A stretch of DNA of 64,000 nt from Arthrobacter mangrovi (GTDB lineage Bacteria; Actinomycetota; Actinomycetes; Actinomycetales; Micrococcaceae), in assembly GCF_026011795.1 (NCBI RefSeq), contig NZ_BRVS01000026.1:124001-188000 (forward strand), written 5' to 3'. The position numbers were made by a program, and so were the translations under genes. The notes under the pieces are model-generated. The model saw only the letters and a program-made list of their open reading frames with translations, was not told the origin of the DNA and ran no database searches. Below, piece by piece: positions 1 through 64,000 of this stretch; the stretch's first letter is position 1, and each line of letters starts with the position of its first letter.

Positions 1-201
1 CAGGGCGTGCATCAGTTCAGTGCCGACGCCGAATCGTCCGGACGTGACGGCCACGGTGAACTCCGCGCCGCGCTCGTCCAGGAAGATGCGGCGGCCTTCG
101 GCGTCGTCCGGCAGCCGGACGGCGTCGTAATCGTGGATGAGGACATCTCCGACGGCCGGCATCAGCGGACCTACCTGGAGGACGGCGTGGGGCATAGACA
201 T
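1..201 (-). CDS. 2-hydroxyacid dehydrogenase, N-terminal part (cut by window edge)
   Basis: Only the first 67 codons lie in the window; the frame is open to base 1. The visible part starts MSMPHAVLQVGPLMPAV and continues through a DYDAVRLPDD stretch. I recognise this as the N-terminal substrate-binding lobe of the D-isomer specific 2-hydroxyacid dehydrogenase family (NAD(P)H-dependent glyoxylate/hydroxypyruvate reductase type). The Rossmann core and catalytic Arg/Glu/His lie beyond the edge. Start is ATG at 201, or the ATG two codons later at 195. It is divergent from the peptide-type ABC operon that begins at 505. Family assignment from so short a stretch is moderate. Confidence 0.6.
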   Translation of the reverse strand, partial: MSMPHAVLQVGPLMPAVGDVLIHDYDAVRLPDDAEGRRIFLDERGAEFTVAVTSGRFGVGTELMHAL

Positions 202-224
202 ACGGCGAGCGTAGTGAGGACATC

Positions 225-256
225 GATTCAGGTCCAACACGGAATTTGGATGAATC
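225..256. promoter_or_regulatory. Imperfect dyad in divergent promoter region
   Basis: The 303-base gap between the divergent genes at 201 and 505 holds one clear dyad: GATTC, then GTCCA (232-236), ten bases, TGGA (247-250), and GAATC (252-256). Its GTCCA-N10-TGGA core has the same geometry as the candidate LysR site at 8806-8842. It is a candidate operator. I see nothing else recognisable in the gap. Confidence 0.35.
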
Positions 257-504
257 AATGCCCTTGGGGTATCGGTTCTCGGGGCAGTTCGAAAACCCCC
301 GGAAATCCGCGGAAGTGTGGCCGCTGTCACATGGAGAACCATCGGCGGCGGAGTCCTTCACGTCTCCGACATGGACAAACCTCCCTTGACGCGGTTGAAG
401 GCGCATCGGGAAGCTGTTTGCCAGCACCGACCCCTGGCCTCGAGCACAGATCGCTTCGAAGCCGCAACCGTGTGGGGCGCGTGACCCAGATTCCGGAGGA
501 TTCA

Positions 505-2073
505 ATGATGTCTTCACTTCGCACCCAAGGGCAGTTCGCCCTGCGGCTCTCCGCCGTGGCTGCCGGCGGAACACTGCTGCTGAGCGGCTGCTCGGTGGCC
601 AACTCGGAAAGCGCCGGCGGCGCGACCGCCGCCAGCTCGGACACCATCCGCGTGGTGCTGCAGCAGGAGCCGCCGACGCTGGAACCCTGCGAGGCCAACC
701 TGACGAGCACCGGCGTGGTGGACCGCTCGACGATCACCGAGCCGTTGATCGAGCGCAACCCGACCAGCGGCGAGCTAGAGCCGAAGCTGGCCACCGAGTG
801 GGAGTCCAAGGACAACAAGGCCTGGACGCTGACCCTGCGCGAGGGCGTGAAGTTCCACGACGGCAGCGACTTCACCGCCGAGGATGCCGCCGCGACGATC
901 GAGCGCGCGGTGAACTCCAAGCTTGGCTGCAACGTCGAGGGCTACGTCTTCGGCGACCAGGACCTGGACGTGAAGGCCGTCAACGACACCACCCTGCAGG
1001 TCACCGCCCAGGAGGCGGACCCGATCCTGCCGCTGCGGCTGTCCTTCCTGGAAGTAGTGCCGGCGGAAACCTCGGACACGGAGAAGGTCCGGGAGCCCAT
1101 CGGCACGGGCCCCTACCAGCTCGAGCAGTGGGACGCGGGCCAGAAGATCACCCTGGCCCGGTTCGACGGCTACTGGGGCGAGAAGCCGGCGTACGCCAAG
1201 GCTGAGTACCAGTGGCGTGCCGAGAGCAGCGTCCGCGCGGCGATGATCACCTCCGGCGAGGCCGACATCGCGACCGGGCTGAGCCCCGAGGACAACATCG
1301 GCGACCTGGGCGTCTCCTACCCGAACAACGAGACGGTCGCACTGCGCATGCACAGCGACACGGCTCCGTTCAACGACATCCGGATCCGGCAGGCCGTCAA
1401 CTACGCCATCGATAAGGAAGGCATCGTCGCCAGCCTCTACGGCGGACGCGACAAGGTCGCGGCGCAGCTGGTGCCCTCCGGCGTCGTCGGGCATAACGAG
1501 TCCCTGCAGGCCTGGCCGTTCGACCTGGAGAAGGCGAAGCAGCTGGTGGCCGAGGCCAAGGCCGACGGCGTTGATACCAGCGCGCAGATCGACATGGTCG
1601 TGCGCAGCGCGCAGTTCCCGAAGATCGAGGAACTGGGCCAGGTGCTCCAGGAGCAGCTGACCCAGGCCGGCCTGAACGTCAAGCTGCAGATGCTCGAGAC
1701 CAGCCAGCACCTGACCTACCAGGTCCGGCCGTTCGCCAAGTCCGACGGCGCGCTGATGCTCATGACGCAGCACGGCAACCAGGCCGGCGACGCGGCGTTC
1801 ACGGTGGACCAGTACATGCGGACCGACGGCGCGCAGAGCGCGTTCGGCACCCCCGAGCTTGACGCCCTGATCAAGAAGGCCGACGCCGCCACCGGCGAGG
1901 ACCGGCAGAAGGCCTTCGAGGAGGTCTTCTCCTACCAGAACGACAAGGTGGTGCAGTTCGCCCACATCGCCCACCAGACCGGCATGATCGGCAAGGCGGC
2001 CGGGGTGAACTACCAGCCCAACTCGTCGACAGGCGATGAGCTGCGGCTGGCCGAAATGACTCCGGCCAGCTAG
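505..2073 (+). CDS. ABC transporter substrate-binding lipoprotein, peptide/nickel (SBP_bac_5) family
   Basis: This 522-residue lipoprotein is the extracytoplasmic binding component of a dipeptide/oligopeptide/nickel-type importer. A signal peptide with lipobox LLLSGC puts the lipidated cysteine near residue 29. The mature protein shows family-5 features, including a WTLTLREGVKFHDGSDFTAE block early and a DIRIRQAVNYAIDKEGI block near the middle. The open frame extends far upstream, but ATG 505 is chosen because GGAGGA lies just before it and the signal peptide begins there. It is first in an operon with two permeases and two ATPases (2106-6164). The ligand cannot be told from sequence and need not be a peptide. 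Confidence 0.9.
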   Translation: MMSSLRTQGQFALRLSAVAAGGTLLLSGCSVANSESAGGATAASSDTIRVVLQQEPPTLEPCEANLTSTGVVDRSTITEPLIERNPTSGELEPKLATEWESKDNKAWTLTLREGVKFHDGSDFTAEDAAATIERAVNSKLGCNVEGYVFGDQDLDVKAVNDTTLQVTAQEADPILPLRLSFLEVVPAETSDTEKVREPIGTGPYQLEQWDAGQKITLARFDGYWGEKPAYAKAEYQWRAESSVRAAMITSGEADIATGLSPEDNIGDLGVSYPNNETVALRMHSDTAPFNDIRIRQAVNYAIDKEGIVASLYGGRDKVAAQLVPSGVVGHNESLQAWPFDLEKAKQLVAEAKADGVDTSAQIDMVVRSAQFPKIEELGQVLQEQLTQAGLNVKLQMLETSQHLTYQVRPFAKSDGALMLMTQHGNQAGDAAFTVDQYMRTDGAQSAFGTPELDALIKKADAATGEDRQKAFEEVFSYQNDKVVQFAHIAHQTGMIGKAAGVNYQPNSSTGDELRLAEMTPAS

Positions 2074-2105
2074 CGGCCGGGTCTGACAAGGGATTCGAGG
2101 GACTC

Positions 2106-3035
2106 ATGTTGACCTACCTGAGGAAGCGCATCCTCTCCAGCGCACTGCCCCTGGTGGTGGTGATTGTGGGAGTGTTCGCGCTGGCACGGCTGACCGGCAA
2201 CCCGGCCACCCTGTACCTGCCGCTGAACGCCACCGAGCAGATGCGGGCGGACTTCACCGCCCGGATGGGCCTGGACCAGCCGCTGCTGGTCCAGATGGCC
2301 GACTACTTCGGCGGCGTCCTCAGGCTGGACTTCGGCGAGTCCCTGAGGACGGGGGAGTCCGCGGCGGCGATGGCGCTGCGGGCTTTCCCGGCCACCCTCC
2401 AGCTGGCCGCCACCACCATGGTGCTGGCCATCATCCTCGCCGTGATCGTCGGCTGCTGGGCGGCACTCAAGCCCAACGGCGTGGCGGACCGGATCTCCAG
2501 CTTCGTGTCCATGGCCGCGGCGTCCATCCCGGACTTCTGGCTGGCGATCGTCGGCATCTGGATCTTCGCGATCACCCTCGGCTGGCTCCCGACATCGGGC
2601 GTCAACGGGTCCGAGGCCTGGGTCCTGCCGATCGCCACGCTGCTGCTCCGCCCGTTCGGGGTGCTGGTGCAGATCGTCCGCGGCGCCATGGTCTCCGCCC
2701 TCTCCGAGCCGTACATCAAGCTGGCCCGCAGCAAGGGCGCCGGCGACGTCCGGATCGTGACGCACCATGCGCTGCGCAACGCCGCGGCCCCGGCGCTGAC
2801 CGTGGCGGGCGACCTCACCGTGGGCCTGGTCAACGGCGCCGTCGTGGTGGAGACGATCTTCGGCTGGCCGGGCATCGGCAAGCTGATGATCGACTCCATC
2901 CTGCAGCGGGACTTCGCCGTGCTGCAGGCCGCGGTGCTGCTCACCGCCGTCGCAATTTTTGTCCTGAACATCCTCATCGACCTGGGCTACGCGCTGCTGG
3001 ATGCACGTGTCCGCCCGGCCACCGTGAAGGCCTAG
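2106..3035 (+). CDS. ABC transporter permease, DppB type
   Basis: This 309-residue inner-membrane permease starts MLTYLRKRILSSALPLVVVIV, the usual first helix of DppB/OppB proteins. Several further hydrophobic helices follow. The cytoplasmic coupling loop reads KLARSKGAGDVRIVTHHALR (about residues 200-220), which contacts the ATPases. Length is normal for the family. It follows the binding-protein gene by 32 bases and precedes the second permease by 8, so it is in the same operon. Confidence 0.92.
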   Translation: MLTYLRKRILSSALPLVVVIVGVFALARLTGNPATLYLPLNATEQMRADFTARMGLDQPLLVQMADYFGGVLRLDFGESLRTGESAAAMALRAFPATLQLAATTMVLAIILAVIVGCWAALKPNGVADRISSFVSMAAASIPDFWLAIVGIWIFAITLGWLPTSGVNGSEAWVLPIATLLLRPFGVLVQIVRGAMVSALSEPYIKLARSKGAGDVRIVTHHALRNAAAPALTVAGDLTVGLVNGAVVVETIFGWPGIGKLMIDSILQRDFAVLQAAVLLTAVAIFVLNILIDLGYALLDARVRPATVKA

Positions 3036-3043
3036 GAGGAACC

Positions 3044-4075
3044 ATGGCCACGCCACTTGTGCAGCCCGGACACCAGCCGCCCACGTCGGACGCGCTTCCC
3101 GAACCGTTCGCAGTTCCCCCGCTGGAGCCGCCCGCCGCGGAAGCAGCGGAGGCAGGGGACAAGAAGCCGGGCCTCTTCCGCCTCCTGCTGCGGGATAAAT
3201 TCGCGACGGCGGCTGCCGCGGTCCTGGTCCTGGTGGGGCTGACCGCCGTGTTCGGCCCCGCGTTGATGGGGGACCTGGCGACCAAGCAGAACCTGCTGTT
3301 CGCCAACAAACCACCGTTCAATCCGGCCAACGGCTGGGAGTACTTCCTGGGCAGCGACTCGCTGGGCCGCAGCGTGCTGGCCCGGCTGGTCATCGCCACC
3401 CGGACCACCGTGGCGGTAGCGCTGCCCGCCGTCGCGATCGCCCTGGTCATCGGCTCGCTGTGGGGCGTCTGGGCCGGCTACCACCGCGGCTGGCGCGAGA
3501 CGGTCTCGATGCGGGTTGCCGATGTGATCATGAGCTTCCCGTCGCTGCTGCTCGCCGTCGTCGTTCTCTACGTGTTCAACCCGAGCATCGCCAACATCGT
3601 GCTGATCCTGGCCCTTACCCGCATCCCGATCTACCTGCGTACCGCCCGCGCCGAATCCGCCGAGCTGCAGAGCCGCACGTTCGTGGACGCGGCCCGGACC
3701 TTCGGCGCCAAGCCGAACGCGATCATCGGCCGGCACGTGGTGCCGATCGTTTTGCCGACGCTGCTGACCCTGGCCACGCTGGAGTTCTGCTACGTGATGC
3801 TGGCCGAGTCCTCGCTCAGCTTCCTCGGCATCGGCATCCAGCCGCCGGACGTCAGTTGGGGCCTGATGGTGTCGCAGGGCCGGCAGTACCTGCAGACCGC
3901 GTGGTGGCTCTCGATTTTCCCGGGCCTGGCCATCGTCATCACGACGATCGCCGCCAACATGCTGGCCGCGTGGCTGCGGATCGCGACGGACCCGGCGCAG
4001 CGGTGGCGACTGGCGCTGCCGCGCAAGCGCTTGATCGCGCGGATTCCGGCCAAGACCGTTGAAGGGGACAAGTGA
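3044..4075 (+). CDS. ABC transporter permease, DppC type
   Basis: This 343-residue permease partners the DppB-type protein at 2106. A Pro/Glu/Ala-rich cytoplasmic N-terminus of about 50 residues precedes the membrane domain, longer than in many DppC proteins. The characteristic FLGSDSLGRSVLARLV-like segment follows the first helix, and the ATPase-contact loop contains DAARTFGAKPNAIIGRHVVP. GGAGGA lies just upstream of ATG 3044. The stop overlaps the start region of the next gene, indicating translational coupling. Confidence 0.92.
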   Translation: MATPLVQPGHQPPTSDALPEPFAVPPLEPPAAEAAEAGDKKPGLFRLLLRDKFATAAAAVLVLVGLTAVFGPALMGDLATKQNLLFANKPPFNPANGWEYFLGSDSLGRSVLARLVIATRTTVAVALPAVAIALVIGSLWGVWAGYHRGWRETVSMRVADVIMSFPSLLLAVVVLYVFNPSIANIVLILALTRIPIYLRTARAESAELQSRTFVDAARTFGAKPNAIIGRHVVPIVLPTLLTLATLEFCYVMLAESSLSFLGIGIQPPDVSWGLMVSQGRQYLQTAWWLSIFPGLAIVITTIAANMLAAWLRIATDPAQRWRLALPRKRLIARIPAKTVEGDK

Positions 4076-5124
4076 TGAGCACCGTGACAGCGGCAGAAAC
4101 AACGACGACGGACCGGAGCCTTCCGGTGGTGCTGAAGGTCGAGGGCCTGAACGTGGACCTGCGGACCCCGCGCGGGACCGTGCGGGCCGTGGACAACGTG
4201 GGCTTCGAGGCCCGCGCCGGCCAGACGCTGGCGCTGCTCGGGGAATCCGGCTGCGGCAAGTCGATGACGGCCAAGGCCGTGGCCGGGTTGCTGGACCCGA
4301 TCGCGGACGTCGACGGCGGGGAGATCCTGCTCAACGGCACGGACCTGGCCCGCTTGAGTCCGAAGCAGCGGCGCAAGTTCGCCGGCCCCGAGCTGGGCAT
4401 TGTTTTCCAGGACGCGCTGACCGCGCTCAACCCGGTCTACCCGGTGGGGGCGCAGCTGGGCGAGGCCTTCCGCATCCACCACGGGCTGTCCGCCAAGGAG
4501 GCCAAGGCGAAGGCCGTGGACCTCATGCGCCGGGTTGGCATTCCGGAGCCCGAGGCCCGGGTCAACGCCTATCCGCACCAGTTCTCCGGCGGCATGCGCC
4601 AGCGCATCCTGATTGCCATGGCGGTCGCGCTGAATCCCAAACTGCTGATCGCGGACGAACCGACGACGGCGCTGGACGTCACGGTGCAGGCGCAGATCAT
4701 GGCGCTGCTGAAGAGCCTGCGCGAAGAGAGCGACATGGCCGTCGTTCTGATCACCCACGACCTGGCCGTCGTCGCGGAGGAAGCCGACACGGTGGCCGTG
4801 ATGTACGCGGGCAACGTGGTGGAGACCGGCCGGGTGGCCGACGTGTTCGCCAGCCCGCGCCACCCGTACACCAAGGGCCTGCTGGAGTCCGTTCCGGTCA
4901 ACGCCGAGCGCGGCGCGGAGCTGAACTCGATCCCGGGCAGCCCGCCGGAGCTGCACAAGATCCCCGCCGGCTGCGTCTACCAGGACCGGTGCCCGCTGGT
5001 GCAGGAGGTTTGCCGGGCGGAGCGGCCGAAGCTGCTGCCCGTGGTTTCCAAGGAGCCGGCAGCCGCGGACGGCGCAACCCCGCGGGCCGCCGCCTGCCAC
5101 TTCAGCGAGGAGCTGGACAAATGA
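4075..5124 (+). CDS. ABC transporter ATP-binding protein, DppD type
   Basis: This is the first of two nucleotide-binding subunits of the peptide-type importer, about 350 residues. Walker A is GESGCGKS, the signature is FSGGMRQR, Walker B is [12 protein letters not shown] and the H-loop is ITHDLAVV. The C-terminus has the oligopeptide-type cysteine-containing extension ([14 protein letters not shown]) typical of DppD/OppD. The start is either GTG 4072 or the adjacent ATG 4075; I prefer ATG, eight bases after GGGG. Its stop overlaps the next start (ATGA at 5121). Confidence 0.93.
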
Positions 5125-6164
5125 CCGAGACCCGCATCCAATCCAATGACCGTCCGCTGATCGAGGTCGACGGCGTCACCAAGACCTTCCACGTGGCCAA
5201 GAGCGCCTCCGGCAACAGCCGGCTGCGGGCGCTGGACGGCATCAACCTCTCCGTCCGCCGGGGCGAGACCTTGGGCCTGGTGGGGGAGTCCGGCTGCGGC
5301 AAGTCCACGCTGGCTAGGACGCTGATGATGCTGGAGCGGCCGGACGCCGGCGCCGTACGCTTCGACGGGACCGATCCGTTCGGCCTGCGCGGCAAGGAGT
5401 TGCTGGAGTGGCGCCGCCGCGTGCAGATGGTCTTCCAGGATCCCTTCGCCTCGCTGAACGCGCGGATGACGGCGGGCGAAATCATCGCCGAGCCGTGGAA
5501 GGCCCACCGCGGGCTCTACAAGACGTCGCGGGAGCGCGAGGCCCGGGTGCGCGAGCTGCTGCACATGGTCGGGCTGCGGCCCTCGGACGCGAAGAAGTCC
5601 CCGCAGGAATTCTCCGGCGGCCAGCGGCAGCGCATCGGCATCGCCCGCGCGCTGGCGCTCAACCCGGATGTGATCATCCTGGACGAGCCCGTCTCCGCAC
5701 TGGACCTGTCGGTCCAGGCGCAGGTGCTGAACCTGCTCAACGACCTGCAGCAGCGCCTCGGTGTCTCCTACGTCTTCATCTCGCATGACCTCTCGGTGGT
5801 GCGGCACGTGGCGGACCGGGTGGCCGTGATGTACCTCGGCCGGATCATCGAGACCGGCCGCACCGAGGACGTCTTCGAGCATCCGCGCCACCCCTACACA
5901 GCGGCACTGATGTCCGCCTCGCCCAAGCTGGACGTTAGTGGCGCCGAGCGGCAGCGCATCATCCTGCAGGGCGAGATCCCCTCCCCGCTGGATCCGCCGT
6001 CGGGCTGCCGTTTCCGCACCCGCTGCTGGAAGGCGCAGGACGTCTGTGCGGAGCAGGCGCCCGGCTCCGAACCGGCCGGGAAGGACGCCGGGCATCTGGC
6101 CGAGTGCCACTTCCCGCTGGAGACGCTCAAGGTCCGGAGCGGGGAACTGGCGCCCATGCCGTGA
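5121..6164 (+). CDS. ABC transporter ATP-binding protein, DppF type
   Basis: This is the second ATPase of the importer, 347 residues, starting [20 protein letters not shown] at an ATGA overlap with the preceding gene. It has Walker [10 protein letters not shown], signature FSGGQRQR, Walker B IILDEPVSALD and H-loop ISHDLSVV. The C-terminal oligopeptide-type extension (CRFRTRCWKAQDVC) is present. DppD and DppF pair as a heterodimer on the two permeases. A continuous frame runs upstream to 4059, but that part only mirrors the DppD gene in another frame. Confidence 0.93.
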   Translation: MTETRIQSNDRPLIEVDGVTKTFHVAKSASGNSRLRALDGINLSVRRGETLGLVGESGCGKSTLARTLMMLERPDAGAVRFDGTDPFGLRGKELLEWRRRVQMVFQDPFASLNARMTAGEIIAEPWKAHRGLYKTSREREARVRELLHMVGLRPSDAKKSPQEFSGGQRQRIGIARALALNPDVIILDEPVSALDLSVQAQVLNLLNDLQQRLGVSYVFISHDLSVVRHVADRVAVMYLGRIIETGRTEDVFEHPRHPYTAALMSASPKLDVSGAERQRIILQGEIPSPLDPPSGCRFRTRCWKAQDVCAEQAPGSEPAGKDAGHLAECHFPLETLKVRSGELAPMP

Positions 6165-6880
6165 GCTGGGCCGACTACGCGGTCATCGCCCTCGCGGTGT
6201 TCGCCGCCGCCGGCCTGCAGGCCTCGATCGGCTTCGGCATGGGCATGCTCGCGGCCCCGATCATCGCGCTGGTGGACCCGAAGCTGCTGCCGGTCTCGAT
6301 CATCATGCTCGCGCTGCTGGTGACCATCATGGTCACCGCGCGCGAGCGGTCGGAACTGGACCTGCGCGGCGCCGGCTGGGCACTGTTGGGCCGGATTCCC
6401 GGCAGCATCTGCGGCGCCTGGCTGGTCGCCGTGCTGCCGGGCGAAGGCCTCTCCTGGCTCGTGGCCGCCACCGTGCTGGCGGGAGTAGTGCTGGCCTTTC
6501 TCGGCTGGCAGCCGGCGCCCCGGAGGCTCAGCCTGGTCACCGCGGGAGCTGCCTCCGGCATCATGGGCACCGCCACCTCGATCGGCGGCGCCCCCATGGC
6601 CCTCATCTGGCAGCGCCACCAGGGCGCACGCCTGCGCGGCACCATGAGCGCCTTCTTCATGGTCGGCTCGGCCGTGTCCCTGGCCGCCCTGGCCGTGGCG
6701 GGCGCGGTGACGGCGCAGGTCCTGGTGCTGGTGGCCTGGATGGTTCCGGCCGTCCTCGCCGGCTACGCCGTGTCCCGCTTCGTCAACCGCTTCCTGGATG
6801 CCCGGCGCCTGCGGCTGCTCGCGCTGTCCGTGTCCGGGCTCGGCGCGGTGCTGCTGGCCGGGCAGAGCCTGCTCGGCTGA
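6161..6880 (+). CDS. TauE/SafE family membrane transporter
   Basis: This 239-residue very hydrophobic protein belongs to the TauE/SafE (sulfite/organic anion exporter) family. Early glycine- and alanine-rich helices contain ASIGFGMGMLAAPIIAL, and the second half repeats the pattern with GTATSIGGAPMALIWQ. GTG 6161 is chosen because it overlaps the ATPase stop (GTGA); a longer start at 6104 would sit inside that gene. Being the last gene of a peptide-type ABC operon is unusual and suggests it exports or balances something derived from the imported ligand. The substrate is unknown. Confidence 0.82.
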   Translation: MSWADYAVIALAVFAAAGLQASIGFGMGMLAAPIIALVDPKLLPVSIIMLALLVTIMVTARERSELDLRGAGWALLGRIPGSICGAWLVAVLPGEGLSWLVAATVLAGVVLAFLGWQPAPRRLSLVTAGAASGIMGTATSIGGAPMALIWQRHQGARLRGTMSAFFMVGSAVSLAALAVAGAVTAQVLVLVAWMVPAVLAGYAVSRFVNRFLDARRLRLLALSVSGLGAVLLAGQSLLG

Positions 6881-6899
6881 CGCCGGAGGCGGCCCGCAG

Positions 6900-7676
6900 T
6901 CACGGCGCGAGCAGCCGCGGAAGCCTGTCCGCAACCGATTCGATAACTTCATCGGTAGCAGCCTGGACGTCATCCGGTGACCAGGGGAAGGAAAAGGAAC
7001 GATCAGCGATGGAATGCATGGACAGGTCGTTCCAGGAGTCTCCGAAGGTGTAGACCTCCAGATCAGCGCGCGACAGTCCGAGATGGTCCACCAGCCACTG
7101 CAGCCCTGCCCCCTTGGTGGTACCCGCGGGGACGATGTCGACGAAGTCCTGGTTGATCACGCACTCGACAGCGAATGTTTCCAGGACCCAGGAATGGATC
7201 CGACGCCTCAGGTCGTCGTCGCCCGGGACCCAGATCGGGATGCCGATGAACTCGTGCAGGTCGATTTCATGGGCCTGCAGTTCACGGTAGTCACGCAGGA
7301 TCGTGGTTTCCAGGTCCGAGGGGACGGTCGAGCTGAAACGCGTGTCCCGCCCTTCCAGCATGGTGCCGTAGACCGCGATTCCGTCGATGCCGGTGAGCCC
7401 TTCGACGACCTGCCGGACGGTGCCGGCGTCCAGCGCGGAGGAGTGCAGCAGGCTCCCTCGCCCGTCCGCGACGACGGCGCCGGTGTAGAGGACCGAGTAG
7501 TCGAAGGCGACGTCGGATCCCTGCAGCGCGTACTGCGTGGCCGATAGCGATTTGCCGGTGGCCGCGACGGCCAGGTATCCGGCGTCCTGCCAGGCGCGGA
7601 TGGCGGCAACGGTGCCGGCATCGATTCCGTGCCGGAAAATGATGGTGCCGTCGAAGTCGAAAGCGGCGAGCTTCAT
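6900..7676 (-). CDS. HAD-superfamily hydrolase, Cof type
   Basis: This 258-residue cytoplasmic phosphatase-like protein has motif I AFDFDGT at residues 5-11 (nucleophile and acid/base aspartates) and a late FGDSWNDLSMH motif that supplies the magnesium-binding aspartates. This is the layout of the Cof/Cof-like HAD branch with a C2 cap, which usually dephosphorylates sugar phosphates or cofactors. It is convergent with the TauE gene with only 19 bases between them. The substrate cannot be told from sequence. Confidence 0.82.
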   Translation of the reverse strand: MKLAAFDFDGTIIFRHGIDAGTVAAIRAWQDAGYLAVAATGKSLSATQYALQGSDVAFDYSVLYTGAVVADGRGSLLHSSALDAGTVRQVVEGLTGIDGIAVYGTMLEGRDTRFSSTVPSDLETTILRDYRELQAHEIDLHEFIGIPIWVPGDDDLRRRIHSWVLETFAVECVINQDFVDIVPAGTTKGAGLQWLVDHLGLSRADLEVYTFGDSWNDLSMHSIADRSFSFPWSPDDVQAATDEVIESVADRLPRLLAP

Positions 7677-7694
7677 GCCTAATCCTAGGCTCCG

Positions 7695-8744
7695 CTAGCG
7701 CGGCTCCCGCACGACATTGAACAGCGGCCGTCCGGCGGCGAGGCGGGCGACGTTCGCGGCGATGTCGGCGGCGCGCCGTTCGAAGGTGGTCCGCGCATGG
7801 CCGGAGTGGTGCGGGGTGAGGACCGCATTGTCCAGGCGTTCAAACGGGAATTCCGACGGCGGCACCTTGCCGTCCGCGGGGGCGCCCCACCAGACGTCGA
7901 TCCCGGCCCCGGCGATCCGCCGCTCGGACAGCGCGGCATACAAGGCAGCCTGGTCCACCACGGGGCCCCGCGCCACGTTGACCAGCAGCGCCGATGGCTT
8001 CATCCGTTCCAGTTCGGCGGCGCCGATGAGGCCGCGCGTCTCCTCGCTGAGCGGCACGGTCACGACGACCACGTCGGACGTTTCGAGCAGCTTGGGCAGC
8101 TCGGCCGTGCCGCCGACCCACTCGGGCTGCACGCCTTCGGGGTGGGCCGCGCCGGGGTTGCCGCGCACGGCGCGCACCCGCATTCCCAGGGCGGCGCCGA
8201 GGCGGGCTACCTCGGCGCCGATGGAGCCGAGGCCCACCAGGCCGAGCACCATTCCATCCAGCGTCGGGTGGAAGGGCACGTCCGGTGAGGTGGCGATGGT
8301 CCGCCATTGGCCGCGGCGCAGTTCGGTGTCGGCGGCCAGCACCCGGCGGGAGAGCATGAGCGTCACCATGACCACGTGTTCGGCGATGGGCCGCGCGTGG
8401 TGGAAGGCATTCGCGACGGCGGCGGCCGGCGGCAGGGAGTCCATGGCGATCTTCTCGTACCCCGCGCCGGTCACATGGACCAGCCGCAGGCGGGCCGCTG
8501 CCGCCGCCTGTTCGGGCGGCAGCGCGGAACACACAACGACGTCGGCATCCGCCAGGGCGCGCAGCTGGTCCTCCGCGCTCCAGCCGGACGCCATTACCCA
8601 GTGGTGGGCACCGCCGTCGTACTTCAGCTCCTGCTCGAACCGGCTGATGATCGGATCGGTGACCACGATCCGCAGCGGTTGCGCGGCCGCAACGCCGGCA
8701 CCGGTTTTCATCGGCGGGCGCTCTGGAAAGACTGGCTGGGTCAC
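7695..8744 (-). CDS. D-2-hydroxyacid dehydrogenase family protein
   Basis: This 349-residue NAD(P)-dependent oxidoreductase has a Rossmann motif GLVGLGSIGAEVARLG near the middle. The catalytic arginine lies in NVARGPVVDQ and the catalytic histidine in LTPHHSGHA near the C-terminus. GTG 8744 is preferred over an in-frame ATG at 8804, because AAGGAG lies nine bases before the GTG and a promoter-like -10 (8788-8793) falls downstream of the ATG. It is divergent from a LysR gene, with a candidate LysR site between them that is shared with sugar-acid genes. A role in reducing or oxidising a sugar-derived hydroxy acid is inference. Confidence 0.85.
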   Translation of the reverse strand: MTQPVFPERPPMKTGAGVAAAQPLRIVVTDPIISRFEQELKYDGGAHHWVMASGWSAEDQLRALADADVVVCSALPPEQAAAAARLRLVHVTGAGYEKIAMDSLPPAAAVANAFHHARPIAEHVVMVTLMLSRRVLAADTELRRGQWRTIATSPDVPFHPTLDGMVLGLVGLGSIGAEVARLGAALGMRVRAVRGNPGAAHPEGVQPEWVGGTAELPKLLETSDVVVVTVPLSEETRGLIGAAELERMKPSALLVNVARGPVVDQAALYAALSERRIAGAGIDVWWGAPADGKVPPSEFPFERLDNAVLTPHHSGHARTTFERRAADIAANVARLAAGRPLFNVVREPR

Positions 8745-8787
8745 GGGGAGGGGCTCCTTCTCGGGCGGCACCGGCGGGGTTGCTTCG

Positions 8788-8842
8788 ACGATAGGCCTCC
8801 GCATCTATGCGCGTCCAAGCTAAAGTATGGACCGAACGATGC
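8788..8842 (-). promoter_or_regulatory. Candidate LysR-type operator with promoter (site A)
   Basis: On the minus strand, CTTGGACGCGCATA at 8806-8819 gives a -35 box TTGGAC, and 19 bases on a -10 box TATCGT (8788-8793). It precedes the 2-hydroxyacid dehydrogenase at 8744. GTCCA (8813-8817), ten bases, then TGGAC (8828-8832) form a dyad ending in CGAACGATGC. The 37-bp block 8806-8842 closely matches 39283-39319 and more loosely 30901-30937 and 31859-31895. Binding by a LysR protein is inferred from position. Confidence 0.6.
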
Positions 8843-8855
8843 GAGGAGTGTATTG

Positions 8856-9770
8856 ATGTTCAGCCTGATCCAGCTCCAGTCCTTTGTCGCCGTCGCCGAA
8901 GAGCTGCACTTCGGGGCGGCCGCCGAACGGCTCAACATGACGCAGCCTCCGCTGAGCCGGCAGATCCAGCTGCTGGAGAAGGAACTGCGGGCGCCGCTCT
9001 TCGACCGGACCAGCCGCAAGGTGGAGCTCACGGATGCCGGCAGGACGCTGCTGCCCAGCGCGCGGCAGATCCTGGACATGGCGGTCAAGACGGAGCTGGA
9101 CGTGCGGAGGGTTGCCACCGGCGAGGCCGGCTCGGTCACCATCGCCTACACCGCGATTGCCGGCCAAAGCGCCCTGCCCAGGCTCCTGCGCCGGGCGGCG
9201 GACGAGCAGCCCGGCGTCTCGCTGATCCTGCGCGAGCTGGTGTCGACGGACCAGATGGACGGCCTGGTCAAGGGCACGGTGGACATCGGGCTGCTGCGGC
9301 CCATCGTGGCGCGGCCCGGCGTTGTTTCGCGTCCCCTGATGCGGGACCGGCTGGTGATCGCGCTGCCGGCCGACAGCGAGCTTTCCGGCGAGGGCGCCCT
9401 GCCGGTGCGGGCGCTCGAGGGGCAGCCCCTGATGATGTATTCGACGGCCGAGGCCCGCTACTTCCACGACCTGGTCCTGCGGCTCTTCGCCAGCGCCGGC
9501 GCGCATCCGAACGTCACGCAGTACGCCAGCCAGGTCCCCGCCCTGCTGGCCTTCGTGGAGGCCGGCCTCGGGTTGACCCTGGTGCCGGCCTCGGCCCAGT
9601 CGTTCGCCCCGGCCGGCGTGCAGTTCCGGGAACTCGAGCCCTCGCGCGGCGTCAAGGACCTGAACCGGGTGGACCTCGAGGTGGCCTGGAACGAGAACAA
9701 CACCAACCCGGCCGTCCGCAGGCTGCTGGAGCTGCTCGAAACACCGGCGGAGGACGAAAGCCCCGTTTGA
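8856..9770 (+). CDS. LysR family transcriptional regulator
   Basis: This 304-residue regulator has an N-terminal winged helix-turn-helix (residues 1-60) beginning MFSLIQLQSFVAVAEELHFG and containing AAERLNMTQPPLSRQIQ. A ligand-binding domain follows from about residue 90. GAGGAG lies eight bases before ATG 8856. The N-terminal domain is very like that of the LysR protein at 30962, notably AVAEELHFG and MTQPPLSRQIQ, so the two could recognise related DNA. It is divergent from the 2-hydroxyacid dehydrogenase and probably controls it through site A. Confidence 0.9.
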   Translation: MFSLIQLQSFVAVAEELHFGAAAERLNMTQPPLSRQIQLLEKELRAPLFDRTSRKVELTDAGRTLLPSARQILDMAVKTELDVRRVATGEAGSVTIAYTAIAGQSALPRLLRRAADEQPGVSLILRELVSTDQMDGLVKGTVDIGLLRPIVARPGVVSRPLMRDRLVIALPADSELSGEGALPVRALEGQPLMMYSTAEARYFHDLVLRLFASAGAHPNVTQYASQVPALLAFVEAGLGLTLVPASAQSFAPAGVQFRELEPSRGVKDLNRVDLEVAWNENNTNPAVRRLLELLETPAEDESPV

Positions 9771-9824
9771 GGTATTCCATCCCGCGCCGGCCCTTCGTAC
9801 CCTAGGGCTGGGAGGTGTTCAGGA

Positions 9825-10016
9825 ATGAAGGCAACGCAGGGTGACAGGATCATCGTCCGCGGCAGGACCGTGGAGTCGTCCGACCGGCACGGGGAGATCC
9901 TGGAAGTACGGGGTGAGGACGGGGCTCCGCCCTATTTCGTGAGGTTCGACGACGGGCACGAGTCGGTGCTCTTCCCGGGCGGGGACTTCGTGGTGGAGGC
10001 GCGGCCGGTGCCCTAG
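9825..10016 (+). CDS. DUF1918 domain small protein
   Basis: This 63-residue protein starts MKATQGDRIIVRGRTVESSD and ends with a PYFVRFDDGHESVLFPG segment. I recognise the DUF1918 family, short beta-rich SH3-like proteins common in actinobacteria. Their function is not established. GGAGG lies upstream of ATG 9825. It stands alone between a LysR gene and a convergent thioredoxin gene. Confidence 0.8.
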   Translation: MKATQGDRIIVRGRTVESSDRHGEILEVRGEDGAPPYFVRFDDGHESVLFPGGDFVVEARPVP

Positions 10017-10036
10017 CCGCGCCAGTCCCGCCTGTC

Positions 10037-10468
10037 CTAAGCGGAGGCCAGCGAGCGGTCCAGCCATGCACGCAGCGCCGCTGCCGGCGCCGCGCCGGCC
10101 TGCTGTGCCGCGATCCGGCCGTCGATGAGGACCATGAGGGTGGGGATCGACTGGATCCGGAACCGAGCGGACAGCCCGGGCGCCGCGTCCACGTCCACCT
10201 TGACGAGCTTGATCCTGCCGGCGCGCTCGTGCGCCAGCTGGTCCAGCACAGGACTGACCATGCGGCAGGGGCCGCACCAGGCCGCCCAGAAGTCGACGAG
10301 TACGGGCACCGGCGACTGCTCGGCGATGGCGGCGAAATCGGAGTCACCGGCCGGGACGATCCACGGCAGGTCCTGGTGGCAGTTGCCGCAGCGGGGCCGG
10401 CCCGAGGCCGCGGCCGGAACCCGGTTGGCCTTGCCGCAGTGCGGGCACTTCACGATGGCGTTCTCCAC
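10037..10468 (-). CDS. trxC: Thioredoxin with N-terminal zinc motif (Trx2/TrxC type)
   Basis: This 143-residue protein has two N-terminal CxxC pairs (CPHC near residue 9 and CGNC near residue 28), forming the zinc-binding domain of thioredoxin 2. A normal thioredoxin fold follows, with active site WAAWCGPC and the cis-proline loop SIPTLMVL. It reduces protein disulfides in the cytoplasm. The start is GTG 10468; no ATG fits, and the zinc motif begins within ten residues of this GTG. The longer frame upstream lies antisense to the neighbouring oxidoreductase gene. It is convergent with the DUF1918 gene. Confidence 0.88.
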   Translation of the reverse strand: MENAIVKCPHCGKANRVPAAASGRPRCGNCHQDLPWIVPAGDSDFAAIAEQSPVPVLVDFWAAWCGPCRMVSPVLDQLAHERAGRIKLVKVDVDAAPGLSARFRIQSIPTLMVLIDGRIAAQQAGAAPAAALRAWLDRSLASA

Positions 10469-10534
10469 ACCGGGAGTGTACTGCGTCGGGACAGCGGGCG
10501 GAATGGACGACGGCGGTGCGGCGTTGAGCCGGAC

Positions 10535-11596
10535 ATGGAGCGTATTGGTTTTCTGTCCTTTGGCCACTGGGGGCCGGGCCGCGGGTCCCGCACCCGCTCG
10601 GCGCGCGAGGCGCTGCTGCAGGGAATCGAGCTGGCGGTGGCCGCCGAGGAGCTCGGCATCGACGGCGCGTTCTTCCGGGTGCACCACTTCGCCCGGCAGC
10701 AGGCGGCCCCGTTCCCGCTGCTCGCGGCAATCGCGGCGCGCACGTCCCGGATCGAGATCGGCACCGGCGTGATCGACATGCGCTACGAAAATCCGCTCTA
10801 CATGGCGGAGGAAGCGGCCGCCACGGACCTGATCAGCGGTGGCCGGCTCCAGCTCGGCATCAGCCGGGGATCCCCCGAACCGGCGAGGGACGGCGCCGCC
10901 TCGTTCGGCTACGTGCCCGCCGAGGGCGAGACGCCGGCGGACATGGCGCGGCGCCACACCGAGGTGTTCCGGCATGCGATCGTCGGCGGGGGAGTGGCGG
11001 AGGCGGACCCGCAGTACACCGGCGCCTCCGGGCTGCTGCCGATCCAGCCGACGTCCTATGACCTGCCGCAGCGGATCTGGTGGGGCGCCGGGACCCGGAA
11101 GACCGCCGTATGGGCCGCCGAACAGGGCATGAACCTGATGAGTTCCACGCTGCTGACCGAGGACACGGGCGTGCCCTTCGACGAACTGCAGGCCGAGCAG
11201 ATCCGGATGTTCCGCCAGGCCTGGAAGGCCGCCGGGCACAGGTTCCGGCCGCGGGTTTCGGTCAGCCGCAGCGTGATGCCGATCGTCGACGACGAGGACC
11301 GGATGTACTTCGGTGGCCGCGCCGGAGAGGGGAGCGACCAGGTCGGGATGATCGACGGCTTGCTCTCGCGCTTCGGCCGCACCTACACCGGCGAGCCGGA
11401 CATCCTGGCCCGCGAACTCGCGGAGGATGCCGCGGTGCGCGAGGCCGACACGCTGATGCTCACGGTCCCGAACCAGCTCGGTGTCGCCTACAACGCCAAG
11501 CTGCTGGGGAACATCGCCCGCTACATCGCGCCGGAACTCGGGTGGCGGGGCAAGGCGGCCGCGACGGCGGAGGACGGGGTCAGGGAGCGCGGCTGA
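10535..11596 (+). CDS. LLM-class (luciferase-like) flavin/F420-dependent oxidoreductase
   Basis: This 353-residue protein starts MERIGFLSFGHWGPGRG and carries typical bacterial-luciferase-like barrel segments: GIELAVAAEELGIDGAFFRV near residue 30 and the IEIGTGVIDMRYENPLYMAE block near residue 70-90. Such enzymes use FMN or F420 for monooxygenation or hydride transfer. Which cofactor applies here is not visible. ATG 10535 lies 66 bases from the thioredoxin start on the other strand, so the two share a short divergent promoter region. Substrate unknown. Confidence 0.8.
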   Translation: MERIGFLSFGHWGPGRGSRTRSAREALLQGIELAVAAEELGIDGAFFRVHHFARQQAAPFPLLAAIAARTSRIEIGTGVIDMRYENPLYMAEEAAATDLISGGRLQLGISRGSPEPARDGAASFGYVPAEGETPADMARRHTEVFRHAIVGGGVAEADPQYTGASGLLPIQPTSYDLPQRIWWGAGTRKTAVWAAEQGMNLMSSTLLTEDTGVPFDELQAEQIRMFRQAWKAAGHRFRPRVSVSRSVMPIVDDEDRMYFGGRAGEGSDQVGMIDGLLSRFGRTYTGEPDILARELAEDAAVREADTLMLTVPNQLGVAYNAKLLGNIARYIAPELGWRGKAAATAEDGVRERG

Positions 11597-11621
11597 CCCG
11601 CCGCGGCCCGCTGGCGGCGGC

Positions 11622-12005
11622 CTACTGCAGGCCGCGCAGCCGGTCCATCTCCCGGCGGTCCTTCTTGGTAGGCCGGCCGGCGCCGCGGTCCCGCTGCGGC
11701 AGCCCGAGCGCCGGCATCGGCGGCCGCTCCGGGGTGTGGTCGGTGAAGCAGTGCGAGGCCGCCTCCGCGCCGACCCGCTTGGCGATCAGCCGGCGCACCT
11801 CAAGGATCCGTTCGTAGCCCGGCTGGCGGACCCGGATCGTGTCTCCGGCAACCACCGTCTGCGAGGCCTTGGCCGGGTTGCCGTTCAGCCGTACGTGGCC
11901 GGCGCGGCAGGCAGCCGTGGCGGCCGAGCGCGTCTTGTAGGCGCGGATGGCCCAAAGCCAGGCATCGATCCGGACGGAGGAGGGGGCGGTCGGCAGCGCG
12001 GTCAT
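11622..12005 (-). CDS. S4-domain RNA-binding protein (Hsp15-like)
   Basis: This 127-residue basic protein has an S4 fold at residues 10-70: RIDAWLWAIRAYKTRSAA, then CRAGHVRLNGNPAKASQ and VVAGDTIRV. The C-terminus is rich in Arg/Lys/Asp (PTKKDRREMDRLRG). This matches the Hsp15/YrfH family, which in other bacteria binds stalled 50S subunits carrying nascent chains. It is convergent with the LLM gene. Ribosome binding here is inference from family. Confidence 0.85.
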   Translation of the reverse strand: MTALPTAPSSVRIDAWLWAIRAYKTRSAATAACRAGHVRLNGNPAKASQTVVAGDTIRVRQPGYERILEVRRLIAKRVGAEAASHCFTDHTPERPPMPALGLPQRDRGAGRPTKKDRREMDRLRGLQ

Positions 12006-12121
12006 GATGGATAAAGAGTCTAAGTGGTCTCCGTCGATTCATCGAGTCTTAGGTTGAGCACGGCCTCTGCCGCCCGCCGGACAAGCGGGCTAAGCTGGGC
12101 GGCAGAGGGAAGGAACTGCTG

Positions 12122-12835
12122 ATGGAAACGTCGTCGTTAATGCCCTCCGAGTGGCAGCGGGCCCTGCTCATCATGGCCCATCCCGACGATCCCGAATACG
12201 GCGCCGCGGCCGCGGTCGCGCAGTGGATCGCGGAGGGCAAGGAAGTTTGCTACGTACTGGCCACGCGCGGGGAAGCCGGAATCGCCGGGCTCGATCCGGT
12301 GGAGGCTGCAGCCGTGCGGGAGGCCGAGCAGCGGCGCGCCTGCGAGCGGGTCGGCGTGGACACGCTGGAGTTCCTCGATTTCGCCGACGGCCGGCTGGAG
12401 CACTCGCTCGTGCTGCGGCGCGAACTCGCCAGCGCCATCCGGCGGCACCGACCGGACGGGATCATCACGCTGAACTTCGAGGAGACCTGGGGTCCCGGCA
12501 TGTGGAACTCGGCGGACCACCGCCACCTGGGCGCGGCCGTGATGGACGCCGTGGCGGATGCGGCGAACGAGTGGATCTTTCCGGAACTCTACGGCGGCCC
12601 GGATCCGCACCCGGGGGTGCAGTGGGTGGCCGTCTGCTCGCCGCGGCCGACGCACTGGCTGGACGTGGACGCCGAAAGCGTGGAGCGGGCGGTCGAATCG
12701 CTGTCCGAGCACCGCATGTACCTGGAGGCGCTCAGCGACGAGCCGGTCGAGGAGCAAGCCCGCCGGCAGATCGATATGGTCACGGCGGGCGGGGAAACGG
12801 CACGCCGGGTGGGATTCCAGCTGTTCCGGTTCTGA
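12122..12835 (+). CDS. PIG-L/LmbE family deacetylase
   Basis: This 237-residue zinc hydrolase-like protein has the metal-binding MAHPDDPE motif at about residues 18-25 and a later histidine in NSADHRHLG that should complete the zinc site. The family de-N-acetylates GlcNAc-type compounds, such as MshB and Mca of mycothiol metabolism in actinobacteria. It is shorter than typical MshB, so a specific assignment is not justified. AAGGAA lies just upstream of ATG 12122. It is followed closely by an MFS transporter at 12867. Confidence 0.85.
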   Translation: METSSLMPSEWQRALLIMAHPDDPEYGAAAAVAQWIAEGKEVCYVLATRGEAGIAGLDPVEAAAVREAEQRRACERVGVDTLEFLDFADGRLEHSLVLRRELASAIRRHRPDGIITLNFEETWGPGMWNSADHRHLGAAVMDAVADAANEWIFPELYGGPDPHPGVQWVAVCSPRPTHWLDVDAESVERAVESLSEHRMYLEALSDEPVEEQARRQIDMVTAGGETARRVGFQLFRF

Positions 12836-12866
12836 GCTGGCGCTTTCGCTTAGCTAGTGTTAGCGG

Positions 12867-14318
12867 GTGAGCTACTTCATACCCCGCAAGCCGTGGCGCG
12901 GCCGGATCGGCGCGCTCCTCGGCATCCTCATCATGGCCCTGAGCCTGCGCCCGGCCGTGTCCGTGGTGCCGCCGCTGCTGGGAACCGTGGGCCCGGAACT
13001 GGGCTTCGACGCCACGACCATCGGCGCGCTGGCCATGCTGCCGCCGCTGGTCTTCGCCGCGGCCGGCCTCGCCACCCCGGCGCTGATCCGCTGGCAGGGC
13101 GCCGAGCGCGTGCTCACCGCGGCGGTGCTGCTGGCGGTCGCCGGGCAGCTGGGCCGGGCGGCGGTCGATTCGGTCTGGCCCTTCCTCGGGCTGTCGGCCG
13201 TGGTGATGGCCGGCTACGGGATGGGCAACGTGGTGCTCCCGCCGCTGGTGAAGAAGTATTTCCCGGACCGGATGGGCGTGGTTACGGCCGGCTACGTGAC
13301 CCTCCTGGCCGTGGGTACCGCGGCGAGCCCGCAGCTGGCAGTGCCGGTGGCGGAGCTGGCGGACTGGCGGGTTTCGATAGCGCTCTGGGCCTCGGTCAGC
13401 GCACTTGTGCTGGTGCCCTGGGCGGTGCAGCTGCTGCGGAACCGAAAGGCCCGTGACGGGGACGACGACGGCGACGCGGCTTCCGCGGGGCCGGTTGCCG
13501 CGGGTGCCGCGCGCGCTGGGTCCGCCCGCGGGGAAGGAGGCACTGCCCGGGCAGCGCAGGCTCCGCCGCCGCACCTGCAGCACCTGAATCCATGGCGTTC
13601 GCGGGTGGCCTGGGGGCTGGCCATCTTCCTCGCCGGCAACTCGGCGCAGACCTACGTCTACTTCACCTGGCTGCCGCCGTACCTGACGGGCCAGGGCGTG
13701 GATCCGGCGGCCGCGGGTTCCGCGCTGGCGTACTTCGCCATCCTCGGCCTGCCCGTCAGCCTGCTGGTCCCGCTGGTGGTGCCGAGAATGCGCAATCCGA
13801 TCATCGCCGTCGTCATTTTTGCCGCGTGCTGGGCCGGCGGACACCTGGGCCTGTACCTGGCGCCGACGGACGGCACCTGGTGGTGGATCACGCTGGCCGG
13901 GCTGGGCCAGGGCACCTTCGCGATGGCGCTGCTGATGATGAACCTGCGCTCGCGGACCCAGCACGGGGCCGCCGTGCTGGCGGGCTTCAGCCAGGGCATC
14001 GGCTATGCCGGGGCCGGGGTCGCGCCGCTGCTGTTCGGCGTGGTCCAGGAGGCGACCGGCGGCTGGACTGCGTCGTTTGCCATGCTAGGAGTTTGCCTGC
14101 TCGTGCTGCTGGCGGGAGCCGTCATGATCAACCCGCGCCGCTGCATCGAGGACGGCAATGAGGGCGACGGCGAGGACGGCATCGGGGACGGCGTTGTGGA
14201 CCGCATCGAGGGCGAGGGCAGCTCCGCTTCCTCTGCGCGGCCCCGGGAGGAGGACACGGAGCTGCAGGCGCAGGCGGAAGGCCGGCCCCCGGCGTCGTAC
14301 GGAGAAAGACGAGGCTGA
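12867..14318 (+). CDS. MFS transporter, CynX/NimT-like
   Basis: This 483-residue membrane protein starts VSYFIPRKPWRGRIGALLG. Its first helices (SLRPAVSVVPPLLGTVGPEL) match the CynX/NimT branch of the major facilitator superfamily. A hydrophilic Ala/Gly/Asp-rich insertion of about 50 residues separates the two six-helix halves, and an acidic tail of about 60 residues follows the last helix; both look disordered. No Shine-Dalgarno is visible. A TAGTGT box ends six bases before GTG 12867, so the message may be leaderless. Substrate unknown. Confidence 0.8.
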   Translation: MSYFIPRKPWRGRIGALLGILIMALSLRPAVSVVPPLLGTVGPELGFDATTIGALAMLPPLVFAAAGLATPALIRWQGAERVLTAAVLLAVAGQLGRAAVDSVWPFLGLSAVVMAGYGMGNVVLPPLVKKYFPDRMGVVTAGYVTLLAVGTAASPQLAVPVAELADWRVSIALWASVSALVLVPWAVQLLRNRKARDGDDDGDAASAGPVAAGAARAGSARGEGGTARAAQAPPPHLQHLNPWRSRVAWGLAIFLAGNSAQTYVYFTWLPPYLTGQGVDPAAAGSALAYFAILGLPVSLLVPLVVPRMRNPIIAVVIFAACWAGGHLGLYLAPTDGTWWWITLAGLGQGTFAMALLMMNLRSRTQHGAAVLAGFSQGIGYAGAGVAPLLFGVVQEATGGWTASFAMLGVCLLVLLAGAVMINPRRCIEDGNEGDGEDGIGDGVVDRIEGEGSSASSARPREEDTELQAQAEGRPPASYGERRG

Positions 14319-14345
14319 TGCCTCCCCCGCATGCCCGGTCCGCCG

Positions 14346-15737
14346 CTAGGGTGCCGGTCCGGCGGCGGCTTCTGCATACGACGCCGAGACCCGGCGGTAT
14401 ACGGGGGTCAGGAAGGCCAGCAGAGCCGCCGCGATCATCAGGATTCCGGCGGCCAGGAACACCAGGGCGATGCCGCGCGAAGTGCCCTCGCCCAGCAGCG
14501 GAGCCAGGCCCGCGGCGCCCTCCGCCGACCGGGCGTAGGGGATGATCCAGACCTGGGCGACGGGCGCTACGAGGAACGCGGTGATCGGAGCCGCCGCCGA
14601 CTCGAACGCCATGGCGAATCCGAAGACCCGGCCTTGCCGGTCCAAGGGCACCACCCGCTGGATGACCGTCTGCTCGGCGGCCTCGACAAAGGGCACCAGG
14701 ACCATGTACAGCCAGATGCCGGCGATGTAGAGCCACGCCCACTCCCGGAGGGTGAAGACCGCACCGACGACACCCATCATGATCACCGCGAGGAGCATGC
14801 TGCGCAGGGGGTTGCGGCCCAGTCCGAACTTGCCGATCAGGGCGCCGCCGACGATGAAACCGGTGGCCCCGAGCGCGAAGTAGGTGCCCCACAGCTCCAC
14901 CGGGAACAGCTCCAGGCCGTAGGGATCCATCAGCGCCATGTAGACGCCGCCGACGAAGTTGTTGAACGTGGAGAACAGGATCAGCGCGAACAATCCGGCA
15001 ACGGCCAGCACGGCGGCAAGGGAACCGCGCAGGTCGAATCCGCCGTGCGCGTCCGAGGCAGCCGGCTGCGCCTCCTCCGGCAGGCGCAGCGTGAGCAGGT
15101 GCACGAAGGCCAGCGCGGTGAGCGCCACGCCTACGGCGATGGTCCAGCCCATGCCCAGCAGCCCGACCGACAGCCCGGAGAGGACCGAGGTGACGATGAA
15201 CATCAGCCCCTGCACCATGCCTACCAGTCCGTTGGCGTTGGCCCGCCGGTCCGGCTCGATGAGGATGGTGACCGTGGTGGAGAGGGCGATGTTGCGCAGG
15301 TTTTCCACGACCGCGCCGACCAGGATGACCAGGGTAAAGACCCAGAACCAAGGCTGCGACAGGTCCAGCAGGCGGGCGGCGGGTATCAACAGGAACAGGA
15401 GCCCGGAGAGCGCGAACATGGCCAGCGTGAAGCCTCCGGCGAAGCGCATCACGGCCAGCTTGCGATAGCGGTCCACGAACGTGCCGAAACTGATGCTGGA
15501 AAGGGCCATCAGCAGCATGTACGCCCCGCCAACCACGCCGGTGGCGATCACATTGCGCGTTTCAAGGTACACCCAGAACGTGAGGGCAAACCACAAATAG
15601 CTGGTCGTGATGTTGGCGGCGGCGGTATTCACGAGGATCCCCGCGAAGGTGCGGGACCGCTGTGCCGGAGTGCGCAGGGAAGTGCCGGTGGCTTGAGCGG
15701 CGGTAGTCCCGGAGCCAGCCGGTTCCTGCTCGGGCAT
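14346..15737 (-). CDS. MFS transporter (DHA3/macrolide-efflux-like)
   Basis: This 463-residue membrane protein starts MPEQEPAGSGTTAAQATGTS. A first helix FAGILVNTAAANITTSYLWF follows and about eleven more can be traced. The NTAAANITTSYLWFALTFWV region and loop FGTFVDRYRKLAVMRFAG resemble DHA3-type (MefA-like) exporters. The open frame runs much further upstream, but that part is the shadow of the aldehyde dehydrogenase gene; ATG 15737 gives the expected N-terminus. It lies downstream of the dehydrogenase, with a strong hairpin between. Substrate unknown. Confidence 0.8.
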   Translation of the reverse strand: MPEQEPAGSGTTAAQATGTSLRTPAQRSRTFAGILVNTAAANITTSYLWFALTFWVYLETRNVIATGVVGGAYMLLMALSSISFGTFVDRYRKLAVMRFAGGFTLAMFALSGLLFLLIPAARLLDLSQPWFWVFTLVILVGAVVENLRNIALSTTVTILIEPDRRANANGLVGMVQGLMFIVTSVLSGLSVGLLGMGWTIAVGVALTALAFVHLLTLRLPEEAQPAASDAHGGFDLRGSLAAVLAVAGLFALILFSTFNNFVGGVYMALMDPYGLELFPVELWGTYFALGATGFIVGGALIGKFGLGRNPLRSMLLAVIMMGVVGAVFTLREWAWLYIAGIWLYMVLVPFVEAAEQTVIQRVVPLDRQGRVFGFAMAFESAAAPITAFLVAPVAQVWIIPYARSAEGAAGLAPLLGEGTSRGIALVFLAAGILMIAAALLAFLTPVYRRVSASYAEAAAGPAP

Positions 15738-15755
15738 GCGCCCAGTGTACTGAAA

Positions 15756-15803
15756 ATCGGCGAGGGCGGCAGGCCCGCATGGAGGCCGGCCGCCCTCGCC
15801 GAT
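15756..15803 (-). terminator. Hairpin terminator after the aldehyde dehydrogenase
   Basis: A 15-bp perfect stem (ATCGGCGAGGGCGGC at 15756-15770, complement at 15789-15803) with an 18-base loop. On the minus strand a run of T interrupted by C follows (TTTTCA). It sits 10 bases past the dehydrogenase stop and just before the MFS start. Confidence 0.7.
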
Positions 15804-15813
15804 GGTGCTGTTG

Positions 15814-17208
15814 CTAGTCGCCGATGTAGAAAAGGCGCTTGTTGACGAACTCGTCCATGCCGAGCGGGCCGAGTTCTCGGCCGAAGCCGGAGCGCTTGAC
15901 GCCGCCGAAGGGGATGTCCGCGCCTTCGCCGACGCCGTTGACGTTGGCCATGCCGACCTCGAGCTGCTGGGCGATCCTCCGGGCGCGTTCCTCATCCGTG
16001 CTGAAGACAGCGCCGCCGAGGCCGTACTGGGTGTCGTTGGCCAGCTTGAGGGCTTCCTCGTCGGAGGAGACCTTATAGACCACGGCGACCGGGCCGAAGA
16101 GTTCTTCGGTGTAGGCGCGCATCTGGGGGGTGACGCCGGTGAGGACGGCGGGGGCGATGTAGGCCGCCGGGCCGTCCTGCAGCTGGCCGCCCGCGTGCAG
16201 GGTGGCGCCCTTGTTGACCGCGTCCTTGAGCTGTTCGGCCAGGGCTTCGGCCGCGGCGCGGGAGGACAGCGGGGCGAAGGTGCCCTCGGCTTCCTCGGCC
16301 GGGTTGCCGGGCTTGAGGTCCTTGGCCTGCTTGGCCAGTTCCGCGACGAAGCCGTCATAGATGTCGTCCATGACGATCATGCGCTTGTTGGAGTTGCAGG
16401 CCTGGCCGGTGTTCTCCATCCGGAACTCCCAGGCCGCTGCCGCTGCGGCCGGGACGTCCTCGGCGTCCAGCACCACGTAGGGGTCGGAGCCGCCGAGCTC
16501 GAGCACGGCCTTCTTCAGGTTCTTGCCGGCCAGTTCGCCGATGATGGCGCCGGCCCGCTCGGAGCCGGTCAGCGAGACGCCCTGGATGCGCGGGTCCGCG
16601 ATGATGTCCGCGATCTGCTCATGCGTGGCGAACACGTTGATGTACGCGCCGGCCGGGACGCCGGCGTCGTCCATGATCTGCTGGATCGCCAGCGCCGACC
16701 GCGGGCAGGACTCGGCGTGCTTGAGGATGATGGTATTGCCCAGCACCAGGTTGGGCGCGGCGAACCTGGCCACCTGGTAGTACGGGTAGTTCCAAGGCAT
16801 GATGCCCAGCAGCGGGCCGACGGGCAGCCGCTGGATGAGGGCGCGGCCGCCGCCGATCGCCTTGATCTCCTGGTCCGCGGCCAGGCCCGGGCCCTCGGTC
16901 GCGAAGTACTTGAAGATGTCCGTGCAGAACTCGGCCTCGCCCTTGGACTGGGAGAGCGGCTTGCCCATTTCCTCGGTGATGATGGCGGCGAGCTCATCGG
17001 CCCGCTCGGTAAACAGGTCGGCGACCTTGGCCACGATCTTGGCACGTTCGGCGATGGGCACTTCCTTCCAGGACTGGAAGGCCTCCTGGGACCTGGCCAG
17101 CGCGTCCTGGATCTCGGCATCGGTGGCGGTCGGGAACTCCTCCACCACCTCGCCGGTGGCCGGATTGAGCACGCGGTAACCGGGCTGGGTGGTCGACGTG
17201 GCAGTCAC
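15814..17208 (-). CDS. NAD(P)-dependent aldehyde dehydrogenase (succinate-semialdehyde dehydrogenase-like)
   Basis: This 464-residue ALDH-superfamily enzyme begins VTATSTTQPGYRVLNPATGE. The general-base glutamate is in LELGGSDPYVVLDAED and the nucleophilic cysteine in NTGQACNSNKR; there the catalytic Cys motif reads GQACN. The substitution pattern and length fit the GabD/succinate-semialdehyde group. GTG 17208 is chosen over the upstream ATG at 17244 because AAGGAGA precedes the GTG at good spacing. It is monocistronic, ending at a strong hairpin. The precise aldehyde substrate is not certain. Confidence 0.85.
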   Translation of the reverse strand: MTATSTTQPGYRVLNPATGEVVEEFPTATDAEIQDALARSQEAFQSWKEVPIAERAKIVAKVADLFTERADELAAIITEEMGKPLSQSKGEAEFCTDIFKYFATEGPGLAADQEIKAIGGGRALIQRLPVGPLLGIMPWNYPYYQVARFAAPNLVLGNTIILKHAESCPRSALAIQQIMDDAGVPAGAYINVFATHEQIADIIADPRIQGVSLTGSERAGAIIGELAGKNLKKAVLELGGSDPYVVLDAEDVPAAAAAAWEFRMENTGQACNSNKRMIVMDDIYDGFVAELAKQAKDLKPGNPAEEAEGTFAPLSSRAAAEALAEQLKDAVNKGATLHAGGQLQDGPAAYIAPAVLTGVTPQMRAYTEELFGPVAVVYKVSSDEEALKLANDTQYGLGGAVFSTDEERARRIAQQLEVGMANVNGVGEGADIPFGGVKRSGFGRELGPLGMDEFVNKRLFYIGD

Positions 17209-17361
17209 GGGAACTGTCTCCTTTTGTTGATGGCAGCCGGGCACAGGCTATCCCGACCTCTCCCCATAATCATGTACCGTCCGGCCGGTCCTGTGAAGTC
17301 CGTTACGTTCCGCTGTAAGGGAACGGACGACGGCGGCTTCCGGACTTGGGGTGTTCCGGCC

Positions 17362-17398
17362 CGGCATCCATAAGCCCACAATGGGCTTATGGATGCCG
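17362..17398. promoter_or_regulatory. 17-bp perfect palindrome spanning the start codon of the 17389 gene
   Basis: CGGCATCCATAAGCCCA (17362-17378) is followed by CAA and its exact complement (17382-17398). The right arm includes the ATG start at 17389-17391. As DNA it is a candidate operator; as RNA it would bury the start codon in a hairpin. No ribosome-binding site is visible upstream. Confidence 0.75.
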
Positions 17399-18003
17399 CA
17401 CAGCTGAAAGCCCTCGCCCTCGTCTGCACGCTGACTCCGTCACCCAAACCGTCGAGCAGCGAGCTGCTCGCTCGCCAGATCGTCCAGCAGTTGTCCACGC
17501 ACGATGTGGAGTGCGACCTGATCCGCGTGGTGGACCACGACGTCAAGCCCGGCGTCCAGACGGATATGGGCGAGGGGGATGAGTGGCCCGCCATTCGGCA
17601 GCGCCTGCTGGCGGCGGACATCCTGGTGCTCGCTACGCCCATCTGGCTCGGGCACCCTGCCAGCGTGGCGCAGCGTGTGCTGGAGCGGCTGGACGCCGAA
17701 CTGTCCGAGACGGATGAAAAAGGCCGGCTGAGCATGTTCGACAAGGTGGCAGTGGTCGCCGTCGTTGGCAACGAAGACGGAGCGCACCACGTCAAGGCTG
17801 AGCTGTACCAGGCTCTTTGCGACGTCGGCTTCACCATTCCGGCGCAAGGCGCGACCTACTGGGTGGGCGAAGCCATGCAGGGGACGGACTTCCAGGACCT
17901 GCCGGAGACGCCGGAGCCGATCGCGGGTGCAACGGCCATGGCGGCGCGCAATGCGGCCCACCTCGCCCGGGCGCTGAAATCGTCGCCGTATCCGGCCGGC
18001 TGA
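17389..18003 (+). CDS. NAD(P)H-dependent FMN reductase/flavodoxin-like oxidoreductase
   Basis: This 204-residue cytoplasmic flavoprotein starts MDAAQLKALALVCTLTPSPK. The flavodoxin-like phosphate-binding loop is TPSPKPSSSELLA, and the central strand and flavin-contact loop read LVLATPIWLGHPASVAQRVL. This matches the NADPH-dependent FMN reductase family, which makes reduced flavin or reduces quinones. No ribosome-binding site is visible and the start codon lies inside a 17-bp perfect palindrome, so initiation may be leaderless or controlled. A cupin gene follows at 18201. Confidence 0.85.
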   Translation: MDAAQLKALALVCTLTPSPKPSSSELLARQIVQQLSTHDVECDLIRVVDHDVKPGVQTDMGEGDEWPAIRQRLLAADILVLATPIWLGHPASVAQRVLERLDAELSETDEKGRLSMFDKVAVVAVVGNEDGAHHVKAELYQALCDVGFTIPAQGATYWVGEAMQGTDFQDLPETPEPIAGATAMAARNAAHLARALKSSPYPAG

Positions 18004-18029
18004 CGGGCTGCCGGACCCCCAAAGCTGGT

Positions 18030-18081
18030 GCTCGACAAAGCCGCCGCAGCGGAGGAACCTTTGTGCTGTGCTCTGTCGAGC
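18030..18081. repeat. Inverted repeat between flavoprotein and cupin genes
   Basis: GCTCGACA (18030-18037) and TGTCGAGC (18074-18081) flank 36 bases that contain smaller GC-rich dyads. It could be a weak terminator of the flavoprotein gene or an operator for the cupin gene. The rest of the 197-base gap shows nothing recognisable. Confidence 0.35.
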
Positions 18082-18200
18082 CGCTGATTGTCCGTTCCGC
18101 GGCCTGGGGAAGCAGCGGATCCACGCTCCCGATACGGTCCGGGCCGCGCCCTCGGGAACCGTTTCCACTGCGGCCGATGCCACGCCAAGGGGCAATCGTC

Positions 18201-18575
18201 ATGCCTGCCAATACAGTTTCGAGCCTGGAATCCCGGTCCTTCGACGAGCCGGACGAGAAGCGCCGTCCGGACAAGAGTGAAGTGGATGTGCTGAGCGTCA
18301 GCGGCTACACGCTGGGCCGTTTCCGCTTCCAGCCCGGCTGGCGGTGGTCCGACTGCATCAAGCCGGTCGTCAAGACGGACTCCTGCCAGAACAACCACGT
18401 GGGCATCTGCACCTCCGGCACGCTCACCGTGGAACTGTCGGACGGAAGCCGCGCCACGATCAAGGCGGGCCACTCCTACTCCATCCCGCCCGGCCACGAC
18501 GCCTGGGTCGAAGGGGACGAGCCATGGGTGGGCTACGAGTTCCTCAGCGCGGCGGAGTACGCCAAGGAGGCCTGA
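18201..18575 (+). CDS. Cupin-domain protein
   Basis: This 124-residue small beta-barrel protein has cupin segments FRFQPGWRWSDCIKPVVKTD, then NNHVGICTSGTLTVELSDG and GHSYSIPPGHDAWVEGDEP. The His of PPGHDAW would belong to the metal site; the classical second motif is partly degenerate. ATG 18201 gives the family-like N-terminus; an in-frame ATG at 18177 would add eight residues. It could act as a sugar- or small-molecule-binding or isomerase-like protein; no function can be fixed. Confidence 0.75.
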   Translation: MPANTVSSLESRSFDEPDEKRRPDKSEVDVLSVSGYTLGRFRFQPGWRWSDCIKPVVKTDSCQNNHVGICTSGTLTVELSDGSRATIKAGHSYSIPPGHDAWVEGDEPWVGYEFLSAAEYAKEA

Positions 18576-18665
18576 GCTCGGGCCGGACATTGCGGTGCGG
18601 CGCCGTCCTGACCCGCATCAAGACGGGCGGATCAGGACGGCAGGCGGGCTGGATCAACGGCAGGG

Positions 18666-19445
18666 TCAGGCGCCGGGCCGGACCTCGTTGATGCGGAACA
18701 CGGCTCCGGTGGGATCGGCGAGCGTCGCCATCCTGCCGAACGGGGTGTCTTCCGCCGGCTGCAGCAGCCGTCCGCCCAGGCCCACGGCCGTTTCGATCGC
18801 GGCATCGACATTCTCGACGCCGAAGTAGACCTGCCAATTGGAGGGCACGCCCTCGGGCAGGAAGGCGGCGGCGTCCAGAATGCCGGCTCGCGCGCCGTCG
18901 CCCGCGCCCAGGGTGGTGTAGCGGAACTCTTCAGTGTCGCTCATGACGTCGGTCTGCCAGCCGAAGACGTCCTGGTAGAACTTCACGGCGGCCGGGTAGT
19001 TGCGCGTCTGCAGTTCGTGCCACACGGGCGCCCCGGCTTCGTCGTGGACCTCGAACCCGGTCATTCCGCCGAACTGCCATGCGCCGACGGCCGCTCCGCC
19101 GGCGTCGCCGAACATGGCCATGTGCCCCTGCTCCGGGACCTCCATCGGCGGCACGTAGACCTGTCCGCCGGCAGCGGCCGCGGCCTCGGCTGCGGCGTTG
19201 ATGTCCTCCACCCGCAGGTAGGTGCTCCAAACGTCGGGGTAGCCGGACTGCCCGTCGTTCTTCATCATGCCGGCTACCGGCCTGCCGTCCTTGAGGGCCA
19301 TGATGTAGCCGCCGTACTTTTCTTCGTCTCCGGTTTCGTAGGTCCAGCCCATCAGCTGCTGGTAAAAGTCCCTGGCCTGTTCCGGATTGGCGGTCATGAG
19401 GTCGATCCAGCAGGGTGCGCCGTTCTCGATTTTGGGCGTGGGCAT
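18666..19445 (-). CDS. VOC (glyoxalase/bleomycin-resistance) superfamily protein, two domains
   Basis: This 259-residue protein is made of two VOC modules. The first (residues 1-125) begins GAPCWIDLMTANPEQARDFY and ends GDAGGAAVGAWQ. The second (130-255) begins GAPVWHELQTRNYPAAVKFY and ends LADPTGAVFRIN. Tandem VOC proteins of this size are common in actinobacteria, often annotated as hydroxylases or resistance proteins without evidence. It is divergent from the glutamate dehydrogenase gene; the 276-base gap between holds no dyad that I can support. Confidence 0.85.
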   Translation of the reverse strand: MPTPKIENGAPCWIDLMTANPEQARDFYQQLMGWTYETGDEEKYGGYIMALKDGRPVAGMMKNDGQSGYPDVWSTYLRVEDINAAAEAAAAAGGQVYVPPMEVPEQGHMAMFGDAGGAAVGAWQFGGMTGFEVHDEAGAPVWHELQTRNYPAAVKFYQDVFGWQTDVMSDTEEFRYTTLGAGDGARAGILDAAAFLPEGVPSNWQVYFGVENVDAAIETAVGLGGRLLQPAEDTPFGRMATLADPTGAVFRINEVRPGA

Positions 19446-19721
19446 GCGGTACTCCTGTCATTGATAAACATTGGGAGGTACGGACAGCAGTGACTCTAGC
19501 GGCGGTCACTGACACCGGCAATGGTCCGGGAGTCCCGCCGGCAGTACTGCCCGCCCACCCGAGGGGACGGGTGCCGCCAGGGTGGATGGCGCCGTCGTTC
19601 TTCTGCGCAGCCGTTCTTTTGCACAGCGAGGATGCCGTCCGTGTGTGCGCTGCCACACTGACAGGTTGAAGCGTGGCCCATAGCGTCGAGGGGTACCTAT
19701 CCTGTTTGACCTTGAGGACGC

Positions 19722-21008
19722 ATGTCAATGACGACAGAACTCTTAGCAACACCCAGCCCAAGTACGGCGACCGGCCCGTTGGCGGACGCGCAGGCCCAGC
19801 TTGCCGCCGCCGTGGAGACGCTCGACTACGGCGCCGGACTGCACCGGCTGCTCGCCAGCCCGCGGCGGGAAATGACCGTCTCCATCCCGCTGCACCGCGA
19901 CAACGGGGCGGTAGAAGTGCTGACCGGCTACCGCGTGCAGCACAACTTCTCCCGCGGCCCGGCCAAAGGCGGACTGCGCTTCAGCCCGGCAGTGGACCTG
20001 GACGAAGTGCGGGCGCTGGCGATGTGGATGACCTGGAAGTGCGCCCTGCTGGATGTGCCCTATGGCGGGGCCAAGGGCGGCATCACGATCGACCCGCGCA
20101 ACTACTCGGTCCGCGAACTCGAGCGCGTCACGCGGCGCTACACCTCCGAGATCCTGCCGATCATCGGTCCCGAGAAGGACATTCCGGCTCCGGATATTGG
20201 CACCGATGAGCGGACCATGGCTTGGATGATGGATACCTACTCGGTCAACGTCGGCTACACCGTGCCCGGCGTGGTCACCGGCAAGCCGGTGAGCGTGGGC
20301 GGATCGCTGGGCCGGCCGAGCGCCACCTCGCGCGGAGTGGTCCAGATTGCGCTCGCCGCCCTGGCCCACAACGGACTGGAACCGCGCCGCAGCAGCGCGG
20401 CCGTCCAGGGCTTCGGCAAGGTCGGCGCCGGCGCGGCCGCCTTCCTGGCTGAAGCTGGCGTCAAAGTGCAGGCCATCAGCGACCAGTACGGGGCCGTCTA
20501 CGCCGCGGGGGGAATCGACGTTCCGGCGCTCGCGGAGCACGTCGAGCTGACAGGCAGCGTGGTTGGTTTCGCCGGGGCTGAACCGATGGATGCGGCCGCC
20601 CTGCTGGAACTGGACGTGGACCTGCTCGTTCCGGCCGCCGTCGAAGGCGTCCTGCACGCAGGCAACGCCGGGCGGGTGCGGGCCAAGGTCGTGGTGGAAG
20701 GCGCCAACGGACCGACTACGGGCGAGGCCGATGCCATCCTGCAGGCCAACGGCATCCTGGTGGTGCCCGACATCCTGGCCAACGCAGGCGGCGTCATCGT
20801 CTCCTACTTCGAGTGGGTGCAGGGCAACCAGGCCTACTGGTGGACCGCGGACGAGGTGGAGGACCGGCTGGCCCGCCGGATGCTGGCCGCGTGGGAGAAC
20901 GTACTGGCGGTCTCCAAGGCCCGCCGCATCACCCTTCGCGAGGCCGCAACCGTGACGGCCGTGGAGCGCGTGGCCGAAGCCCACCTCACCAGGGGCCTCT
21001 ACCCCTAA
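19722..21008 (+). CDS. Glutamate dehydrogenase (Glu/Leu/Phe/Val dehydrogenase family)
   Basis: This 428-residue enzyme interconverts glutamate and 2-oxoglutarate plus ammonia with NAD(P). The substrate domain contains YRVQHNFSRGPAKGGLRF, and the catalytic lysine lies in VPYGGAKGGI. PAPDIGTDERTMAWMMDTYS follows. The coenzyme domain has AVQGFGKVGAGAAAFLAEAG. The hexameric small GDH length fits. GAGGA lies just before ATG 19722. It ends at a strong bidirectional terminator. Coenzyme preference is not decided. Confidence 0.9.
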   Translation: MSMTTELLATPSPSTATGPLADAQAQLAAAVETLDYGAGLHRLLASPRREMTVSIPLHRDNGAVEVLTGYRVQHNFSRGPAKGGLRFSPAVDLDEVRALAMWMTWKCALLDVPYGGAKGGITIDPRNYSVRELERVTRRYTSEILPIIGPEKDIPAPDIGTDERTMAWMMDTYSVNVGYTVPGVVTGKPVSVGGSLGRPSATSRGVVQIALAALAHNGLEPRRSSAAVQGFGKVGAGAAAFLAEAGVKVQAISDQYGAVYAAGGIDVPALAEHVELTGSVVGFAGAEPMDAAALLELDVDLLVPAAVEGVLHAGNAGRVRAKVVVEGANGPTTGEADAILQANGILVVPDILANAGGVIVSYFEWVQGNQAYWWTADEVEDRLARRMLAAWENVLAVSKARRITLREAATVTAVERVAEAHLTRGLYP

Positions 21009-21043
21009 CCGCACGCGCAGCCGAGGGTAAGCCCGGGAAAGCG

Positions 21044-21085
21044 AAGGGGCACCGGATCTCCGCGATGGGAGATCCGGTGCCCCTT
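21044..21085. terminator. Bidirectional hairpin terminator
   Basis: An 18-bp perfect stem (21044-21061 with 21068-21085, AAGGGGCACCGGATCTCC and complement) with a 6-base loop. It lies between the convergent glutamate dehydrogenase and thiolase genes and suits both. Confidence 0.85.
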
Positions 21086-21101
21086 CCCTGGGACCAACCG
21101 A

Positions 21102-22292
21102 TTAGACGGCTTCGAGCACGCTCACGTAGTTGGCGATTGCGAGGCCGCCCATGTTGTGCACGGCGGCGCGGCGGGCGCCGGGCAGCTGCATCTCGCCGGC
21201 CGTGCCGGAGAGCTGCATGGCCGCGACCACGTGCTGGGAGACGCCGGTGGCGCCGACCGGATGGCCCTTGGCCTTGAGTCCGCCGGAGAGGTTGACCGGC
21301 AGCTTGCCGTCCCGGTAGACCCAGCCTTCCTCGATGGCGCGGCGGCCTCCGCCGGCCGGGGCGAGGCCCATGACTTCGTACATGATCAGCTCCGCAATGG
21401 TGAAGCAGTCGTGCACTTCGGCCAGGTCCAGGTCCTCCAGCTCGACGCCGGCCATGCCGAGCGCACGCTGCCAGGCGGCGACGCTGCCGGCGAAGGCGAT
21501 CGGATCGCGCTTGGCCGCGGGCATGAAGTCGTTCGCGTGGCCGAAGCCGGCGAGCCGGACGGGAGCGGCGGCGGCGCTGGCCGGTGCGGGGCCGGCGCTG
21601 AGCACGACGGCGGCGGCTCCGTCCGAGACGGGGGAGCAGTCCGTGCGGCGCAGCGGCTCGGCGACCACCGGGTTCTTGTCCGAGACGGTCCGGCAGAAGT
21701 CCTCGCCGAGGTCCTTGCGCAGCTGGGCGTACGGGTTGGCGACGCCGTTGCGGTGGTTCTTCGCCGCGATGGAGCCGAGCACGTCGCCGACCGGGCCGTG
21801 CTGCTTTTCGTAGTGCTTGGCGGTCTCGGCGAAGAGGCCGGCGAACCCGGTGGAGGAGGGCTTGCCGGCGGCCTCGTAGTCCGCGCCGAGCAACGCTGCG
21901 CCGACGACGTCAGCCCCGGCGTGCGTCATCTTCTCGGCGCCGATCACCAGCACGTTCCGCGCGGTCCCGGCCAGGAGCGCCTTCGCGCCCTGCTGCAGGG
22001 CGGCCGAGCCGGAGGCGCAGGCGTTCTCGACGCGCGTGGCCGGGACGTTCGCCAGCTGGTCGGACACCTGCAGCGCCAGCGAGGACGCGAAGCCCAGCGG
22101 CACCATGCCGGAGTTGAACTGGCCCAGGTAGACCTCGTCGATCTGCCCCGGCTCCAGCCCGGCGTTGGCGATCGCCTCGGTGGCGACACCGACGATCAGG
22201 GATTCGAGCGTCTCGTCGGCCAGCTTGCCGAAAGAGGAGTGGCCCCAGCCGGTGAGCAGGATGTCCTTGCCGAACTGTTCTTTCAGGCTCAC
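21102..22292 (-). CDS. Thiolase (acetyl-CoA acetyltransferase/SCP-x-like)
   Basis: This 396-residue thiolase-superfamily enzyme has the acyl-accepting cysteine in [12 protein letters not shown] (near residue 90). The active-site histidine motif is [13 protein letters not shown] near the C-terminus, and [11 protein letters not shown] lies before it. The classical C-terminal CxG motif is absent, as in SCP-x-type thiolases. GTG 22292 overlaps the CoA-transferase B stop (GTGA), so the genes are translationally coupled. It probably cleaves the 3-oxoacyl-CoA made by the transferase, either acetoacetyl-CoA or 3-oxoadipyl-CoA. Confidence 0.85.
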
Positions 22293-22981
22293 TTGTTGGT
22301 TCCTTCCAGGACGTTCTCGAGCTGCGCCGCCAGTTCGGGGGAGAGCTCGAACTCCGCCTCGGTCTTCTCCCGGACCTCCTGAAGCGTGACGCCGTCGGCG
22401 AGCTGCTTGAGCACCAGCCGGGGCGTCCCGCCGTCGTCGTTAATGTCAAAGTCCGCAAGGTCCGTGATGATCCGGTCCACCACGCGCACGCCGGTCAGCG
22501 GCAGCGAGCACTCGGTGACGATCTTCGGGCTGCCGTCCTTGGCGACGTGCTCGGTCAGCACCACCACGCGCGGGGTGCCGGCGACCAGGTCCATCGCGCC
22601 GCCCATGCCCTTGACCATCTTGCCCGGGATGGTCCAGTTGGCCAGGTCGCCGGCGCCGGATACCTGCATGGCGCCGAGGATGGCCACCTTGACGTGCCCG
22701 CCGCGGATCATGCCGAAGCTGGCGGCGGAGTCGAAGATGGAGCCGCCGGGCAGCACGGTGACGGTCTGCTTGCCGGCGTTGATCAGGTCCGGGTCCTCGT
22801 CGCCCTCATACGGGAACGGGCCCATGCCGAGCAGGCCGTTCTCGCTCTGCAGCACCACGCGCGTACCCTCGGGCAGGTTGTTGGCCACCAGCGTGGGGAT
22901 GCCGATGCCGAGGTTGACGTAGTCGCCGTCGTTCAGTTCGGTGGCCGCGATGGCCGCCATCTGGTCTCGTGTCCAGGCCAT
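22289..22981 (-). CDS. 3-oxoacid CoA-transferase subunit B
   Basis: This 230-residue subunit carries the catalytic glutamate in [12 protein letters not shown] (residues 46-57) and the family segments [15 protein letters not shown] and [15 protein letters not shown]. With the A subunit just upstream it moves CoA from succinyl-CoA to a 3-oxoacid. Acetoacetate and 3-oxoadipate transferases are hard to separate by motif. The neighbouring IclR regulator and the hydroxyquinol operon at 50-54 kb make 3-oxoadipate a reasonable candidate, but that is inference. Confidence 0.9.
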
Positions 22982-23006
22982 GGTTTCTCTCCTTGCGTTC
23001 GCAGCT

Positions 23007-23726
23007 TCAGGCGCCGACGACGGCGGCGGGCCGGGGGCGGGTGGTCAGCTTTTCGATGTGCTTGGTGCGGTCCGTGGCCTTGATGAGCCGCTGGACGAAA
23101 ACGCCGGGGGTGACGATGTTGTTCGGATCGAGCTGGCCGGGCTCGACGATGACCTCGGCCTCGGCCACCGTGACCTTGCCTGCGGTGGCTACCACCGGGT
23201 TGAAGTTCCGGGCGGTGTACCGGTAGATGAGGTTGCCGTCCGTGTCCGCGGTGTGGGCATGCACGAGTGCCAGGTCGGCGACGATCCCGCGCTCCTGGAC
23301 GTAGAGCTCGCCGTCGAACTCGGCGTGCGGCTTGCCCTCGGCGATCTGGGTGCCGACGCCGGTCTTGGTATAGAAGGCGGGGATACCGGCGCCGCCCGCG
23401 CGCAGCCGCTCGGCGAGGGTGCCCTGCGGGTTGAATTCCACCTCCAGCTTGCCGGCCAGGAACTGCTCGGCGCAGAGCTTGTTCTCGCCGATGTAGGAGC
23501 CGAGCACCTTGCGCACCTGGCCACCCTCGAGCAGGACGCCCAGGCCCTTGCCGTCCACGCCCATGTTGTTGGAGATGATGGTCAGGTCCTTCACGCCGGA
23601 GTCGCGCACGGCGTCGATCAGGTCCGCGGGGATGCCGCTGAGGCCGAAACCGCCGACGGCGATGCTCATGCCGTCGTGCAGCACGCCCGCCAGCGCGTCG
23701 GCCGCTCCTGGAATCAGTTTGGACAT
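23007..23726 (-). CDS. 3-oxoacid CoA-transferase subunit A
   Basis: This 239-residue subunit starts [20 protein letters not shown]. The glycine-rich [18 protein letters not shown] motif is followed by [19 protein letters not shown] 23726 is chosen over a longer frame starting at 23777, since GAGGAGGA lies directly upstream and homologues begin here. It heads a three-gene operon (A, B, thiolase). Its promoter region is shared with the divergent IclR gene and holds two GTCCA/TGGAC dyads. Confidence 0.92.
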
Positions 23727-23770
23727 TGCTTCCTCCTCGTTGAGTCTCCGGCGCGGGCCGGGAGCTGGGC

Positions 23771-23787
23771 TGTCCATCTTGTGGACA
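23771..23787. promoter_or_regulatory. Candidate IclR operator 1
   Basis: TGTCCA, five bases, TGGACA: a perfect 6-bp dyad 45 bases upstream of the CoA-transferase A start. It shares the GTGGAC half-site with operator 2. Confidence 0.55.
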
Positions 23788-23857
23788 GCGGGTTTCCATG
23801 GAGACTAGCGTCACAATCAGGAGAGCGTCAACCGACCGATCAGACTACTATTCATAC

Positions 23858-23886
23858 TGTGGACGGGTTGCGGAAGGTTGTCCACA
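23858..23886. promoter_or_regulatory. Candidate IclR operator 2
   Basis: TGTGGAC (23858-23864), fifteen bases, GTCCACA (23880-23886): a perfect 7-bp dyad ending 21 bases before the IclR start. Its location suits autoregulation. Confidence 0.55.
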
Positions 23887-23907
23887 TTATGGATTGAAGG
23901 GCGGATC

Positions 23908-24693
23908 ATGGCGGAAAAACCGGTTCAGGGTGCACAGGTCGTCTCCCGTGTTGCGCGGCTGCTGCGCATTGTCGGGCGGGCTCCGGAAACCGGCGCCGCG
24001 CTGCCGGATATTGTCGACGCGGCCGGCCTCACCCGGCCTACCGTCTATCGTCTGTTGAATTCGCTGGCCGCGGAAGGGCTGTTGGACCACAACACCGAAA
24101 CCAACACCTGGCACCTGGGGCCGGAGCTGTACGTGATGGGCGCCGTGGCCGCCGGCCGGTACGCGATCGAGGACCTCGCCAGGCCGAGCCTGCAGCGGCT
24201 GGCGGACGAGACCGGGGAGAGCGCCTTCCTGTCGATCCGCCGCGGCGACGAGACGGTCTGCCTGGTCCGGGTGGAGGGCAGCTTCCCCGTGCGCTCCTTC
24301 GTGCTGCACGAGGGCGTCCGCTTCCCCTTGGGCGTGGCCTCCGCCGGGCTGGCGATCATGGCCTTCCTCCCGGAGGAAGAGGTGGATCGTCTGCTTGACG
24401 ACGGCGGCGCCCGGGTGGAGCGGTTTGGTCCGGCCCATTCGGCGGAGAGCATCCGGGCCAACCTCGAGGCAACCCGGCGTGCCGGCTACACCGTGAACCC
24501 CGGGCTCATCCTCGAAGGCAGCTGGGGGATGGGCGCGGCGGTCTTCGACCGGAACGGCCAGCCTGCCTGGGCGCTCTCGCTGACCGGCATCGAGCAGCGC
24601 TTCCGCCCGGAGCGGCAGGAGATGCTTGGGAAGCTGCTGCTCGAGGAGGCCCACAAGATCACCCAGCAGCTGAAGGAGCCCCAGTCCCGGTAG
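23908..24693 (+). CDS. IclR family transcriptional regulator
   Basis: This 261-residue regulator has an N-terminal winged helix (residues 8-70) with LPDIVDAAGLTRPTVYRLLN as recognition region. The IclR ligand-binding GAF-like domain follows from about residue 80. ATG 23908 is preferred over an in-frame ATG at 23878, because the earlier start would sit inside the operator dyad and a GAAGGG stretch lies before 23908. It is divergent from the CoA-transferase/thiolase operon and is the likely regulator. PcaR/PcaU-type IclR proteins respond to 3-oxoadipate or protocatechuate; the effector here is unknown. Confidence 0.9.
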   Translation: MAEKPVQGAQVVSRVARLLRIVGRAPETGAALPDIVDAAGLTRPTVYRLLNSLAAEGLLDHNTETNTWHLGPELYVMGAVAAGRYAIEDLARPSLQRLADETGESAFLSIRRGDETVCLVRVEGSFPVRSFVLHEGVRFPLGVASAGLAIMAFLPEEEVDRLLDDGGARVERFGPAHSAESIRANLEATRRAGYTVNPGLILEGSWGMGAAVFDRNGQPAWALSLTGIEQRFRPERQEMLGKLLLEEAHKITQQLKEPQSR

Positions 24694-24703
24694 CATCTGA
24701 AGA

Positions 24704-25750
24704 ATGTCAGTGGCTCCGCGTCCTCTCCGCACAGCCGTGATCGGCTATGGCCTTTCCGGCCGGGTCTTCCACGCGCCCTTCCTCGCCGCCAGCAGCGCCT
24801 ATTCCCTGGACGCCATCGTGACGGCCAACCCCGGCCGGGCGGAGCAGGCAGCGACCGACCATCCGCGAGCCCGGATTGTCCCGGATTCGGCTGAGCTGTT
24901 TGCCGGTTCCGAGGGGCTGGACCTCGTGGTGGTGGCTACTCCGCCTGCCAACCACTACGTGCTAGCCGAGGCAGCGATCCGCCACGGACTCCACGTCGTC
25001 GTGGACAAGCCCTTTGTCCCGGTCAGCACGCAAGGCGAGCAGCTCATGGCCCAGGCCCGCCAGGCCGGCGTCGTTCTTTCCGTTTTCCAGAACCGCCGGT
25101 GGGATTCGGATTTCCTGACCCTGTCCAAACTCATCGGGGACGGCGTGCTGGGCAAGGTGCACACTTTGGAGTCGCGGTTCGAACGCTGGAAGCCGGAGGG
25201 GCTGCGGGACTGGAAGGCCACGGCGGATGTAGCCGAGGGCGGCGGGATGCTCTTCGACCTCGGCTCGCACCTGATTGACCAGGCACTCACGTTGTTCGGC
25301 CCGGCCATGCGGGTCTACGGGGAGACCGCCCGCCACACGCCGGGGGCCGGCACCGACGAGGATGTCTTTGTCTCGATACTCCACGAATCGGGCGTGCGCT
25401 CGCGGCTCACCATGAACCTCATTTCCGCACTACCGGCGCCGCGTTTCCACGTGCTCGGCTCCTCTGGCGCATTCACTTCGTGGGGCCTGGACGGACAGGA
25501 GGCAGCGCTCCGTGCCGGAGTCGTGCCGGGATCGGACGGGTACGGAACAGAACCTGAAGAGCGCTGGGCCACAGTTGGAACGCCCGGGCGGACGCGGAAA
25601 GTGCCTTCCGAACGCGGGGCCTACACCGAGTTCTACCGATTGCTGGCCGACGCCATCAGCCACGGCGGGCCCGTACCGGTGGACCCGGCGGACGCCCTGG
25701 CGGCCATTCGGGTCATCGAGGAAGTCCACCGCCAGAACCAGGAAGGCTGA
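24704..25750 (+). CDS. Gfo/Idh/MocA family NAD(P)-dependent oxidoreductase
   Basis: This 348-residue enzyme has an N-terminal Rossmann motif VIGYGLSGRVFHAPF and the DKP triad motif VVVDKPFVP near residue 100. The C-terminal beta-sheet domain contains GGGMLFDLGSHLIDQALTLF, with the typical G(S)HxxD histidine. These enzymes oxidise or reduce sugars, inositols and similar polyols. It begins 10 bases after the IclR stop and may be cotranscribed with it. Substrate unknown. Confidence 0.87.
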   Translation: MSVAPRPLRTAVIGYGLSGRVFHAPFLAASSAYSLDAIVTANPGRAEQAATDHPRARIVPDSAELFAGSEGLDLVVVATPPANHYVLAEAAIRHGLHVVVDKPFVPVSTQGEQLMAQARQAGVVLSVFQNRRWDSDFLTLSKLIGDGVLGKVHTLESRFERWKPEGLRDWKATADVAEGGGMLFDLGSHLIDQALTLFGPAMRVYGETARHTPGAGTDEDVFVSILHESGVRSRLTMNLISALPAPRFHVLGSSGAFTSWGLDGQEAALRAGVVPGSDGYGTEPEERWATVGTPGRTRKVPSERGAYTEFYRLLADAISHGGPVPVDPADALAAIRVIEEVHRQNQEG

Positions 25751-25779
25751 GAGTCCCGGCCCCGCCGGGCCCGTCAGCC
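25745..25779. terminator. Bidirectional hairpin between convergent genes
   Basis: GGCTGA (25745-25750) pairs with TCAGCC (25774-25779), with an inner CCGGC/GCCGG stem. The outer arms contain the stop codons of both converging genes (24704 and 25774 genes). Confidence 0.5.
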
Positions 25780-26721
25780 GAGCAGCAGGGCCACGAGCAG
25801 GACGGCGGGCAGGGATAGCAGCGAGCTGAGGAGGATGATGTCGCGCACGAGGGTGGACCGGATTCCGAACTGGCTGGAGAACAGGAAAACGTTCTGGGCC
25901 GTCGGCAGGGCGGCCATGATGACGACGCCGAGCAGCTGCACGCCGTCGACCCCGAAGAGGAAGCGGGCCACGGCCCACGCGATCAGGGGCATCAGCGCGA
26001 GTTTGATGATCGAGCCGAGGGCGACGTCGGCCCGCACGCGGCGCTCGGAGAGCGGCTTCTGCCCGTAGAGGCTCATGCCGAAGAGCATCAGGAGCATCGG
26101 AATGGAGGCGTGGCCCAGCATCTCGACCGGGGTCCAGAGCACCTCGGGCAGGTGCAGCCCGGTCACCGACATGAGGGCGCCGGCGGCGGTGGCTACGGTG
26201 ACCGGGTTGGCGATGGACTTGACCAGGGTGCGGCCGAGCGGCGCGGTGGCGCCGTCGTTAGCTGCCGTACGGTTGCGGGCGCTCCAGGCGAAGAGGGACA
26301 GGTACACCGGCGCGATGACCAGCAGCTGCGCCAGCAGCACGGAGACCACGGGTGCCGAGCTGCCCACCGCGTAGAGCGCAATCGGGATGCCGATGTTGCC
26401 GGCGTTCACGTACGAAGCGGCCATGGCGCCGACGGCGGTCCGCGCCCCGGACCGCCGCAGCACCAGCCGGGCAACCAGCGCGTAGAGGCCGCCGGCCAGC
26501 GCGGCCGTGATCAGCGCGATCGGCGTGTAGACGCCGATGACGGCGGCCAGGTCGGTCTCGGCGAGCAGGATGAACATCAGCGCGGGGTTGGTGATGTAGT
26601 AGATGGCCGGTGTCAGGCCCTTCTGCATGGCCGGAGTCTGCTGCGGGAGCAGCGCCGCCGCGCCGAAACCGACGGCGACCAGCGCCAGGACTACTCCGAA
26701 ACCGAGCAGTACGCCTTCCAA
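25774..26721 (-). CDS. AEC family transporter (auxin-efflux-carrier-like permease)
   Basis: This 315-residue protein has about ten predicted membrane helices in two halves, starting EGVLLGFGVVLALVAVGFGA. The mid-protein AASYVNAGNIGIPIALYAVG carries the conserved NxGNxGxP element of AEC carriers, which move malate, other organic acids or auxin-like compounds. The start codon appears to be TTG 26721, preceded at close spacing by GAGGAGG. It lies downstream of the glucarate dehydratase gene but after a strong terminator. Substrate unknown; an organic acid is plausible. Confidence 0.85.
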   Translation of the reverse strand: MEGVLLGFGVVLALVAVGFGAAALLPQQTPAMQKGLTPAIYYITNPALMFILLAETDLAAVIGVYTPIALITAALAGGLYALVARLVLRRSGARTAVGAMAASYVNAGNIGIPIALYAVGSSAPVVSVLLAQLLVIAPVYLSLFAWSARNRTAANDGATAPLGRTLVKSIANPVTVATAAGALMSVTGLHLPEVLWTPVEMLGHASIPMLLMLFGMSLYGQKPLSERRVRADVALGSIIKLALMPLIAWAVARFLFGVDGVQLLGVVIMAALPTAQNVFLFSSQFGIRSTLVRDIILLSSLLSLPAVLLVALLLG

Positions 26722-26799
26722 CAGACCTCCTCGGTCACGGCGCCGTCCGGCCGAAGGGGCCGGCCGGACAGCTGATCTTCACTGGGTTGGGGCACAAAC

Positions 26800-26835
26800 A
26801 AGCCGGAGCCCGTCTTTGCGGACGGGCTCCGGCTT
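26800..26835 (-). terminator. Hairpin terminator after glucarate dehydratase
   Basis: A 15-bp perfect stem (AAGCCGGAGCCCGTC at 26800-26814, complement at 26821-26835) with a 6-base loop, eight bases past the stop of the gene at 26843. Confidence 0.8.
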
Positions 26836-26842
26836 ATGGTGG

Positions 26843-28171
26843 CTAGCGGACCAGGCAGGGACGCTTGGGATCGAACTCCCAGCCCGGCACCAGGTACTGC
26901 ATGGAGACGGCGTCGTCGCGGGCGCCGAGTCCGTGCTCCAGGTACAGGGCATGCGCCTCGGCCAGCCGTTCGCGGTCCAGCTCGATGCCGAGTCCGGGGG
27001 CGTCCGGCACCTTGATCTCGCCGTCGCGGATCAGCAGCGGGTCGCGGGTCAGGCCCTGCCCGTCCTGCCAGATCCAGTGCGTGTCCAGCGCGGTGATCTC
27101 GCCCGGCGCGGCGGCACCGACGTGGGTGAACATGGCCAGCGAGATATCGAAGTGGTTATTCGAATGCGAGCCCCAGGTGAGTCCGAATTCGTGGCACAGC
27201 TGCGCCACGCGGACGGACCCGGCCATGGTCCAGAAGTGCGGATCGGCCAAGGGAATATCGACGGCGTTCGAGCGCACCGCGTGCGACATTTCCCGCCAGT
27301 CCGTGGCGATCATGTTGGTCGCGGTCTGCAGCCCGGTGGCCCGGCGGAACTCGGCCATGACCTCGCGGCCGGAGAACTTGCCCTCGGCGCCGCACGGGTC
27401 CTCCGCGTAGGCGACGACGCCGCGCATCCGCTTGCCCAGCCGGATGGCGTCCTGCAGCAGCCAGCCGCCGTTCGGATCCAGGGTGATCCGGGCGTCCGGG
27501 AAGCGCTCCTTCAGCGCGGTCACGGCGTCGACCTCGAGGTCGCCGGCCTGGACCCCGCCCTTGAGCTTGAAGTCCTGGAAGCCGTAGCGGGCCTGCGCGG
27601 CCTCGGCAAGCCGGACAACCGCGGCAGGAGTCATGGCCTCCTCGCGGCGCACCCGCTCCCAGTCGTCGGCGCCGTTGGGCTCGCGCAGGTAGGGCAGGTC
27701 CGTGCTGTCCGGGTTGCCGACGTAGAAGAGGTAGCCGAGCATCGGCACCGCCGAGCGCTGCTGCCCGTCCCCGAGCAGCTCGGCCACCGGCACGCCGAGG
27801 AACTGCCCGTGCAGGTCCAGCAGGGCGGACTCGACGGCGGTCACCGCGTGCACGGTGGTCCGCAGGTCGAAGGTCTGCAGGCCCCGGCCGCCCGAGTCGC
27901 GGTCCGCGAACGCAGTGGCGATGTCGCGGAGCAGGGAGCGGAAGCGGGCCACCGGCTGGCCGCTGATGATCCGGCCGGCGTCCTCGATGGTGGCCCGGAT
28001 CTTCTCGCCGCCGGGCACCTCGCCCAGGCCGGTGCGGCCCTCGGAGTCGGTGATGATGACGACGTTGCGGGTGAAGAACGGCCCGTGCGCGCCGGAGAGG
28101 TTCAGGAGCATCGAGTCATGCCCGGCGACCGGGACGACCTCGACGGCGGCGATGGTTGGCTGGGTGCTCAT
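26843..28171 (-). CDS. gudD: Glucarate dehydratase
   Basis: This 442-residue enolase-superfamily enzyme dehydrates D-glucarate (and often L-idarate) to 5-dehydro-4-deoxyglucarate. The KxK base is in FQDFKLKGG (near residue 205-210). Metal ligands follow: Asp of LDPNGGW, Glu of YAEDP, Asn of ATNMIATD. The Asp/His pair is in ADPHFW and SHSNNHFDI. All expected GlucD residues are present. It is preceded by the semialdehyde dehydrogenase with a 3-base gap and ends at a strong terminator. The last residues [12 protein letters not shown] match the family C-terminus. Confidence 0.93.
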
Positions 28172-28174
28172 CCG

Positions 28175-29776
28175 TTACTCTCCCGCGCGCTTGACGGTGC
28201 CGTCGACGCGGCGGTTGAGCCGCCACGGATTCGCGTCCTGAACCGGGGCCGGCAGCAGGCCGTCCGGAATGTTCTGGTACGCCACGGGCCGGAGGAAACG
28301 TTCGATCGCCAAGGTGCCGACCGACGTCGTACGCGAATCCGACGTGGCCGGGAACGGGCCGCCGTGGACCATCGCGTGCCCGACCTCGACGCCGGTGGGC
28401 CAGCCGTTGGCGAGGATGCGTCCGGCCTTGCGCTCCAGGACCGGCAGCAGCGGGGCCACGGTGGCGTGGTCCTCGTCCGTCAGGTGCAGCGTGGCGGTCA
28501 GCTGGCCTTCGAGGCGGCGGGCGGCGGCGACGAGTTCCTCGGCCGAGGCGTAGCGGATGATCAGCGAGGCCGCGCCGAAGATCTCGTCGTGCAGGACCTG
28601 GTTGGACAGGAAGGTGTCCACCGTGGTGCCGAAGACGGTCGGGGCGGGGGCGTTCTCGGTCTCGCCGTCCTGTCCCTTGGCCACGAGTTCGACACCGGCC
28701 TGGGAGCCGAGCGCCTCCACGCCGGTCTGCCAGGACTCGGCAATGCCCTTGGTGAGCATGGTCTGGCCCGGTGCCGTGGCGAGGGCGCGGTTGACGGCGG
28801 CGGCGAAGCGGTCTCCGGTCTCGCCGGCCGGCACGAAGACCAGGCCGGGGGCCGTGCAGAGCTGGCCGCTGGAGCCGGTGACGGAGGCGGTGTAGGCCTG
28901 GGCCAGCGCCTCGAGGTCGCCCTTGAGCGCGCCGTCGAAGAAGAAGACCGGGTTGATGGAGCTCATCTCGGCGTAGACCGGGATGGGTTCGGGGCGGGCC
29001 GCGGCGGTCGCCATCAGGGCGGTGCCGCCGGAGCGGGATCCGGTGAAGCCCACGGCCTTGATCGCCGGGTCGGCGACCAGGGCCTGGCCGATGCTGGTGC
29101 CGGGGCCGTAGACCAGGGAGAAGACGCCGGGGTGCAGGCCGCTGTCGCGCACGGCGTCGGTGATCGCCCGGCCGACGATCTCGCTGGTGCCCGGGTGGGC
29201 GTTGTGGGCCTTGAAGACCACCGGGCAGCCGGCGGCCAGCGCGGAGGCGGTGTCGCCGCCGGCGGTGGAGAAGGCGAGCGGGAAGTTGCTGGCGCCGAAG
29301 ACCGCGACCGGGCCGAGGGCGACCTTGCGCTGGCGGATGTCCACGCGGGGCATCGGCTGGCGCTCGGGCTGTGCCGGGTCGATCCGCACGCCGCGGTGGT
29401 CGCCCTGCCGCACGACCTGCGCGAAGAGGCGCAGCTGGCCGGTGGTGCGGCCGCGCTCGCCGTTCAGCCGGGCCTCCGGCAGGCCGGTCTCGGCCATTGC
29501 ACGCTCGACCAGCTCAGCGCCGGAGGCCTCGATGTTGTCCGCGATCATCTCGAGGAAGGCGGCGTGGGTTTCCGGGTCGAGCGAGCTGAAGCTCTCGAAG
29601 GCCTCTTCGGCGGCGGCGGTGGCGGCGGCGAGCTGGTCGACGTCGATCAGCGAGTAGGCCGGTTCCAGGACCTCGTTGGTGCGCGGGTCGAAGCCGTTCA
29701 TGGTGCGGCCGTTGCCGGCCACCTGCTCGCCGGCAATGATCGACTGGCCGGCCAGCGTGGTTTCTGTCGTGGGCAT
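28175..29776 (-). CDS. 2-oxoglutarate semialdehyde (2,5-dioxovalerate) dehydrogenase
   Basis: This 533-residue NADP-type aldehyde dehydrogenase has the long form typical of alpha-ketoglutaric semialdehyde dehydrogenases. The cofactor region contains GPVAVFGASNFPLAFSTAGG. The base glutamate is in VYAEMSSINPVFFF and the nucleophilic cysteine in SSGQLCTAPGLVF. It oxidises 2-oxoglutarate semialdehyde, the product of KdgD, to 2-oxoglutarate. It lies between kdgD upstream and glucarate dehydratase downstream, completing the hexarate pathway. A hairpin separates it from kdgD. Confidence 0.92.
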   Translation of the reverse strand: MPTTETTLAGQSIIAGEQVAGNGRTMNGFDPRTNEVLEPAYSLIDVDQLAAATAAAEEAFESFSSLDPETHAAFLEMIADNIEASGAELVERAMAETGLPEARLNGERGRTTGQLRLFAQVVRQGDHRGVRIDPAQPERQPMPRVDIRQRKVALGPVAVFGASNFPLAFSTAGGDTASALAAGCPVVFKAHNAHPGTSEIVGRAITDAVRDSGLHPGVFSLVYGPGTSIGQALVADPAIKAVGFTGSRSGGTALMATAAARPEPIPVYAEMSSINPVFFFDGALKGDLEALAQAYTASVTGSSGQLCTAPGLVFVPAGETGDRFAAAVNRALATAPGQTMLTKGIAESWQTGVEALGSQAGVELVAKGQDGETENAPAPTVFGTTVDTFLSNQVLHDEIFGAASLIIRYASAEELVAAARRLEGQLTATLHLTDEDHATVAPLLPVLERKAGRILANGWPTGVEVGHAMVHGGPFPATSDSRTTSVGTLAIERFLRPVAYQNIPDGLLPAPVQDANPWRLNRRVDGTVKRAGE

Positions 29777-29832
29777 CGGGGGTACTCCTTCTGCGGTGGG
29801 TGGGGTCTGGCGTCCGGTCCCGGACCGGGCGG

Positions 29833-29863
29833 AAAGCGGCCGCCCGGGGCGGGCGGCCGCTTT
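29833..29863 (-). terminator. Hairpin between kdgD and the semialdehyde dehydrogenase
   Basis: A 13-bp perfect stem (AAAGCGGCCGCCC at 29833-29845, complement at 29851-29863) with a 5-base loop, ending in TTT in the minus-strand transcript. It lies inside what otherwise looks like one operon, so it could be a partial terminator or a 3-prime stabiliser of the kdgD message. Confidence 0.7.
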
Positions 29864-29875
29864 CGACGTCGTTAT

Positions 29876-30832
29876 TCAGGCAGGCTGTGCCATGGCGGCG
29901 TCCCGCGGGCGGACGCCCGCGGCGTCGATCAGGGCGGACAGGTCCGCGACGTCCTGCTCGGTCAGGTCCTGCAGCGGCGGGCGGACGGAGCCGGCGTCGC
30001 GGCCGATAGCCTTCAGGCCGCCCTTGACGATGGAGACGCCGTAGCCCTTGGCACGGTCGCGGATGTCCAGGTAGGGCAGCACGAAGCGGTTCAGCTTCTC
30101 GTTGACGGCGACGCGGTCCTGGTTGCGCACGTCGCGGTAGAACTCGAGCGCGAACTCCGGCACGAAGTTGTACATCGCGGAGGAGTAGGTGCTCATGCCC
30201 AGCTGCAGCAGCGGCAGGGCGAAGGTCTCGGCGGTGGGCAGGCCGCCGAGGTAGAACAGCCGGTCGCCGTTCTTCGCGTAGACCTTGGTGAGGTGCTCGA
30301 TGTCGCCGAGCGCGTCCTTGAAACCGATGAAGTTCGGGTGGCGGTCCGCCAGCTTCGCGACGGTGTCCGCGGAGTAGACGGCGTTGGCGCGGTTGTAGAC
30401 GATGACGCCGATGCTGGTAGCGGAGCAGACGGCGGAGACGTGGGCCAGCAGGCCGGCCTGGTCGCACTCGGTGAGGTACGGCGGCAGCAGCAGGAGGCCC
30501 TCGGCCCCGGCGGCTTCGGCGTCCTTGGCGTTCTGGATGGCCTGCGCGGTGGAGCCGCCGGCGGAGGCCAGCACCGGCACGCGGCTGCCGGCTTCTTCCA
30601 CGGCCATCCGGACGACGCGGGCGGACTCTTCCGGGGTCAGGCTGAAGCCCTCGCCCGTGCCGCCGGCGGCGAAGAGCCCGGCGACGTCGAAGCTGGACTG
30701 CCACGCGAGGTGCGTGCGGTAGGCGGCTTCGTCGATCTTCAGGTCGGCGTCGAACGCGGTGACCGGGAAGGAGAGCAGGCCTTCCTTGAGCTTGTCGGCG
30801 AGTTCCTGGGGCGTGTACTGGGCCACGTGCAT
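29876..30832 (-). CDS. kdgD: 5-dehydro-4-deoxyglucarate dehydratase
   Basis: This 318-residue DapA-superfamily enzyme dehydrates and decarboxylates 5-dehydro-4-deoxyglucarate to 2-oxoglutarate semialdehyde. It has the [15 protein letters not shown] carboxylate-binding loop, the tyrosine in VIVYNRANA and the Schiff-base lysine in IGFKDALGD. Start: ATG 30832 has a Shine-Dalgarno (AAAGGA) only two bases away. GTG 30826 has it at eight bases and may be the real start, giving 316 residues. A candidate LysR-controlled promoter lies 69 bases upstream of the ATG. Confidence 0.93.
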
Positions 30833-30882
30833 CTTCCTTTGCGATGGTGCCGGGACGGCGGGTCTGGGTGGTCGTTTCCTCC

Positions 30883-30937
30883 ACCCTAGGAAGGGTTGAT
30901 GATGCCTGTCCAAGCCCTATTTTGTATGGATTGATGC
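30883..30937 (-). promoter_or_regulatory. Candidate LysR operator and promoter of kdgD (site C)
   Basis: Plus-strand GATGCCTGTCCAAG (30901-30914) reads on the other strand as a TTGGAC -35 box. TAGGGT follows 19 bases later (30883-30888) as -10. The 37-bp block ends in GGATTGATGC at 30937. It is closest to site D (28 of 37 positions the same) and resembles sites A and B. Confidence 0.65.
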
Positions 30938-30961
30938 AGGAAAGGCATTACGGCGGCGGGC

Positions 30962-31846
30962 TCAGGCGGTTCGCTCCCAGACGACCTCGAGCAGCTGCCG
31001 CAGCGCCGGGTTGTGTCCCGCCCTGGTCCAGATCGCGTGCAGCTCCACGGTGTCCGAGGCGACGTCGGCCAGCCGAAGGTACGCCACGCCCTCGACGCCG
31101 AGCAGCCGGGCGGACTCCGGGACGAAGGCGACCCCGCGCCCGGCGGCGACGAGGGCCACCATGGTCAGGACCTGGCTAACCTCGTGTACGACGTTGGCAT
31201 GTTCGAACGGAATGTGCCGGACCACCAGGTCGTAGAAGTAGCGGGCCTTGACGGGCGAATGCATGATCAGCGGGACGTCCTTCAGGTCCGCCGCCGCCAC
31301 CGGCCGGGTGAGCCGGTCCAGTTCGTGGCCGGCCGGCACCGCCAGTTGCAGGTCCTCGGAGAGCAGCAGGTGGGATTTGAACCGCTCGGTATCGAAGGGC
31401 GGGCGGGCCAGCCCGAGGTCCAGGTCGCCGTCGAGCAGGGCCTGGACCTGTTCGCTGGTGACCAGTTCCTGCAGCTCCACGTCCACGTCCGGCAGTTCGG
31501 TGGAAATCTGTTCCAGCAGCGGGCCCAGGAGGCTGAAGGCCGACGCCGCGGTGAAGCCGATGCGCAGTTCGCCGGCCTGGCCCGCGGCGATGCGGCGGGC
31601 CGTGACCGGTGCGCGGTCGGCGGCGATCACCAGCCGGCGCGCCTCGCCAAGGAAGGCCCGGCCGGCCGCGGTCAGGCTGACCTTGCGGTTGTCCCGTTCC
31701 AGGAGGTCGACGCCGATGCTCCGCTCCAGCTTCTGGATCTGGCGGCTGAGCGGCGGCTGGGTCATCCGCAGCCGTTCGGCCGCCCGGCCGAAGTGGAGTT
31801 CCTCGGCGACGGCGATGAAACTGCGGGCTTGGTCGAGGGTGTACAT
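30962..31846 (-). CDS. LysR family transcriptional regulator of the sugar-diacid genes
   Basis: This 294-residue regulator begins MYTLDQARSFIAVAEELHFG, with recognition region AAERLRMTQPPLSRQIQ. The effector domain starts near residue 90 and includes LQELVTSEQVQALLDGDLD. It is flanked by kdgD on one side and is divergent from the TTT transporter on the other, so it probably controls both. Candidate sites C and D lie just past each end of the gene. The effector is likely a hexarate or a pathway intermediate, by inference. Confidence 0.9.
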   Translation of the reverse strand: MYTLDQARSFIAVAEELHFGRAAERLRMTQPPLSRQIQKLERSIGVDLLERDNRKVSLTAAGRAFLGEARRLVIAADRAPVTARRIAAGQAGELRIGFTAASAFSLLGPLLEQISTELPDVDVELQELVTSEQVQALLDGDLDLGLARPPFDTERFKSHLLLSEDLQLAVPAGHELDRLTRPVAAADLKDVPLIMHSPVKARYFYDLVVRHIPFEHANVVHEVSQVLTMVALVAAGRGVAFVPESARLLGVEGVAYLRLADVASDTVELHAIWTRAGHNPALRQLLEVVWERTA

Positions 31847-31858
31847 GATGCCTTCCAG

Positions 31859-31913
31859 GTATTACTCAATGCAGTATTGGGCTTGGACATGCATCATAGT
31901 GGTTTCCTAAGCT
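31859..31913 (+). promoter_or_regulatory. Candidate LysR operator and promoter of the TTT operon (site D)
   Basis: CTTGGACATGCATC (31882-31895) supplies a TTGGAC -35 box, with TAAGCT (31908-31913) 19 bases on as -10 for the transporter at 31992. The upstream part ATTACT-N6-AGTATT (31861-31878) is an imperfect LysR-type dyad. The block starts 13 bases from the LysR start, so it may also serve autoregulation. Confidence 0.65.
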
Positions 31914-31991
31914 CAGTGACCGAAGCGCCGTGACCTTGTTCACACTGAGCATCGGCGCCCTTTCGCGGTTCATCAATCAAGGAGCTTTGAA

Positions 31992-32990
31992 GTGAAAGCA
32001 TTTCCCCTCCGCCGGGCCGTCGTCGGCCTGGCCTCTGCCTCCGCCGTCCTGGCGCTGACGGCCTGCGGCGGCAACGTGGGCTCCGGCTCGGCGTCCGAAG
32101 AGGAGTTCCCGACCAAGCCGATCAACGTCACCGTTGGCGCCGCAGCCGGCGGTTCGACCGACCTGATCGCCCGCGCCATCGCCGAGGGTGCCTCCGATGA
32201 CCTCGGCGTAGCCATGCCGGTCGTCAACAAGCCGGGTGCCAACGGCGCGCTCGCCCTCAAGGAGACCCAGGGCAAGCCTGCCGACGGCTACGAGCTGGCC
32301 ACCCTGAACGCCTCGCTGGTCACCATCACTCCGCTCGCCGTCAGCGAGTCCGAGGCCGTGTCGCTCGATGACGTTGACGTCATCGTCGGGCTGTCCCAGG
32401 ACGACTACGTGATGGTCGCCAGCCCCGAGGCCGGGGTCAAGTCCGTGGAGGACCTGACCAAGAAGGACAACCTCAGCTTCGGCACCACCGGCGTGGGCAC
32501 CGGATCCCAGCTGGCCCAGGCCCTGCTGCTGAAGCAGGCCAAGATCAACGGCACCGAAGTGCCGTTCGACTCCGGGGCTCCGGCCGTCACCGCCGTCCTG
32601 GGCAACCAGGTGCAGGTGGCCACCGTCCAGCTGGGCGAGGCCAAGGCACAGATCGATGCCGGCAAGCTCGTTCCGATCGTCGTCTTCTCGACCGAGCGCA
32701 ACAAGTTCCTGCAGGACGTCCCGACGGCGACCGAAGAGGGCTACGACATTCCGGTTTCCCAGTACCGCGCCATGGTTGCGCCGAAGGGTACCCCCGAGGA
32801 GGTCAAGGAACGGCTGAAGACCTCGTTCGAGAACACCTTCAAGACCGAGGCCTACCAGAAGTTCAATGAGCAGAACCTGCTGACCCCGAAGGAGATCTCC
32901 GGCGAGGAAGTCATCTCCGAATGGACCGAACTCGCGAAGAAGTACAAGGACCTGACCGCCGAGTACGACATCGACCTGAAGCAGAGCTAA
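31992..32990 (+). CDS. Tripartite tricarboxylate-type transporter, substrate-binding lipoprotein (TctC/Bug family)
   Basis: This 332-residue secreted binding protein starts at GTG 31992, seven bases after AAGGAG. Its signal peptide ends in the lipobox LTACGG (cysteine near residue 27). The mature part starts with the family block FPTKPINVTVGAAAGGSTDL, then KPGANGALALKE. It delivers an organic diacid to the TctA/TctB membrane proteins encoded next. With glucarate enzymes and their LysR beside it, a hexarate ligand is the best guess, though TctC proteins bind many carboxylates. Confidence 0.92.
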   Translation: MKAFPLRRAVVGLASASAVLALTACGGNVGSGSASEEEFPTKPINVTVGAAAGGSTDLIARAIAEGASDDLGVAMPVVNKPGANGALALKETQGKPADGYELATLNASLVTITPLAVSESEAVSLDDVDVIVGLSQDDYVMVASPEAGVKSVEDLTKKDNLSFGTTGVGTGSQLAQALLLKQAKINGTEVPFDSGAPAVTAVLGNQVQVATVQLGEAKAQIDAGKLVPIVVFSTERNKFLQDVPTATEEGYDIPVSQYRAMVAPKGTPEEVKERLKTSFENTFKTEAYQKFNEQNLLTPKEISGEEVISEWTELAKKYKDLTAEYDIDLKQS

Positions 32991-33021
32991 TCAGCCGCGC
33001 CAGGCCCACAGGAGCACCATC

Positions 33022-33558
33022 ATGAATGAGACAGCCAAAGCGATCCCGGTTCCGACGGAATCGGACGAGGACCTTACCCCGGAGCAGCTCGCTGCCCAGT
33101 GGGAGGCCGAAGCGCCGCCATCCGCGGGACCAGTCGCCAACTTCGCCGCGTCGCTGGTGGCGACCGTGCTGGGCATCATCGGCATTGTCCTGTCCGTCCG
33201 GCTGGGACTGGGCACGCCCAGCCAGCCCCAGCCGGGACTGTGGCCGTTCATCATGAGCCTCGTTATTACGGTGCTGGGCCTGGCGCAGCTGGTCGTCGGC
33301 AGGAAAGGCGGGGAGGGCGAGAAGTTCTCCCGCCTGTCCTGGCTCGTGCTTTTCGGCGCCGCCACCCTCATCGGCCTCGTGGCGCTGATGCCCGTCATCG
33401 GCTTCGAGATCCCGTCCCTGCTGCTGAGCTTCATCTGGATGAAGTTCCTCGGCGGCGAAACGTGGCGCTCGGCCGTGCTCTACTCCGTCCTGGTTGTCGC
33501 GGCGTTCTACGGCATCTTCATCCTGGGCCTGGGGACCACCATCCCCCACCTGTTCTAA
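33022..33558 (+). CDS. TTT transporter small membrane subunit (TctB family)
   Basis: This 178-residue protein has a charged N-terminus of about 45 residues and then four hydrophobic helices: FAASLVATVLGIIGIVLSVR, FIMSLVITVLGLAQLVV, LVLFGAATLIGLVALMPVIG and VLYSVLVVAAFYGIFILGLG. That is the TctB topology. It assists the large TctA subunit. The 31-base gap after tctC and the 22-base gap before tctA indicate one operon. Confidence 0.88.
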   Translation: MNETAKAIPVPTESDEDLTPEQLAAQWEAEAPPSAGPVANFAASLVATVLGIIGIVLSVRLGLGTPSQPQPGLWPFIMSLVITVLGLAQLVVGRKGGEGEKFSRLSWLVLFGAATLIGLVALMPVIGFEIPSLLLSFIWMKFLGGETWRSAVLYSVLVVAAFYGIFILGLGTTIPHLF

Positions 33559-33580
33559 CGGTCCTAGAAAGGCTCCACGC

Positions 33581-35116
33581 ATGGACTTCCTGCAACCGGT
33601 GCTGGACGGCTTCGGCGTCGTACTGGCTCCCACCAACCTTCTGTACTGCCTGCTCGGCGTCGTCATCGGCATGCTGATCGGCGTGCTGCCGGGCCTCGGC
33701 CCCGCGGCCACGATCGCCATCCTGCTGCCGCTGACCTACGGCATCGATCCCGTCACCGCCATCATCATGCTGGCCGGCATCTTCTACGGCGCCCAGTACG
33801 GCGGAACCATCACCTCCGTGCTGCTGCGCCTGCCCGGCGAGGCCAGCTCCGTGGTCACCGTCTTCGACGGCTACCAGCTCGCCAAGCAGGGCAAGGCCGG
33901 CACCGCCCTCGGCATCGCCGCGATCGGCTCCTTCGTCGGCGGCACGATCGGCATCGTCGGCCTGACCTTCCTGGCCCCCATCGTCGCCGGCTTCGCCCTG
34001 GACTTCGGTCCGCCCGAGTATGCCGCGCTGGCCCTCCTGGGCATTCTGCTGGTCGCCACCATCAGCAACGGCAGCAAGACCAAGGCCCTGATCGCGGCGG
34101 CCCTCGGCCTGCTGCTGGCCACCGTGGGCCGCGACGTCTTCACCGGCGCCGAGCGCTTCACCTTCGGCAACCTGGACCTGGCGGACGGGATCGACTTCGT
34201 CCCCGTCGCCATGGGCCTGTTCGGCCTCGGCGAGATCCTCTACAACCTGGAAGAGCGCCACCGCGCGGCCAAGGCACCGGCCAAGGTGGCCAACGTCTGG
34301 CCCTCGCGCGCCGACCTGAAGCAGTCCTCCGGCGCCATCGGACGCGGCTCGGTCCTCGGGTTCTTCCTCGGGATCCTGCCCGGCGGCGGCGCGACCATCT
34401 CCTCGCTGGCGGCCTACGCCCTGGAAAAGAAGCGGTCCAAGAACCCCGAGCGCTTCGGCAAGGGCGCCGTCGAAGGCGTCGCCGCTCCCGAGACCGCCAA
34501 TAACGCCGCCGCGACCAGCTCCTTCATCCCGCTGCTGACGCTGGGCATCCCGGCCAACGCCACCATGGCGCTGATGTTCGGCGCGCTGCTGATCCAGGGC
34601 GTCACCCCCGGACCGCAGCTGGTGGACCAGCACCCGGACCTGTTCTGGGGCGTGGTCAACTCGATGTACATCGGCAACATCCTGCTGCTGATCATGTCCA
34701 TCCCGCTCGTCGGCATCTTCGTCAAGATCCTCCGCGTCCGCGCCGCCATCCTGGCACCGGTCACCGCCTTGATCACCATGCTGGGCGCCTATACGATCAA
34801 CAACTCGATGTTCGACGTCGTGCTGGTCGTCGCCTTCGGCATCATCGGCTACCTGATGAAGAAGTTCGGGTTCGAGCCCGGGCCGCTGGTCCTGGCGTTC
34901 GTGCTCGGCTCGCTCCTGGAAGCCAACCTGCGCCGCTCCCTGCTGGTGCTCAACGGCGACCTGGGCGGTTTCTTCGGCCGCCCGATCTCGGCCACCCTGC
35001 TGGTGATCTTCGTCTTCGTCGCTGTCTGGCCGATGATCCAGTCCCTGCTGGCCAAGCGGAAGGCGAACCACGCCCTCGTAACCTCCACGTCACAGAAAGC
35101 CAAGGAAACAGTATGA
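33581..35116 (+). CDS. TTT transporter large membrane subunit (TctA family)
   Basis: This 511-residue protein of about twelve helices is the transport subunit. It has the family motif GVLPGLGPAATIAILLPLTY near residue 30-50, YGGTITSVLLRLPGEASSVV after it, and an internal repeat copy around GFFLGILPGGGATISSLAAY. AAAGG lies just upstream of ATG 33581. The last four bases overlap the start of the UspA gene (ATGA), so the two are translationally coupled. Uptake would be driven by an ion gradient, as in the family. Confidence 0.92.
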   Translation: MDFLQPVLDGFGVVLAPTNLLYCLLGVVIGMLIGVLPGLGPAATIAILLPLTYGIDPVTAIIMLAGIFYGAQYGGTITSVLLRLPGEASSVVTVFDGYQLAKQGKAGTALGIAAIGSFVGGTIGIVGLTFLAPIVAGFALDFGPPEYAALALLGILLVATISNGSKTKALIAAALGLLLATVGRDVFTGAERFTFGNLDLADGIDFVPVAMGLFGLGEILYNLEERHRAAKAPAKVANVWPSRADLKQSSGAIGRGSVLGFFLGILPGGGATISSLAAYALEKKRSKNPERFGKGAVEGVAAPETANNAAATSSFIPLLTLGIPANATMALMFGALLIQGVTPGPQLVDQHPDLFWGVVNSMYIGNILLLIMSIPLVGIFVKILRVRAAILAPVTALITMLGAYTINNSMFDVVLVVAFGIIGYLMKKFGFEPGPLVLAFVLGSLLEANLRRSLLVLNGDLGGFFGRPISATLLVIFVFVAVWPMIQSLLAKRKANHALVTSTSQKAKETV

Positions 35117-35517
35117 GCATCCTCGTTGGATACGTCCCCACTCCCGTGGGCGAGGCGGCCGCCCGCGCCGCCATCGCCGAAGCCAAACTGCGCGGCGAGA
35201 AGCTGTTCGTGGTTAACTCGGTCCGCGAGGGAGCCCTGGTCGACAAATCGGTAGCTTCCGACGCCGACCTGGAGCGCATCACCGCGGCGGCATCGGAAGC
35301 CGGCGTCGAATCCTCGGTCCTGCAGTCCACCCACTCGGACGACCTGGCCGATGAGGTGCTGACGCTGGCCGAGGCCCACGACGTGTCGCTGATCGTCATC
35401 GGGCTGCGCCAGCGCAGCCAGGTGGGCAAGTTCATCATGGGATCGCACGCCCAGCGGATCCTCCTACAGGCGGACCGGCCGGTGCTGGCAGTGAAGGCCG
35501 ACCAGGACGGGCACTGA
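35113..35517 (+). CDS. Universal stress protein (UspA) family protein
   Basis: This 134-residue cytoplasmic protein starts MSILVGYVPTPVGEAAARAA. It ends with the nucleotide-binding signature VIGLRQRSQVGKFIMGSHAQ followed by ADRPVLAVK. The G-2x-G-9x-G(S/T) pattern (GLRQRSQVGKFIMGS) suggests ATP binding. Its start overlaps the tctA stop by four bases. This suggests it senses or modulates the transporter, in the way UspA proteins sit beside TRAP and other carriers; that role is inference. Confidence 0.88.
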   Translation: MSILVGYVPTPVGEAAARAAIAEAKLRGEKLFVVNSVREGALVDKSVASDADLERITAAASEAGVESSVLQSTHSDDLADEVLTLAEAHDVSLIVIGLRQRSQVGKFIMGSHAQRILLQADRPVLAVKADQDGH

Positions 35518-35534
35518 CCCGGGAGGGAAAGCAG

Positions 35535-35567
35535 ATGGTGCCGGGCGGGATAACCGTCCGGCACCAT
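35535..35567. terminator. Hairpin after the TTT-UspA operon
   Basis: ATGGTGCCGG (35535-35544) pairs with CCGGCACCAT (35558-35567) around a 13-base loop that can pair further. CCGTTTA follows. It lies 17 bases past the UspA stop, before the convergent LysE gene. Confidence 0.65.
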
Positions 35568-35592
35568 CCGTTTAATGACCCGTCGCGCCGCT

Positions 35593-35616
35593 GCCCGTGC
35601 CCGTGCCCGTGCCCGT
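35593..35616. repeat. Four tandem GCCCGT hexamers
   Basis: Four exact copies of GCCCGT, followed by two degenerate copies (GCCGTG, GCCGTG). They lie just past the LysE stop codon on its downstream side. Read in the LysE frame beyond that stop, they would encode a Gly/Thr/His-rich tail. This may be slippage-prone sequence. Confidence 0.6.
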
Positions 35617-35643
35617 GCCGTGGCCGTGCCGGTGTGTCCGGAC

Positions 35644-36294
35644 TCAGCGCCCCTTGAAGGCCAGCGAGGCGCCGAAGCCGACCAGGGCCAGGCCGGTGAC
35701 CCGGTCCGTGGCGCGGACGAAGCCCGGGCGCTGGAGCTTCCCGCGGACCAGGTGGGTGCCGTTGATGATCAGCGAGAACCAGGCCAGGCCGAGCAGGTTG
35801 TGCACGCCGGCCAGCGCGATGCCCATGGCTAGGGGAGGGGCGCCTTCGGGGATGAACTGCGGGATCATGGCGATATAGAACACGCCGACCTTGGGATTCA
35901 GGAGGTTGGTCCCGGCCCCCTTGGCCCAGGAGAGCAGGAGGCCGCCGCGCCCCGGGTGGGCCTGCGGATCCTCCAGGTTCTTGACGGGGCCGCGGCGGAA
36001 CGACCTCCACAGCATGGTGGCGCCCAGCCAGATCATGTACGCGGCGCCGGCGAACTGGAGCACCGTGAAGGCGGTCTCGGACGCGGCCAGCAGGGCCGAT
36101 GCGCCGACGGCGGCGGCCGCACCCCAGGCCATGGCGCCGGCGTTGATGCCCAGCGCCGTGGCGTAGCCGTGCAGGCGTCCCTGGGCGATGGAAGCGCGCA
36201 GCACCAGGATCGTGTCCAGGCCCGGAATGATGGTCAGCAGGGCCGCGACCACGGCGAAGGACAACAGGGCCTGTTCCACACTCATGCCGTCCAT
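35644..36294 (-). CDS. LysE family translocator
   Basis: This 216-residue membrane protein starts MDGMSVEQALLSFAVVAALL; the internal ATG at 36285 is an alternative. IIPGLDTILVLRASIAQGR is the LysE/RhtB signature region, and NLLNPKVGVFYIAMIPQFIP is the second conserved stretch. Six helices are expected. The family exports amino acids or related compounds. It is convergent with the TTT operon and follows mqo on the same strand. Substrate unknown. Confidence 0.87.
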   Translation of the reverse strand: MDGMSVEQALLSFAVVAALLTIIPGLDTILVLRASIAQGRLHGYATALGINAGAMAWGAAAAVGASALLAASETAFTVLQFAGAAYMIWLGATMLWRSFRRGPVKNLEDPQAHPGRGGLLLSWAKGAGTNLLNPKVGVFYIAMIPQFIPEGAPPLAMGIALAGVHNLLGLAWFSLIINGTHLVRGKLQRPGFVRATDRVTGLALVGFGASLAFKGR

Positions 36295-36383
36295 GTTACG
36301 GCCGGAGCCGGGACCTCCCGCCGCGGCCGGAAGGCGCGGGGGAGCGGCGGCGGTCCTCGCGGCAGGCGCCCGCTTAAGGCACG

Positions 36384-37829
36384 TCAGGCCTTCGAGGTCC
36401 GCTCCGTTTCCTCCCCGAAGGACGGGATCATGCCGCGCACCTTGTCCGCCCACGCCGGGAAGCGCTCGGGGAAGCTGGCCTGCAGCACGTCCAGCATGAT
36501 GGGAACCGAGGCGGAGGCGCCGGGCGATGCGCCGAGCAGCGCGGCGAGCGAGCCGCCCGCTGAGGTCACGACCTCGGTGCCGAAGCCAGCGATCGTTCCC
36601 CTGCCCTTGACCCTCTTGACGACCTGCACGCGCTGGCCGGCCGTGATCCACTCCCAGTCCGCCGGGTCGGCGTCGGGAACGAAGCGGCGCAGCTCGGCGA
36701 ACCTCGCCCGCGGGGTCTGCAGGATCTGCCGCACCAGGTAGGCCACCAGTCCGGCGTTGTCGCGGGCCGCGGAAAGCAGCGTCGGCAGGTTGGCCGGGCG
36801 GATGGAACGCGGCAGGTCCAGCAGCGAACCGGACTTGAGGAACCGCGGGGAGAAGGCGCCGTAGGGACCGAACATCAGGTACTCCCGGCCATCGACCACG
36901 CGGGTGTCCAGATGCGGCACGGAAATGGGCGGGGCGCCGTCGGCCGCGTGGCCATAGACCTTGGCCCGGTGGCGCGCCACCAGTTCGGGCTTCGAGGTCC
37001 GGTAAAAGCAGCCGCTGATCGGGAATCCGCCGAAGGAGCGGGTCTCCGGCACCCCCGCCAGCTGCAGCAGGGGCAGCGTTGCCCCGCCCGCGCCCAGGAA
37101 GACGTAGCGGGCCGAAAGGCTCCGGACGCGCCCCGGCGAGCGGGACGTGACCAGCCAGCGGCCGCGCTCCCGGGCCAGCCCGGTGACTTCCTCGCGCAGC
37201 CTTGTCTCTGCCCCGCCGGCGGCGGCATCGGCCAGCAGCCGCCGGGTCAGGACGCCGTAGTCGACGTCGGTGCCGTCCGCCACGCGGGTTGCGGCCACCT
37301 GCCCGCCGGGTTCCCGGCCGGCGAACATGAGCGGCAGCCAGCGGGCCAGCACCGCCGGATCCTCGGAGTACTCCATCGCCGCGAACGGCGGCCGGCCCGC
37401 CATGGCACAGTGGCGGGCGCGCAGGTACTCCACCCCGCGGGGCCCGTGGGCGAAGCTGAAGTGCGGGACCGCGCGGATGAAGCCGGCCGGGTCCCCGAGG
37501 CCTCCCTCCGCGGCCAGGTGCGCCCAGTACTGGCGGGACTGCCGGAACTGCGCATTGATCCTCAGCGCGCTGGAAATGTCCACCCCGCCGTCGGACGTGC
37601 GGGGCGTGTAGTTGAACTCGCACAGCCCGGCGTGCCCGGTGCCGGCGTTGTGCCAGGCATGGGAGCTCTCCAGCCCGGCCTCCGGCAACCGCTCGAGCAC
37701 GGCAATTCGCCACCCCGGCTCGAGCCGGACCAGCAGGCTGGCCAGGGTGGCACCCATGATCCCCGCGCCGACGATGACGGCGTCGAATCCATCGGACATG
37801 GGGTCCATCGATGGCGGGTGTGGTTTCAT
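36384..37829 (-). CDS. mqo: Malate:quinone oxidoreductase
   Basis: This 481-residue FAD-dependent peripheral membrane enzyme oxidises malate to oxaloacetate and passes electrons to quinone. The dinucleotide motif is DAVIVGAGIMGATLASLL. Family blocks include SSHAWHNAGTGHAGLCEFNY, DVDYGVLTRRLL and GGFPISGCFYRTSKPELVA. ATG 37829 is preferred: GGAG lies seven bases before it, while the frame-opening codon at 37832 is TTG. In this context it would help burn the 2-oxoglutarate delivered by hexarate breakdown, though mqo also serves general metabolism. Confidence 0.92.
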   Translation of the reverse strand: MKPHPPSMDPMSDGFDAVIVGAGIMGATLASLLVRLEPGWRIAVLERLPEAGLESSHAWHNAGTGHAGLCEFNYTPRTSDGGVDISSALRINAQFRQSRQYWAHLAAEGGLGDPAGFIRAVPHFSFAHGPRGVEYLRARHCAMAGRPPFAAMEYSEDPAVLARWLPLMFAGREPGGQVAATRVADGTDVDYGVLTRRLLADAAAGGAETRLREEVTGLARERGRWLVTSRSPGRVRSLSARYVFLGAGGATLPLLQLAGVPETRSFGGFPISGCFYRTSKPELVARHRAKVYGHAADGAPPISVPHLDTRVVDGREYLMFGPYGAFSPRFLKSGSLLDLPRSIRPANLPTLLSAARDNAGLVAYLVRQILQTPRARFAELRRFVPDADPADWEWITAGQRVQVVKRVKGRGTIAGFGTEVVTSAGGSLAALLGASPGASASVPIMLDVLQASFPERFPAWADKVRGMIPSFGEETERTSKA

Positions 37830-37894
37830 CAAGATTCTCCGCAGCTAGAGGCTCGTGCCGATGGTCGCCGCGCCGGTGGCCTGCCGTGCGCGGG

Positions 37895-39214
37895 CTACCA
37901 GCGGGGGCTTTCGAGGGTGTAGTCCGGATCGATGCGCTGCATGTAGCCCGTGTCGTCCCGGCTGGTCAGCCCGCAGTCCAGGTACTGGCGGTGCAGCTTT
38001 TCGAGGTTGTCCGCATCGAGTTCGACGCCGAGGCCGGGGGCGGTGGGCACCGCTACGGCGCCGTCGGTGAAGGTGAGGGCGCCGGGGGCGACGATGTCCT
38101 CGTCGCCCTTCTTCCAGGGCCAGTGGGTGTCGCAGGCGTAGTCGAGGTTGGGCGTGGCCGCGGCGAGGTGGACCATGGCGGCCAGGGAGATGCCCAGGTG
38201 GGAGTTGGAGTGCATGGACAGGCCCAGGCCGAAGGTCTCGGTGAGGCCGGCCAGGGTCTGGGAGCGGCGCAGGCCGCCCCAGAAGTGGTGGTCGGAAAGG
38301 ATGACGTCGACGGCTCCGGCGGCGATGGCCGGCGGCACGTCGTTGAAGGAGACGACGCACATGTTGGTGGCCAGCGGCATGGGCACGTTGGCGCGGACTT
38401 CGGCCATGCCCTCGATGCCGGGGGTCGGGTCCTCGAGGTATTCGAGGACGCCGTCGAGTTCCTTGCCGACCTTGATCGAGGTCTCGACGGTCCAGGCGGC
38501 GTTGGGGTCCAGGCGCAGCGGCAGGTCCGGAAACTCCTCGCGGAGCGCCTTGATCGCGGCGACTTCCTGGTCCGGTGCGAACACGCCGCCCTTCAGCTTG
38601 AGCGCGCTGAAGCCGTAGCCGTCGACCATGGTGCGGGCCTGGGCAACAATGCCGTCCGGATCCAGGGCCGGGCCCCACGGGTCCGGCTCGAAGCCGGGGT
38701 GGGTGGCCCATTTGTAGAACAGGTAGCCGCTGAACGCCACGGAATCGCGGACGGCGCCGCCGAGCAGGTCGCTGACCGGGCGGCCGAGGAGCTTGCCCTG
38801 GATATCGAGGGCGGCGACGTCGAAGGGGGACAGGACCCGGTCGGCCGTGGAGGAGCCGGTGACCATGCCGGACATGCCGTGGCCGCCCTGCACGGTATCG
38901 GCCGCCAGCGCGCGGGCGACGGCCTGGCGCATCCGGTTGATGTTGAAGACGTCGGCGCCGGTGAGTGCTTCCGCGGCGAGGTGCAGCCGCTGGAGGTGGC
39001 CGGCGTCGCCATAGGTTTCGCCGAGACCGGTCACGCCGGCGTCGGTATGGACCTGGACGATCGCCCGGAGCGCGAACGGCTCATGCACCCCGACGGTGTT
39101 CAGCAGCGGCGGATCCGCGAACGCCACCGGCGTGATCGTGATGCCCGTGATGGCAACCTGGCCGAGGTGCTCGGAGGAGAGACCGGTGACGGGCGCGGCG
39201 TCGGCGACAGACAT
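37895..39214 (-). CDS. Glucarate dehydratase-like enzyme of the enolase superfamily (second copy)
   Basis: This 439-residue paralogue of the glucarate dehydratase at 26843 differs clearly in sequence. It keeps the acid-sugar dehydratase residues: KLKGG base motif, Asp in LDPNAAW, Glu in YLEDP, Asn in LATNMCVV, Asp in LSDHHFW, His in MHSNSHLG. It should act on a hexarate, perhaps glucarate, idarate or another isomer. It has its own candidate LysR promoter (site B), with the same geometry and distance to the start as kdgD. No second KdgD is present, so the products probably converge. Confidence 0.87.
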   Translation of the reverse strand: MSVADAAPVTGLSSEHLGQVAITGITITPVAFADPPLLNTVGVHEPFALRAIVQVHTDAGVTGLGETYGDAGHLQRLHLAAEALTGADVFNINRMRQAVARALAADTVQGGHGMSGMVTGSSTADRVLSPFDVAALDIQGKLLGRPVSDLLGGAVRDSVAFSGYLFYKWATHPGFEPDPWGPALDPDGIVAQARTMVDGYGFSALKLKGGVFAPDQEVAAIKALREEFPDLPLRLDPNAAWTVETSIKVGKELDGVLEYLEDPTPGIEGMAEVRANVPMPLATNMCVVSFNDVPPAIAAGAVDVILSDHHFWGGLRRSQTLAGLTETFGLGLSMHSNSHLGISLAAMVHLAAATPNLDYACDTHWPWKKGDEDIVAPGALTFTDGAVAVPTAPGLGVELDADNLEKLHRQYLDCGLTSRDDTGYMQRIDPDYTLESPRW

Positions 39215-39265
39215 GGGGCGGAAGTCCTTTCACGAAAGAGCCCGGGAGGGCGCAAGATGCACTTC

Positions 39266-39319
39266 ACGCTAATCGCGGCAGTGATGCGTGTCCAAGATCA
39301 CTTATGCACCGAACGATGC
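39266..39319 (-). promoter_or_regulatory. Candidate LysR operator and promoter of the second glucarate-dehydratase-like gene (site B)
   Basis: Plus-strand GATGCGTGTCCAAG (39283-39296) gives a minus-strand TTGGAC -35 box, and TAGCGT (39266-39271) follows 18 bases on as -10. Over a 39-base alignment it matches site A at 30 positions, including the 12-base run CACCGAACGATGC/GACCGAACGATGC apart from one base. No LysR gene adjoins it, so control would be in trans. Confidence 0.65.
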
Positions 39320-39354
39320 CGGATTGGTATCGGTGCCCTGAGGGCGGCAGTTCC

Positions 39355-40056
39355 TCAGCGGCCGCCGGATTCCTGCTCGAGCCGCCGCTTGGAGTTGGCC
39401 AGATGGGTGCGCATGGCCGCGGCGGCTGCCTGCGCATCGCCGGACTCGAGGGCTGCCAGGACGGCCTCGTGTTCCGCGGAGACCTGGGCCAGCCGGGTGG
39501 CCTCGGCTTCGGTGCCGCTGCGGTCCAGCCGGTGCCGGGGCATGGCGATCATGGCGGGACCGAGCCCGCCGACCGCGTCGGCCAGGTAAGGGTTGCCGCT
39601 GGCTTCGGCGATGGTGCGGTGGAAGTCGAAGTCCTTGCTCAGCGCCTCGGCCGGATTCCCCTCCGCGCGGCTGAAGGCATCCAGCGTGCTGCGCAGCGCG
39701 GCTCGCTGGGTCCTGGTGGAGCGGGCAGCCGCAAGGGCGGCCGCCTCGCTCTCGATGCCGATCCGGTATTCCATCAGCTGCTGGCGCTCCCGGAGGGTGC
39801 GCACCGGCCGGACCGGAAGCTGCGGGGCGTCCCCGGCCGAGGGAGGCGTGAGCGCGAAGCTGCCGCTGCCGCGCCGGGTGTGCACCAAACCTTCCGCCTG
39901 CAGCCGGGTGATCGCTTCGCGCACCACGGTGCGGCTGACACCGTGCTCGGCGATCAGCGTGTTCTCGCTCGGGAGCTTCTCGCCGGGCGCAATTTCGCCG
40001 TCCACAATGCGGCGGCGCAGCTCATCGACCAGGGTGGCGGTCAGGTTCGGTTTCAT
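39355..40056 (-). CDS. GntR family regulator with FCD domain
   Basis: This 233-residue regulator has an N-terminal winged helix (residues 5-75): LVDELRRRIVDGEIAPGEKL, SENTLIAEHGVSRTVVREAI, then LHT-like VHTRRGSGSF. A C-terminal all-helical FCD ligand domain begins near residue 95. ATG 40056 is preferred over the upstream frame, which runs through a terminator. It lies downstream of the talarate/galactarate-dehydratase-like gene and is its likely regulator. FCD proteins often sense sugar acids, via a bound metal. Confidence 0.88.
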   Translation of the reverse strand: MKPNLTATLVDELRRRIVDGEIAPGEKLPSENTLIAEHGVSRTVVREAITRLQAEGLVHTRRGSGSFALTPPSAGDAPQLPVRPVRTLRERQQLMEYRIGIESEAAALAAARSTRTQRAALRSTLDAFSRAEGNPAEALSKDFDFHRTIAEASGNPYLADAVGGLGPAMIAMPRHRLDRSGTEAEATRLAQVSAEHEAVLAALESGDAQAAAAAMRTHLANSKRRLEQESGGR

Positions 40057-40085
40057 CGCTCTGCTGGTCTTTCGCAAAAGGTAGG

Positions 40086-40119
40086 ACAACGACGGCGGTG
40101 CGGGCACCGCCGTCGTTGT
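40086..40119 (-). terminator. Hairpin terminator after the talarate/galactarate dehydratase-like gene
   Basis: A 15-bp perfect stem with a 4-base loop (ACAACGACGGCGGTG at 40086-40100, complement at 40105-40119). It separates the dehydratase gene from the GntR gene on the same strand. Confidence 0.8.
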
Positions 40120-40149
40120 GTGAATGGAGCGCACGGGGTGCGCCGGGGG

Positions 40150-41283
40150 TCAGGCGCGGCCGAACTCCACGGTGTCCGTGGTCCAGGCGCGGGCCTGGTC
40201 GCTGAAGGTGAAGCCGAGGCCGGGGCGGTCCGGAACGATCATGCGGCCTTCCTTGGTCTCGAGCCGCTCGTTGAACAGGGGGTCCAGCCAGTCGAAGTGC
40301 TCGACCCACGGTTCGCGCGGGTAGGTGGCGGCCAGGTGCAGGTGGATCTCCATGGCGAAATGCGGGGCCAGGTCCAGCCCGGCCTGGTCCGCGAGCGTGG
40401 CCAGCCGCAGGAACTGCGTGATGCCGCCGACGCGCGGGGCATCGGGCTGGATGATGTCGCAGGCCCTGGCCGCGATGAGGCGCTCGTGCTCGGCGACGGA
40501 GGCAAGCATCTCGCCGGTGGCGATGGGGGTGTCCAGTGCGGCGGCGAGGGCGGCATGGCCCTCGGCGTCGTAGGCGTCCAGCGGCTCTTCGATCCAGACC
40601 AGGTCGAACTGCTCCAGCTTGCGGCCCATCCGCAGGGCGGTGGCGCGGTCCCACTGCTGGTTGGCGTCCACCATGAGCGGCACGTCGGGGCCGATGTGCT
40701 CGCGCACGGCGGCGACCCGGCGCAGGTCCTCGGCATTGTCCGGGAGGCCGACCTTGATCTTGATGCCGCCGATGCCCTCCTCGATGGACTGGCTGGCGCG
40801 GTCCTTCACCTCGTCGATGGTGGCGTTGAGGAAGCCGCCGGAGGTGTTGTAGGTGCGGACGGAGTCGCGGTAGGAGCCGAGGAACTTGGCCAGCGGGAGG
40901 CCGGCGCGCTTGGCCTTCAGGTCGTAGAGCGCGATATCCAGCGCGGCGAGGGCCTGGGTGGCGACGCCGGAGCGGCCAACGGAGGCGCCGGCCCAGAGCA
41001 GCTTGTTATACAGCTTGGCGATGTCGTTGGGGTCCTCGCCGAGCATGGTCTCCGCGACCTCTTTAGCGTGCGCGAACTGGGCCGGGCCGCCGGCGCGCTT
41101 GGAGTAGGAGAAGCCCAGGCCCTCATGGCCCTGCTCGGTCTTGATCTCGGCGAAGAGGAAGACGACCTCGGTCATCGGCTTCTGCCGGCCGGTGAAGACC
41201 TTGGCATCGGAGATCGGGGTGGCCAGCGGCAGCCTCGCCGTGGAGAGCTTGACGTGGCGGATGGCATCGGTCAGGTAGGTCAT
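40150..41283 (-). CDS. Mandelate racemase/muconate-lactonizing-type enzyme (L-talarate/galactarate dehydratase-like)
   Basis: This 377-residue enolase-superfamily enzyme has the GGIKIKVGLPDNAEDL base motif (KxK). Metal ligands are Asp in VDANQQWD, Glu in WIEEPLDAYD and Glu in IATGEMLAS, and the catalytic histidine is in LAPHFAMEIHLHLA. The KIKVG form and the PHFAMEIHLHL segment resemble L-talarate/galactarate dehydratase. The product with galactarate would be 5-dehydro-4-deoxyglucarate, feeding KdgD. ATG 41283 is chosen; the upstream extension runs through the promoter. Substrate specificity needs testing. Confidence 0.85.
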   Translation of the reverse strand: MTYLTDAIRHVKLSTARLPLATPISDAKVFTGRQKPMTEVVFLFAEIKTEQGHEGLGFSYSKRAGGPAQFAHAKEVAETMLGEDPNDIAKLYNKLLWAGASVGRSGVATQALAALDIALYDLKAKRAGLPLAKFLGSYRDSVRTYNTSGGFLNATIDEVKDRASQSIEEGIGGIKIKVGLPDNAEDLRRVAAVREHIGPDVPLMVDANQQWDRATALRMGRKLEQFDLVWIEEPLDAYDAEGHAALAAALDTPIATGEMLASVAEHERLIAARACDIIQPDAPRVGGITQFLRLATLADQAGLDLAPHFAMEIHLHLAATYPREPWVEHFDWLDPLFNERLETKEGRMIVPDRPGLGFTFSDQARAWTTDTVEFGRA

Positions 41284-41302
41284 GGCAGTCCTTGGGCAGG
41301 AG

Positions 41303-41346
41303 AAGTTGGTCCACTGATAATACAAGTAGACCAACTTATATGACAA
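41303..41346 (-). promoter_or_regulatory. Promoter with flanking operator dyad upstream of the talarate/galactarate dehydratase-like gene
   Basis: On the minus strand, TTGTCA (41341-41346) and TATTAT (41317-41322), 18 bases apart, form a good sigma-70-like promoter. AAGTTGGTC (41303-41311) and GACCAACTT (41329-41337) form a perfect 9-bp dyad with a 17-base spacer that encloses the -10. It is a candidate site for the GntR regulator at 39355. Confidence 0.7.
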
Positions 41347-41356
41347 GTGCTTCCTG

Positions 41357-42361
41357 TCAGGCCAGGCGGGTTTCCGGGCTCCGGGTCTTCCGCGGGTCGC
41401 GCTCGGCGAGGGATCCGATGGCTTGCTCGATCCGGGACATGGTGCCCTCGCCGAGCCTCACCCCGGCCGCCTGGACATTGGAGGCGATCTGTTCCGGCCG
41501 GGACGCTCCGATGATGGCGGAGGCGACGTTGGGATTCTGCAGCACCCAGGCCACGGCGAGCTGCGCCATGGTCAGGCCGGCGTCCTCTGCGATGGGCTGC
41601 AGCCGGTGCACGCCGTTGAGGACGTCGTCGTCCAGCCACCTGCTGATCATGTCCGCGCCGCCCTTTTCGTCGGCCGCCCGGCTGCCCTGCGGCACTGCCG
41701 CCCCCGGCTTGTACTTGCCGGTGAGCACGCCCTGCGCCACGGGGGACCAGACAATCTGGGAGATCCCGAGGTCTTCCGATGCCGGAACCACCTCGTCTTC
41801 GATCACGCGCCAGAGCATGGAGTACTGCGGCTGGTTGGAAACCAGCTGGATGCCCAGATCGCGCGCCAGGCCGTGGCCCGCGCGGAGCTGGTCGGCCGTC
41901 CACTCGCTCACGCCGATATACAGCGCCTTGCCCGCCCGGACCACGTCGGCGAAGGCCTGCATGGTTTCCTCGAGCGGCGTCTCGGCATCGTAGCGGTGCG
42001 CCTGGTAGAGGTCCACGTAGTCGGTCTGCAGCCGCCGGAGGGACCCGTCGATCGACTCCATGATGTGCTTGCGCGAGAGGCCGGTGTCGTTGTGCCCCTT
42101 CGGGCCGGTAGGGAAGTAGACCTTGGTGAAGATTTCCAGCGATTCCCGCCGCTCGTCCTTCAGCGCGTCGCCGAGGACCTGCTCGGCCGCCGTATTGGCA
42201 TACACATCCGCGGTGTCGAAGGTGGTGATGCCCGCGTCCAGGGCGGCGTGCACGCACGCGGTGGCGACGTCGTTCTCCACCTGGGAGCCGTGCGTCAGCC
42301 AGTTCCCGAAGGTGATTTCCGAAATCTTCAGCCCGCTGTTGCCCAGATACCTGAATTCCAT
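41357..42361 (-). CDS. Aldo/keto reductase
   Basis: This 334-residue barrel enzyme starts MEFRYLGNSGLKISEITFGN. The catalytic tetrad is visible as Asp and Tyr in TFDTADVYANT, Lys in EIFTKVYF and His in LYQAHRYD. NADPH-binding segments near the C-terminus include SAIIGASRPEQIASN. It resembles the potassium-channel beta-subunit/AKR6-13 group. It lies upstream of the galactarate-type dehydratase on the same strand, but that gene has its own promoter. Substrate unknown; a sugar aldehyde is plausible. Confidence 0.88.
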   Translation of the reverse strand: MEFRYLGNSGLKISEITFGNWLTHGSQVENDVATACVHAALDAGITTFDTADVYANTAAEQVLGDALKDERRESLEIFTKVYFPTGPKGHNDTGLSRKHIMESIDGSLRRLQTDYVDLYQAHRYDAETPLEETMQAFADVVRAGKALYIGVSEWTADQLRAGHGLARDLGIQLVSNQPQYSMLWRVIEDEVVPASEDLGISQIVWSPVAQGVLTGKYKPGAAVPQGSRAADEKGGADMISRWLDDDVLNGVHRLQPIAEDAGLTMAQLAVAWVLQNPNVASAIIGASRPEQIASNVQAAGVRLGEGTMSRIEQAIGSLAERDPRKTRSPETRLA

Positions 42362-42467
42362 GGTCCCGATGCTACCGGCCCGCCGGCGGCCCGTCCCGCC
42401 GGGGATATGATGCAGGCAAAAGGGCACCTGATGCCGGACTTGCCGGGCTGACGAGGAGGGACGGGCC

Positions 42468-43094
42468 GTGCCGCTGGGACTCGTGCTGGATCTTCTCGGC
42501 ACCTTCTTCTTCGCCGTGTCCGGCTGCCTGCTGGCCGCCCGGCGCGGCTTCGACATCATCGGTTCGCTGTTCCTGGGCGCACTGGCCGGGCTCGGCGGCG
42601 GCGTGATCCGCGACCTGATCCTGGGCGAAGTGCCGAGCGCGTTCGACAGCCCGGTGTACCTGGCGGCCCCGGCAGTGGCGGCAGTCATGGTCTTTTTCCT
42701 CAAGCGCAGCGTGGAGCGGATGCGCAAACCCCTGCTCGTGTTCGACGCCGGCGGCCTGGCCCTGTTCTGCATCGTCGGCACGGTCAAGGCGCTTGAGGTG
42801 GGGCTGAACCCGATCGCGTCGGCGCTGCTGGGCGTGACCACGGCCGTTGGCGGCGGCATGCTCCGCGACGTCGTCGCCAACCGGGAGCCGCAGCTGTTCG
42901 ACCCGCGGGATATCTATGCCGTCCCGGCAATGCTCGGGGCGGGAATCACGGCCGTCGTCTGGCAGGCGGACCTGTACAGCCCGGTGGCCGCGGTCGCCAT
43001 CGCCACGGTCGTCTTCGGCCTGCGGGTGCTTTCGCTGCGCTTCGGCTGGCACATCCCGCATGCCTCGGCGCCGTGGCAGCGGTACGAGGACTAG
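42468..43094 (+). CDS. TRIC-type cation channel family protein (UPF0126)
   Basis: This 208-residue membrane protein is built of two repeats of about three helices. Each has a glycine hinge: ALAGLGGGVIRDLILGE near residue 40-55 and TTAVGGGMLRDVVANRE near residue 125-140. This is the UPF0126/prokaryotic TRIC family, trimeric monovalent-cation channels. GTG 42468 is preceded by GAGG. It ends 10 bases from the convergent response regulator. Confidence 0.88.
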   Translation: MPLGLVLDLLGTFFFAVSGCLLAARRGFDIIGSLFLGALAGLGGGVIRDLILGEVPSAFDSPVYLAAPAVAAVMVFFLKRSVERMRKPLLVFDAGGLALFCIVGTVKALEVGLNPIASALLGVTTAVGGGMLRDVVANREPQLFDPRDIYAVPAMLGAGITAVVWQADLYSPVAAVAIATVVFGLRVLSLRFGWHIPHASAPWQRYED

Positions 43095-43104
43095 GCCGAA
43101 CGGC

Positions 43105-43767
43105 TCAGCGGCCGGACCGACCGTAGCGGTGTTCGGGACGTCCCGTGCTGCCGTAGCGCAGGTGGATTTCGACGGCGCCGTCGTCCGCCAGCGCCGAGAG
43201 GTAGCGCTGCGCGGTGGCCCGGGAGATGCCGACCTGCTGCGCCACTTCGGCCGCGGAGTATTGGCTGCCCGGCGGCAGCGCGTCGAGCACAGCCGCTTCC
43301 GTCGCGGAGCGGGTCCTCGCGGCCGGAGCGGCGGGCTCGGCGGGAAACAGCGTATGCAGGGCGCGGTCCACTGTGTCCTGGTCGACCGACGGTTGGTCCG
43401 CGAGCATGCGCCGGAACCGGGCGTAGGCGCGGAGCCGGCGGGAGAGCTGCTCCGCGGTAAACGGCTTGATGAGGTAGCCCAGGGCACCGCGCCGCAGCGC
43501 CTTGCGGACGGAGGCAGCATCCGCAGCAGCGGTGAGCATGATCGCGTCCACGTCCACCGTGCGCAGCAAGTCCAGCCCGAGCGCGTCCGGCAGGTAGACG
43601 TCCAGCAGCAGCAAGTCCGGTTCCTGGCCGTGCACCGCCCGCAGGGCCTGCTCCGCCGAGCCGACCGGCGGCAGCGCGGTAAAGCCGGGGACGGCGTCCA
43701 CATAGCCGGCATGCAGCCGGCCCACGTGGAAGTCGTCGTCGACAATGAGCACCCGAAGGTCCGTCAT
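43105..43767 (-). CDS. Response regulator, CitB/DcuR family
   Basis: This 220-residue regulator has a receiver domain (residues 1-125): acidic pocket VDDD at 9-12, phosphoacceptor Asp56 in LLLLDVYLPD, Thr in MLTAAAD and Lys in YLIKPF. The C-terminal helix-turn-helix contains SAAEVAQQVGISRATAQRYL. This is the CitB/DcuR/MalR type that answers carboxylate-sensing kinases. Its start overlaps the kinase stop (ATGA at 43764-43767). With the kinase gene interrupted, its phosphorylation is in doubt. The divergent CitMHS transporter is its likely target. Confidence 0.9.
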   Translation of the reverse strand: MTDLRVLIVDDDFHVGRLHAGYVDAVPGFTALPPVGSAEQALRAVHGQEPDLLLLDVYLPDALGLDLLRTVDVDAIMLTAAADAASVRKALRRGALGYLIKPFTAEQLSRRLRAYARFRRMLADQPSVDQDTVDRALHTLFPAEPAAPAARTRSATEAAVLDALPPGSQYSAAEVAQQVGISRATAQRYLSALADDGAVEIHLRYGSTGRPEHRYGRSGR

Positions 43768-45626
43768 GGGGCCTCTCCTGTTCCTTGCGGTTCCACTGTT
43801 CCGGGCAGCCGGGCGCAGAAAACGGCGCCAGGCCCGCCGTCCCGGCCGGCATCGGCGACCCAGACGTCACCGCCGCGCCGCCGCGCCAGCCGCCGGACCA
43901 GCGGCAGGCCAAAGCCCTGTCCGTGCGCATCGGGCAGGGCCGCCACGGGGTCGCCGCCGTCGGCCAGAGTCTCCGGCGTGCCCTTCGCCGTGGAATACCC
44001 TTCGGCGAAGATACGCTCCGTGGCAGCAACGCCGTCGTCGTTGGCGGCCCTGGCGTCCGTGCTTCCGGCCGGTCCGGCCGCCGTCGCCCCAAGGCCGTCC
44101 CCGGAGTCCGCGACCACCACGTGGAGCGTCCCGCCGCCCGCCGCCAGTTCGTCCATCACCTCGACTTCGGCCCAACGGTCCGGGTTGCTGCCATGGACCG
44201 CGGCGCGCACGGCGTTATCGATCAGGTTTCCCAGGACCGTGGTGACGTCCTGCGGGTCCGTGATGCGTCCGCGGATGAGCGTCTCCGGGCCCACCCGCAG
44301 GGCGACGCCGCGCTCGGCAGCCTCCACGCTCTTGGCTCCGACGAAGGCCTGCAGGTACGGATCCTTCAGCAGCTCGGCCTGCTCCGCCGGATAGCTCAGG
44401 GGCCCGGTCCGCATGATCTCCGCGACGTAGTCCCGGGCCTCGGCATACCGCCCGATTCCGAGCAGGCCGGAGACGGTGTGCAGCCGGTTGGCGAACTCGT
44501 GGCGCTGGGCGCGCAGCGCGGTGGAAAGCGCGCCGACGGCATCCAGCTGCCGGGTCAGCGACTGCACCGTGGTGCGGTCGCGCAGCATGATCACCCAGCC
44601 CAGTTCCGGCGCGCCGGTGCCGGCGACGGCGGTGCCTCCCGGGCGGTAGCCGCGCCTTCCCGGGGTGCGGCTGGGCTGGACCTGGCGCGCGGAAGCGATC
44701 AGCACGCGGGAGCCGACCAGCTGCTCGACCGCCGGGGACTGCGGGTCCGCAGCGGGCAGCAGGGCGGCGAGGAAATCCGGCAGGCCTGCCGCGTCCAGCG
44801 GCCGGCCGACGAACTCGGCGTCGATGGGTATGCCGAGCAGCCGCTTGGCTTAGCGGTTGAAGACCGTGATCCGCCGGTCCTGCGAGACGCCGATGACGCC
44901 CTCGTCCACGCCGCGCAGCACAGCCTCCTGGTCCTGCACGAGCGCCGAAATCTCCTCCGGCTCGAGGCCGAGGGTGAGGCGTTTGAGGCGTCGGCCCAGC
45001 AGCAGCGAGGCCACCGTGCCGAGGGCGAGGGCACCCGCCGCCGTGGCGGCGATGGGCAGCACGTCGCCGGCCAGGCTTTCCAGCACCGCTCCGCTCGAGA
45101 AGCCGACGCTGACTTCGCCGACCACGTTCGTAGAGTCCGGCGCGAAGACGGGCACCTTGGCGCGCGCCGAATGGCCGAGGGTGCCCTGTTCCTGCGCGGT
45201 CACCTCGCGGCCAGCCAGTGCCTCGGTGGGGTCGGTGCTCACGCGCTGGCCGAGCAGGGCAGGATTGGGGTGCGCCAGCCGCAGGCCGGCATCGTCCGTG
45301 ACCACTACGAACAGCGCCCCGGTGCGGCTCCGGACATCCTCGGCCAGGGGCTGCAGCGGGCCCCGCGTGAGGGCCGCGGCGGAAAGCTCCGCGGGCGGGG
45401 CATCCTTCAGGGCCGCGGTGGCCTGCCTGACGTCGCCGGAGGCGGCCACCGACCGTGCCACCGCCAGCGCCTGGCCCTCTGCTTCGGTGCCCAGCCGCTG
45501 GTAGGTGAGCCAGCCCAGCATGAGGGCCGAGAGCAGCACGACCAGCGCCACGACCGCGAGCTGGAGCAGCAGCATCCGCGTGGAGAATCCGATCCGCCAG
45601 CCGCGGCGGCGGTGCTCGGTGGCCAT
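43764..45626 (-). pseudogene. CitA/DcuS-type sensor histidine kinase, interrupted by an in-frame stop
   Basis: One continuous 621-codon frame from ATG 45626 (GGGAGGG upstream) to 43764 is broken only by TAA at 44850-44852, codon 259. Before the stop are a membrane helix (residues 16-38), a periplasmic sensor domain, a second helix (near 190-210) and the start of a PAS domain ending RRITVFNR. After it comes AKRLLGIPIDAEFVGRPLDA, the rest of the same PAS domain, then the histidine motif QRHEFANRLH, N-box GNLIDNAVRAA and G-box GQGFGLPLVRRLA. Changing T to G in the stop would give Glu. It is either a true recent mutation or a sequence error. Confidence 0.85.
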
Positions 45627-45728
45627 GTTCCCTCCCGGCGGCTGACTGGCTGGTAGATCTCGGTGAGCTAAATGAGCAAAACGTGCGCAATAAGAAGTAT
45701 GCACCTCAAGGGAGCTAAACCGCCATCC

Positions 45729-45766
45729 GTGACCGGGGCCACTCTATGGTCTGTATGGCCGGTCAC
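45729..45766. promoter_or_regulatory. Inverted repeat upstream of the CitMHS gene
   Basis: GTGACCGG (45729-45736) and CCGGTCAC (45759-45766) flank 22 bases that themselves begin and end in GGCC. It lies 30 bases before the transporter start in the divergent kinase/transporter region and may be the CitB-type operator. AAAGGAG at 45784-45790 is the ribosome-binding site. Confidence 0.45.
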
Positions 45767-45795
45767 ACCCCGGTCCGTTAGACAAAGGAGTTACT

Positions 45796-47268
45796 GTGCT
45801 GGTCTTCCTGGGATTCGCGATGATCGCGGTCTTCATGGCCCTGATCATGACGAAGAAACTGACACCGGTGCTGGCCCTCATCATCGTGCCCACCGTGTTC
45901 GGCCTCTTCGCCGGCGCCGGCCTCGGCCTGGGGGACATGGTCCTCGAGTCGATGAAGTCGCTGACGTCGACGGCGGCGCTGCTGATGTTCGCCATCATCT
46001 TCTTCGGCCTGATGATCGACGTCGGCCTCTTCGATCCGCTGGTGCGCTTCATCCTGCGCACGCTGGGCAACGACCCGGCAAAGGTGGTGCTCGGCACCGC
46101 GGTGCTGGCCGCCGTCGTTTCCCTCGACGGGGACGGATCCACCACCTTCATCCTGACCACGGCCGCGATGCTGCCGATCTACCTGCGGCTGGGCATGAGC
46201 CCGGTGGTCCTGACCTGTGTCGCCGGCCTGGCCAACGGCACCATGAACATCGTTCCCTGGGGCGGACCGACCGCACGTGCCGCCGCTGCCCTGGACGTGT
46301 CGCCGACCGACGTCTTCGTCCCGATGATCCCGTCCCTGCTGGCCGGCATGGTCATCGTCATGATCTTTGCGTGGACCCTGGGCCTGCATGAACGCAAGCG
46401 CCTCGCGGGCGGCGTCCCGGACGCCAAGGGCAAGCCCAACCTCTGGGAGAACAGCGGCGCAGGCTCGGGCAGCAAGGACAACGGCGGCAGCGGCCGGACC
46501 GGTTCCGGCAGCGGTTCCACTCGTGTCCAGCCCTCCGGCACCCCGGCCGCCGGCGGCTCCGTGGCCCTCCTGGAGGCTCCCGTGGAGGAGCAGGCCGCGG
46601 ACTCGTCGTCGCTGGTCGGCTCTGCCCTCGACCCCAACCGCCCGACCCTGCGCCCGAAGCTGTTCTGGTTCAACCTGGTGCTGACCGTGGCCGTCATGGT
46701 CGTGCTGGTGCTCGACATCATCCCGCTGGCCTACGTCTTCATGATCGGCGCCGCGCTGGCCCTCGTGGTCAACTTCCCGAAGGTCAAGGACCAGGCCGCC
46801 CAACTGGTCGCGCACGGCCAGAGCATCGTCGCCGTCGTCTCCATGGTGATGGCCGCAGGCGTGCTGACCGGCGTGCTGGACGGCACCGGCATGGTGGACG
46901 CCATGGCCACCTGGCTGGTGAACATCATTCCCGAATCGATGGGCCCGTTCATGGCCGTCATCACCGGCCTGCTCAGCATCCCGATGACGTTCTTCATGAG
47001 CAACGACGCGTTCTACTTCGGCGTGCTGCCGGTCCTGAGCGAAACCGCCGCGCACTTCGGCATCGCCCCGGCGGAGATGGCCCGCGCGTCGATCACCGGC
47101 CAGCCGGTGCACATGCAGAGCCCGCTGGTGCCCGCGATCCTGCTGCTGGTCTCGCTGGCCAGCGTGGAGCTCGGCGACCACCACAAGAAGGTCCTCTGGC
47201 GCGCCGCGGTCGTCTCCGTGGTAATGCTCGCGGTGGGCATCCTGCTGGGCGCCATTCCCTGGGGCTGA
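45796..47268 (+). CDS. CitMHS family citrate (metal-citrate/proton) transporter
   Basis: This 490-residue membrane protein of about twelve helices starts at GTG 45796, VLVFLGFAMIAVFMALIMTK. Conserved CitMHS segments include VSLDGDGSTTFILTTAAMLP and NIVPWGGPTARAAAAL, with FFMSNDAFYFGVLPVLSETA in the second half. A glycine/serine-rich cytoplasmic loop of about 80 residues joins the two halves, longer than in CitM of Bacillus. It imports citrate, usually complexed with a divalent metal. It is divergent from the CitA/CitB-type system. Confidence 0.92.
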   Translation: MLVFLGFAMIAVFMALIMTKKLTPVLALIIVPTVFGLFAGAGLGLGDMVLESMKSLTSTAALLMFAIIFFGLMIDVGLFDPLVRFILRTLGNDPAKVVLGTAVLAAVVSLDGDGSTTFILTTAAMLPIYLRLGMSPVVLTCVAGLANGTMNIVPWGGPTARAAAALDVSPTDVFVPMIPSLLAGMVIVMIFAWTLGLHERKRLAGGVPDAKGKPNLWENSGAGSGSKDNGGSGRTGSGSGSTRVQPSGTPAAGGSVALLEAPVEEQAADSSSLVGSALDPNRPTLRPKLFWFNLVLTVAVMVVLVLDIIPLAYVFMIGAALALVVNFPKVKDQAAQLVAHGQSIVAVVSMVMAAGVLTGVLDGTGMVDAMATWLVNIIPESMGPFMAVITGLLSIPMTFFMSNDAFYFGVLPVLSETAAHFGIAPAEMARASITGQPVHMQSPLVPAILLLVSLASVELGDHHKKVLWRAAVVSVVMLAVGILLGAIPWG

Positions 47269-47286
47269 AGCCAGGCAGCGTAAGAC

Positions 47287-47322
47287 GGCACCCGGGCAAG
47301 TCGCGCGACTTGCCCGGGTGCC
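47287..47322. terminator. Bidirectional hairpin terminator
   Basis: A 16-bp perfect stem (GGCACCCGGGCAAGTC at 47287-47302, complement at 47307-47322) with loop GCGC, between the convergent CitMHS and methyltransferase genes. Confidence 0.85.
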
Positions 47323-47355
47323 GTGCCGTTAAGGGCGGGGCGGGGCCCGGGGCGG

Positions 47356-47979
47356 CTAGGGTCCGAGCCGGCGTGCCCGCAGGACGCTGTCCGCCAGCCT
47401 CGCGGTCTGTCCGTCCGGGCCGGTGACCTCCCGTTCCAAGGAGCCCACCGTGTCCAGGTCCCAGCCGGCCTGGTCCAGGCGCAGGCCGGCCGCCACTTCC
47501 GCGGCTGTCGGCAGCGGCTCTTCCGGCTCCGGATGCCGGGACCAGGGCGGAAAGGACTCGTGGCCGACGATGAGCAGCGTGCCGCCGGGCGCGACCGCGG
47601 CGGCCGCGTGCTCGAGGATCCGGTTGCGGGGCAATTCGGTCGGGGAGTGCAGGAACTGCGCCGACACCAGGTCGAATTGACGGTCCGGGGCCCACTCCGC
47701 CAGATCCAGCCGCTGCCACTCGATCCGCCCGGCAACCCCCTCCGCCTCGGCATGGCGGGCGGCCCGTGCCAGGGCCACCTCCGAAACGTCGACCCCGGTC
47801 ACCTGCCAGCCCCTGGCCGCCAGCCAGATCGCGTCGGCGCCCTCGCCGCAGCCCAGATCCACCGCGGTCCCGGGGGTCAGGCCGGATACCTCGCGGACGA
47901 GTGCGCCATTGGGCCGGCCGCTCCAGACCTTGTCCCGCTCGGCGTAGAAGCCGTCCCAGAAGTCCGAGACGCCGCTCAC
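47356..47979 (-). CDS. Class I SAM-dependent methyltransferase
   Basis: This 207-residue enzyme starts VSGVSDFWDGFYAERDKVWS. SAM-binding motif I is AVDLGCGEGADAIWLAARGW and motif II VTGVDVSEVAL. The early FYAERDKVWSGRPN stretch is typical of the small TehB/thiopurine-like group of actinobacteria. GTG 47979 overlaps the stop of the protoglobin gene (GTGA), so the two are coupled. The methyl acceptor is unknown. Confidence 0.87.
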   Translation of the reverse strand: MSGVSDFWDGFYAERDKVWSGRPNGALVREVSGLTPGTAVDLGCGEGADAIWLAARGWQVTGVDVSEVALARAARHAEAEGVAGRIEWQRLDLAEWAPDRQFDLVSAQFLHSPTELPRNRILEHAAAAVAPGGTLLIVGHESFPPWSRHPEPEEPLPTAAEVAAGLRLDQAGWDLDTVGSLEREVTGPDGQTARLADSVLRARRLGP

Positions 47980-48575
47980 CACCGGCCCTCGTTCGCGTAC
48001 GGTCTGGACCACAGCGCCACCTGCAGGACCACGGCCTTCAGCCAGGCTTCCATCATCGCCTCCACCTTCTCCGCCGATTCCTCCCGCTTGGCGAGGAATG
48101 GACGGATCGTCGTCGTTATCGGCACCACCAGGGCGATTAGATGCCGTAGCGGCACCACCCGGGTCGAACCTACCTGGTCCGTCTCGTTCTTGTGCTCCGG
48201 GGTGTGCCGCAACGCGATCTCGTTCTGGTAATCCAGCCACTCCTGATCGTACGGGCGGGTGCAGGTATCCCGGATCCACTGGCCGAACCGGGAGCGAACG
48301 GCCTCGAGGTACTCGGCGATGGGTTCGCCGCCGGGACGCGAAAAATGCGCGACGAGGTGGGGCTGGCCGGCAACGAAGCCGTACCAGGTATCGAGGATCT
48401 TCTCGACCTGGCCGTCCAGCAGTTCTCCGGCCCGCCGCAGCAGGGCCGCATCCTTCTCGCCGAACATCACGCTGGCCTTGAGCTCTTCAAGCTCCGCAAG
48501 GGTGACGGGCGAGTGGCCTGCGGCGCCGTAGGTGTAGCCCGGGATTTCGGAATTTTTGGGGGTTTGGATGGACAT
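47976..48575 (-). CDS. Protoglobin-domain protein
   Basis: This 199-residue protein starts MSIQTPKNSEIPGYTYGAAG. It matches the protoglobin family: GEKDAALLRRAGELLDGQVE, ILDTWYGFVAGQPHLVAHF, then LDYQNEIALRHTPEHKNETD, where the histidines are candidates for the proximal heme ligand. Protoglobins bind O2, NO or CO and may sense or detoxify them. It overlaps a methyltransferase gene by four bases. The partner is unusual and may hint at a shared chemical stress. Confidence 0.85.
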   Translation of the reverse strand: MSIQTPKNSEIPGYTYGAAGHSPVTLAELEELKASVMFGEKDAALLRRAGELLDGQVEKILDTWYGFVAGQPHLVAHFSRPGGEPIAEYLEAVRSRFGQWIRDTCTRPYDQEWLDYQNEIALRHTPEHKNETDQVGSTRVVPLRHLIALVVPITTTIRPFLAKREESAEKVEAMMEAWLKAVVLQVALWSRPYANEGRW

Positions 48576-48700
48576 GGCTGACCTCCGGCTCGTTGAGTGA
48601 GGCCATTAATACTCCGGGCCGCGGCAACCGGCAACGGTGAATCCGGCGGCTTCGGGAGGTAGGTTGGGCGGGAACGGCGGATCTACAGGAGGCGGGCCGG

Positions 48701-49648
48701 ATGAGGATTGCGGTGCTGGACGACTACCAGGATGTGGCCCTGCGGAGCGCGCCGTGGTCGGAACTTGGCGAAGGTTCCGAGGTAGTGCGGTTCACCGGCC
48801 ACCTGGCCGGACCCGATGAACTGGCGGAGCGACTGCGGGATTTCGACGCCGTCGTCGTTATGCGTGAACGCACGCCGATTTCCGCCGAGCTGCTGGACCG
48901 GCTGCCGAACCTGCGCCTGGTCACGACGATGGGGATGGCGAATGCCTCCATCGACCTGGACGCCGCCGCTCGCAACGGCGTGACCGTGTGCGGCACCCGC
49001 CGCGGCACCGCCGCCACCGCCGAACTCGCCTGGGCCTTGGTGATGGCCGTGGCCCGCGACATTCCCGCGAACGACCGCGACGTCCGCGCCGGCCTCTGGC
49101 AGCAGCGCCTCGGCATCGACCTCGAAGGGGCCACCCTCGGGCTGGTCGGGCTCGGCAAGCTCGGAACCAGGATGGCGGAATACGCCCGGGTCTTCGGCAT
49201 GGAAGTCATCGCATGGAGCCCGCACCTGACCCCCGAGCGCGCCGCAGCCGGCGGCGCGGAGCAGGTCAGCAAAGGGGAGCTGTTCCGGCGCAGCGACATC
49301 GCCAGCATCCATCTCCGCCTCTCGGACAGCACCCGGGGCCTCGTCGGCCGGCGGGAGCTGGACCTGCTGGGCGCCGAAGGGCGGCTAGTGAACACCTCCC
49401 GCGGCCCGATCGTGGACGAAGCCGAACTCGTCGCGGCGCTGGGCGAAGGCCGGATCGCTGCGGCGGCCCTGGACGTTTACGACACCGAACCGCTCCCCGC
49501 CGGATCGCCCCTGCGGGACGCACCGAACCTGATCCTCAGTCCGCACATCGGGTTTGTCACGCAGCGGGCCCTTCGGCTCGGCTACACCCAGATGCTCGAA
49601 GACATCCAGGCCTTCCAAGCCGGCCACCCGATCAACGTCCTGGCCTGA
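48701..49648 (+). CDS. D-2-hydroxyacid dehydrogenase family protein
   Basis: This 315-residue NAD(P)-dependent enzyme starts MRIAVLDDYQDVALRSAPWS. The Rossmann motif is GLVGLGKLGTRMAEYARVFG. The catalytic arginine is in VNTSRGPIVDE, the glutamate in YDTEPLP and the histidine in SPHIGFVTQ. AGGAGG lies nine bases before ATG 48701. It is the third member of the family in the window and differs in sequence from the one at 7695. The likely substrate is a 2-oxo or 2-hydroxy acid. Confidence 0.87.
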   Translation: MRIAVLDDYQDVALRSAPWSELGEGSEVVRFTGHLAGPDELAERLRDFDAVVVMRERTPISAELLDRLPNLRLVTTMGMANASIDLDAAARNGVTVCGTRRGTAATAELAWALVMAVARDIPANDRDVRAGLWQQRLGIDLEGATLGLVGLGKLGTRMAEYARVFGMEVIAWSPHLTPERAAAGGAEQVSKGELFRRSDIASIHLRLSDSTRGLVGRRELDLLGAEGRLVNTSRGPIVDEAELVAALGEGRIAAAALDVYDTEPLPAGSPLRDAPNLILSPHIGFVTQRALRLGYTQMLEDIQAFQAGHPINVLA

Positions 49649-49673
49649 CGTCGGGCGGAATGCGGAGACCTGG

Positions 49674-50021
49674 ATGACCAAGGCGATCGACCAGGAGGCG
49701 ATACTCGCAGCCGCTCGGGACATAATGGTCCGCCCCGTTGGCGGAGACACGCTTAACCTCATTTCACTCCGTGTCGTAGACGGGTATCTCGAGGTCGTGT
49801 TCCGCTGGAATGAGCGTCCGGAGCAGTTCGGCTACCGGGTGGAGTTGCCGGATACGACCGACCATCCGTCCTGGACAAAATGGGCGCCGCAGACAGTTGA
49901 GGAATGGGTGGAGTACGCTGTCCGCTTCAGCCTCATCGAAGACATGCAGACGGGCCTGCTCCCATATGGCCGCCGCCGCTTCGACGGTAGCGTGCTGTGG
50001 CTGGAAGGGGCGCCGTCGTGA
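49674..50021 (+). CDS. Small protein of unknown function (115 aa)
   Basis: I do not recognise this 115-residue soluble protein. It begins MTKAIDQEAILAAARDIMVR and has a beta-strand-like middle (LISLRVVDGYLEVVFRW), an aromatic WTKWAPQTVEEWVEYAVRFS helix and a basic end. There is no signal peptide or membrane helix. It starts 25 bases after the dehydrogenase stop and overlaps the next small gene by four bases (GTGA). It could be a stand-alone accessory or an immunity-like protein; I have no evidence for either. Confidence 0.6.
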   Translation: MTKAIDQEAILAAARDIMVRPVGGDTLNLISLRVVDGYLEVVFRWNERPEQFGYRVELPDTTDHPSWTKWAPQTVEEWVEYAVRFSLIEDMQTGLLPYGRRRFDGSVLWLEGAPS

Positions 50022-50182
50022 ATATCAGATCCGAGCTCGCCGGCTTGGGAGCGGCACCGGTGGGCCTCTTTGCAATGCACGTGTGGGAAATGGCGCTGAC
50101 AGCTCCGGAGGGCCACGCAATGATGGAGCTGGGCATTGGCGGTGTCCGCACTTTCAAGCCGAATAAACCAGGGCGTCGATAG
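50018..50182 (+). CDS. Very small protein of unknown function (54 aa)
   Basis: A 54-residue frame starting at GTG 50018, which overlaps the stop of the 115-residue gene. It reads VNIRSELAGLGAAPVGLFAM then HVWEMALTAPEGHAMMELG and ends KPNKPGRR. It has one amphipathic or weakly hydrophobic stretch and no known motif. The coupling to the gene before it supports it being translated. It could also be a remnant of a longer gene. Confidence 0.45.
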   Translation: MNIRSELAGLGAAPVGLFAMHVWEMALTAPEGHAMMELGIGGVRTFKPNKPGRR

Positions 50183-50265
50183 GAGCCATCGCCAGACGTC
50201 CACCGGCAGGCAGCATCGGAAAGTGAGACCCGAGGAGGCATCGGGCGGGCCGGCATGGGTACGAC

Positions 50266-50307
50266 GCCGGGCGCCCGGTTCCGCGGTCGCGGGACCAAGC
50301 GCCCGGC
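50266..50307 (-). terminator. Long hairpin terminator of the hydroxyquinol operon
   Basis: GCCGGGCGC (50266-50274) pairs with GCGCCCGGC (50299-50307), and inside it GGTTCC pairs with GGGACC. It lies 15 bases past the dioxygenase stop. The gap from 50183 to 50322 holds nothing else. Confidence 0.7.
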
Positions 50308-50322
50308 GAGGCATCGAAGCGG

Positions 50323-51249
50323 CTAGGCGTCTTCCGGCGCCAGGACGATGTCGAAGCGGGTGCGGGCCCAGGCTTGGCTGCCGAGGTCGCGGCCGTTCGG
50401 GGTGGGCGTGCCCGGCTTCTGCTGTTCGAAGGTCTTGATGAGCGAGTCCTTGACGCCGAAGACGCTGTCTCCGATGCCGATCTGCGGGTCCCCGTCGACG
50501 AAGATGTGGGTGACGAGGGTGCGCAGGTTTTCGGCGGTGACCATGAAATGCAGGTGGCTGGCGCGGACGGGCGAGCGGCCCGTGGCTTCGAGCATTTTCC
50601 CGACGGGCCCATCATGGGGTATCGGATACGGGGTCGGGGTCAGCCCCCAGAAGGAGTACTCGCCGCGCTCGTTGGTGTAGAGGTGGGCGCGGCCGGCGAC
50701 GCGGCCGTCCGTGTACTGCACATCGTAGAAGCCCTCGTCGTCAGCTTCCCACACCTCGATCCGAGCGTTCGGGACGGGGTTGCCGTCCGTGTCGGTGACA
50801 GTGCCCTCGACCCAGCAGGGCTGGCCGTGGGCGCCGCCGGCGATGTCCCCGCCGTGCGGGATTTCCGGGGCGTCCTCGGTGAAGAACGGGCCGAAGACGG
50901 TGGCCTCGGTGGCGGCGGCGCTGCCGGTATAGGTCGGGTTGTTCACGGCGATGGTCTGCATGGAGGCGCCGAGGACGTCGGAGAGCAGGATGAATTCCTG
51001 GCGCTTGTCGTCGGTGATGTGGCCGGCGGCGGTGAGGAATTCGATGGCCCTGTTCCATTCGTCCTCGGTGAGCCGGACCTCGCGGATGAAGGCGTGCAGG
51101 TGCCGGGTCAGGGACTGCATGACCTGCTTGAGCCGGGGGTCCGCGGTGTTGTCGAAGGACGCGACGACGGTGTCGACCAGGTCCTGCTCGACCTGCTGCT
51201 GTTCGGGACTGATGCTGTGGCCGGCGGTGCCGGTATCGGTGGTGGTCAT
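50323..51249 (-). CDS. Hydroxyquinol 1,2-dioxygenase
   Basis: This 308-residue intradiol ring-cleaving enzyme opens hydroxyquinol (1,2,4-trihydroxybenzene) to maleylacetate. The helical dimerisation domain (residues 15-115) contains [20 protein letters not shown]. The catalytic domain has the iron-binding tyrosines in [10 protein letters not shown] and [10 protein letters not shown], and histidines in ASHLHFMV. Its size and N-terminal domain fit hydroxyquinol rather than protocatechuate enzymes. Maleylacetate reductase next to it supports the call. ATG 51249 is chosen; the longer frame is a shadow of the reductase gene. Confidence 0.9.
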
Positions 51250-51260
51250 GGCTGCCTGCC

Positions 51261-52337
51261 TTAGAGGTCGGTGAGGGTCTTCGGGTCGTCGCCGGCGGTC
51301 GCCGCGCGCAGGAGGGCTGCGAGGTTCTCCTTGGTGCCCGGGCGCGGGTTGGAGGCCGGGATGACCGGCAGGATCAGGTCCACGGCTTCGGCGATGTTCT
51401 CCTCGGCGAAGCCGTAGTCCTTCAGCGCCTTGGGCGCGTCCAGCTGTTCGCGGAGCCGGTTCAGTCCGTCGACCGCGTCGGTGGTGCCGAACGCGGCGGC
51501 GATCCGCTCGGCTGCGTCCGGGGCGGCCGGGGCGTTGAACGCGAGCACGTAGGGCAGGACTGTGGCGTGGGTCTGGGCGTGGGGCATGTTCCAGGTTCCG
51601 CCGAGGACATGGCAGATCTTGTGGTGCATGCCGGAGCCGGCGGAGGCGAACGCAACGGCGGAGAGGTAGGCCCCGTAGAGCGCCTGTTCCCGGCCCTGCA
51701 ACCCTTGGGGGTCCTGCACGATGCCCGGCAGGCCCTGGTTGAGGGCGCGGATGCCCTCGGCGGCGAGGGCCTGGTTGATCGGGTCCACGCGCGGCCCCCA
51801 CATGGAGTCGATGCAGTGCGCCATCCCGTTCAGGCCGGACGCGACGGACAGTTCGACGGGCAGGGACAGGGTCAAGCTGGCGTCGTAGATGACGGTGGCC
51901 GGCAGGACCTTGTCGTCGACGCCGGTGGTCTTGCGCGCCGCTTCGGTCAGGCCCCAGACATTCGTGGCCTCGGACCCGGCGTACGTGGTCGGCACCGCGA
52001 CGATGGGCAGGCCCGTGGTGAGGGCGATGGCCTTGGCCAGCCCGGTGGTCGAGCCGCCGCCCACGCACACCAGCAGGTCGATTCCGTGTTCCGCGGCGGC
52101 GGTCCGGGCCTTTTCGGCCTTCTCGATCGGCACGTGCGGCGCCACGTCGTCGTAATTCAACGCCGCTTCGATGCCGGCCGTGACCTGGCCGGCGATGGCA
52201 GCCTCGGACTCCGAGGCGATCACCATCACCCGCTGCGCACCGAACCGCCGCACCTCGGCAGCCAGGTTGTCCGCGGCTTTCCCGGTGCCGAAAAGCACCC
52301 GCTGCCCCAGCGTTACGTGTTCAAAGGTCAGGCTCAT
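51261..52337 (-). CDS. Maleylacetate reductase
   Basis: This 358-residue enzyme of the iron-alcohol dehydrogenase fold reduces maleylacetate to 3-oxoadipate with NAD(P)H. The nucleotide-binding segment is [33 protein letters not shown] follows. The histidine region is [20 protein letters not shown], then [13 protein letters not shown]. Its start overlaps the stop of the monooxygenase gene (ATGA) and 11 bases separate it from the dioxygenase, so the three form one operon. Confidence 0.92.
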
Positions 52338-54136
52338 GCTTGGTTCTCCCGGTTCAGGATGGAGGTCAGGGCGGTCTTCAAAGCGGTCTCCGGATCCTCC
52401 GGCAGCCGGTCCGAGCGCCAGCCGATGTGCTTGTCCGGACGCACCAGGACGGCTCCGTCTTCCGCTACTTCGCGCAGTTTAGCCCAGTCGAAATACAGGT
52501 CGGTGACCCCCTGGCCGGGGCCGATGACCACGGTCTCCACCGTGACGCCGAGCTGGTCGCTGACCTTCTGCGCCGCCGTCGTCCATTCCGCGCCGGTGAT
52601 ACCGGTGAAGAGCGTGAACCGGCCGTAGGGGGCCAGGTCATGGGTGGAGTACTTTGTGGCGTTGTCCCCGACCCACGCGTGCGGCAGGCGCACGCCCGGG
52701 TAGGTGGAGGGCTGGTAGTAGAGTTCGGGATCGCGTTCCGGTTCCGGCCTGGCGGTGCCGTCGCCGACGACGGCGGTGGAAGCGTAGTGCTGTCCCAGTT
52801 CCACCCCGTGGGCATTGAACTCGTAGTTCTTGATCTCCATGGCCTCCTGGACCGCGGCGCGCTTGGCAGCGCCCTCCGGCGTGTTGTCCTTACGGGACTC
52901 GATCAGCGCATGCATCTCCTCGGGAGACTCCGCCTTATCGATGCCCAGGGCCTCGAACAGCTTCACGAACTCGCGGCCCGACTGGTTGGCGCGGGTGACG
53001 ATCTGCCTGGCTACCGGCGCCCTTTCGGCGGAGTAGGTCTCCAGCAGCTCCACGCCGGCCTGTCCATTGAGGACGGCGGCGAGCTTCCAGGCGAGGTTGT
53101 AGGAGTCCTGGATGGACGTGTTGGAGCCGAGGCCGTTGCTCGGCGGATGCTTGTGAACGGCGTCGCCGGCACAAAAGACGCGGCCCTTCTGCAGGTGGGT
53201 GGCGTACTGCTCGTTGTTGCCCCAGAGCGAAATGCCGGTGATCTCGACGTCGAGGTCCGGCACGCCGATCAGGTTGCGGACCACCTGGCGGGCGTCCTCC
53301 TCGCTGACCTCGGGAGTGCCTTCGTTGATGTCGAAGCCCCAGACGATCAGCCACTCGTTCCACGGCCGGACCATGCGGACCAGCCCAGCGCCGATGCCGC
53401 CGATGTTCGAGCCGGGCTGGACCACCCAGTAGAGGACCGACGGGCGGTGGCCGACGAGCGCGGCAATGTCCGCCTTGAACGTGATGTTCATGGATCCGGC
53501 GATGTCCATCTGCCCCTCGTACGGCAGCGCAATGTCCGCGGCGACCTTGGACCGCGCGCCGTCCGCGCCGATCAGGTACTTGGTACGGATCGTGTACTCG
53601 GTGCCAGTGAGGCGGTTGAGCACGCGGACGTTCACGCCGTCCGCATCCTGGGTATGCGAGAGGTACTCGGTGGAGAACTGGGTCTGCGTGCCGCGCATCG
53701 TGGCGTTCCTGACCAGGATCGGCTCCAGGTAGGTCTGCGGGATGTCGCAGTTCAACGAGGGTGAGGCCAGCTCGTAGTCCGCGTGCCGGGCCGGGTGGTT
53801 GCCCCAGGTCAGGATGCGCCCGATCTCCTCGCCGGCGATCGAGGTGCAGAAGACAGTGTCGCCGATCATGTGGTGCGGCGTTGCATCGGCGAGCACCTGC
53901 TCCTCGATGCCGAGGTCGCGGAAGATCTCCATGGTCCGCTGGTTGGTGATGTGCGCCCGCGGCGTGTTCGCTGTCCACCGGTACTTGGTGATCATGATGT
54001 TCGGTACCCCGAGCGAGGACAGGAACAGCGCGGCAGAGGAACCCGCGGGGCCGGAGCCGACAATGAGGACGTCCGTCTCGACGACGGCGGAGTCCGGGGT
54101 CTCGGTCTCGGAGACCCCGTCATTGAAAATCACCAT
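52334..54136 (-). CDS. FAD-dependent aromatic monooxygenase (phenol/resorcinol hydroxylase-like)
   Basis: This 600-residue class A flavoprotein hydroxylase has the FAD motif VGSGPAGSSAALFLSSLG, the DG motif LIGADGARSKV and the GD motif VFCAGDAVHKHPPSNGLG. A C-terminal thioredoxin-like domain follows, as in 2,4-dichlorophenol and phenol hydroxylases. As first gene of the hydroxyquinol operon it probably makes hydroxyquinol from resorcinol or a related phenol. The exact phenol is not decided by sequence. A dyad 50 bases upstream may be the operator. Confidence 0.87.
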   Translation of the reverse strand: MVIFNDGVSETETPDSAVVETDVLIVGSGPAGSSAALFLSSLGVPNIMITKYRWTANTPRAHITNQRTMEIFRDLGIEEQVLADATPHHMIGDTVFCTSIAGEEIGRILTWGNHPARHADYELASPSLNCDIPQTYLEPILVRNATMRGTQTQFSTEYLSHTQDADGVNVRVLNRLTGTEYTIRTKYLIGADGARSKVAADIALPYEGQMDIAGSMNITFKADIAALVGHRPSVLYWVVQPGSNIGGIGAGLVRMVRPWNEWLIVWGFDINEGTPEVSEEDARQVVRNLIGVPDLDVEITGISLWGNNEQYATHLQKGRVFCAGDAVHKHPPSNGLGSNTSIQDSYNLAWKLAAVLNGQAGVELLETYSAERAPVARQIVTRANQSGREFVKLFEALGIDKAESPEEMHALIESRKDNTPEGAAKRAAVQEAMEIKNYEFNAHGVELGQHYASTAVVGDGTARPEPERDPELYYQPSTYPGVRLPHAWVGDNATKYSTHDLAPYGRFTLFTGITGAEWTTAAQKVSDQLGVTVETVVIGPGQGVTDLYFDWAKLREVAEDGAVLVRPDKHIGWRSDRLPEDPETALKTALTSILNRENQA

Positions 54137-54185
54137 GGCAACTACTCCACTTCGAAAGGCCGGGCTTTCCGGGCATCTGCCAATG

Positions 54186-54203
54186 AGTGTTCCAGTTCAC
54201 ACT
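54186..54203. promoter_or_regulatory. Candidate operator of the hydroxyquinol operon
   Basis: AGTGT, eight bases, ACACT: a short perfect dyad 50 bases upstream of the monooxygenase start at 54136, in the 147-base gap before the DHFR-like gene. No regulator gene adjoins it. Confidence 0.4.
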
Positions 54204-54283
54204 GACGCTTTGGCGTGCGGTCCGCATCACGGCGGAAAGCGGCAAAGCCATGGCGGATCCAGGCAAAAACCGGCCTCTGCAGG

Positions 54284-54907
54284 TCAGCCCTCGCCCGGGC
54301 CTTCGTAGGTTCCGTACTCCGGAGGGCCCGTGGTCTCGTAGACATGGATCGCCAGGCCTCCGGGCGTCGATTCGTTGCGGACCAGCCTGAGCCCGGTCGG
54401 GGCGGTGCCGTCGGGAAACAGCCGGCGCCCGCTGCCGACGATGACGGGTGCGATGACCAGCCGCAGCTCGTCCACCAGCCCCGCGGCCAGCATTGACTGA
54501 CCCAGCCGGGCGCTGCCGTGGATCTGCAGTTCCCGCCCGGTCCGGCCTTTGAGTTCCGCGACTTTGGCCGGCACGTCGCCGGACAGGACGGTCGCGGGGT
54601 GCCAGGTTGGGCCGGCCAGGCTGTTGGACGCGACGTACTTGGGCAGGCCGTTCATCGTCCGGGTGAAGGGCTCGTTAGGATCCGGCATGTTGGGCCAGGA
54701 TTCGGCGAACTCCTCATACGTGCGCCGACCCAGCAGGAGGCCGTCAGCATGGGCCAGCCAGTCCGCAGCCTGCTGCATGAACACCCCGTCCATGTGGGGA
54801 ACGAACCAGCCACCCCGGGTGAAACCGCCGGTAGTGTCCTCGTCCGGCGACCCGGGCCCCTGGCAGACGCCGTCCAGCGACACGAACTCGGTCAACGTCA
54901 GCTTCAT
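54284..54907 (-). CDS. Dihydrofolate reductase family protein (RibD C-terminal-like)
   Basis: This 207-residue protein starts MKLTLTEFVSLDGVCQGPGS. It contains the family stretch ADGLLLGRRTYEEFAESWPN and the late GSARLGQSMLAAGLVDELRL, followed by VIAPVIVGSGRRLFP. This is the YyaP/YwjB-like branch of the DHFR/RibD fold common in actinobacteria, whose reaction is usually unknown. Folate reduction should not be assumed. It follows the AraC gene on the same strand after a 63-base gap. Confidence 0.88.
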   Translation of the reverse strand: MKLTLTEFVSLDGVCQGPGSPDEDTTGGFTRGGWFVPHMDGVFMQQAADWLAHADGLLLGRRTYEEFAESWPNMPDPNEPFTRTMNGLPKYVASNSLAGPTWHPATVLSGDVPAKVAELKGRTGRELQIHGSARLGQSMLAAGLVDELRLVIAPVIVGSGRRLFPDGTAPTGLRLVRNESTPGGLAIHVYETTGPPEYGTYEGPGEG

Positions 54908-54970
54908 TGATGCTGCCTTCCTCCCGCGCCGAAGCGAGGCATGGTGCTACAGGTTGTGCCGAAAATGGGG

Positions 54971-55927
54971 TCAGCGCGGGCGGCGGTCCTGCAACGGGGT
55001 CGATCCGAATTTCTCCTTGTAGCTGCGGGAGAAGTGCGATTGCGAAGCGAAGCCGAGCTCGGCGGCGACCTCCGCCAGCGGTTGCCTGGCGGAGGCGGGG
55101 GAGCGGAGCCGTTCGCGGGCGGCATCCAGGCGGGCGTCCAGGATGCTGCGCGGAACGCTGGTGCCCGCCTCGGCGAAGATGCGGGAGAGCTGCCGTTCGG
55201 AAATGCCCACGGCGGCGGCGATCCGTCCCGCCGACAGCCCCGCGTCGGCGAGATGTGAGGTGATGAAGGCCCGCGCTGCCTCCAGATGCCCGACGGGAGC
55301 CCCGCCGTCGTTCATGATGTGGGCCAATAAGCCCAGCGCCTTCGTTTCCAGGCGGTCCCAGTCCGTCGCCTGGCCTGCGAGGGCGCCGGCCAGCGACGCC
55401 GCGAGGGCCTGCGCATGCACGGTGCCGGCCTCCGCGCCGCGGAACCCGAAGACCTGCGGCCGGGTGAGTCCGGACCGGCCGGTCAGTTCGCTCAGCGTGC
55501 GCCTCGGGATCTTCAGGGCGAGCTCATTCAGGCCGTGCGAGAAGCCGCGCATGAACGGTTGGTCCGCGTCATAGAGGATCGCCTGGCCGGGCTTGAGGAT
55601 TTCGCAGCCGTCGCGATGGTAGAAAAAGCCCTCGCCCTCGAGCGCGAAGTAGGCCACCACGGCCTCGGCCGGGTAGGCGGCGATCTCGCGTGCCGACCGC
55701 TCCACCACGTGCGGGGTGCCGGCGACGCGGGCCAGCTGCAGCCGGGGCAAGGTGAGGTTGAGTTCGGTTGCTTCGAGCGACGTGCCGTTCAGCGTCCTGG
55801 CCTGCAGGCCGACCAGGGCCCGGGCGTTGTGCTCCTCCCAAAGGGCGATCCGGCGGTCTCCGGGCAGCCCGACGGTGGAGAACCGGGTGAGTCCGTGCGG
55901 GCGCGCTCCGCCTGTGGCCTGCATCAT
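54971..55927 (-). CDS. AraC family transcriptional regulator
   Basis: This 318-residue regulator has an N-terminal AraC_binding_2-type domain (residues 25-190, ALVGLQARTLNGTSLEATEL to FGFRGAEAGTV). A C-terminal double helix-turn-helix follows, with SAGRIAAAVGISERQLSRIF and LAEVAAELGFASQSHFSRSY. Such proteins often control aromatic or amine catabolism. ATG 55927 overlaps the stop of the LysR gene upstream (ATGA). Two regulators from different families are thus cotranscribed, divergent from an ABC operon. Confidence 0.9.
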   Translation of the reverse strand: MMQATGGARPHGLTRFSTVGLPGDRRIALWEEHNARALVGLQARTLNGTSLEATELNLTLPRLQLARVAGTPHVVERSAREIAAYPAEAVVAYFALEGEGFFYHRDGCEILKPGQAILYDADQPFMRGFSHGLNELALKIPRRTLSELTGRSGLTRPQVFGFRGAEAGTVHAQALAASLAGALAGQATDWDRLETKALGLLAHIMNDGGAPVGHLEAARAFITSHLADAGLSAGRIAAAVGISERQLSRIFAEAGTSVPRSILDARLDAARERLRSPASARQPLAEVAAELGFASQSHFSRSYKEKFGSTPLQDRRPR

Positions 55928-56835
55928 AGTTCAACAGTGTACGTGCGCCGCGCAACCTCCAGGAAAAGCTCCAGGACCGGGGACGGCGGGAGCTGCCGGG
56001 ACCACACCATGGCGGCGTGCAGCGGGTCCACCTGCTGCAGGCAGTCGCGGACCTCGACCCGGCTGCCCGCGACGTCCGCGATCGAGCGGGGCATCAGGCT
56101 GATGCCCATGCCGGCGGCGATCAGCGGAACCGCCGTTTGCAGTGTGGAGACGTTGCGGATGGACGCCGGTCGGGTGCCGGCGCTGCGCCACAGTTGTTCG
56201 GCCAGCTCGAGCAGGCCCGGGAAGCCGGAGATCTTGGAGGGCAGGATCCAGGTTTCCTCCGCAAGATCCGCCAAGTCGACGGGATCGGGCAGCGCGGAAA
56301 GCTGCGGCGGCAGGACCAGCACCAGCGGCATGGGCTTGACCGCGGCCAGCCCGAGGTCCGGGTGGGAGTCTGCGAGCGAGTCCGGATCGGCTGTGGCCAC
56401 GAACCCCACGTCGGCCTGCCCGCCTGCCACCTGGCGCAGCACCTCGGCCGGCTCCGGGTCGGATAGTTCGACGTCGACGGCGGGCGCCTGTGCGGCATAG
56501 GCCTTCAGCAGCGGGGGAAGGTGCGTCCACGCGAACGTCGGCACCGAGGCGATCTGCAGCCTTCCCGCGAGGCCCCGTCCGAGCATCTTCACCTGCTCCT
56601 CGATCCGCTCGCTCCATCGCAGCAGCTGGCGTCCCTGCCCTGCGAGGAGTTCCCCGGCCGGGGTCGCGGAGACGCCCTGGGGGTGCCGGTCGAGCAGGCG
56701 CACGCCGAGCTGCTTCTCGAGCTGGATGACGGACTGGCTCAGCGGCGGCTGCGTCATATGCAAGGCCGAGGCGGCGCGCGAGAAGGATCCTTCTGACACG
56801 ACGGCCAGGAAATATTCGAGCTGGCGGAGGTTCAT
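55924..56835 (-). CDS. LysR family transcriptional regulator
   Basis: This 303-residue regulator starts MNLRQLEYFLAVVSEGSFSR, with recognition region AASALHMTQPPLSQSVIQLE and an effector domain from about residue 90. It differs clearly from the LysR proteins at 8856 and 30962, so it probably reads another site. It is divergent from the ABC operon (first ORF at 56957), and its gene runs into the AraC gene with a four-base overlap. ATG 56835 matches the usual family start. Confidence 0.9.
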   Translation of the reverse strand: MNLRQLEYFLAVVSEGSFSRAASALHMTQPPLSQSVIQLEKQLGVRLLDRHPQGVSATPAGELLAGQGRQLLRWSERIEEQVKMLGRGLAGRLQIASVPTFAWTHLPPLLKAYAAQAPAVDVELSDPEPAEVLRQVAGGQADVGFVATADPDSLADSHPDLGLAAVKPMPLVLVLPPQLSALPDPVDLADLAEETWILPSKISGFPGLLELAEQLWRSAGTRPASIRNVSTLQTAVPLIAAGMGISLMPRSIADVAGSRVEVRDCLQQVDPLHAAMVWSRQLPPSPVLELFLEVARRTYTVEL

Positions 56836-56956
56836 AGTCGCACATTGTATGGGGATGTCCTGAAATTGATATTTGTCCTCTAGCCTGCACTTCGGAAACC
56901 TGAGTAGTGATCTGCAGCACATCGCGTGCTTTCCGTTCCCACTCCAAGGAGGAGCC

Positions 56957-57004
56957 ATGACTTCTGCCGCGATCCGAACCTTGCCCGGGAGACAGGTGCC
57001 ATGA
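56957..57004 (+). CDS. 15-residue upstream ORF (possible leader peptide)
   Basis: ATG 56957 follows AAGGAGGA (56946-56953) at ideal spacing. The frame encodes MTSAAIRTLPGRQVP and ends with TGA at 57002-57004, overlapping the start of the binding-protein gene (ATGA). It has the strongest ribosome-binding site of the operon and several codons uncommon here (CGA, TTG, AGA). It may couple or regulate translation of the ABC genes. Confidence 0.55.
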   Translation: MTSAAIRTLPGRQVP

Positions 57005-57969
57005 GGATCCGCAAGGGCCTGGCCCTGGCGGCCTCGGTGCTGGCGGTCCTCCTGGCCACCGGCTGCGGTGTCGGCCGGGGCAGCGCAGTAGAGCTGGGGC
57101 CCGGCGACCCGATCAAGGTCGGCGTCATCCCCGTTGCCGATTTCGCGCCGGTGTACATCGCCGCGGAGGAAGGGTACTTTGCCGACGAAGGCCTCAATGT
57201 CGAGACCCAGGTCATGCAGAATGCGGCCGCGATCGCCCCGTCGGTCATCAACGGGCAGCTGCAGTTCGGAACGGCCGCGGTGCCGCCGTTCCTCGGCGCC
57301 GTACAGAAAGGCCTGCCACTCAAGGCCGTGGCGAATGGAACGTCCGTTGCCGCCGACCCGGACAAGGATCCCTCGGCCCTGGTGGCCGCCCCGGGCACCG
57401 GCATCGAACGGCCCAAGGACCTGGAAGGCCGGACAGTAGCGGTCAATGCGCTGAGTTCGATCGTGCACGTTACTGCGGCGGCAGCCATCAAGGCCGACGG
57501 CGGGGACCCGTCCCTGGTGACCTTCGTGGCGATGCCGTTCCCCGACATGCTGCCGGCACTGGCGCGTGGCGCAGTCGATGCAGCGTCGCTGGTCGAGCCC
57601 TTCTATGCGAAGTCCGTTGCCCAGGGCGCCGAGGTGCTCGGCAATCCTTACTCGCAGACGCTGAAGCCGGACGGCACGTTCACCGTGATCTTCACTGCCC
57701 AGCCTTTCATCGAGACCAACCCGGAAATTGTGGAGAAGTTCGCCCGCGCCGTCGACCGGGCCAGCGCTGAAGCGGCCCGGGATCCGCAGAAGGTTGGCGC
57801 CGTGCTGGCGAAGTACGGCAAGTTACCGCCGGACGTGTTCGCCAGGATCCGTGTACCGATGTACAGCGACCGGCTGGACACCGGCGCCCTGGCCAGCACC
57901 GGCGAACTGATGCAGGGGCTGGGTTTCCTGCCCGGCGCCGTGGACGTGGAAAGTGCGGTGTGGAAATGA
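57001..57969 (+). CDS. ABC transporter substrate-binding lipoprotein, NMT1/SsuA-like
   Basis: This 322-residue binding protein starts MRIRKGLALAASVLAVLLAT, with lipobox LLATGCG. The mature protein has PIKVGVIPVADFAPVYIAAE and EEGYFADEGLNVETQVMQNA, the family opening for ligands such as sulfonates, nitrate, pyrimidine precursors or aromatic acids. It has the weaker GGGAGA ribosome site and overlaps the 15-codon ORF, suggesting translational coupling. Two permeases, an ATPase and an MBL-fold hydrolase follow. Ligand unknown. Confidence 0.9.
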   Translation: MRIRKGLALAASVLAVLLATGCGVGRGSAVELGPGDPIKVGVIPVADFAPVYIAAEEGYFADEGLNVETQVMQNAAAIAPSVINGQLQFGTAAVPPFLGAVQKGLPLKAVANGTSVAADPDKDPSALVAAPGTGIERPKDLEGRTVAVNALSSIVHVTAAAAIKADGGDPSLVTFVAMPFPDMLPALARGAVDAASLVEPFYAKSVAQGAEVLGNPYSQTLKPDGTFTVIFTAQPFIETNPEIVEKFARAVDRASAEAARDPQKVGAVLAKYGKLPPDVFARIRVPMYSDRLDTGALASTGELMQGLGFLPGAVDVESAVWK

Positions 57970-58826
57970 CGACGACGCAAGTCCGTGAGCTTCCGGCTCG
58001 GGTCCGGCCGCGGGCCCAACGCCGCGGCGCCTCCAGATTCCCGCTCGCCGCGAGCCCGATGGGAAGAACGGTCCTGGGGGCCGGTGCGGTACTGGCCGTG
58101 CTGGCGGCGTGGGAAGTTCTTGCCCGCACGGGTGCTTTCCCTCCCGGTTCGATTCCGCCCGCGTCGACAGTGCTGGCCGAGTTCGTCCGCCAGTTGGGCG
58201 TAGCCGCGTTCTGGGCGGCTGCGTGGAACACCGTCTCGGTGGCCTTGCTGGGCCTGCTGCTGATTGTGCTCGTCGCGTCGCCGCTGGCGCTGCTGATCGG
58301 GCTGGTCCGGCCGGTGCAGGAGTCCACCTGGTTCCTGCTGGAGTTCCTGAAGCCGATTCCGCCTGTGGCGCTGATTCCCCTGGGGCTGCTGCTCTGGGGC
58401 CCGTCGCCGGGGATGAAGCTCTTCCTGATCGTCATGGGCGCCATCTGGCCGCTGCTGACCCAGCTGATCTACGGAATCAAGGAAATCAACGGTGTCGGAG
58501 CCGAGATGGCGCGCAGTTACCGGCTGGGCTGGTGGCTGACTACCAGCCGGCTGGTCTTCCCCTCGGTGCTGCCGTTTGCGCTGACTGGACTGCGCATCTC
58601 GGCTTCCATCGCCATTGTCGTCGCCGTGGTCACGGAAATGATCGGCGGCGCCGCGGGCCTCGGCCAGAACATCGTGGTCGCGCAGTCGGCCGGCGCACTG
58701 GCCGAGATGTACGCGCTCATCATCGCCACGGGCCTGCTGGGCCTGCTGATCAATGCGGGTTTCCGCGCGGTGCAGAAGCCCCTGCTGTTCTGGCACCCGT
58801 CCGTTCGACAGGAGGGAAACCTGTGA
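57966..58826 (+). CDS. ABC transporter permease 1 (SsuC/TauC type)
   Basis: This 286-residue permease begins with a basic 30-residue cytoplasmic segment, then helices including LGAGAVLAVLAAWEVLARTG. The contact loop is EINGVGAEMARSYRLGWWLT. ATG 57966 overlaps the binding-protein stop. A second, different permease follows at 58823. SsuC/TauC importers usually use two identical copies, so this system would be a heterodimer. Confidence 0.9.
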   Translation: MTTTQVRELPARVRPRAQRRGASRFPLAASPMGRTVLGAGAVLAVLAAWEVLARTGAFPPGSIPPASTVLAEFVRQLGVAAFWAAAWNTVSVALLGLLLIVLVASPLALLIGLVRPVQESTWFLLEFLKPIPPVALIPLGLLLWGPSPGMKLFLIVMGAIWPLLTQLIYGIKEINGVGAEMARSYRLGWWLTTSRLVFPSVLPFALTGLRISASIAIVVAVVTEMIGGAAGLGQNIVVAQSAGALAEMYALIIATGLLGLLINAGFRAVQKPLLFWHPSVRQEGNL

Positions 58827-59638
58827 GCACTTCCGTAACACCACCTCGGGGAGCGGAACGGGGCGGAAGAATCCGGCTGTTCCTGCTGCGCGCCTGGCTG
58901 CCCGCCTGCCTGCTGGCGCTGTGGTGGATGGGTTCGGCGTCCAGCACCTCGCTGTACTTCCCATCGCTGCAGAGCATCACGGAGACGTTGCGGACCGACT
59001 GGCTGGGGCCGGGCTTCGCCGAACATCTGCTGCCCAGCGTTGGCAAATTCCTGGCCGGTTTCCTCATCGCTGCGCTCGCCGGGGTTGGCCTCGGCCTGGT
59101 CGTCGGGATGTACCCGGTGCTGCGGGCGGCGGCCGAGCCGATCGTCCAGTTCCTGCGCTCACTGCCGCCGCCGGTCCTGCTGCCGCTGGGGCTGCTGCTG
59201 TTCGGCATCGGGCCGTCCATGAACATCGCGATCATCGCCTTCGGTGCCATCTGGCCGACGCTGCTGAACACGATCGACGGCGTCCGTTCATTGGATCCCC
59301 AACTGACCGAGATGACCCGTTCCTACCGGCTGACCCGCGGGCAGAAAATCCGCTACGTCATCCTGCCCAATGCCGGACCGCAGATCTTCGCCGGCCTGCG
59401 CACCACCCTGCAGATGTCCATCATCCTGATCGTCGTCTCGGAAATGGTCGCCTCGACCAACGGCATCGGCTACTACGTCCTCAACTCCCAGCAGACCTTC
59501 GCCGTCCCGCAGACCTGGGCCGGCACCCTGATCCTGGGACTGCTCGGCTACCTCGCCAACCTTGTCTTCATCCGTTTCGAGCGGTACGTCCTGCGCTGGC
59601 AGGCCGGGCTGCTCGCCAGTACAGGAAGCGGTGCATGA
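58823..59638 (+). CDS. ABC transporter permease 2 (SsuC/TauC type)
   Basis: This 271-residue permease begins at GTG 58823, overlapping the first permease stop (GTGA). It has helices LFLLRAWLPACLLALWWMGS and VGKFLAGFLIAALAGVGLGL, the contact loop DPQLTEMTRSYRLTRGQKIR and conserved SLPPPVLLPLGLLLFG. It is clearly distinct from permease 1. The two probably pair. Its stop overlaps the ATPase start. Confidence 0.9.
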   Translation: MSTSVTPPRGAERGGRIRLFLLRAWLPACLLALWWMGSASSTSLYFPSLQSITETLRTDWLGPGFAEHLLPSVGKFLAGFLIAALAGVGLGLVVGMYPVLRAAAEPIVQFLRSLPPPVLLPLGLLLFGIGPSMNIAIIAFGAIWPTLLNTIDGVRSLDPQLTEMTRSYRLTRGQKIRYVILPNAGPQIFAGLRTTLQMSIILIVVSEMVASTNGIGYYVLNSQQTFAVPQTWAGTLILGLLGYLANLVFIRFERYVLRWQAGLLASTGSGA

Positions 59639-60444
59639 AAATGACCGAAACGTACCCCCAAACCACGGCGCAGGACAAACCCGAGGCGGACGCCGCCGTC
59701 GCCAATCCGAACGTCCTGCTCCAACTGCAGGGACTGCAGAAGAACTACGGGCACGTCCGGATCCTCGCCGGTGTGGACTTCGAAATCCGCAAGGGGGAAT
59801 TCGTTTGCGTCGTGGGCCCCTCGGGCTCGGGCAAGACCACGTTGCTCAAGTGCATGGCCGGCTTACTGGCGCCCTCCGGGGGACAGACGATATTCGAGGG
59901 CCAGCCCGTGACCGAACCCCCGGCGAAACTGGCCGTTGTCTTCCAGGACTACAGCCGCTCGCTGCTGCCCTGGATGACCGTGTGGCAGAACGTGGAGCTG
60001 CCGATGAAGAACAAGTTCGCCAAGGCGGAGCGGCCGGCGCGGATCGAATCCGTGCTGGAGGCCGTAGGCCTGGGCGGAAAGGGCAACCTGTACCCCTGGC
60101 AAATGTCCGGCGGCATGCAGCAGCGCGCCGCGATCGCCCGCGGCCTGGCCTACCAGCCGGACGTGCTGCTCATGGACGAACCCTTCGCCGCCGTCGACGC
60201 GCAAACGCGGATCGAATTGGAGGACCTGGTCCTGCGGGTGCGGCAGGAATTCGACACCACCGTCGTCTTCGTCACCCACGACATCGACGAAGCGGTCTAC
60301 CTCGGTGATCGGGTGATCGTGCTCTCCGGCGCGCCGACCACGTCAGCCGCAACATCGCCGTCGACCTACCCAGGCCGCGTAACCAGCGCGACACCAAACT
60401 CCTGCCCGAGTACGCCCGGCTGCGCGCCGAAGTATTCGAACTGA
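59635..60444 (+). CDS. ABC transporter ATPase (SsuB/TauB type) with C-terminal frameshift
   Basis: This nucleotide-binding subunit has Walker A GPSGSGKTT, the Q-loop VFQDYSRSLLPW, signature MSGGMQQR, Walker B LLMDEPFAAVD and H-loop VTHDIDEAV. As written it is 269 residues and ends in an unfamilial Ser/Thr/Pro-rich tail. From 60340 another frame carries the expected end, HVSRNIAVDLPRPRNQRDTK, running to TGA at 60477-60479. One missing C at about 60339 explains this. All ATPase motifs lie before the shift, so function may survive. ATG 59635 overlaps the permease stop. Confidence 0.88.
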   Translation: MKMTETYPQTTAQDKPEADAAVANPNVLLQLQGLQKNYGHVRILAGVDFEIRKGEFVCVVGPSGSGKTTLLKCMAGLLAPSGGQTIFEGQPVTEPPAKLAVVFQDYSRSLLPWMTVWQNVELPMKNKFAKAERPARIESVLEAVGLGGKGNLYPWQMSGGMQQRAAIARGLAYQPDVLLMDEPFAAVDAQTRIELEDLVLRVRQEFDTTVVFVTHDIDEAVYLGDRVIVLSGAPTTSAATSPSTYPGRVTSATPNSCPSTPGCAPKYSN

Positions 60445-60496
60445 TCCAGTCCGCCAAGTCCCACGCGGTCATCCGCTGACCCGCCTCGAGAAAGAC

Positions 60497-61579
60497 ATGA
60501 GCATGACCAGAACGTACCTGCCGCTGGACGCGGCCGACGCAGCTAAGTACCGCACCCGGGTGACCCTGCTGGGCACAGCCGGCGGCCCGCCGTGGTGGGA
60601 CGGCTCCGACCGGACCGGCATCTCCACCGCCATCACGGTCAACGACGCCGTCTACCTGATCGACTGCGGCGAAGGCTGGGGCCCTCAGTTCCGCAAGTCG
60701 GGCCTGGGTCCCGCCGGGTTCCAGAAGGGCCTGGACAACATGCGGGCCGTATTCATCACCCACCACCACTCCGACCACATGGTGGACTACCCGAACCTGC
60801 TCCTGCTCGCCTGGCACAACGGCTCCGACGGACTGAAACAGCCCATCCAGATCCACGGCCCCGGCGACCGCGGCGCGCTGCCGCCCATCTTCGCCGAGGA
60901 GAAGCGGGAATTCCTGCCCGAAGTTTTCCATCCGGAGTCCCCGACCCCTGGGCTCGTCGAGTCGTCGGAGAAGCTGCTGCAGGCCTACGCACTCGATATC
61001 AATGACCGGATGCGCGACAACGCCAAGCAGGACCTGCGGGAAATCTTCGAGTTCCACGACATTGAGCTGCCCGCCGGTACGGGGGACGACCCGAACGGCA
61101 ACCCCACCCCGGGCATGGAGCCGTTCGAGATCTACCGGGACGATAACGTGCGGGTGACCGCGATCCTCGTCGACCACCGTCCGGTCTTCCCGGCCTTCGC
61201 CTTCCGCTTCGACACGCCCGACGGCGCCATCGTCATCTCCGGCGACACCGGCGTCTGCGGCAACCTCGTCACCATTTCGGAGGGCGCGGACATCCTGCTG
61301 CACGAGTGTATCGACATGGACTGGGTGGACGGGCTGATGGGCCCGGACTCGCCAAAGCCGGATCCCAACCTCATGCAGCACATGCTCGCCGCGCACACAG
61401 CCATCGAGGAAGTCGGACCGCAAGCCGAGAAGGCCGGCGTCGGTACCCTCGTCCTCACCCACCTGGTCCCCGGCAACACCCCGCCGGAGAAGTGGCAGAA
61501 GGCGCAGATCGGGTTCAGCGGCAACCTTGTGGTCGGCGAAGACCTGATGCATTTCGGCCTGGGCGAGCCGCGGGACTGA
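60497..61579 (+). CDS. MBL-fold metallo-hydrolase
   Basis: This 360-residue protein of the ribonuclease Z/arylsulfatase-like branch of the metallo-beta-lactamase fold starts MSMTRTYLPLDAADAAKYRT. Metal-binding residues are in VFITHHHSDHMVDYPN (HxHxDH-like), Asp in VISGDTGVCGN and His in LTHLVPGNTPP. It begins 17 bases after the restored end of the ATPase and should be in the same operon. There it may hydrolyse the imported compound, for example an ester, lactone or sulfate. There is no signal peptide, so it acts in the cytoplasm. Confidence 0.88.
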   Translation: MSMTRTYLPLDAADAAKYRTRVTLLGTAGGPPWWDGSDRTGISTAITVNDAVYLIDCGEGWGPQFRKSGLGPAGFQKGLDNMRAVFITHHHSDHMVDYPNLLLLAWHNGSDGLKQPIQIHGPGDRGALPPIFAEEKREFLPEVFHPESPTPGLVESSEKLLQAYALDINDRMRDNAKQDLREIFEFHDIELPAGTGDDPNGNPTPGMEPFEIYRDDNVRVTAILVDHRPVFPAFAFRFDTPDGAIVISGDTGVCGNLVTISEGADILLHECIDMDWVDGLMGPDSPKPDPNLMQHMLAAHTAIEEVGPQAEKAGVGTLVLTHLVPGNTPPEKWQKAQIGFSGNLVVGEDLMHFGLGEPRD

Positions 61580-61593
61580 CGGGGAGACTGCGG

Positions 61594-61631
61594 CGGCGGT
61601 GCTTCCTTGCCGGCTGAAGGAGGCACCGCCG
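61594..61631 (+). terminator. Hairpin terminator of the ABC-hydrolase operon
   Basis: CGGCGGTGCTTCCTT (61594-61608) pairs, with one mismatch, with AAGGAGGCACCGCCG (61617-61631) around an 8-base loop, 15 bases past the hydrolase stop. Confidence 0.7.
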
Positions 61632-61679
61632 TCGGCATGGAAACAGGCCTGTTCCCGCCGTCTCCTGAGGGCATAATCT

Positions 61680-61721
61680 GGATATATCGGCGCTGGCGCC
61701 GAGGCTCCGGCGTCGATATCC
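61680..61721 (+). promoter_or_regulatory. Dyad in the leader of the CBS-domain gene
   Basis: GGATAT (61680-61685) and ATATCC (61716-61721) enclose GC-rich arms CGGCGC and GGCGCCG that can also pair. The block ends ten bases before the ribosome-binding site AGGAGG (61732-61737). It may be an operator or a leader hairpin. Confidence 0.35.
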
Positions 61722-61741
61722 CCATCGATGAAGGAGGAATG

Positions 61742-62176
61742 ATGAGCGTCGTACGTGAATTCATGACGACGGATTGCCAGTGTATCCGCGAACATCAAAC
61801 CCTCGAAGAAGCTGCCCGGATGATGCGCGACCTGGACTGCGGCTCGCTGCCGATTTGCGGTGACGACGGCATGTTGAAGGGTGTCATTACGGACCGCGAC
61901 ATCGTCGTGAGATGCCTTGCCGATGGCAGGGACGCCAAGGCAATGGTTGCGGCCGATCTTGCGCAGGGCAAGCCGCACTGGATCGACGCCGATGCCAACA
62001 TCGACGACGCCATCCAGATGATGGAGCGCTACCAGATCCGGCGGCTGCCGGTCATCACCGACCACAAGCTGGTGGGCATCGTCAGCCAGGGCGACATTGC
62101 GCGCAACTACACCGAACAAAAGGTGGGCGAGATGGTGGAACATGTTTCCGCCCGGAAGCCCATGCAGATGACCTGA
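61742..62176 (+). CDS. CBS-domain pair protein
   Basis: This 144-residue protein consists almost entirely of two CBS motifs: MSVVREFMTTDCQCIREHQT to GVITDRDIVVRCLA, and IDADANIDDAIQMMERYQIR to GIVSQGDIARN. Together they form a Bateman module that binds adenosine nucleotides in other proteins. AGGAGG is four bases from ATG 61742 and one from the in-frame ATG 61739, so 61742 is preferred. Such stand-alone proteins are common in actinobacteria and often stress-induced (inference). Confidence 0.88.
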   Translation: MSVVREFMTTDCQCIREHQTLEEAARMMRDLDCGSLPICGDDGMLKGVITDRDIVVRCLADGRDAKAMVAADLAQGKPHWIDADANIDDAIQMMERYQIRRLPVITDHKLVGIVSQGDIARNYTEQKVGEMVEHVSARKPMQMT

Positions 62177-62201
62177 CCGGTCCTGATCCGACCGATCCGA
62201 G

Positions 62202-62233
62202 GCCGCTGCCGCCCCCTTCCGGGCGGCAGCGGC
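62202..62233 (+). terminator. Hairpin terminator after the CBS gene
   Basis: A 13-bp perfect stem (GCCGCTGCCGCCC at 62202-62214, complement at 62221-62233) with a 6-base loop, followed by TTGTCT. Confidence 0.8.
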
Positions 62234-62292
62234 TTGTCTGCGCATGCGGGGCCGTAGCCTAGTCCCAAGGACGCCTTCAGAAGGGACTTTTC

Positions 62293-63246
62293 ATGGACGA
62301 CGGCGGATCGCGCCTTATTTTCGGATGCATGGGCTTGGGTGGCGGTTGGGGGTCGGGCCCGCTGGAAGCAGCGCACGTCAAGGCGGCCCACGATGCGGTG
62401 GAGGCCGCGCTGGATGCCGGGATCCGGGACTTCGACCACGCCGACATTTACGCCCACGGCAAGGCGGAGGAGGCGTTCGGCCGGGTCCTGGCCGAGCGGC
62501 CGGGGCTGCGCGAACGGATCCGCCTGCAGACCAAGTGCGGGATCCGGCTGCCGTCGCCGGAGCGGGCCGGCCAGTACGATTCGTCCCGCGAATGGATCCT
62601 GGCGCAGACCGAGGAGAGCCTGCGGCGCCTCGGGACCGGGCACGTGGAGACTCTGCTGATCCACCGGCCGGACCCGCTGGCGCATCCCGGGGAAATTGCC
62701 GAGGCCTTCCTGGAGTTGCGGGACGCGGGGAAAGTGGGGCGGCTGGGGGTGTCCAACATGTCCGCTGAGCAGATGCGCTGGCTGCAGTCCGCGCTCCCGG
62801 AACAGCTCGCGGCCAACCAGCTGGAGATGAGCCTGCACCGCACGGGCTGGCTGGAATCCGGCGTGCTCGTCAACCACCCGGAGGCCGCCGAGGTGGGGTT
62901 CCCGCATGGCACCGTCGAATACTGCCAGACGGCCGGCGTCGAACTCCAGGCCTGGGGCGCGCTGGCACAGGGCCGCTACAGCGGGGCCGCGGGCACGGCG
63001 GAAACCGGGCCGGACGCAGCCGCTGCGGCCCTCGTCGGCGAGCTCGCGGAACGCAAAGGCTGCGCGCCCGAGGCAGTCGTCCTCGGCTGGCTGCTCCGGC
63101 ACCCGGCCGGCATCCGCCCCGTGGTGGGGACCAGCAACCCCGCACGGATCCGGGCCAGCGGGGACGCCGAACGCATCGCCGCCGGCATGGACCGGCACGA
63201 GTGGTACTCACTGTGGGTTGCGGCCCGAGGCCGGGCGCTGCCATAG
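62293..63246 (+). CDS. Aldo/keto reductase
   Basis: This 317-residue barrel enzyme starts MDDGGSRLIFGCMGLGGGWG. Its tetrad is Asp and Tyr in DFDHADIYAHG, Lys in RLQTKCGIRL and His in TLLIHRPDPL. The cofactor region near the end reads IRPVVGTSNPARIRAS. This is the YdhF-like group of NADPH oxidoreductases. It stands alone between a terminator and a 226-base gap. It differs from the aldo/keto reductase at 41357. Substrate unknown. Confidence 0.88.
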   Translation: MDDGGSRLIFGCMGLGGGWGSGPLEAAHVKAAHDAVEAALDAGIRDFDHADIYAHGKAEEAFGRVLAERPGLRERIRLQTKCGIRLPSPERAGQYDSSREWILAQTEESLRRLGTGHVETLLIHRPDPLAHPGEIAEAFLELRDAGKVGRLGVSNMSAEQMRWLQSALPEQLAANQLEMSLHRTGWLESGVLVNHPEAAEVGFPHGTVEYCQTAGVELQAWGALAQGRYSGAAGTAETGPDAAAAALVGELAERKGCAPEAVVLGWLLRHPAGIRPVVGTSNPARIRASGDAERIAAGMDRHEWYSLWVAARGRALP

Positions 63247-63472
63247 CACGCACAGGTTCGAAAAAACCTAGGAGCACGAAGAGATTGCCGGCTGCACTAA
63301 AAGGTTCCGACTAGGGCTGATGACGTGCGGATCATGGGGCGATAACGCCGCGGTGATAGGGGCGTAACAGCGGGGCTAAAGAATGGCTCAAGGGGGAGAG
63401 CACAACCGCTACCTAGACCGTTACACAGGGGTCCCCCATGAACGTTGGTGCGCAGGGGCAGCGAGGCCTGCC
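63247..63472. other. Non-coding gap before the membrane protein gene
   Basis: A 226-base stretch begins with a small hairpin (AGGTT, five bases, AACCT at 63254-63268) that may end the aldo/keto reductase message. The rest is rich in purine runs and has no motif I can name. Near its end a 12-codon frame (MNVGAQGQRGLP, ATG 63438) overlaps the next start by ATGA but lacks a clear ribosome site. Confidence 0.4.
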
Positions 63473-64000
63473 ATGACTGCCGGAATGCACAAACCACTCC
63501 CTGGCTCTACACCGCTCCCGGTCCCGCCGCCGTCGGCCGTGACGCCGCGGCCCGGACCGATCGAGCCGACACGCACGAAACGTGCGATCGGCATCGACGT
63601 CGCCCGATCCATCGCCCTGATCGGCATGGTGTCCGTCCATGTATGGCCCACCACGAACAAGAACGACGACATGTCCTTGGTCTATGCCGTCTTCGCCGGC
63701 CGCGCCGCCGGTCTCTTCGCTCTGCTGGCGGGCGTGTCCATCGCGTTCGTGGAGCGGCGGTCGCGGGGAAAGCTGTTCGGCCGCACGCTGTGGGCGGACC
63801 GGGGGGCCCTCGTCACCCGGGGGCTGCTCATCATGCTGGCTGGCCTCCTGCTGGGCTATCTCGAAGCCGATGTCGTGACCATCCTGCCGTACTTCGGCAT
63901 CCTGTTCCTGCTGGTCATTCCGTTGTATGGCCGGTCCAACCGCGTGCTGATCATCGCCGGAGTCCTGTTCGCCATCCTGGGCCCGCTCCTGTTGTTCCTC
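63473..64000 (+). CDS. Integral membrane acyltransferase-like protein, N-terminal part (cut by window edge)
   Basis: 176 codons are visible and the frame is open at the window end. After a proline-rich cytoplasmic segment of about 38 residues comes RAIGIDVARSIALIGMVSVH, a signature of the heparan-alpha-glucosaminide N-acetyltransferase/DUF418-like membrane families. AGLFALLAGVSIAFVERRSR and further helices follow. No in-frame start exists upstream of ATG 63473 before a stop, other than this ATG and its internal ones. The subfamily cannot be fixed without the C-terminus. Confidence 0.7.
   Translation, partial: MTAGMHKPLPGSTPLPVPPPSAVTPRPGPIEPTRTKRAIGIDVARSIALIGMVSVHVWPTTNKNDDMSLVYAVFAGRAAGLFALLAGVSIAFVERRSRGKLFGRTLWADRGALVTRGLLIMLAGLLLGYLEADVVTILPYFGILFLLVIPLYGRSNRVLIIAGVLFAILGPLLLFL

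Follow-up and report, generated by a model that had tools for sequence, protein, structure and literature searches.

A shared operator-promoter element suggests a hexarate regulon under two LysR-type regulators in an actinobacterium

Four sites in the window (the whole 64,000-nucleotide stretch of DNA from the soil bacterium Arthrobacter mangrovi analyzed here) appear to be operator-promoters under the control of two LysR-type regulators (LTTRs), LysR1 and LysR2. To judge from sequence matches, the regulon is larger than these four loci, with at least two more sites in the source genome, one at 225-272 of the window and the other on contig 34. Each site is probably a whole LTTR-controlled promoter, with LysR2 as the main regulator and LysR1 serving the promoter adjacent to it.

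Anatomy of the element and its target genes

The full unit consists of the box ATRC-N7-GYAT (with T-N11-A), ATRC, TTGGAC, GCAT and then TAnnnT 18-19 bases past TTGGAC, and the element is ~48 bp long. The original prediction placed 37-bp elements at 8806-8842, 30901-30937, 31859-31895 and 39283-39319, all of which are found there in the orientation claimed, with the same end facing the dehydrogenase (8744), kdgD (30832), the TTT binding protein (31992) and the second glucarate-dehydratase-like gene (39214); they capture about three quarters of the unit, the left arm having been overlooked. GATGCnTGTCCAAG is perfect at three of these sites and differs by two bases at 8806. The proposed pair of TTGGAC and TAnnnT, 18-19 bases apart, is present at all four, and the sequence supports its interpretation as the -35 and -10 of a LysR operator-promoter. 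The GCATC said to open the 30 bases ahead of TTGGAC is also there, but the true distance is 24 bases, and 30 is reached only by counting TTGGAC itself.

The registers of the left-arm box and of the -10 are nearly invariant. T-N11-A is kept in 128 of 128 distinct sites from the source genome and its relatives (at any other offset, in at most 53%), and TAnnnT stands at spacing 18 or 19 in 127 of them (other spacings between 10 and 39 show it in at most one site each), although these are not 128 independent events, given that promoters of orthologues share descent. Both features lay outside the search matrix and played no part in finding the sites, whereas TTGGAC, GCAT and the inner dyad were in the matrix, so that their conservation is partly circular. 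The exact ATRC-N7-GYAT occurs in 102 of the 128; boxes 2 and 3 have one clear half apiece. The inner dyad GCAT-N6-ATGC of the original prediction, tested as the main LTTR box, was rejected because T-N11-A is unconserved there and conserved in the left-arm box. With a spacer of 19 and an inferred start 7 bases past the -10, the box centre falls at -65, the position expected of an LTTR recognition site. In 20 of 21 promoters of the second dehydrogenase, the start codon ATG lies 6-7 bases past the -10; the agreement of these probable leaderless starts independently supports the -10 and the transcription start, and with them the -65 placement.

Site A (30901-30948, minus strand; TTGGAC at 30908-30913) is the putative operator-promoter of kdgD, with the -10 TAGGGT at 30883-30888, a spacing of 19 and a predicted transcription start at ~30876. 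KdgD, 5-dehydro-4-deoxyglucarate dehydratase (29876-30832, minus), scores above the curated TIGR03249 cut-off; its run includes, on the same strand, an aldehyde dehydrogenase (28175-29776), by context probably 2-oxoglutarate semialdehyde dehydrogenase, the glucarate dehydratase GudD (26843-28171; 802 bits, just below the 829 cut-off) and, last, a permease of the Mem_trans family (25774-26721). Site B (31848-31895, plus; TTGGAC at 31883-31888, -10 TAAGCT at 31908-31913, spacing 19, predicted start ~31920), whose left arm ends 1 base off the LysR2 start codon, is the candidate operator-promoter of a tripartite tricarboxylate transporter comprising the receptor TctC (31992-32990, plus) and TctB and TctA (33022-35116, plus). 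Site C (8806-8853, minus; TTGGAC at 8813-8818, -10 TATCGT at 8788-8793, spacing 19, inferred start ~8781) has the apparent operator box ATAC-N7-GCAT at 8839-8853, which overlaps the LysR1 ribosome site, and faces the D-2-hydroxyacid dehydrogenase DH_C (7695-8744, minus).

Site D (39283-39330, minus; TTGGAC at 39290-39295, -10 TAGCGT at 39266-39271, spacing 18, predicted start ~39259) is the likely operator-promoter of GlucD2 (37895-39214, minus), a glucarate-dehydratase-like enzyme of the enolase superfamily that reaches 275.6 bits with the TIGR03247 glucarate dehydratase model, below its 828.7 cut-off, and whose nearest solved relative is named just 'probable glucarate dehydratase'. BAB-32 has two GlucD2 copies, and their promoters differ. 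The new site E (225-272, minus; TTGGAC at 232-237, -10 TACGCT at 208-213, probable leaderless start at 201) would serve a second D-2-hydroxyacid dehydrogenase of 316 aa, the 5' part of which occupies 1-201 (minus) and which continues past the left edge of the window into L007. The site on contig 34 lies ahead of an MFS permease that is closest to the HpaX and galactonate transporter models, with scores below their cut-offs. The presence among the targets of KdgD, above its cut-off, GudD, just under, and TctCBA fits a hexarate regulon and bears out the predicted link to sugar-acid genes. The tie of the 8-kb dehydrogenase to this pathway, also part of the original prediction, is upheld: where relatives carry GlucD2 at LysR1 and the DNA downstream can be read, a homologue of the dehydrogenase comes immediately after GlucD2 in every case (14 of 14).

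Chance expectation and conservation among relatives

The short-core statistics in the source genome are weak. In the window, GATGCNTGTCCAAG with up to 3 mismatches yields 17 matches against 17.2 expected, so only near-exact matches are meaningful; exact CTTGGACNNGCAT occurs 5 times in the 4.43-Mb source genome, 4 of these being the sites described, against 3 for the reversed control. The 30-base pattern gives 13 matches at 3 mismatches or fewer, compared with 3 in the control, and six at 2 or fewer: the four sites, the contig 34 site and a candidate on contig 5 (273752), which was rejected as TTTGAC replaces TTGGAC and the left arm is absent in register. This candidate precedes an unidentified 164-aa frame. 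The weight-matrix scan suggested with the original prediction, using a matrix built from the source genome's own sites, produced 117 matches scoring at least 16 across the 1.19 Mb of loci retrieved, against none in the same DNA reversed; the loci were largely fetched for the motif or its LysR, so that only the reversed-control number is unbiased.

Conservation upstream of orthologues, the other check suggested, is evident: within Micrococcaceae, orthologues again have sites ahead of them, and in other actinobacterial families sites are found beside LysR2. All eight Micrococcaceae LysR2 loci fetched by homology, without use of the motif, have a site of at least 26 before kdgD. Among eight LysR2 loci from genomes without a match at 3 mismatches or fewer, seven have kdgD, six of these with a site of 26-32 and one with a weak match of 12.6. 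In other families, 19 of the 21 LysR2 loci read carry one or more sites scoring at least 16 next to LysR, a count that leaves out 11 further matches lacking a locus; L166 and L171 have LysR2 and no site match. Six chosen non-orthologous LysR loci gave no match of 16 or more. LysR2 is present in 26 of the 27 genomes that match at 2 mismatches or fewer and in 10 of the 122 others (Fisher 8e-20, relatedness ignored), and all 18 genomes with LysR1 also have LysR2.

By target, a site precedes 18 of 21 GlucD2 orthologues, four of five permease orthologues and 20 of 24 orthologues of the second dehydrogenase, one of them partial. Sites are absent before GlucD2 of G122, G110 and G046 (60-63% identical), genomes that lack LysR1 and encode a LysR2 relative (50-68%), before the second dehydrogenase of G057, and facing the G104 permease, though that genome has both regulators. 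Five LysR-GlucD2 loci from another clade also gave no site match. G035 keeps a partial site without a close LysR1 or LysR2, and G015 has a good site, but neither a regulon gene nor such a LysR.

Two regulators and competing readings

LysR1 (8856-9770, plus; 304 aa) and LysR2 (30962-31846, minus; 294 aa) both score above the HTH_1 and LysR_substrate cut-offs and are 43% identical, yet fall in separate supported groups. LysR1 is divergent from DH_C or GlucD2 and LysR2 from TctC, whereas kdgD lies in tandem with, and downstream of, LysR2. The sites at 30901, 31859, 225 and on contig 34 are LysR2-like in sequence; site D is intermediate and, on the half-site columns, leans towards the LysR1 type. 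In leave-one-out scoring, the 8806-type sites, which adjoin LysR1 in every locus read, range from -1.2 to -43.8, and those flanking LysR2 from 8.6 to 56.5. Because the LysR-adjacent boxes share seven inner bases with LysR ribosome sites, the sorting was rerun without these bases; the LysR-flanking types still do not overlap, and site D turns ambiguous. The 8806 site thus appears to answer to LysR1, while LysR2 best explains the other sites, site D less surely. The original prediction of one LysR regulon holds only in part: the separate LTTR groups, and the position and sequence that mark the 8806 site as LysR1's, point to two regulators.

It seems rather unlikely that LysR2 alone binds all sites, including 8806, with LysR1 fine-tuning or answering another signal. 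The box grammar is the same at every site, the stretch TQPPLSRQIQ is identical in both proteins, LysR2 accompanies LysR1 in all 18 genomes, and G038, which has LysR2 without LysR1, retains D-type and permease sites; the consistent adjacency of 8806-type sites to LysR1 and their separation by score, which survives removal of the seven inner bases though it partly reflects shared descent, argue otherwise. The same clear partition of LysR-flanking sites makes it doubtful that LysR1 and LysR2 each bind every site and combine two inducer signals, an ability that BenM and CatM have, even if site D combines features of both types and G057 keeps site A intact with LysR1 present and with LysR2 and the transporter absent from the region before kdgD (a 54% LysR2 relative is encoded elsewhere in that genome).

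Binding by another factor, such as the GntR protein encoded at 39355, is highly improbable: its gene lies next to site D and in many loci accompanies the cluster, but T-N11-A is kept throughout the 128 sites, close matches track LysR2, and the kdgD, tctC and 8806-type sites have LysR, not GntR, as their neighbour in nearly all the loci read. It is scarcely credible that promoter DNA was recently duplicated, or that a promoter is shared in the absence of any common regulator; the differing promoters of the BAB-32 copies speak for such a reading, whereas the occurrence of sites in other families speaks against it, as does an operator arm that, 31-34 bases ahead of the -35, is as conserved as the promoter.

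Proposed switch and known systems

The favored two-regulator model involves inferred LysR binding, pairing of regulators with distant sites, an inducer, a sliding step and activation. The strong box ATRC-N7-GYAT would be centred at ~-65, followed by the half-site ATRC at ~-50, the -35 TTGGAC, a further half-site GCAT at ~-28 and the -10 TAnnnT at the long 18-19 spacing. By analogy with BenM/CatM, an LTTR tetramer would keep one pair of heads on the -65 box; without inducer, the other pair would sit low on GCAT, across the -35, blocking polymerase, and with inducer it would move about one turn up to ATRC, freeing and helping the -35. LysR2 would thereby turn on the run of kdgD, aldehyde dehydrogenase, gudD and permease, as well as the TctCBA transporter, the unlinked MFS permease, the second dehydrogenase and probably GlucD2. 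LysR1, presumably an old relative using the same box type, would run its adjacent promoter, ancestrally that of GlucD2 and DH_C and here that of DH_C alone. Autocontrol of both regulators is probable because their start codons lie just 1-2 bases beyond the operators. The inducer is likely to be a hexarate or a pathway intermediate.

Among the matches listed, no description of this regulon was found in the literature searched, the coverage of which leaves out most subscription journals; the switch mechanism is of an ordinary, well-known type and the gene network seems undescribed. Tentatively, two anciently separate LTTR clades with the same grammar might jointly run, in one cell, a modular actinobacterial hexarate regulon in which site differences set which inducer counts, and which brings into hexarate use an uncharacterized branch consisting of GlucD2, in some relatives a DHDPS-family enzyme, two D-2-hydroxyacid dehydrogenases and perhaps a dipeptide-type ABC importer. 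The result is a testable regulon for actinobacterial hexarate use with exact operators, in which orphan genes (the GlucD2 group, the two D-2-hydroxyacid dehydrogenases, the tripartite transporter and the MFS permease) find a place. The probable leaderless promoters and strict 18-19 spacing would offer a clean model for an LTTR with actinobacterial RNA polymerase, and for two LTTR relatives sharing one grammar.

In Escherichia coli, the glucarate/galactarate genes, among them those for glucarate dehydratase and for an MFS permease of hexarates, are controlled by SdaR; the system described here differs in regulator type and in its KdgD route. The GguR regulon of Halomonas includes a glucarate/galactarate operon in which a TctABC transporter is predicted, but the paper assigns GguR to the GntR family (PMC5507952), whereas the regulators here are LysR. 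The sliding-dimer LTTR scheme, as outlined in the DntR paper, has a high-affinity site at ~-65 and two low-affinity sites lower down (PMC4730206), the same layout as here, where it is known from sequence alone. In the account of the BenM/CatM operator-promoters of benA and catB, site 1 is ATAC-N7-GTAT with T-N11-A, the same type of box as in the present elements, sites 2 and 3 deviate, and benA has a TTGAAC -35 beside site 2 (PMC6628147). BenM and CatM are among the nearest solved proteins to LysR2. In contrast to that system, the apparent targets here are hexarate rather than benzoate genes in an actinobacterial host, the low half-site GCAT lies inside the 18-19-base -35/-10 spacer, and the two LTTRs belong to separate groups.

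Sites in the genome and across Micrococcaceae

The four 37-bp sites of the window, which precede kdgD (site A), tctC (site B), the D-2-hydroxyacid dehydrogenase gene DH_C (7695..8744; site C, at 8806) and the glucarate-dehydratase-like gene GlucD2 (37895..39214; site D, at 39283), were confirmed, along with their predicted -35/-10 spacing, by reading the window sequence. In the whole 4.43-Mb genome of 52 contigs, CTTGGACNNGCAT occurs at these four sites and at one more, on contig 34, and the 30-base pattern finds the same five at 0–2 mismatches, plus a place on contig 5 at 2. The contig-34 site, which came from the whole-genome search with no hand choice, also contains TTGGAC-19-TAACGT and faces an MFS protein (permease) whose top models, 4-hydroxyphenylacetate and galactonate transporters, both fall below the cut-off. 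Site E (225–261, with a left arm extending to 272) points towards the gene of a second D-2-hydroxyacid dehydrogenase, which has its start codon at 201 and leaves the window.

With 3 mismatches allowed, the element yields 117 matches in 48 of the 149 Micrococcaceae genomes, compared with 10 for the reversed control. In 40 regions picked from these matches, orthologues of kdgD, tctC, GlucD2, the second dehydrogenase and the permease again have a site that faces them. Conservation upstream of orthologues is also seen in gene sets chosen from the 149 genomes without the motif: 18 of the 21 genomes with GlucD2 (not G122, G110 and G046), four of the five with the permease (not G104), and 20 of the 24 with the second dehydrogenase, the site of G035 being partial; the E-type site is absent in G062, G030, G010 and G057, and the first three of these have no LysR1 or LysR2 orthologue in the search of the 149 genomes.

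LysR2 (30962–31846, between sites A and B) has orthologues of at least 50% identity in 36 of the 149 genomes and is present in all 18 genomes that encode LysR1 (8856–9770, beside site C) at 61% or above. Arthrobacter crystallopoietes BAB-32 encodes a LysR2 that is 91% identical, which marks the genome studied here as Arthrobacter-like within the Micrococcaceae. Of the 27 genomes with a match at 2 or fewer mismatches, 26 encode LysR2; the remaining one, G015, carries a site without a recognizable regulon gene downstream, probably the relic of a GlucD2 since lost. This site (L103, G015:C21, about 7024–7060) is a good D-type operator-promoter, and the genome lacks a close LysR1 or LysR2. The 3-mismatch matches that are the only ones in 19 LysR2-free genomes look like chance because the reversed control also gives matches.

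GlucD2, the 8-kb dehydrogenase and their neighbours

The proposed tie of DH_C, the 8-kb dehydrogenase, to the pathway is borne out by gene order. Of the 21 GlucD2-bearing genomes, 14 have a DH_C homologue (44–75%) as the next gene after GlucD2 on the same strand, and these are all 14 where GlucD2 adjoins LysR1 and the downstream DNA is readable; there is none directly after GlucD2 in A. mangrovi, G009, G038, G122, G110 or G046, and the incomplete GlucD2 locus of BAB-32 was left out of this judgement. BAB-32 has one GlucD2 copy (93%) under a C-type site at LysR1 and another (97% over 136 residues, truncated where the contig stops) under a D-type site, with a GntR gene and a third enolase-family gene alongside. 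These two copies under different operators are loci L051 and L109, both of the BAB-32-like genome G002, and would represent an intermediate step of GlucD2 duplication and relocation. In the simplest history compatible with these sequences, GlucD2 would have been copied to a second place and the original copy later lost in A. mangrovi and G009, which would have left site C directly before DH_C.

G003 and G004 carry a DHDPS-family gene that separates site C from GlucD2, an arrangement suggestive of a dehydratase-aldolase-dehydrogenase branch; in L081 and L083, the DHDPS-family protein encoded upstream of GlucD2 is 34–39% identical to KdgD. GlucD2 itself scores far below the glucarate-dehydratase cut-off, though its alignment contains KxK, HSNSHLG and DTHWPW stretches, catalytic motifs that fit an acid-sugar dehydratase.

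A dipeptide-type ABC importer (595–6164), located between the two D-2-hydroxyacid dehydrogenases, stays close to them in many relatives and may import a substrate of the pathway; no operator was found facing it. Two further genes that travel with the cluster (39355–41283) encode a GntR (FCD) protein and a third member of the enolase superfamily, and no TTGGAC-type operator was seen facing them.

Two LysR groups and two types of site

The original prediction placed all sites in one LysR regulon. The sharing of sites with sugar-acid genes stands, but the regulon is larger and, judging from two LysR groups and two site types, would have two regulators in place of one. In a midpoint-rooted tree of 93 LysR proteins, with long branches flagged, LysR1 (18) and LysR2 (61) form two distinct groups, both supported at 100/99. 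Of the LysR-flanking sites, 83 precede kdgD or tctC and 14 are of the 8806 type, and the leave-one-out scores of these two types show no overlap, even when the seven inner bases that coincide with LysR ribosome sites are left out. Scores are LysR2-like for the permease sites and for most sites of the second dehydrogenase, with two of the latter at or just under zero; the four D-type sites are slightly LysR2-like on all columns and LysR1-like on the half-sites alone. Because G038, which also has the permease site, keeps a D-type site without LysR1, LysR2 would be the simplest regulator of site D, although GlucD2 is siteless in G122, G110 and G046, which have a LysR2 relative and no LysR1.

A held-out set consisted of eight LysR2 loci (L110–L117) from genomes that lack any match within 3 mismatches. 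Seven contain kdgD, preceded by a site scoring 26–32 in six and by a weak match (12.6) in one; L117 has neither kdgD nor a site match, and a ninth locus, L118, with a 54% LysR2 relative of G057, has no kdgD and no match. Six chosen non-orthologous LysR loci gave no match of 16 or above (one at 13.4), and the five of these whose LysR belongs to the protein set have AQPPLSQQ or AQPALSQQ in place of the TQPPLSRQ of LysR1 and LysR2; the four most distant loci of the first homology search, L036–L039 (27–31% identical), gave none of 12 or above.

In a class-wide sample, a LysR2-like protein is found in 38 of 394 genomes, four of them Micrococcaceae. Among the 21 out-of-family cases with a locus (11 further match rows fall outside this count), 19 carry one or more sites of 16 or above, mostly beside kdgD, tctC, gudD or GlucD2; the two loci with none are L171 and L166, the latter close to the end of its contig. 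In several loci the kdgD site is weaker (13–20), with GCAT shifted by one base. Five GlucD2-adjoining LysR loci of another actinobacterial family (L177–L181) represent a third LysR clade and have no TTGGAC-type site; in L177 and L180, an ATGC-N7-GCAT box lies close to the LysR start.

Predicted operator-promoter architecture

The regulatory assignments, for all sites and both LysRs, derive from sequence. In 128 distinct sites scoring at least 16 and facing a target, those of A. mangrovi included, TAnnnT follows TTGGAC in 127, at a spacing of 18 (25 sites) or 19 (102 sites). The putative LysR-type operator-promoter with its -35/-10 pair holds, but the element as first drawn was too short: at its positions -10 to -7, columns outside the search matrix, lies ATRC (A in 124, T in 128 and C in 126 of the 128), an upstream arm that completes ATRC-N7-GYAT, with T-N11-A in all 128 sites and the exact form in 102. 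Overall, the observation was sound and its first interpretation mostly so, with both element and regulon enlarged; no description of this regulon was found in the literature searched on the subject.

Three of four Xanthobacteraceae loci, where TctC accompanies a LysR 48% identical to LysR2 (46–47% to LysR1), retain the inner dyad, GCATC and a farther TAGATT, and lack TTGGAC. These three related sequences hint that the half-sites could be protein contacts and TTGGAC the -35 of the host.

In 20 of 21 second-dehydrogenase promoters, ATG lies 6 (15) or 7 (5) bases past the -10, so that these messages are probably leaderless, with the A of ATG as +1. Counted from there, and for a spacer of 19, the centre of the T-N11-A box falls at -65, the ATRC half-site spans -51 to -48 and GCAT occupies -29 to -26. 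The mechanism is of an already known kind. BenM and CatM are among the solved proteins nearest to LysR2; according to PMC6628147, their site 1 is ATAC-N7-GTAT, sites 2 and 3 deviate, and occupancy moves on induction from sites 1 and 3 to sites 1 and 2, and PMC4730206 describes an LTTR layout with a strong site near -65 and weak sites lower down. The sites reported here, as read from DNA, have the same arrangement as in these two papers.
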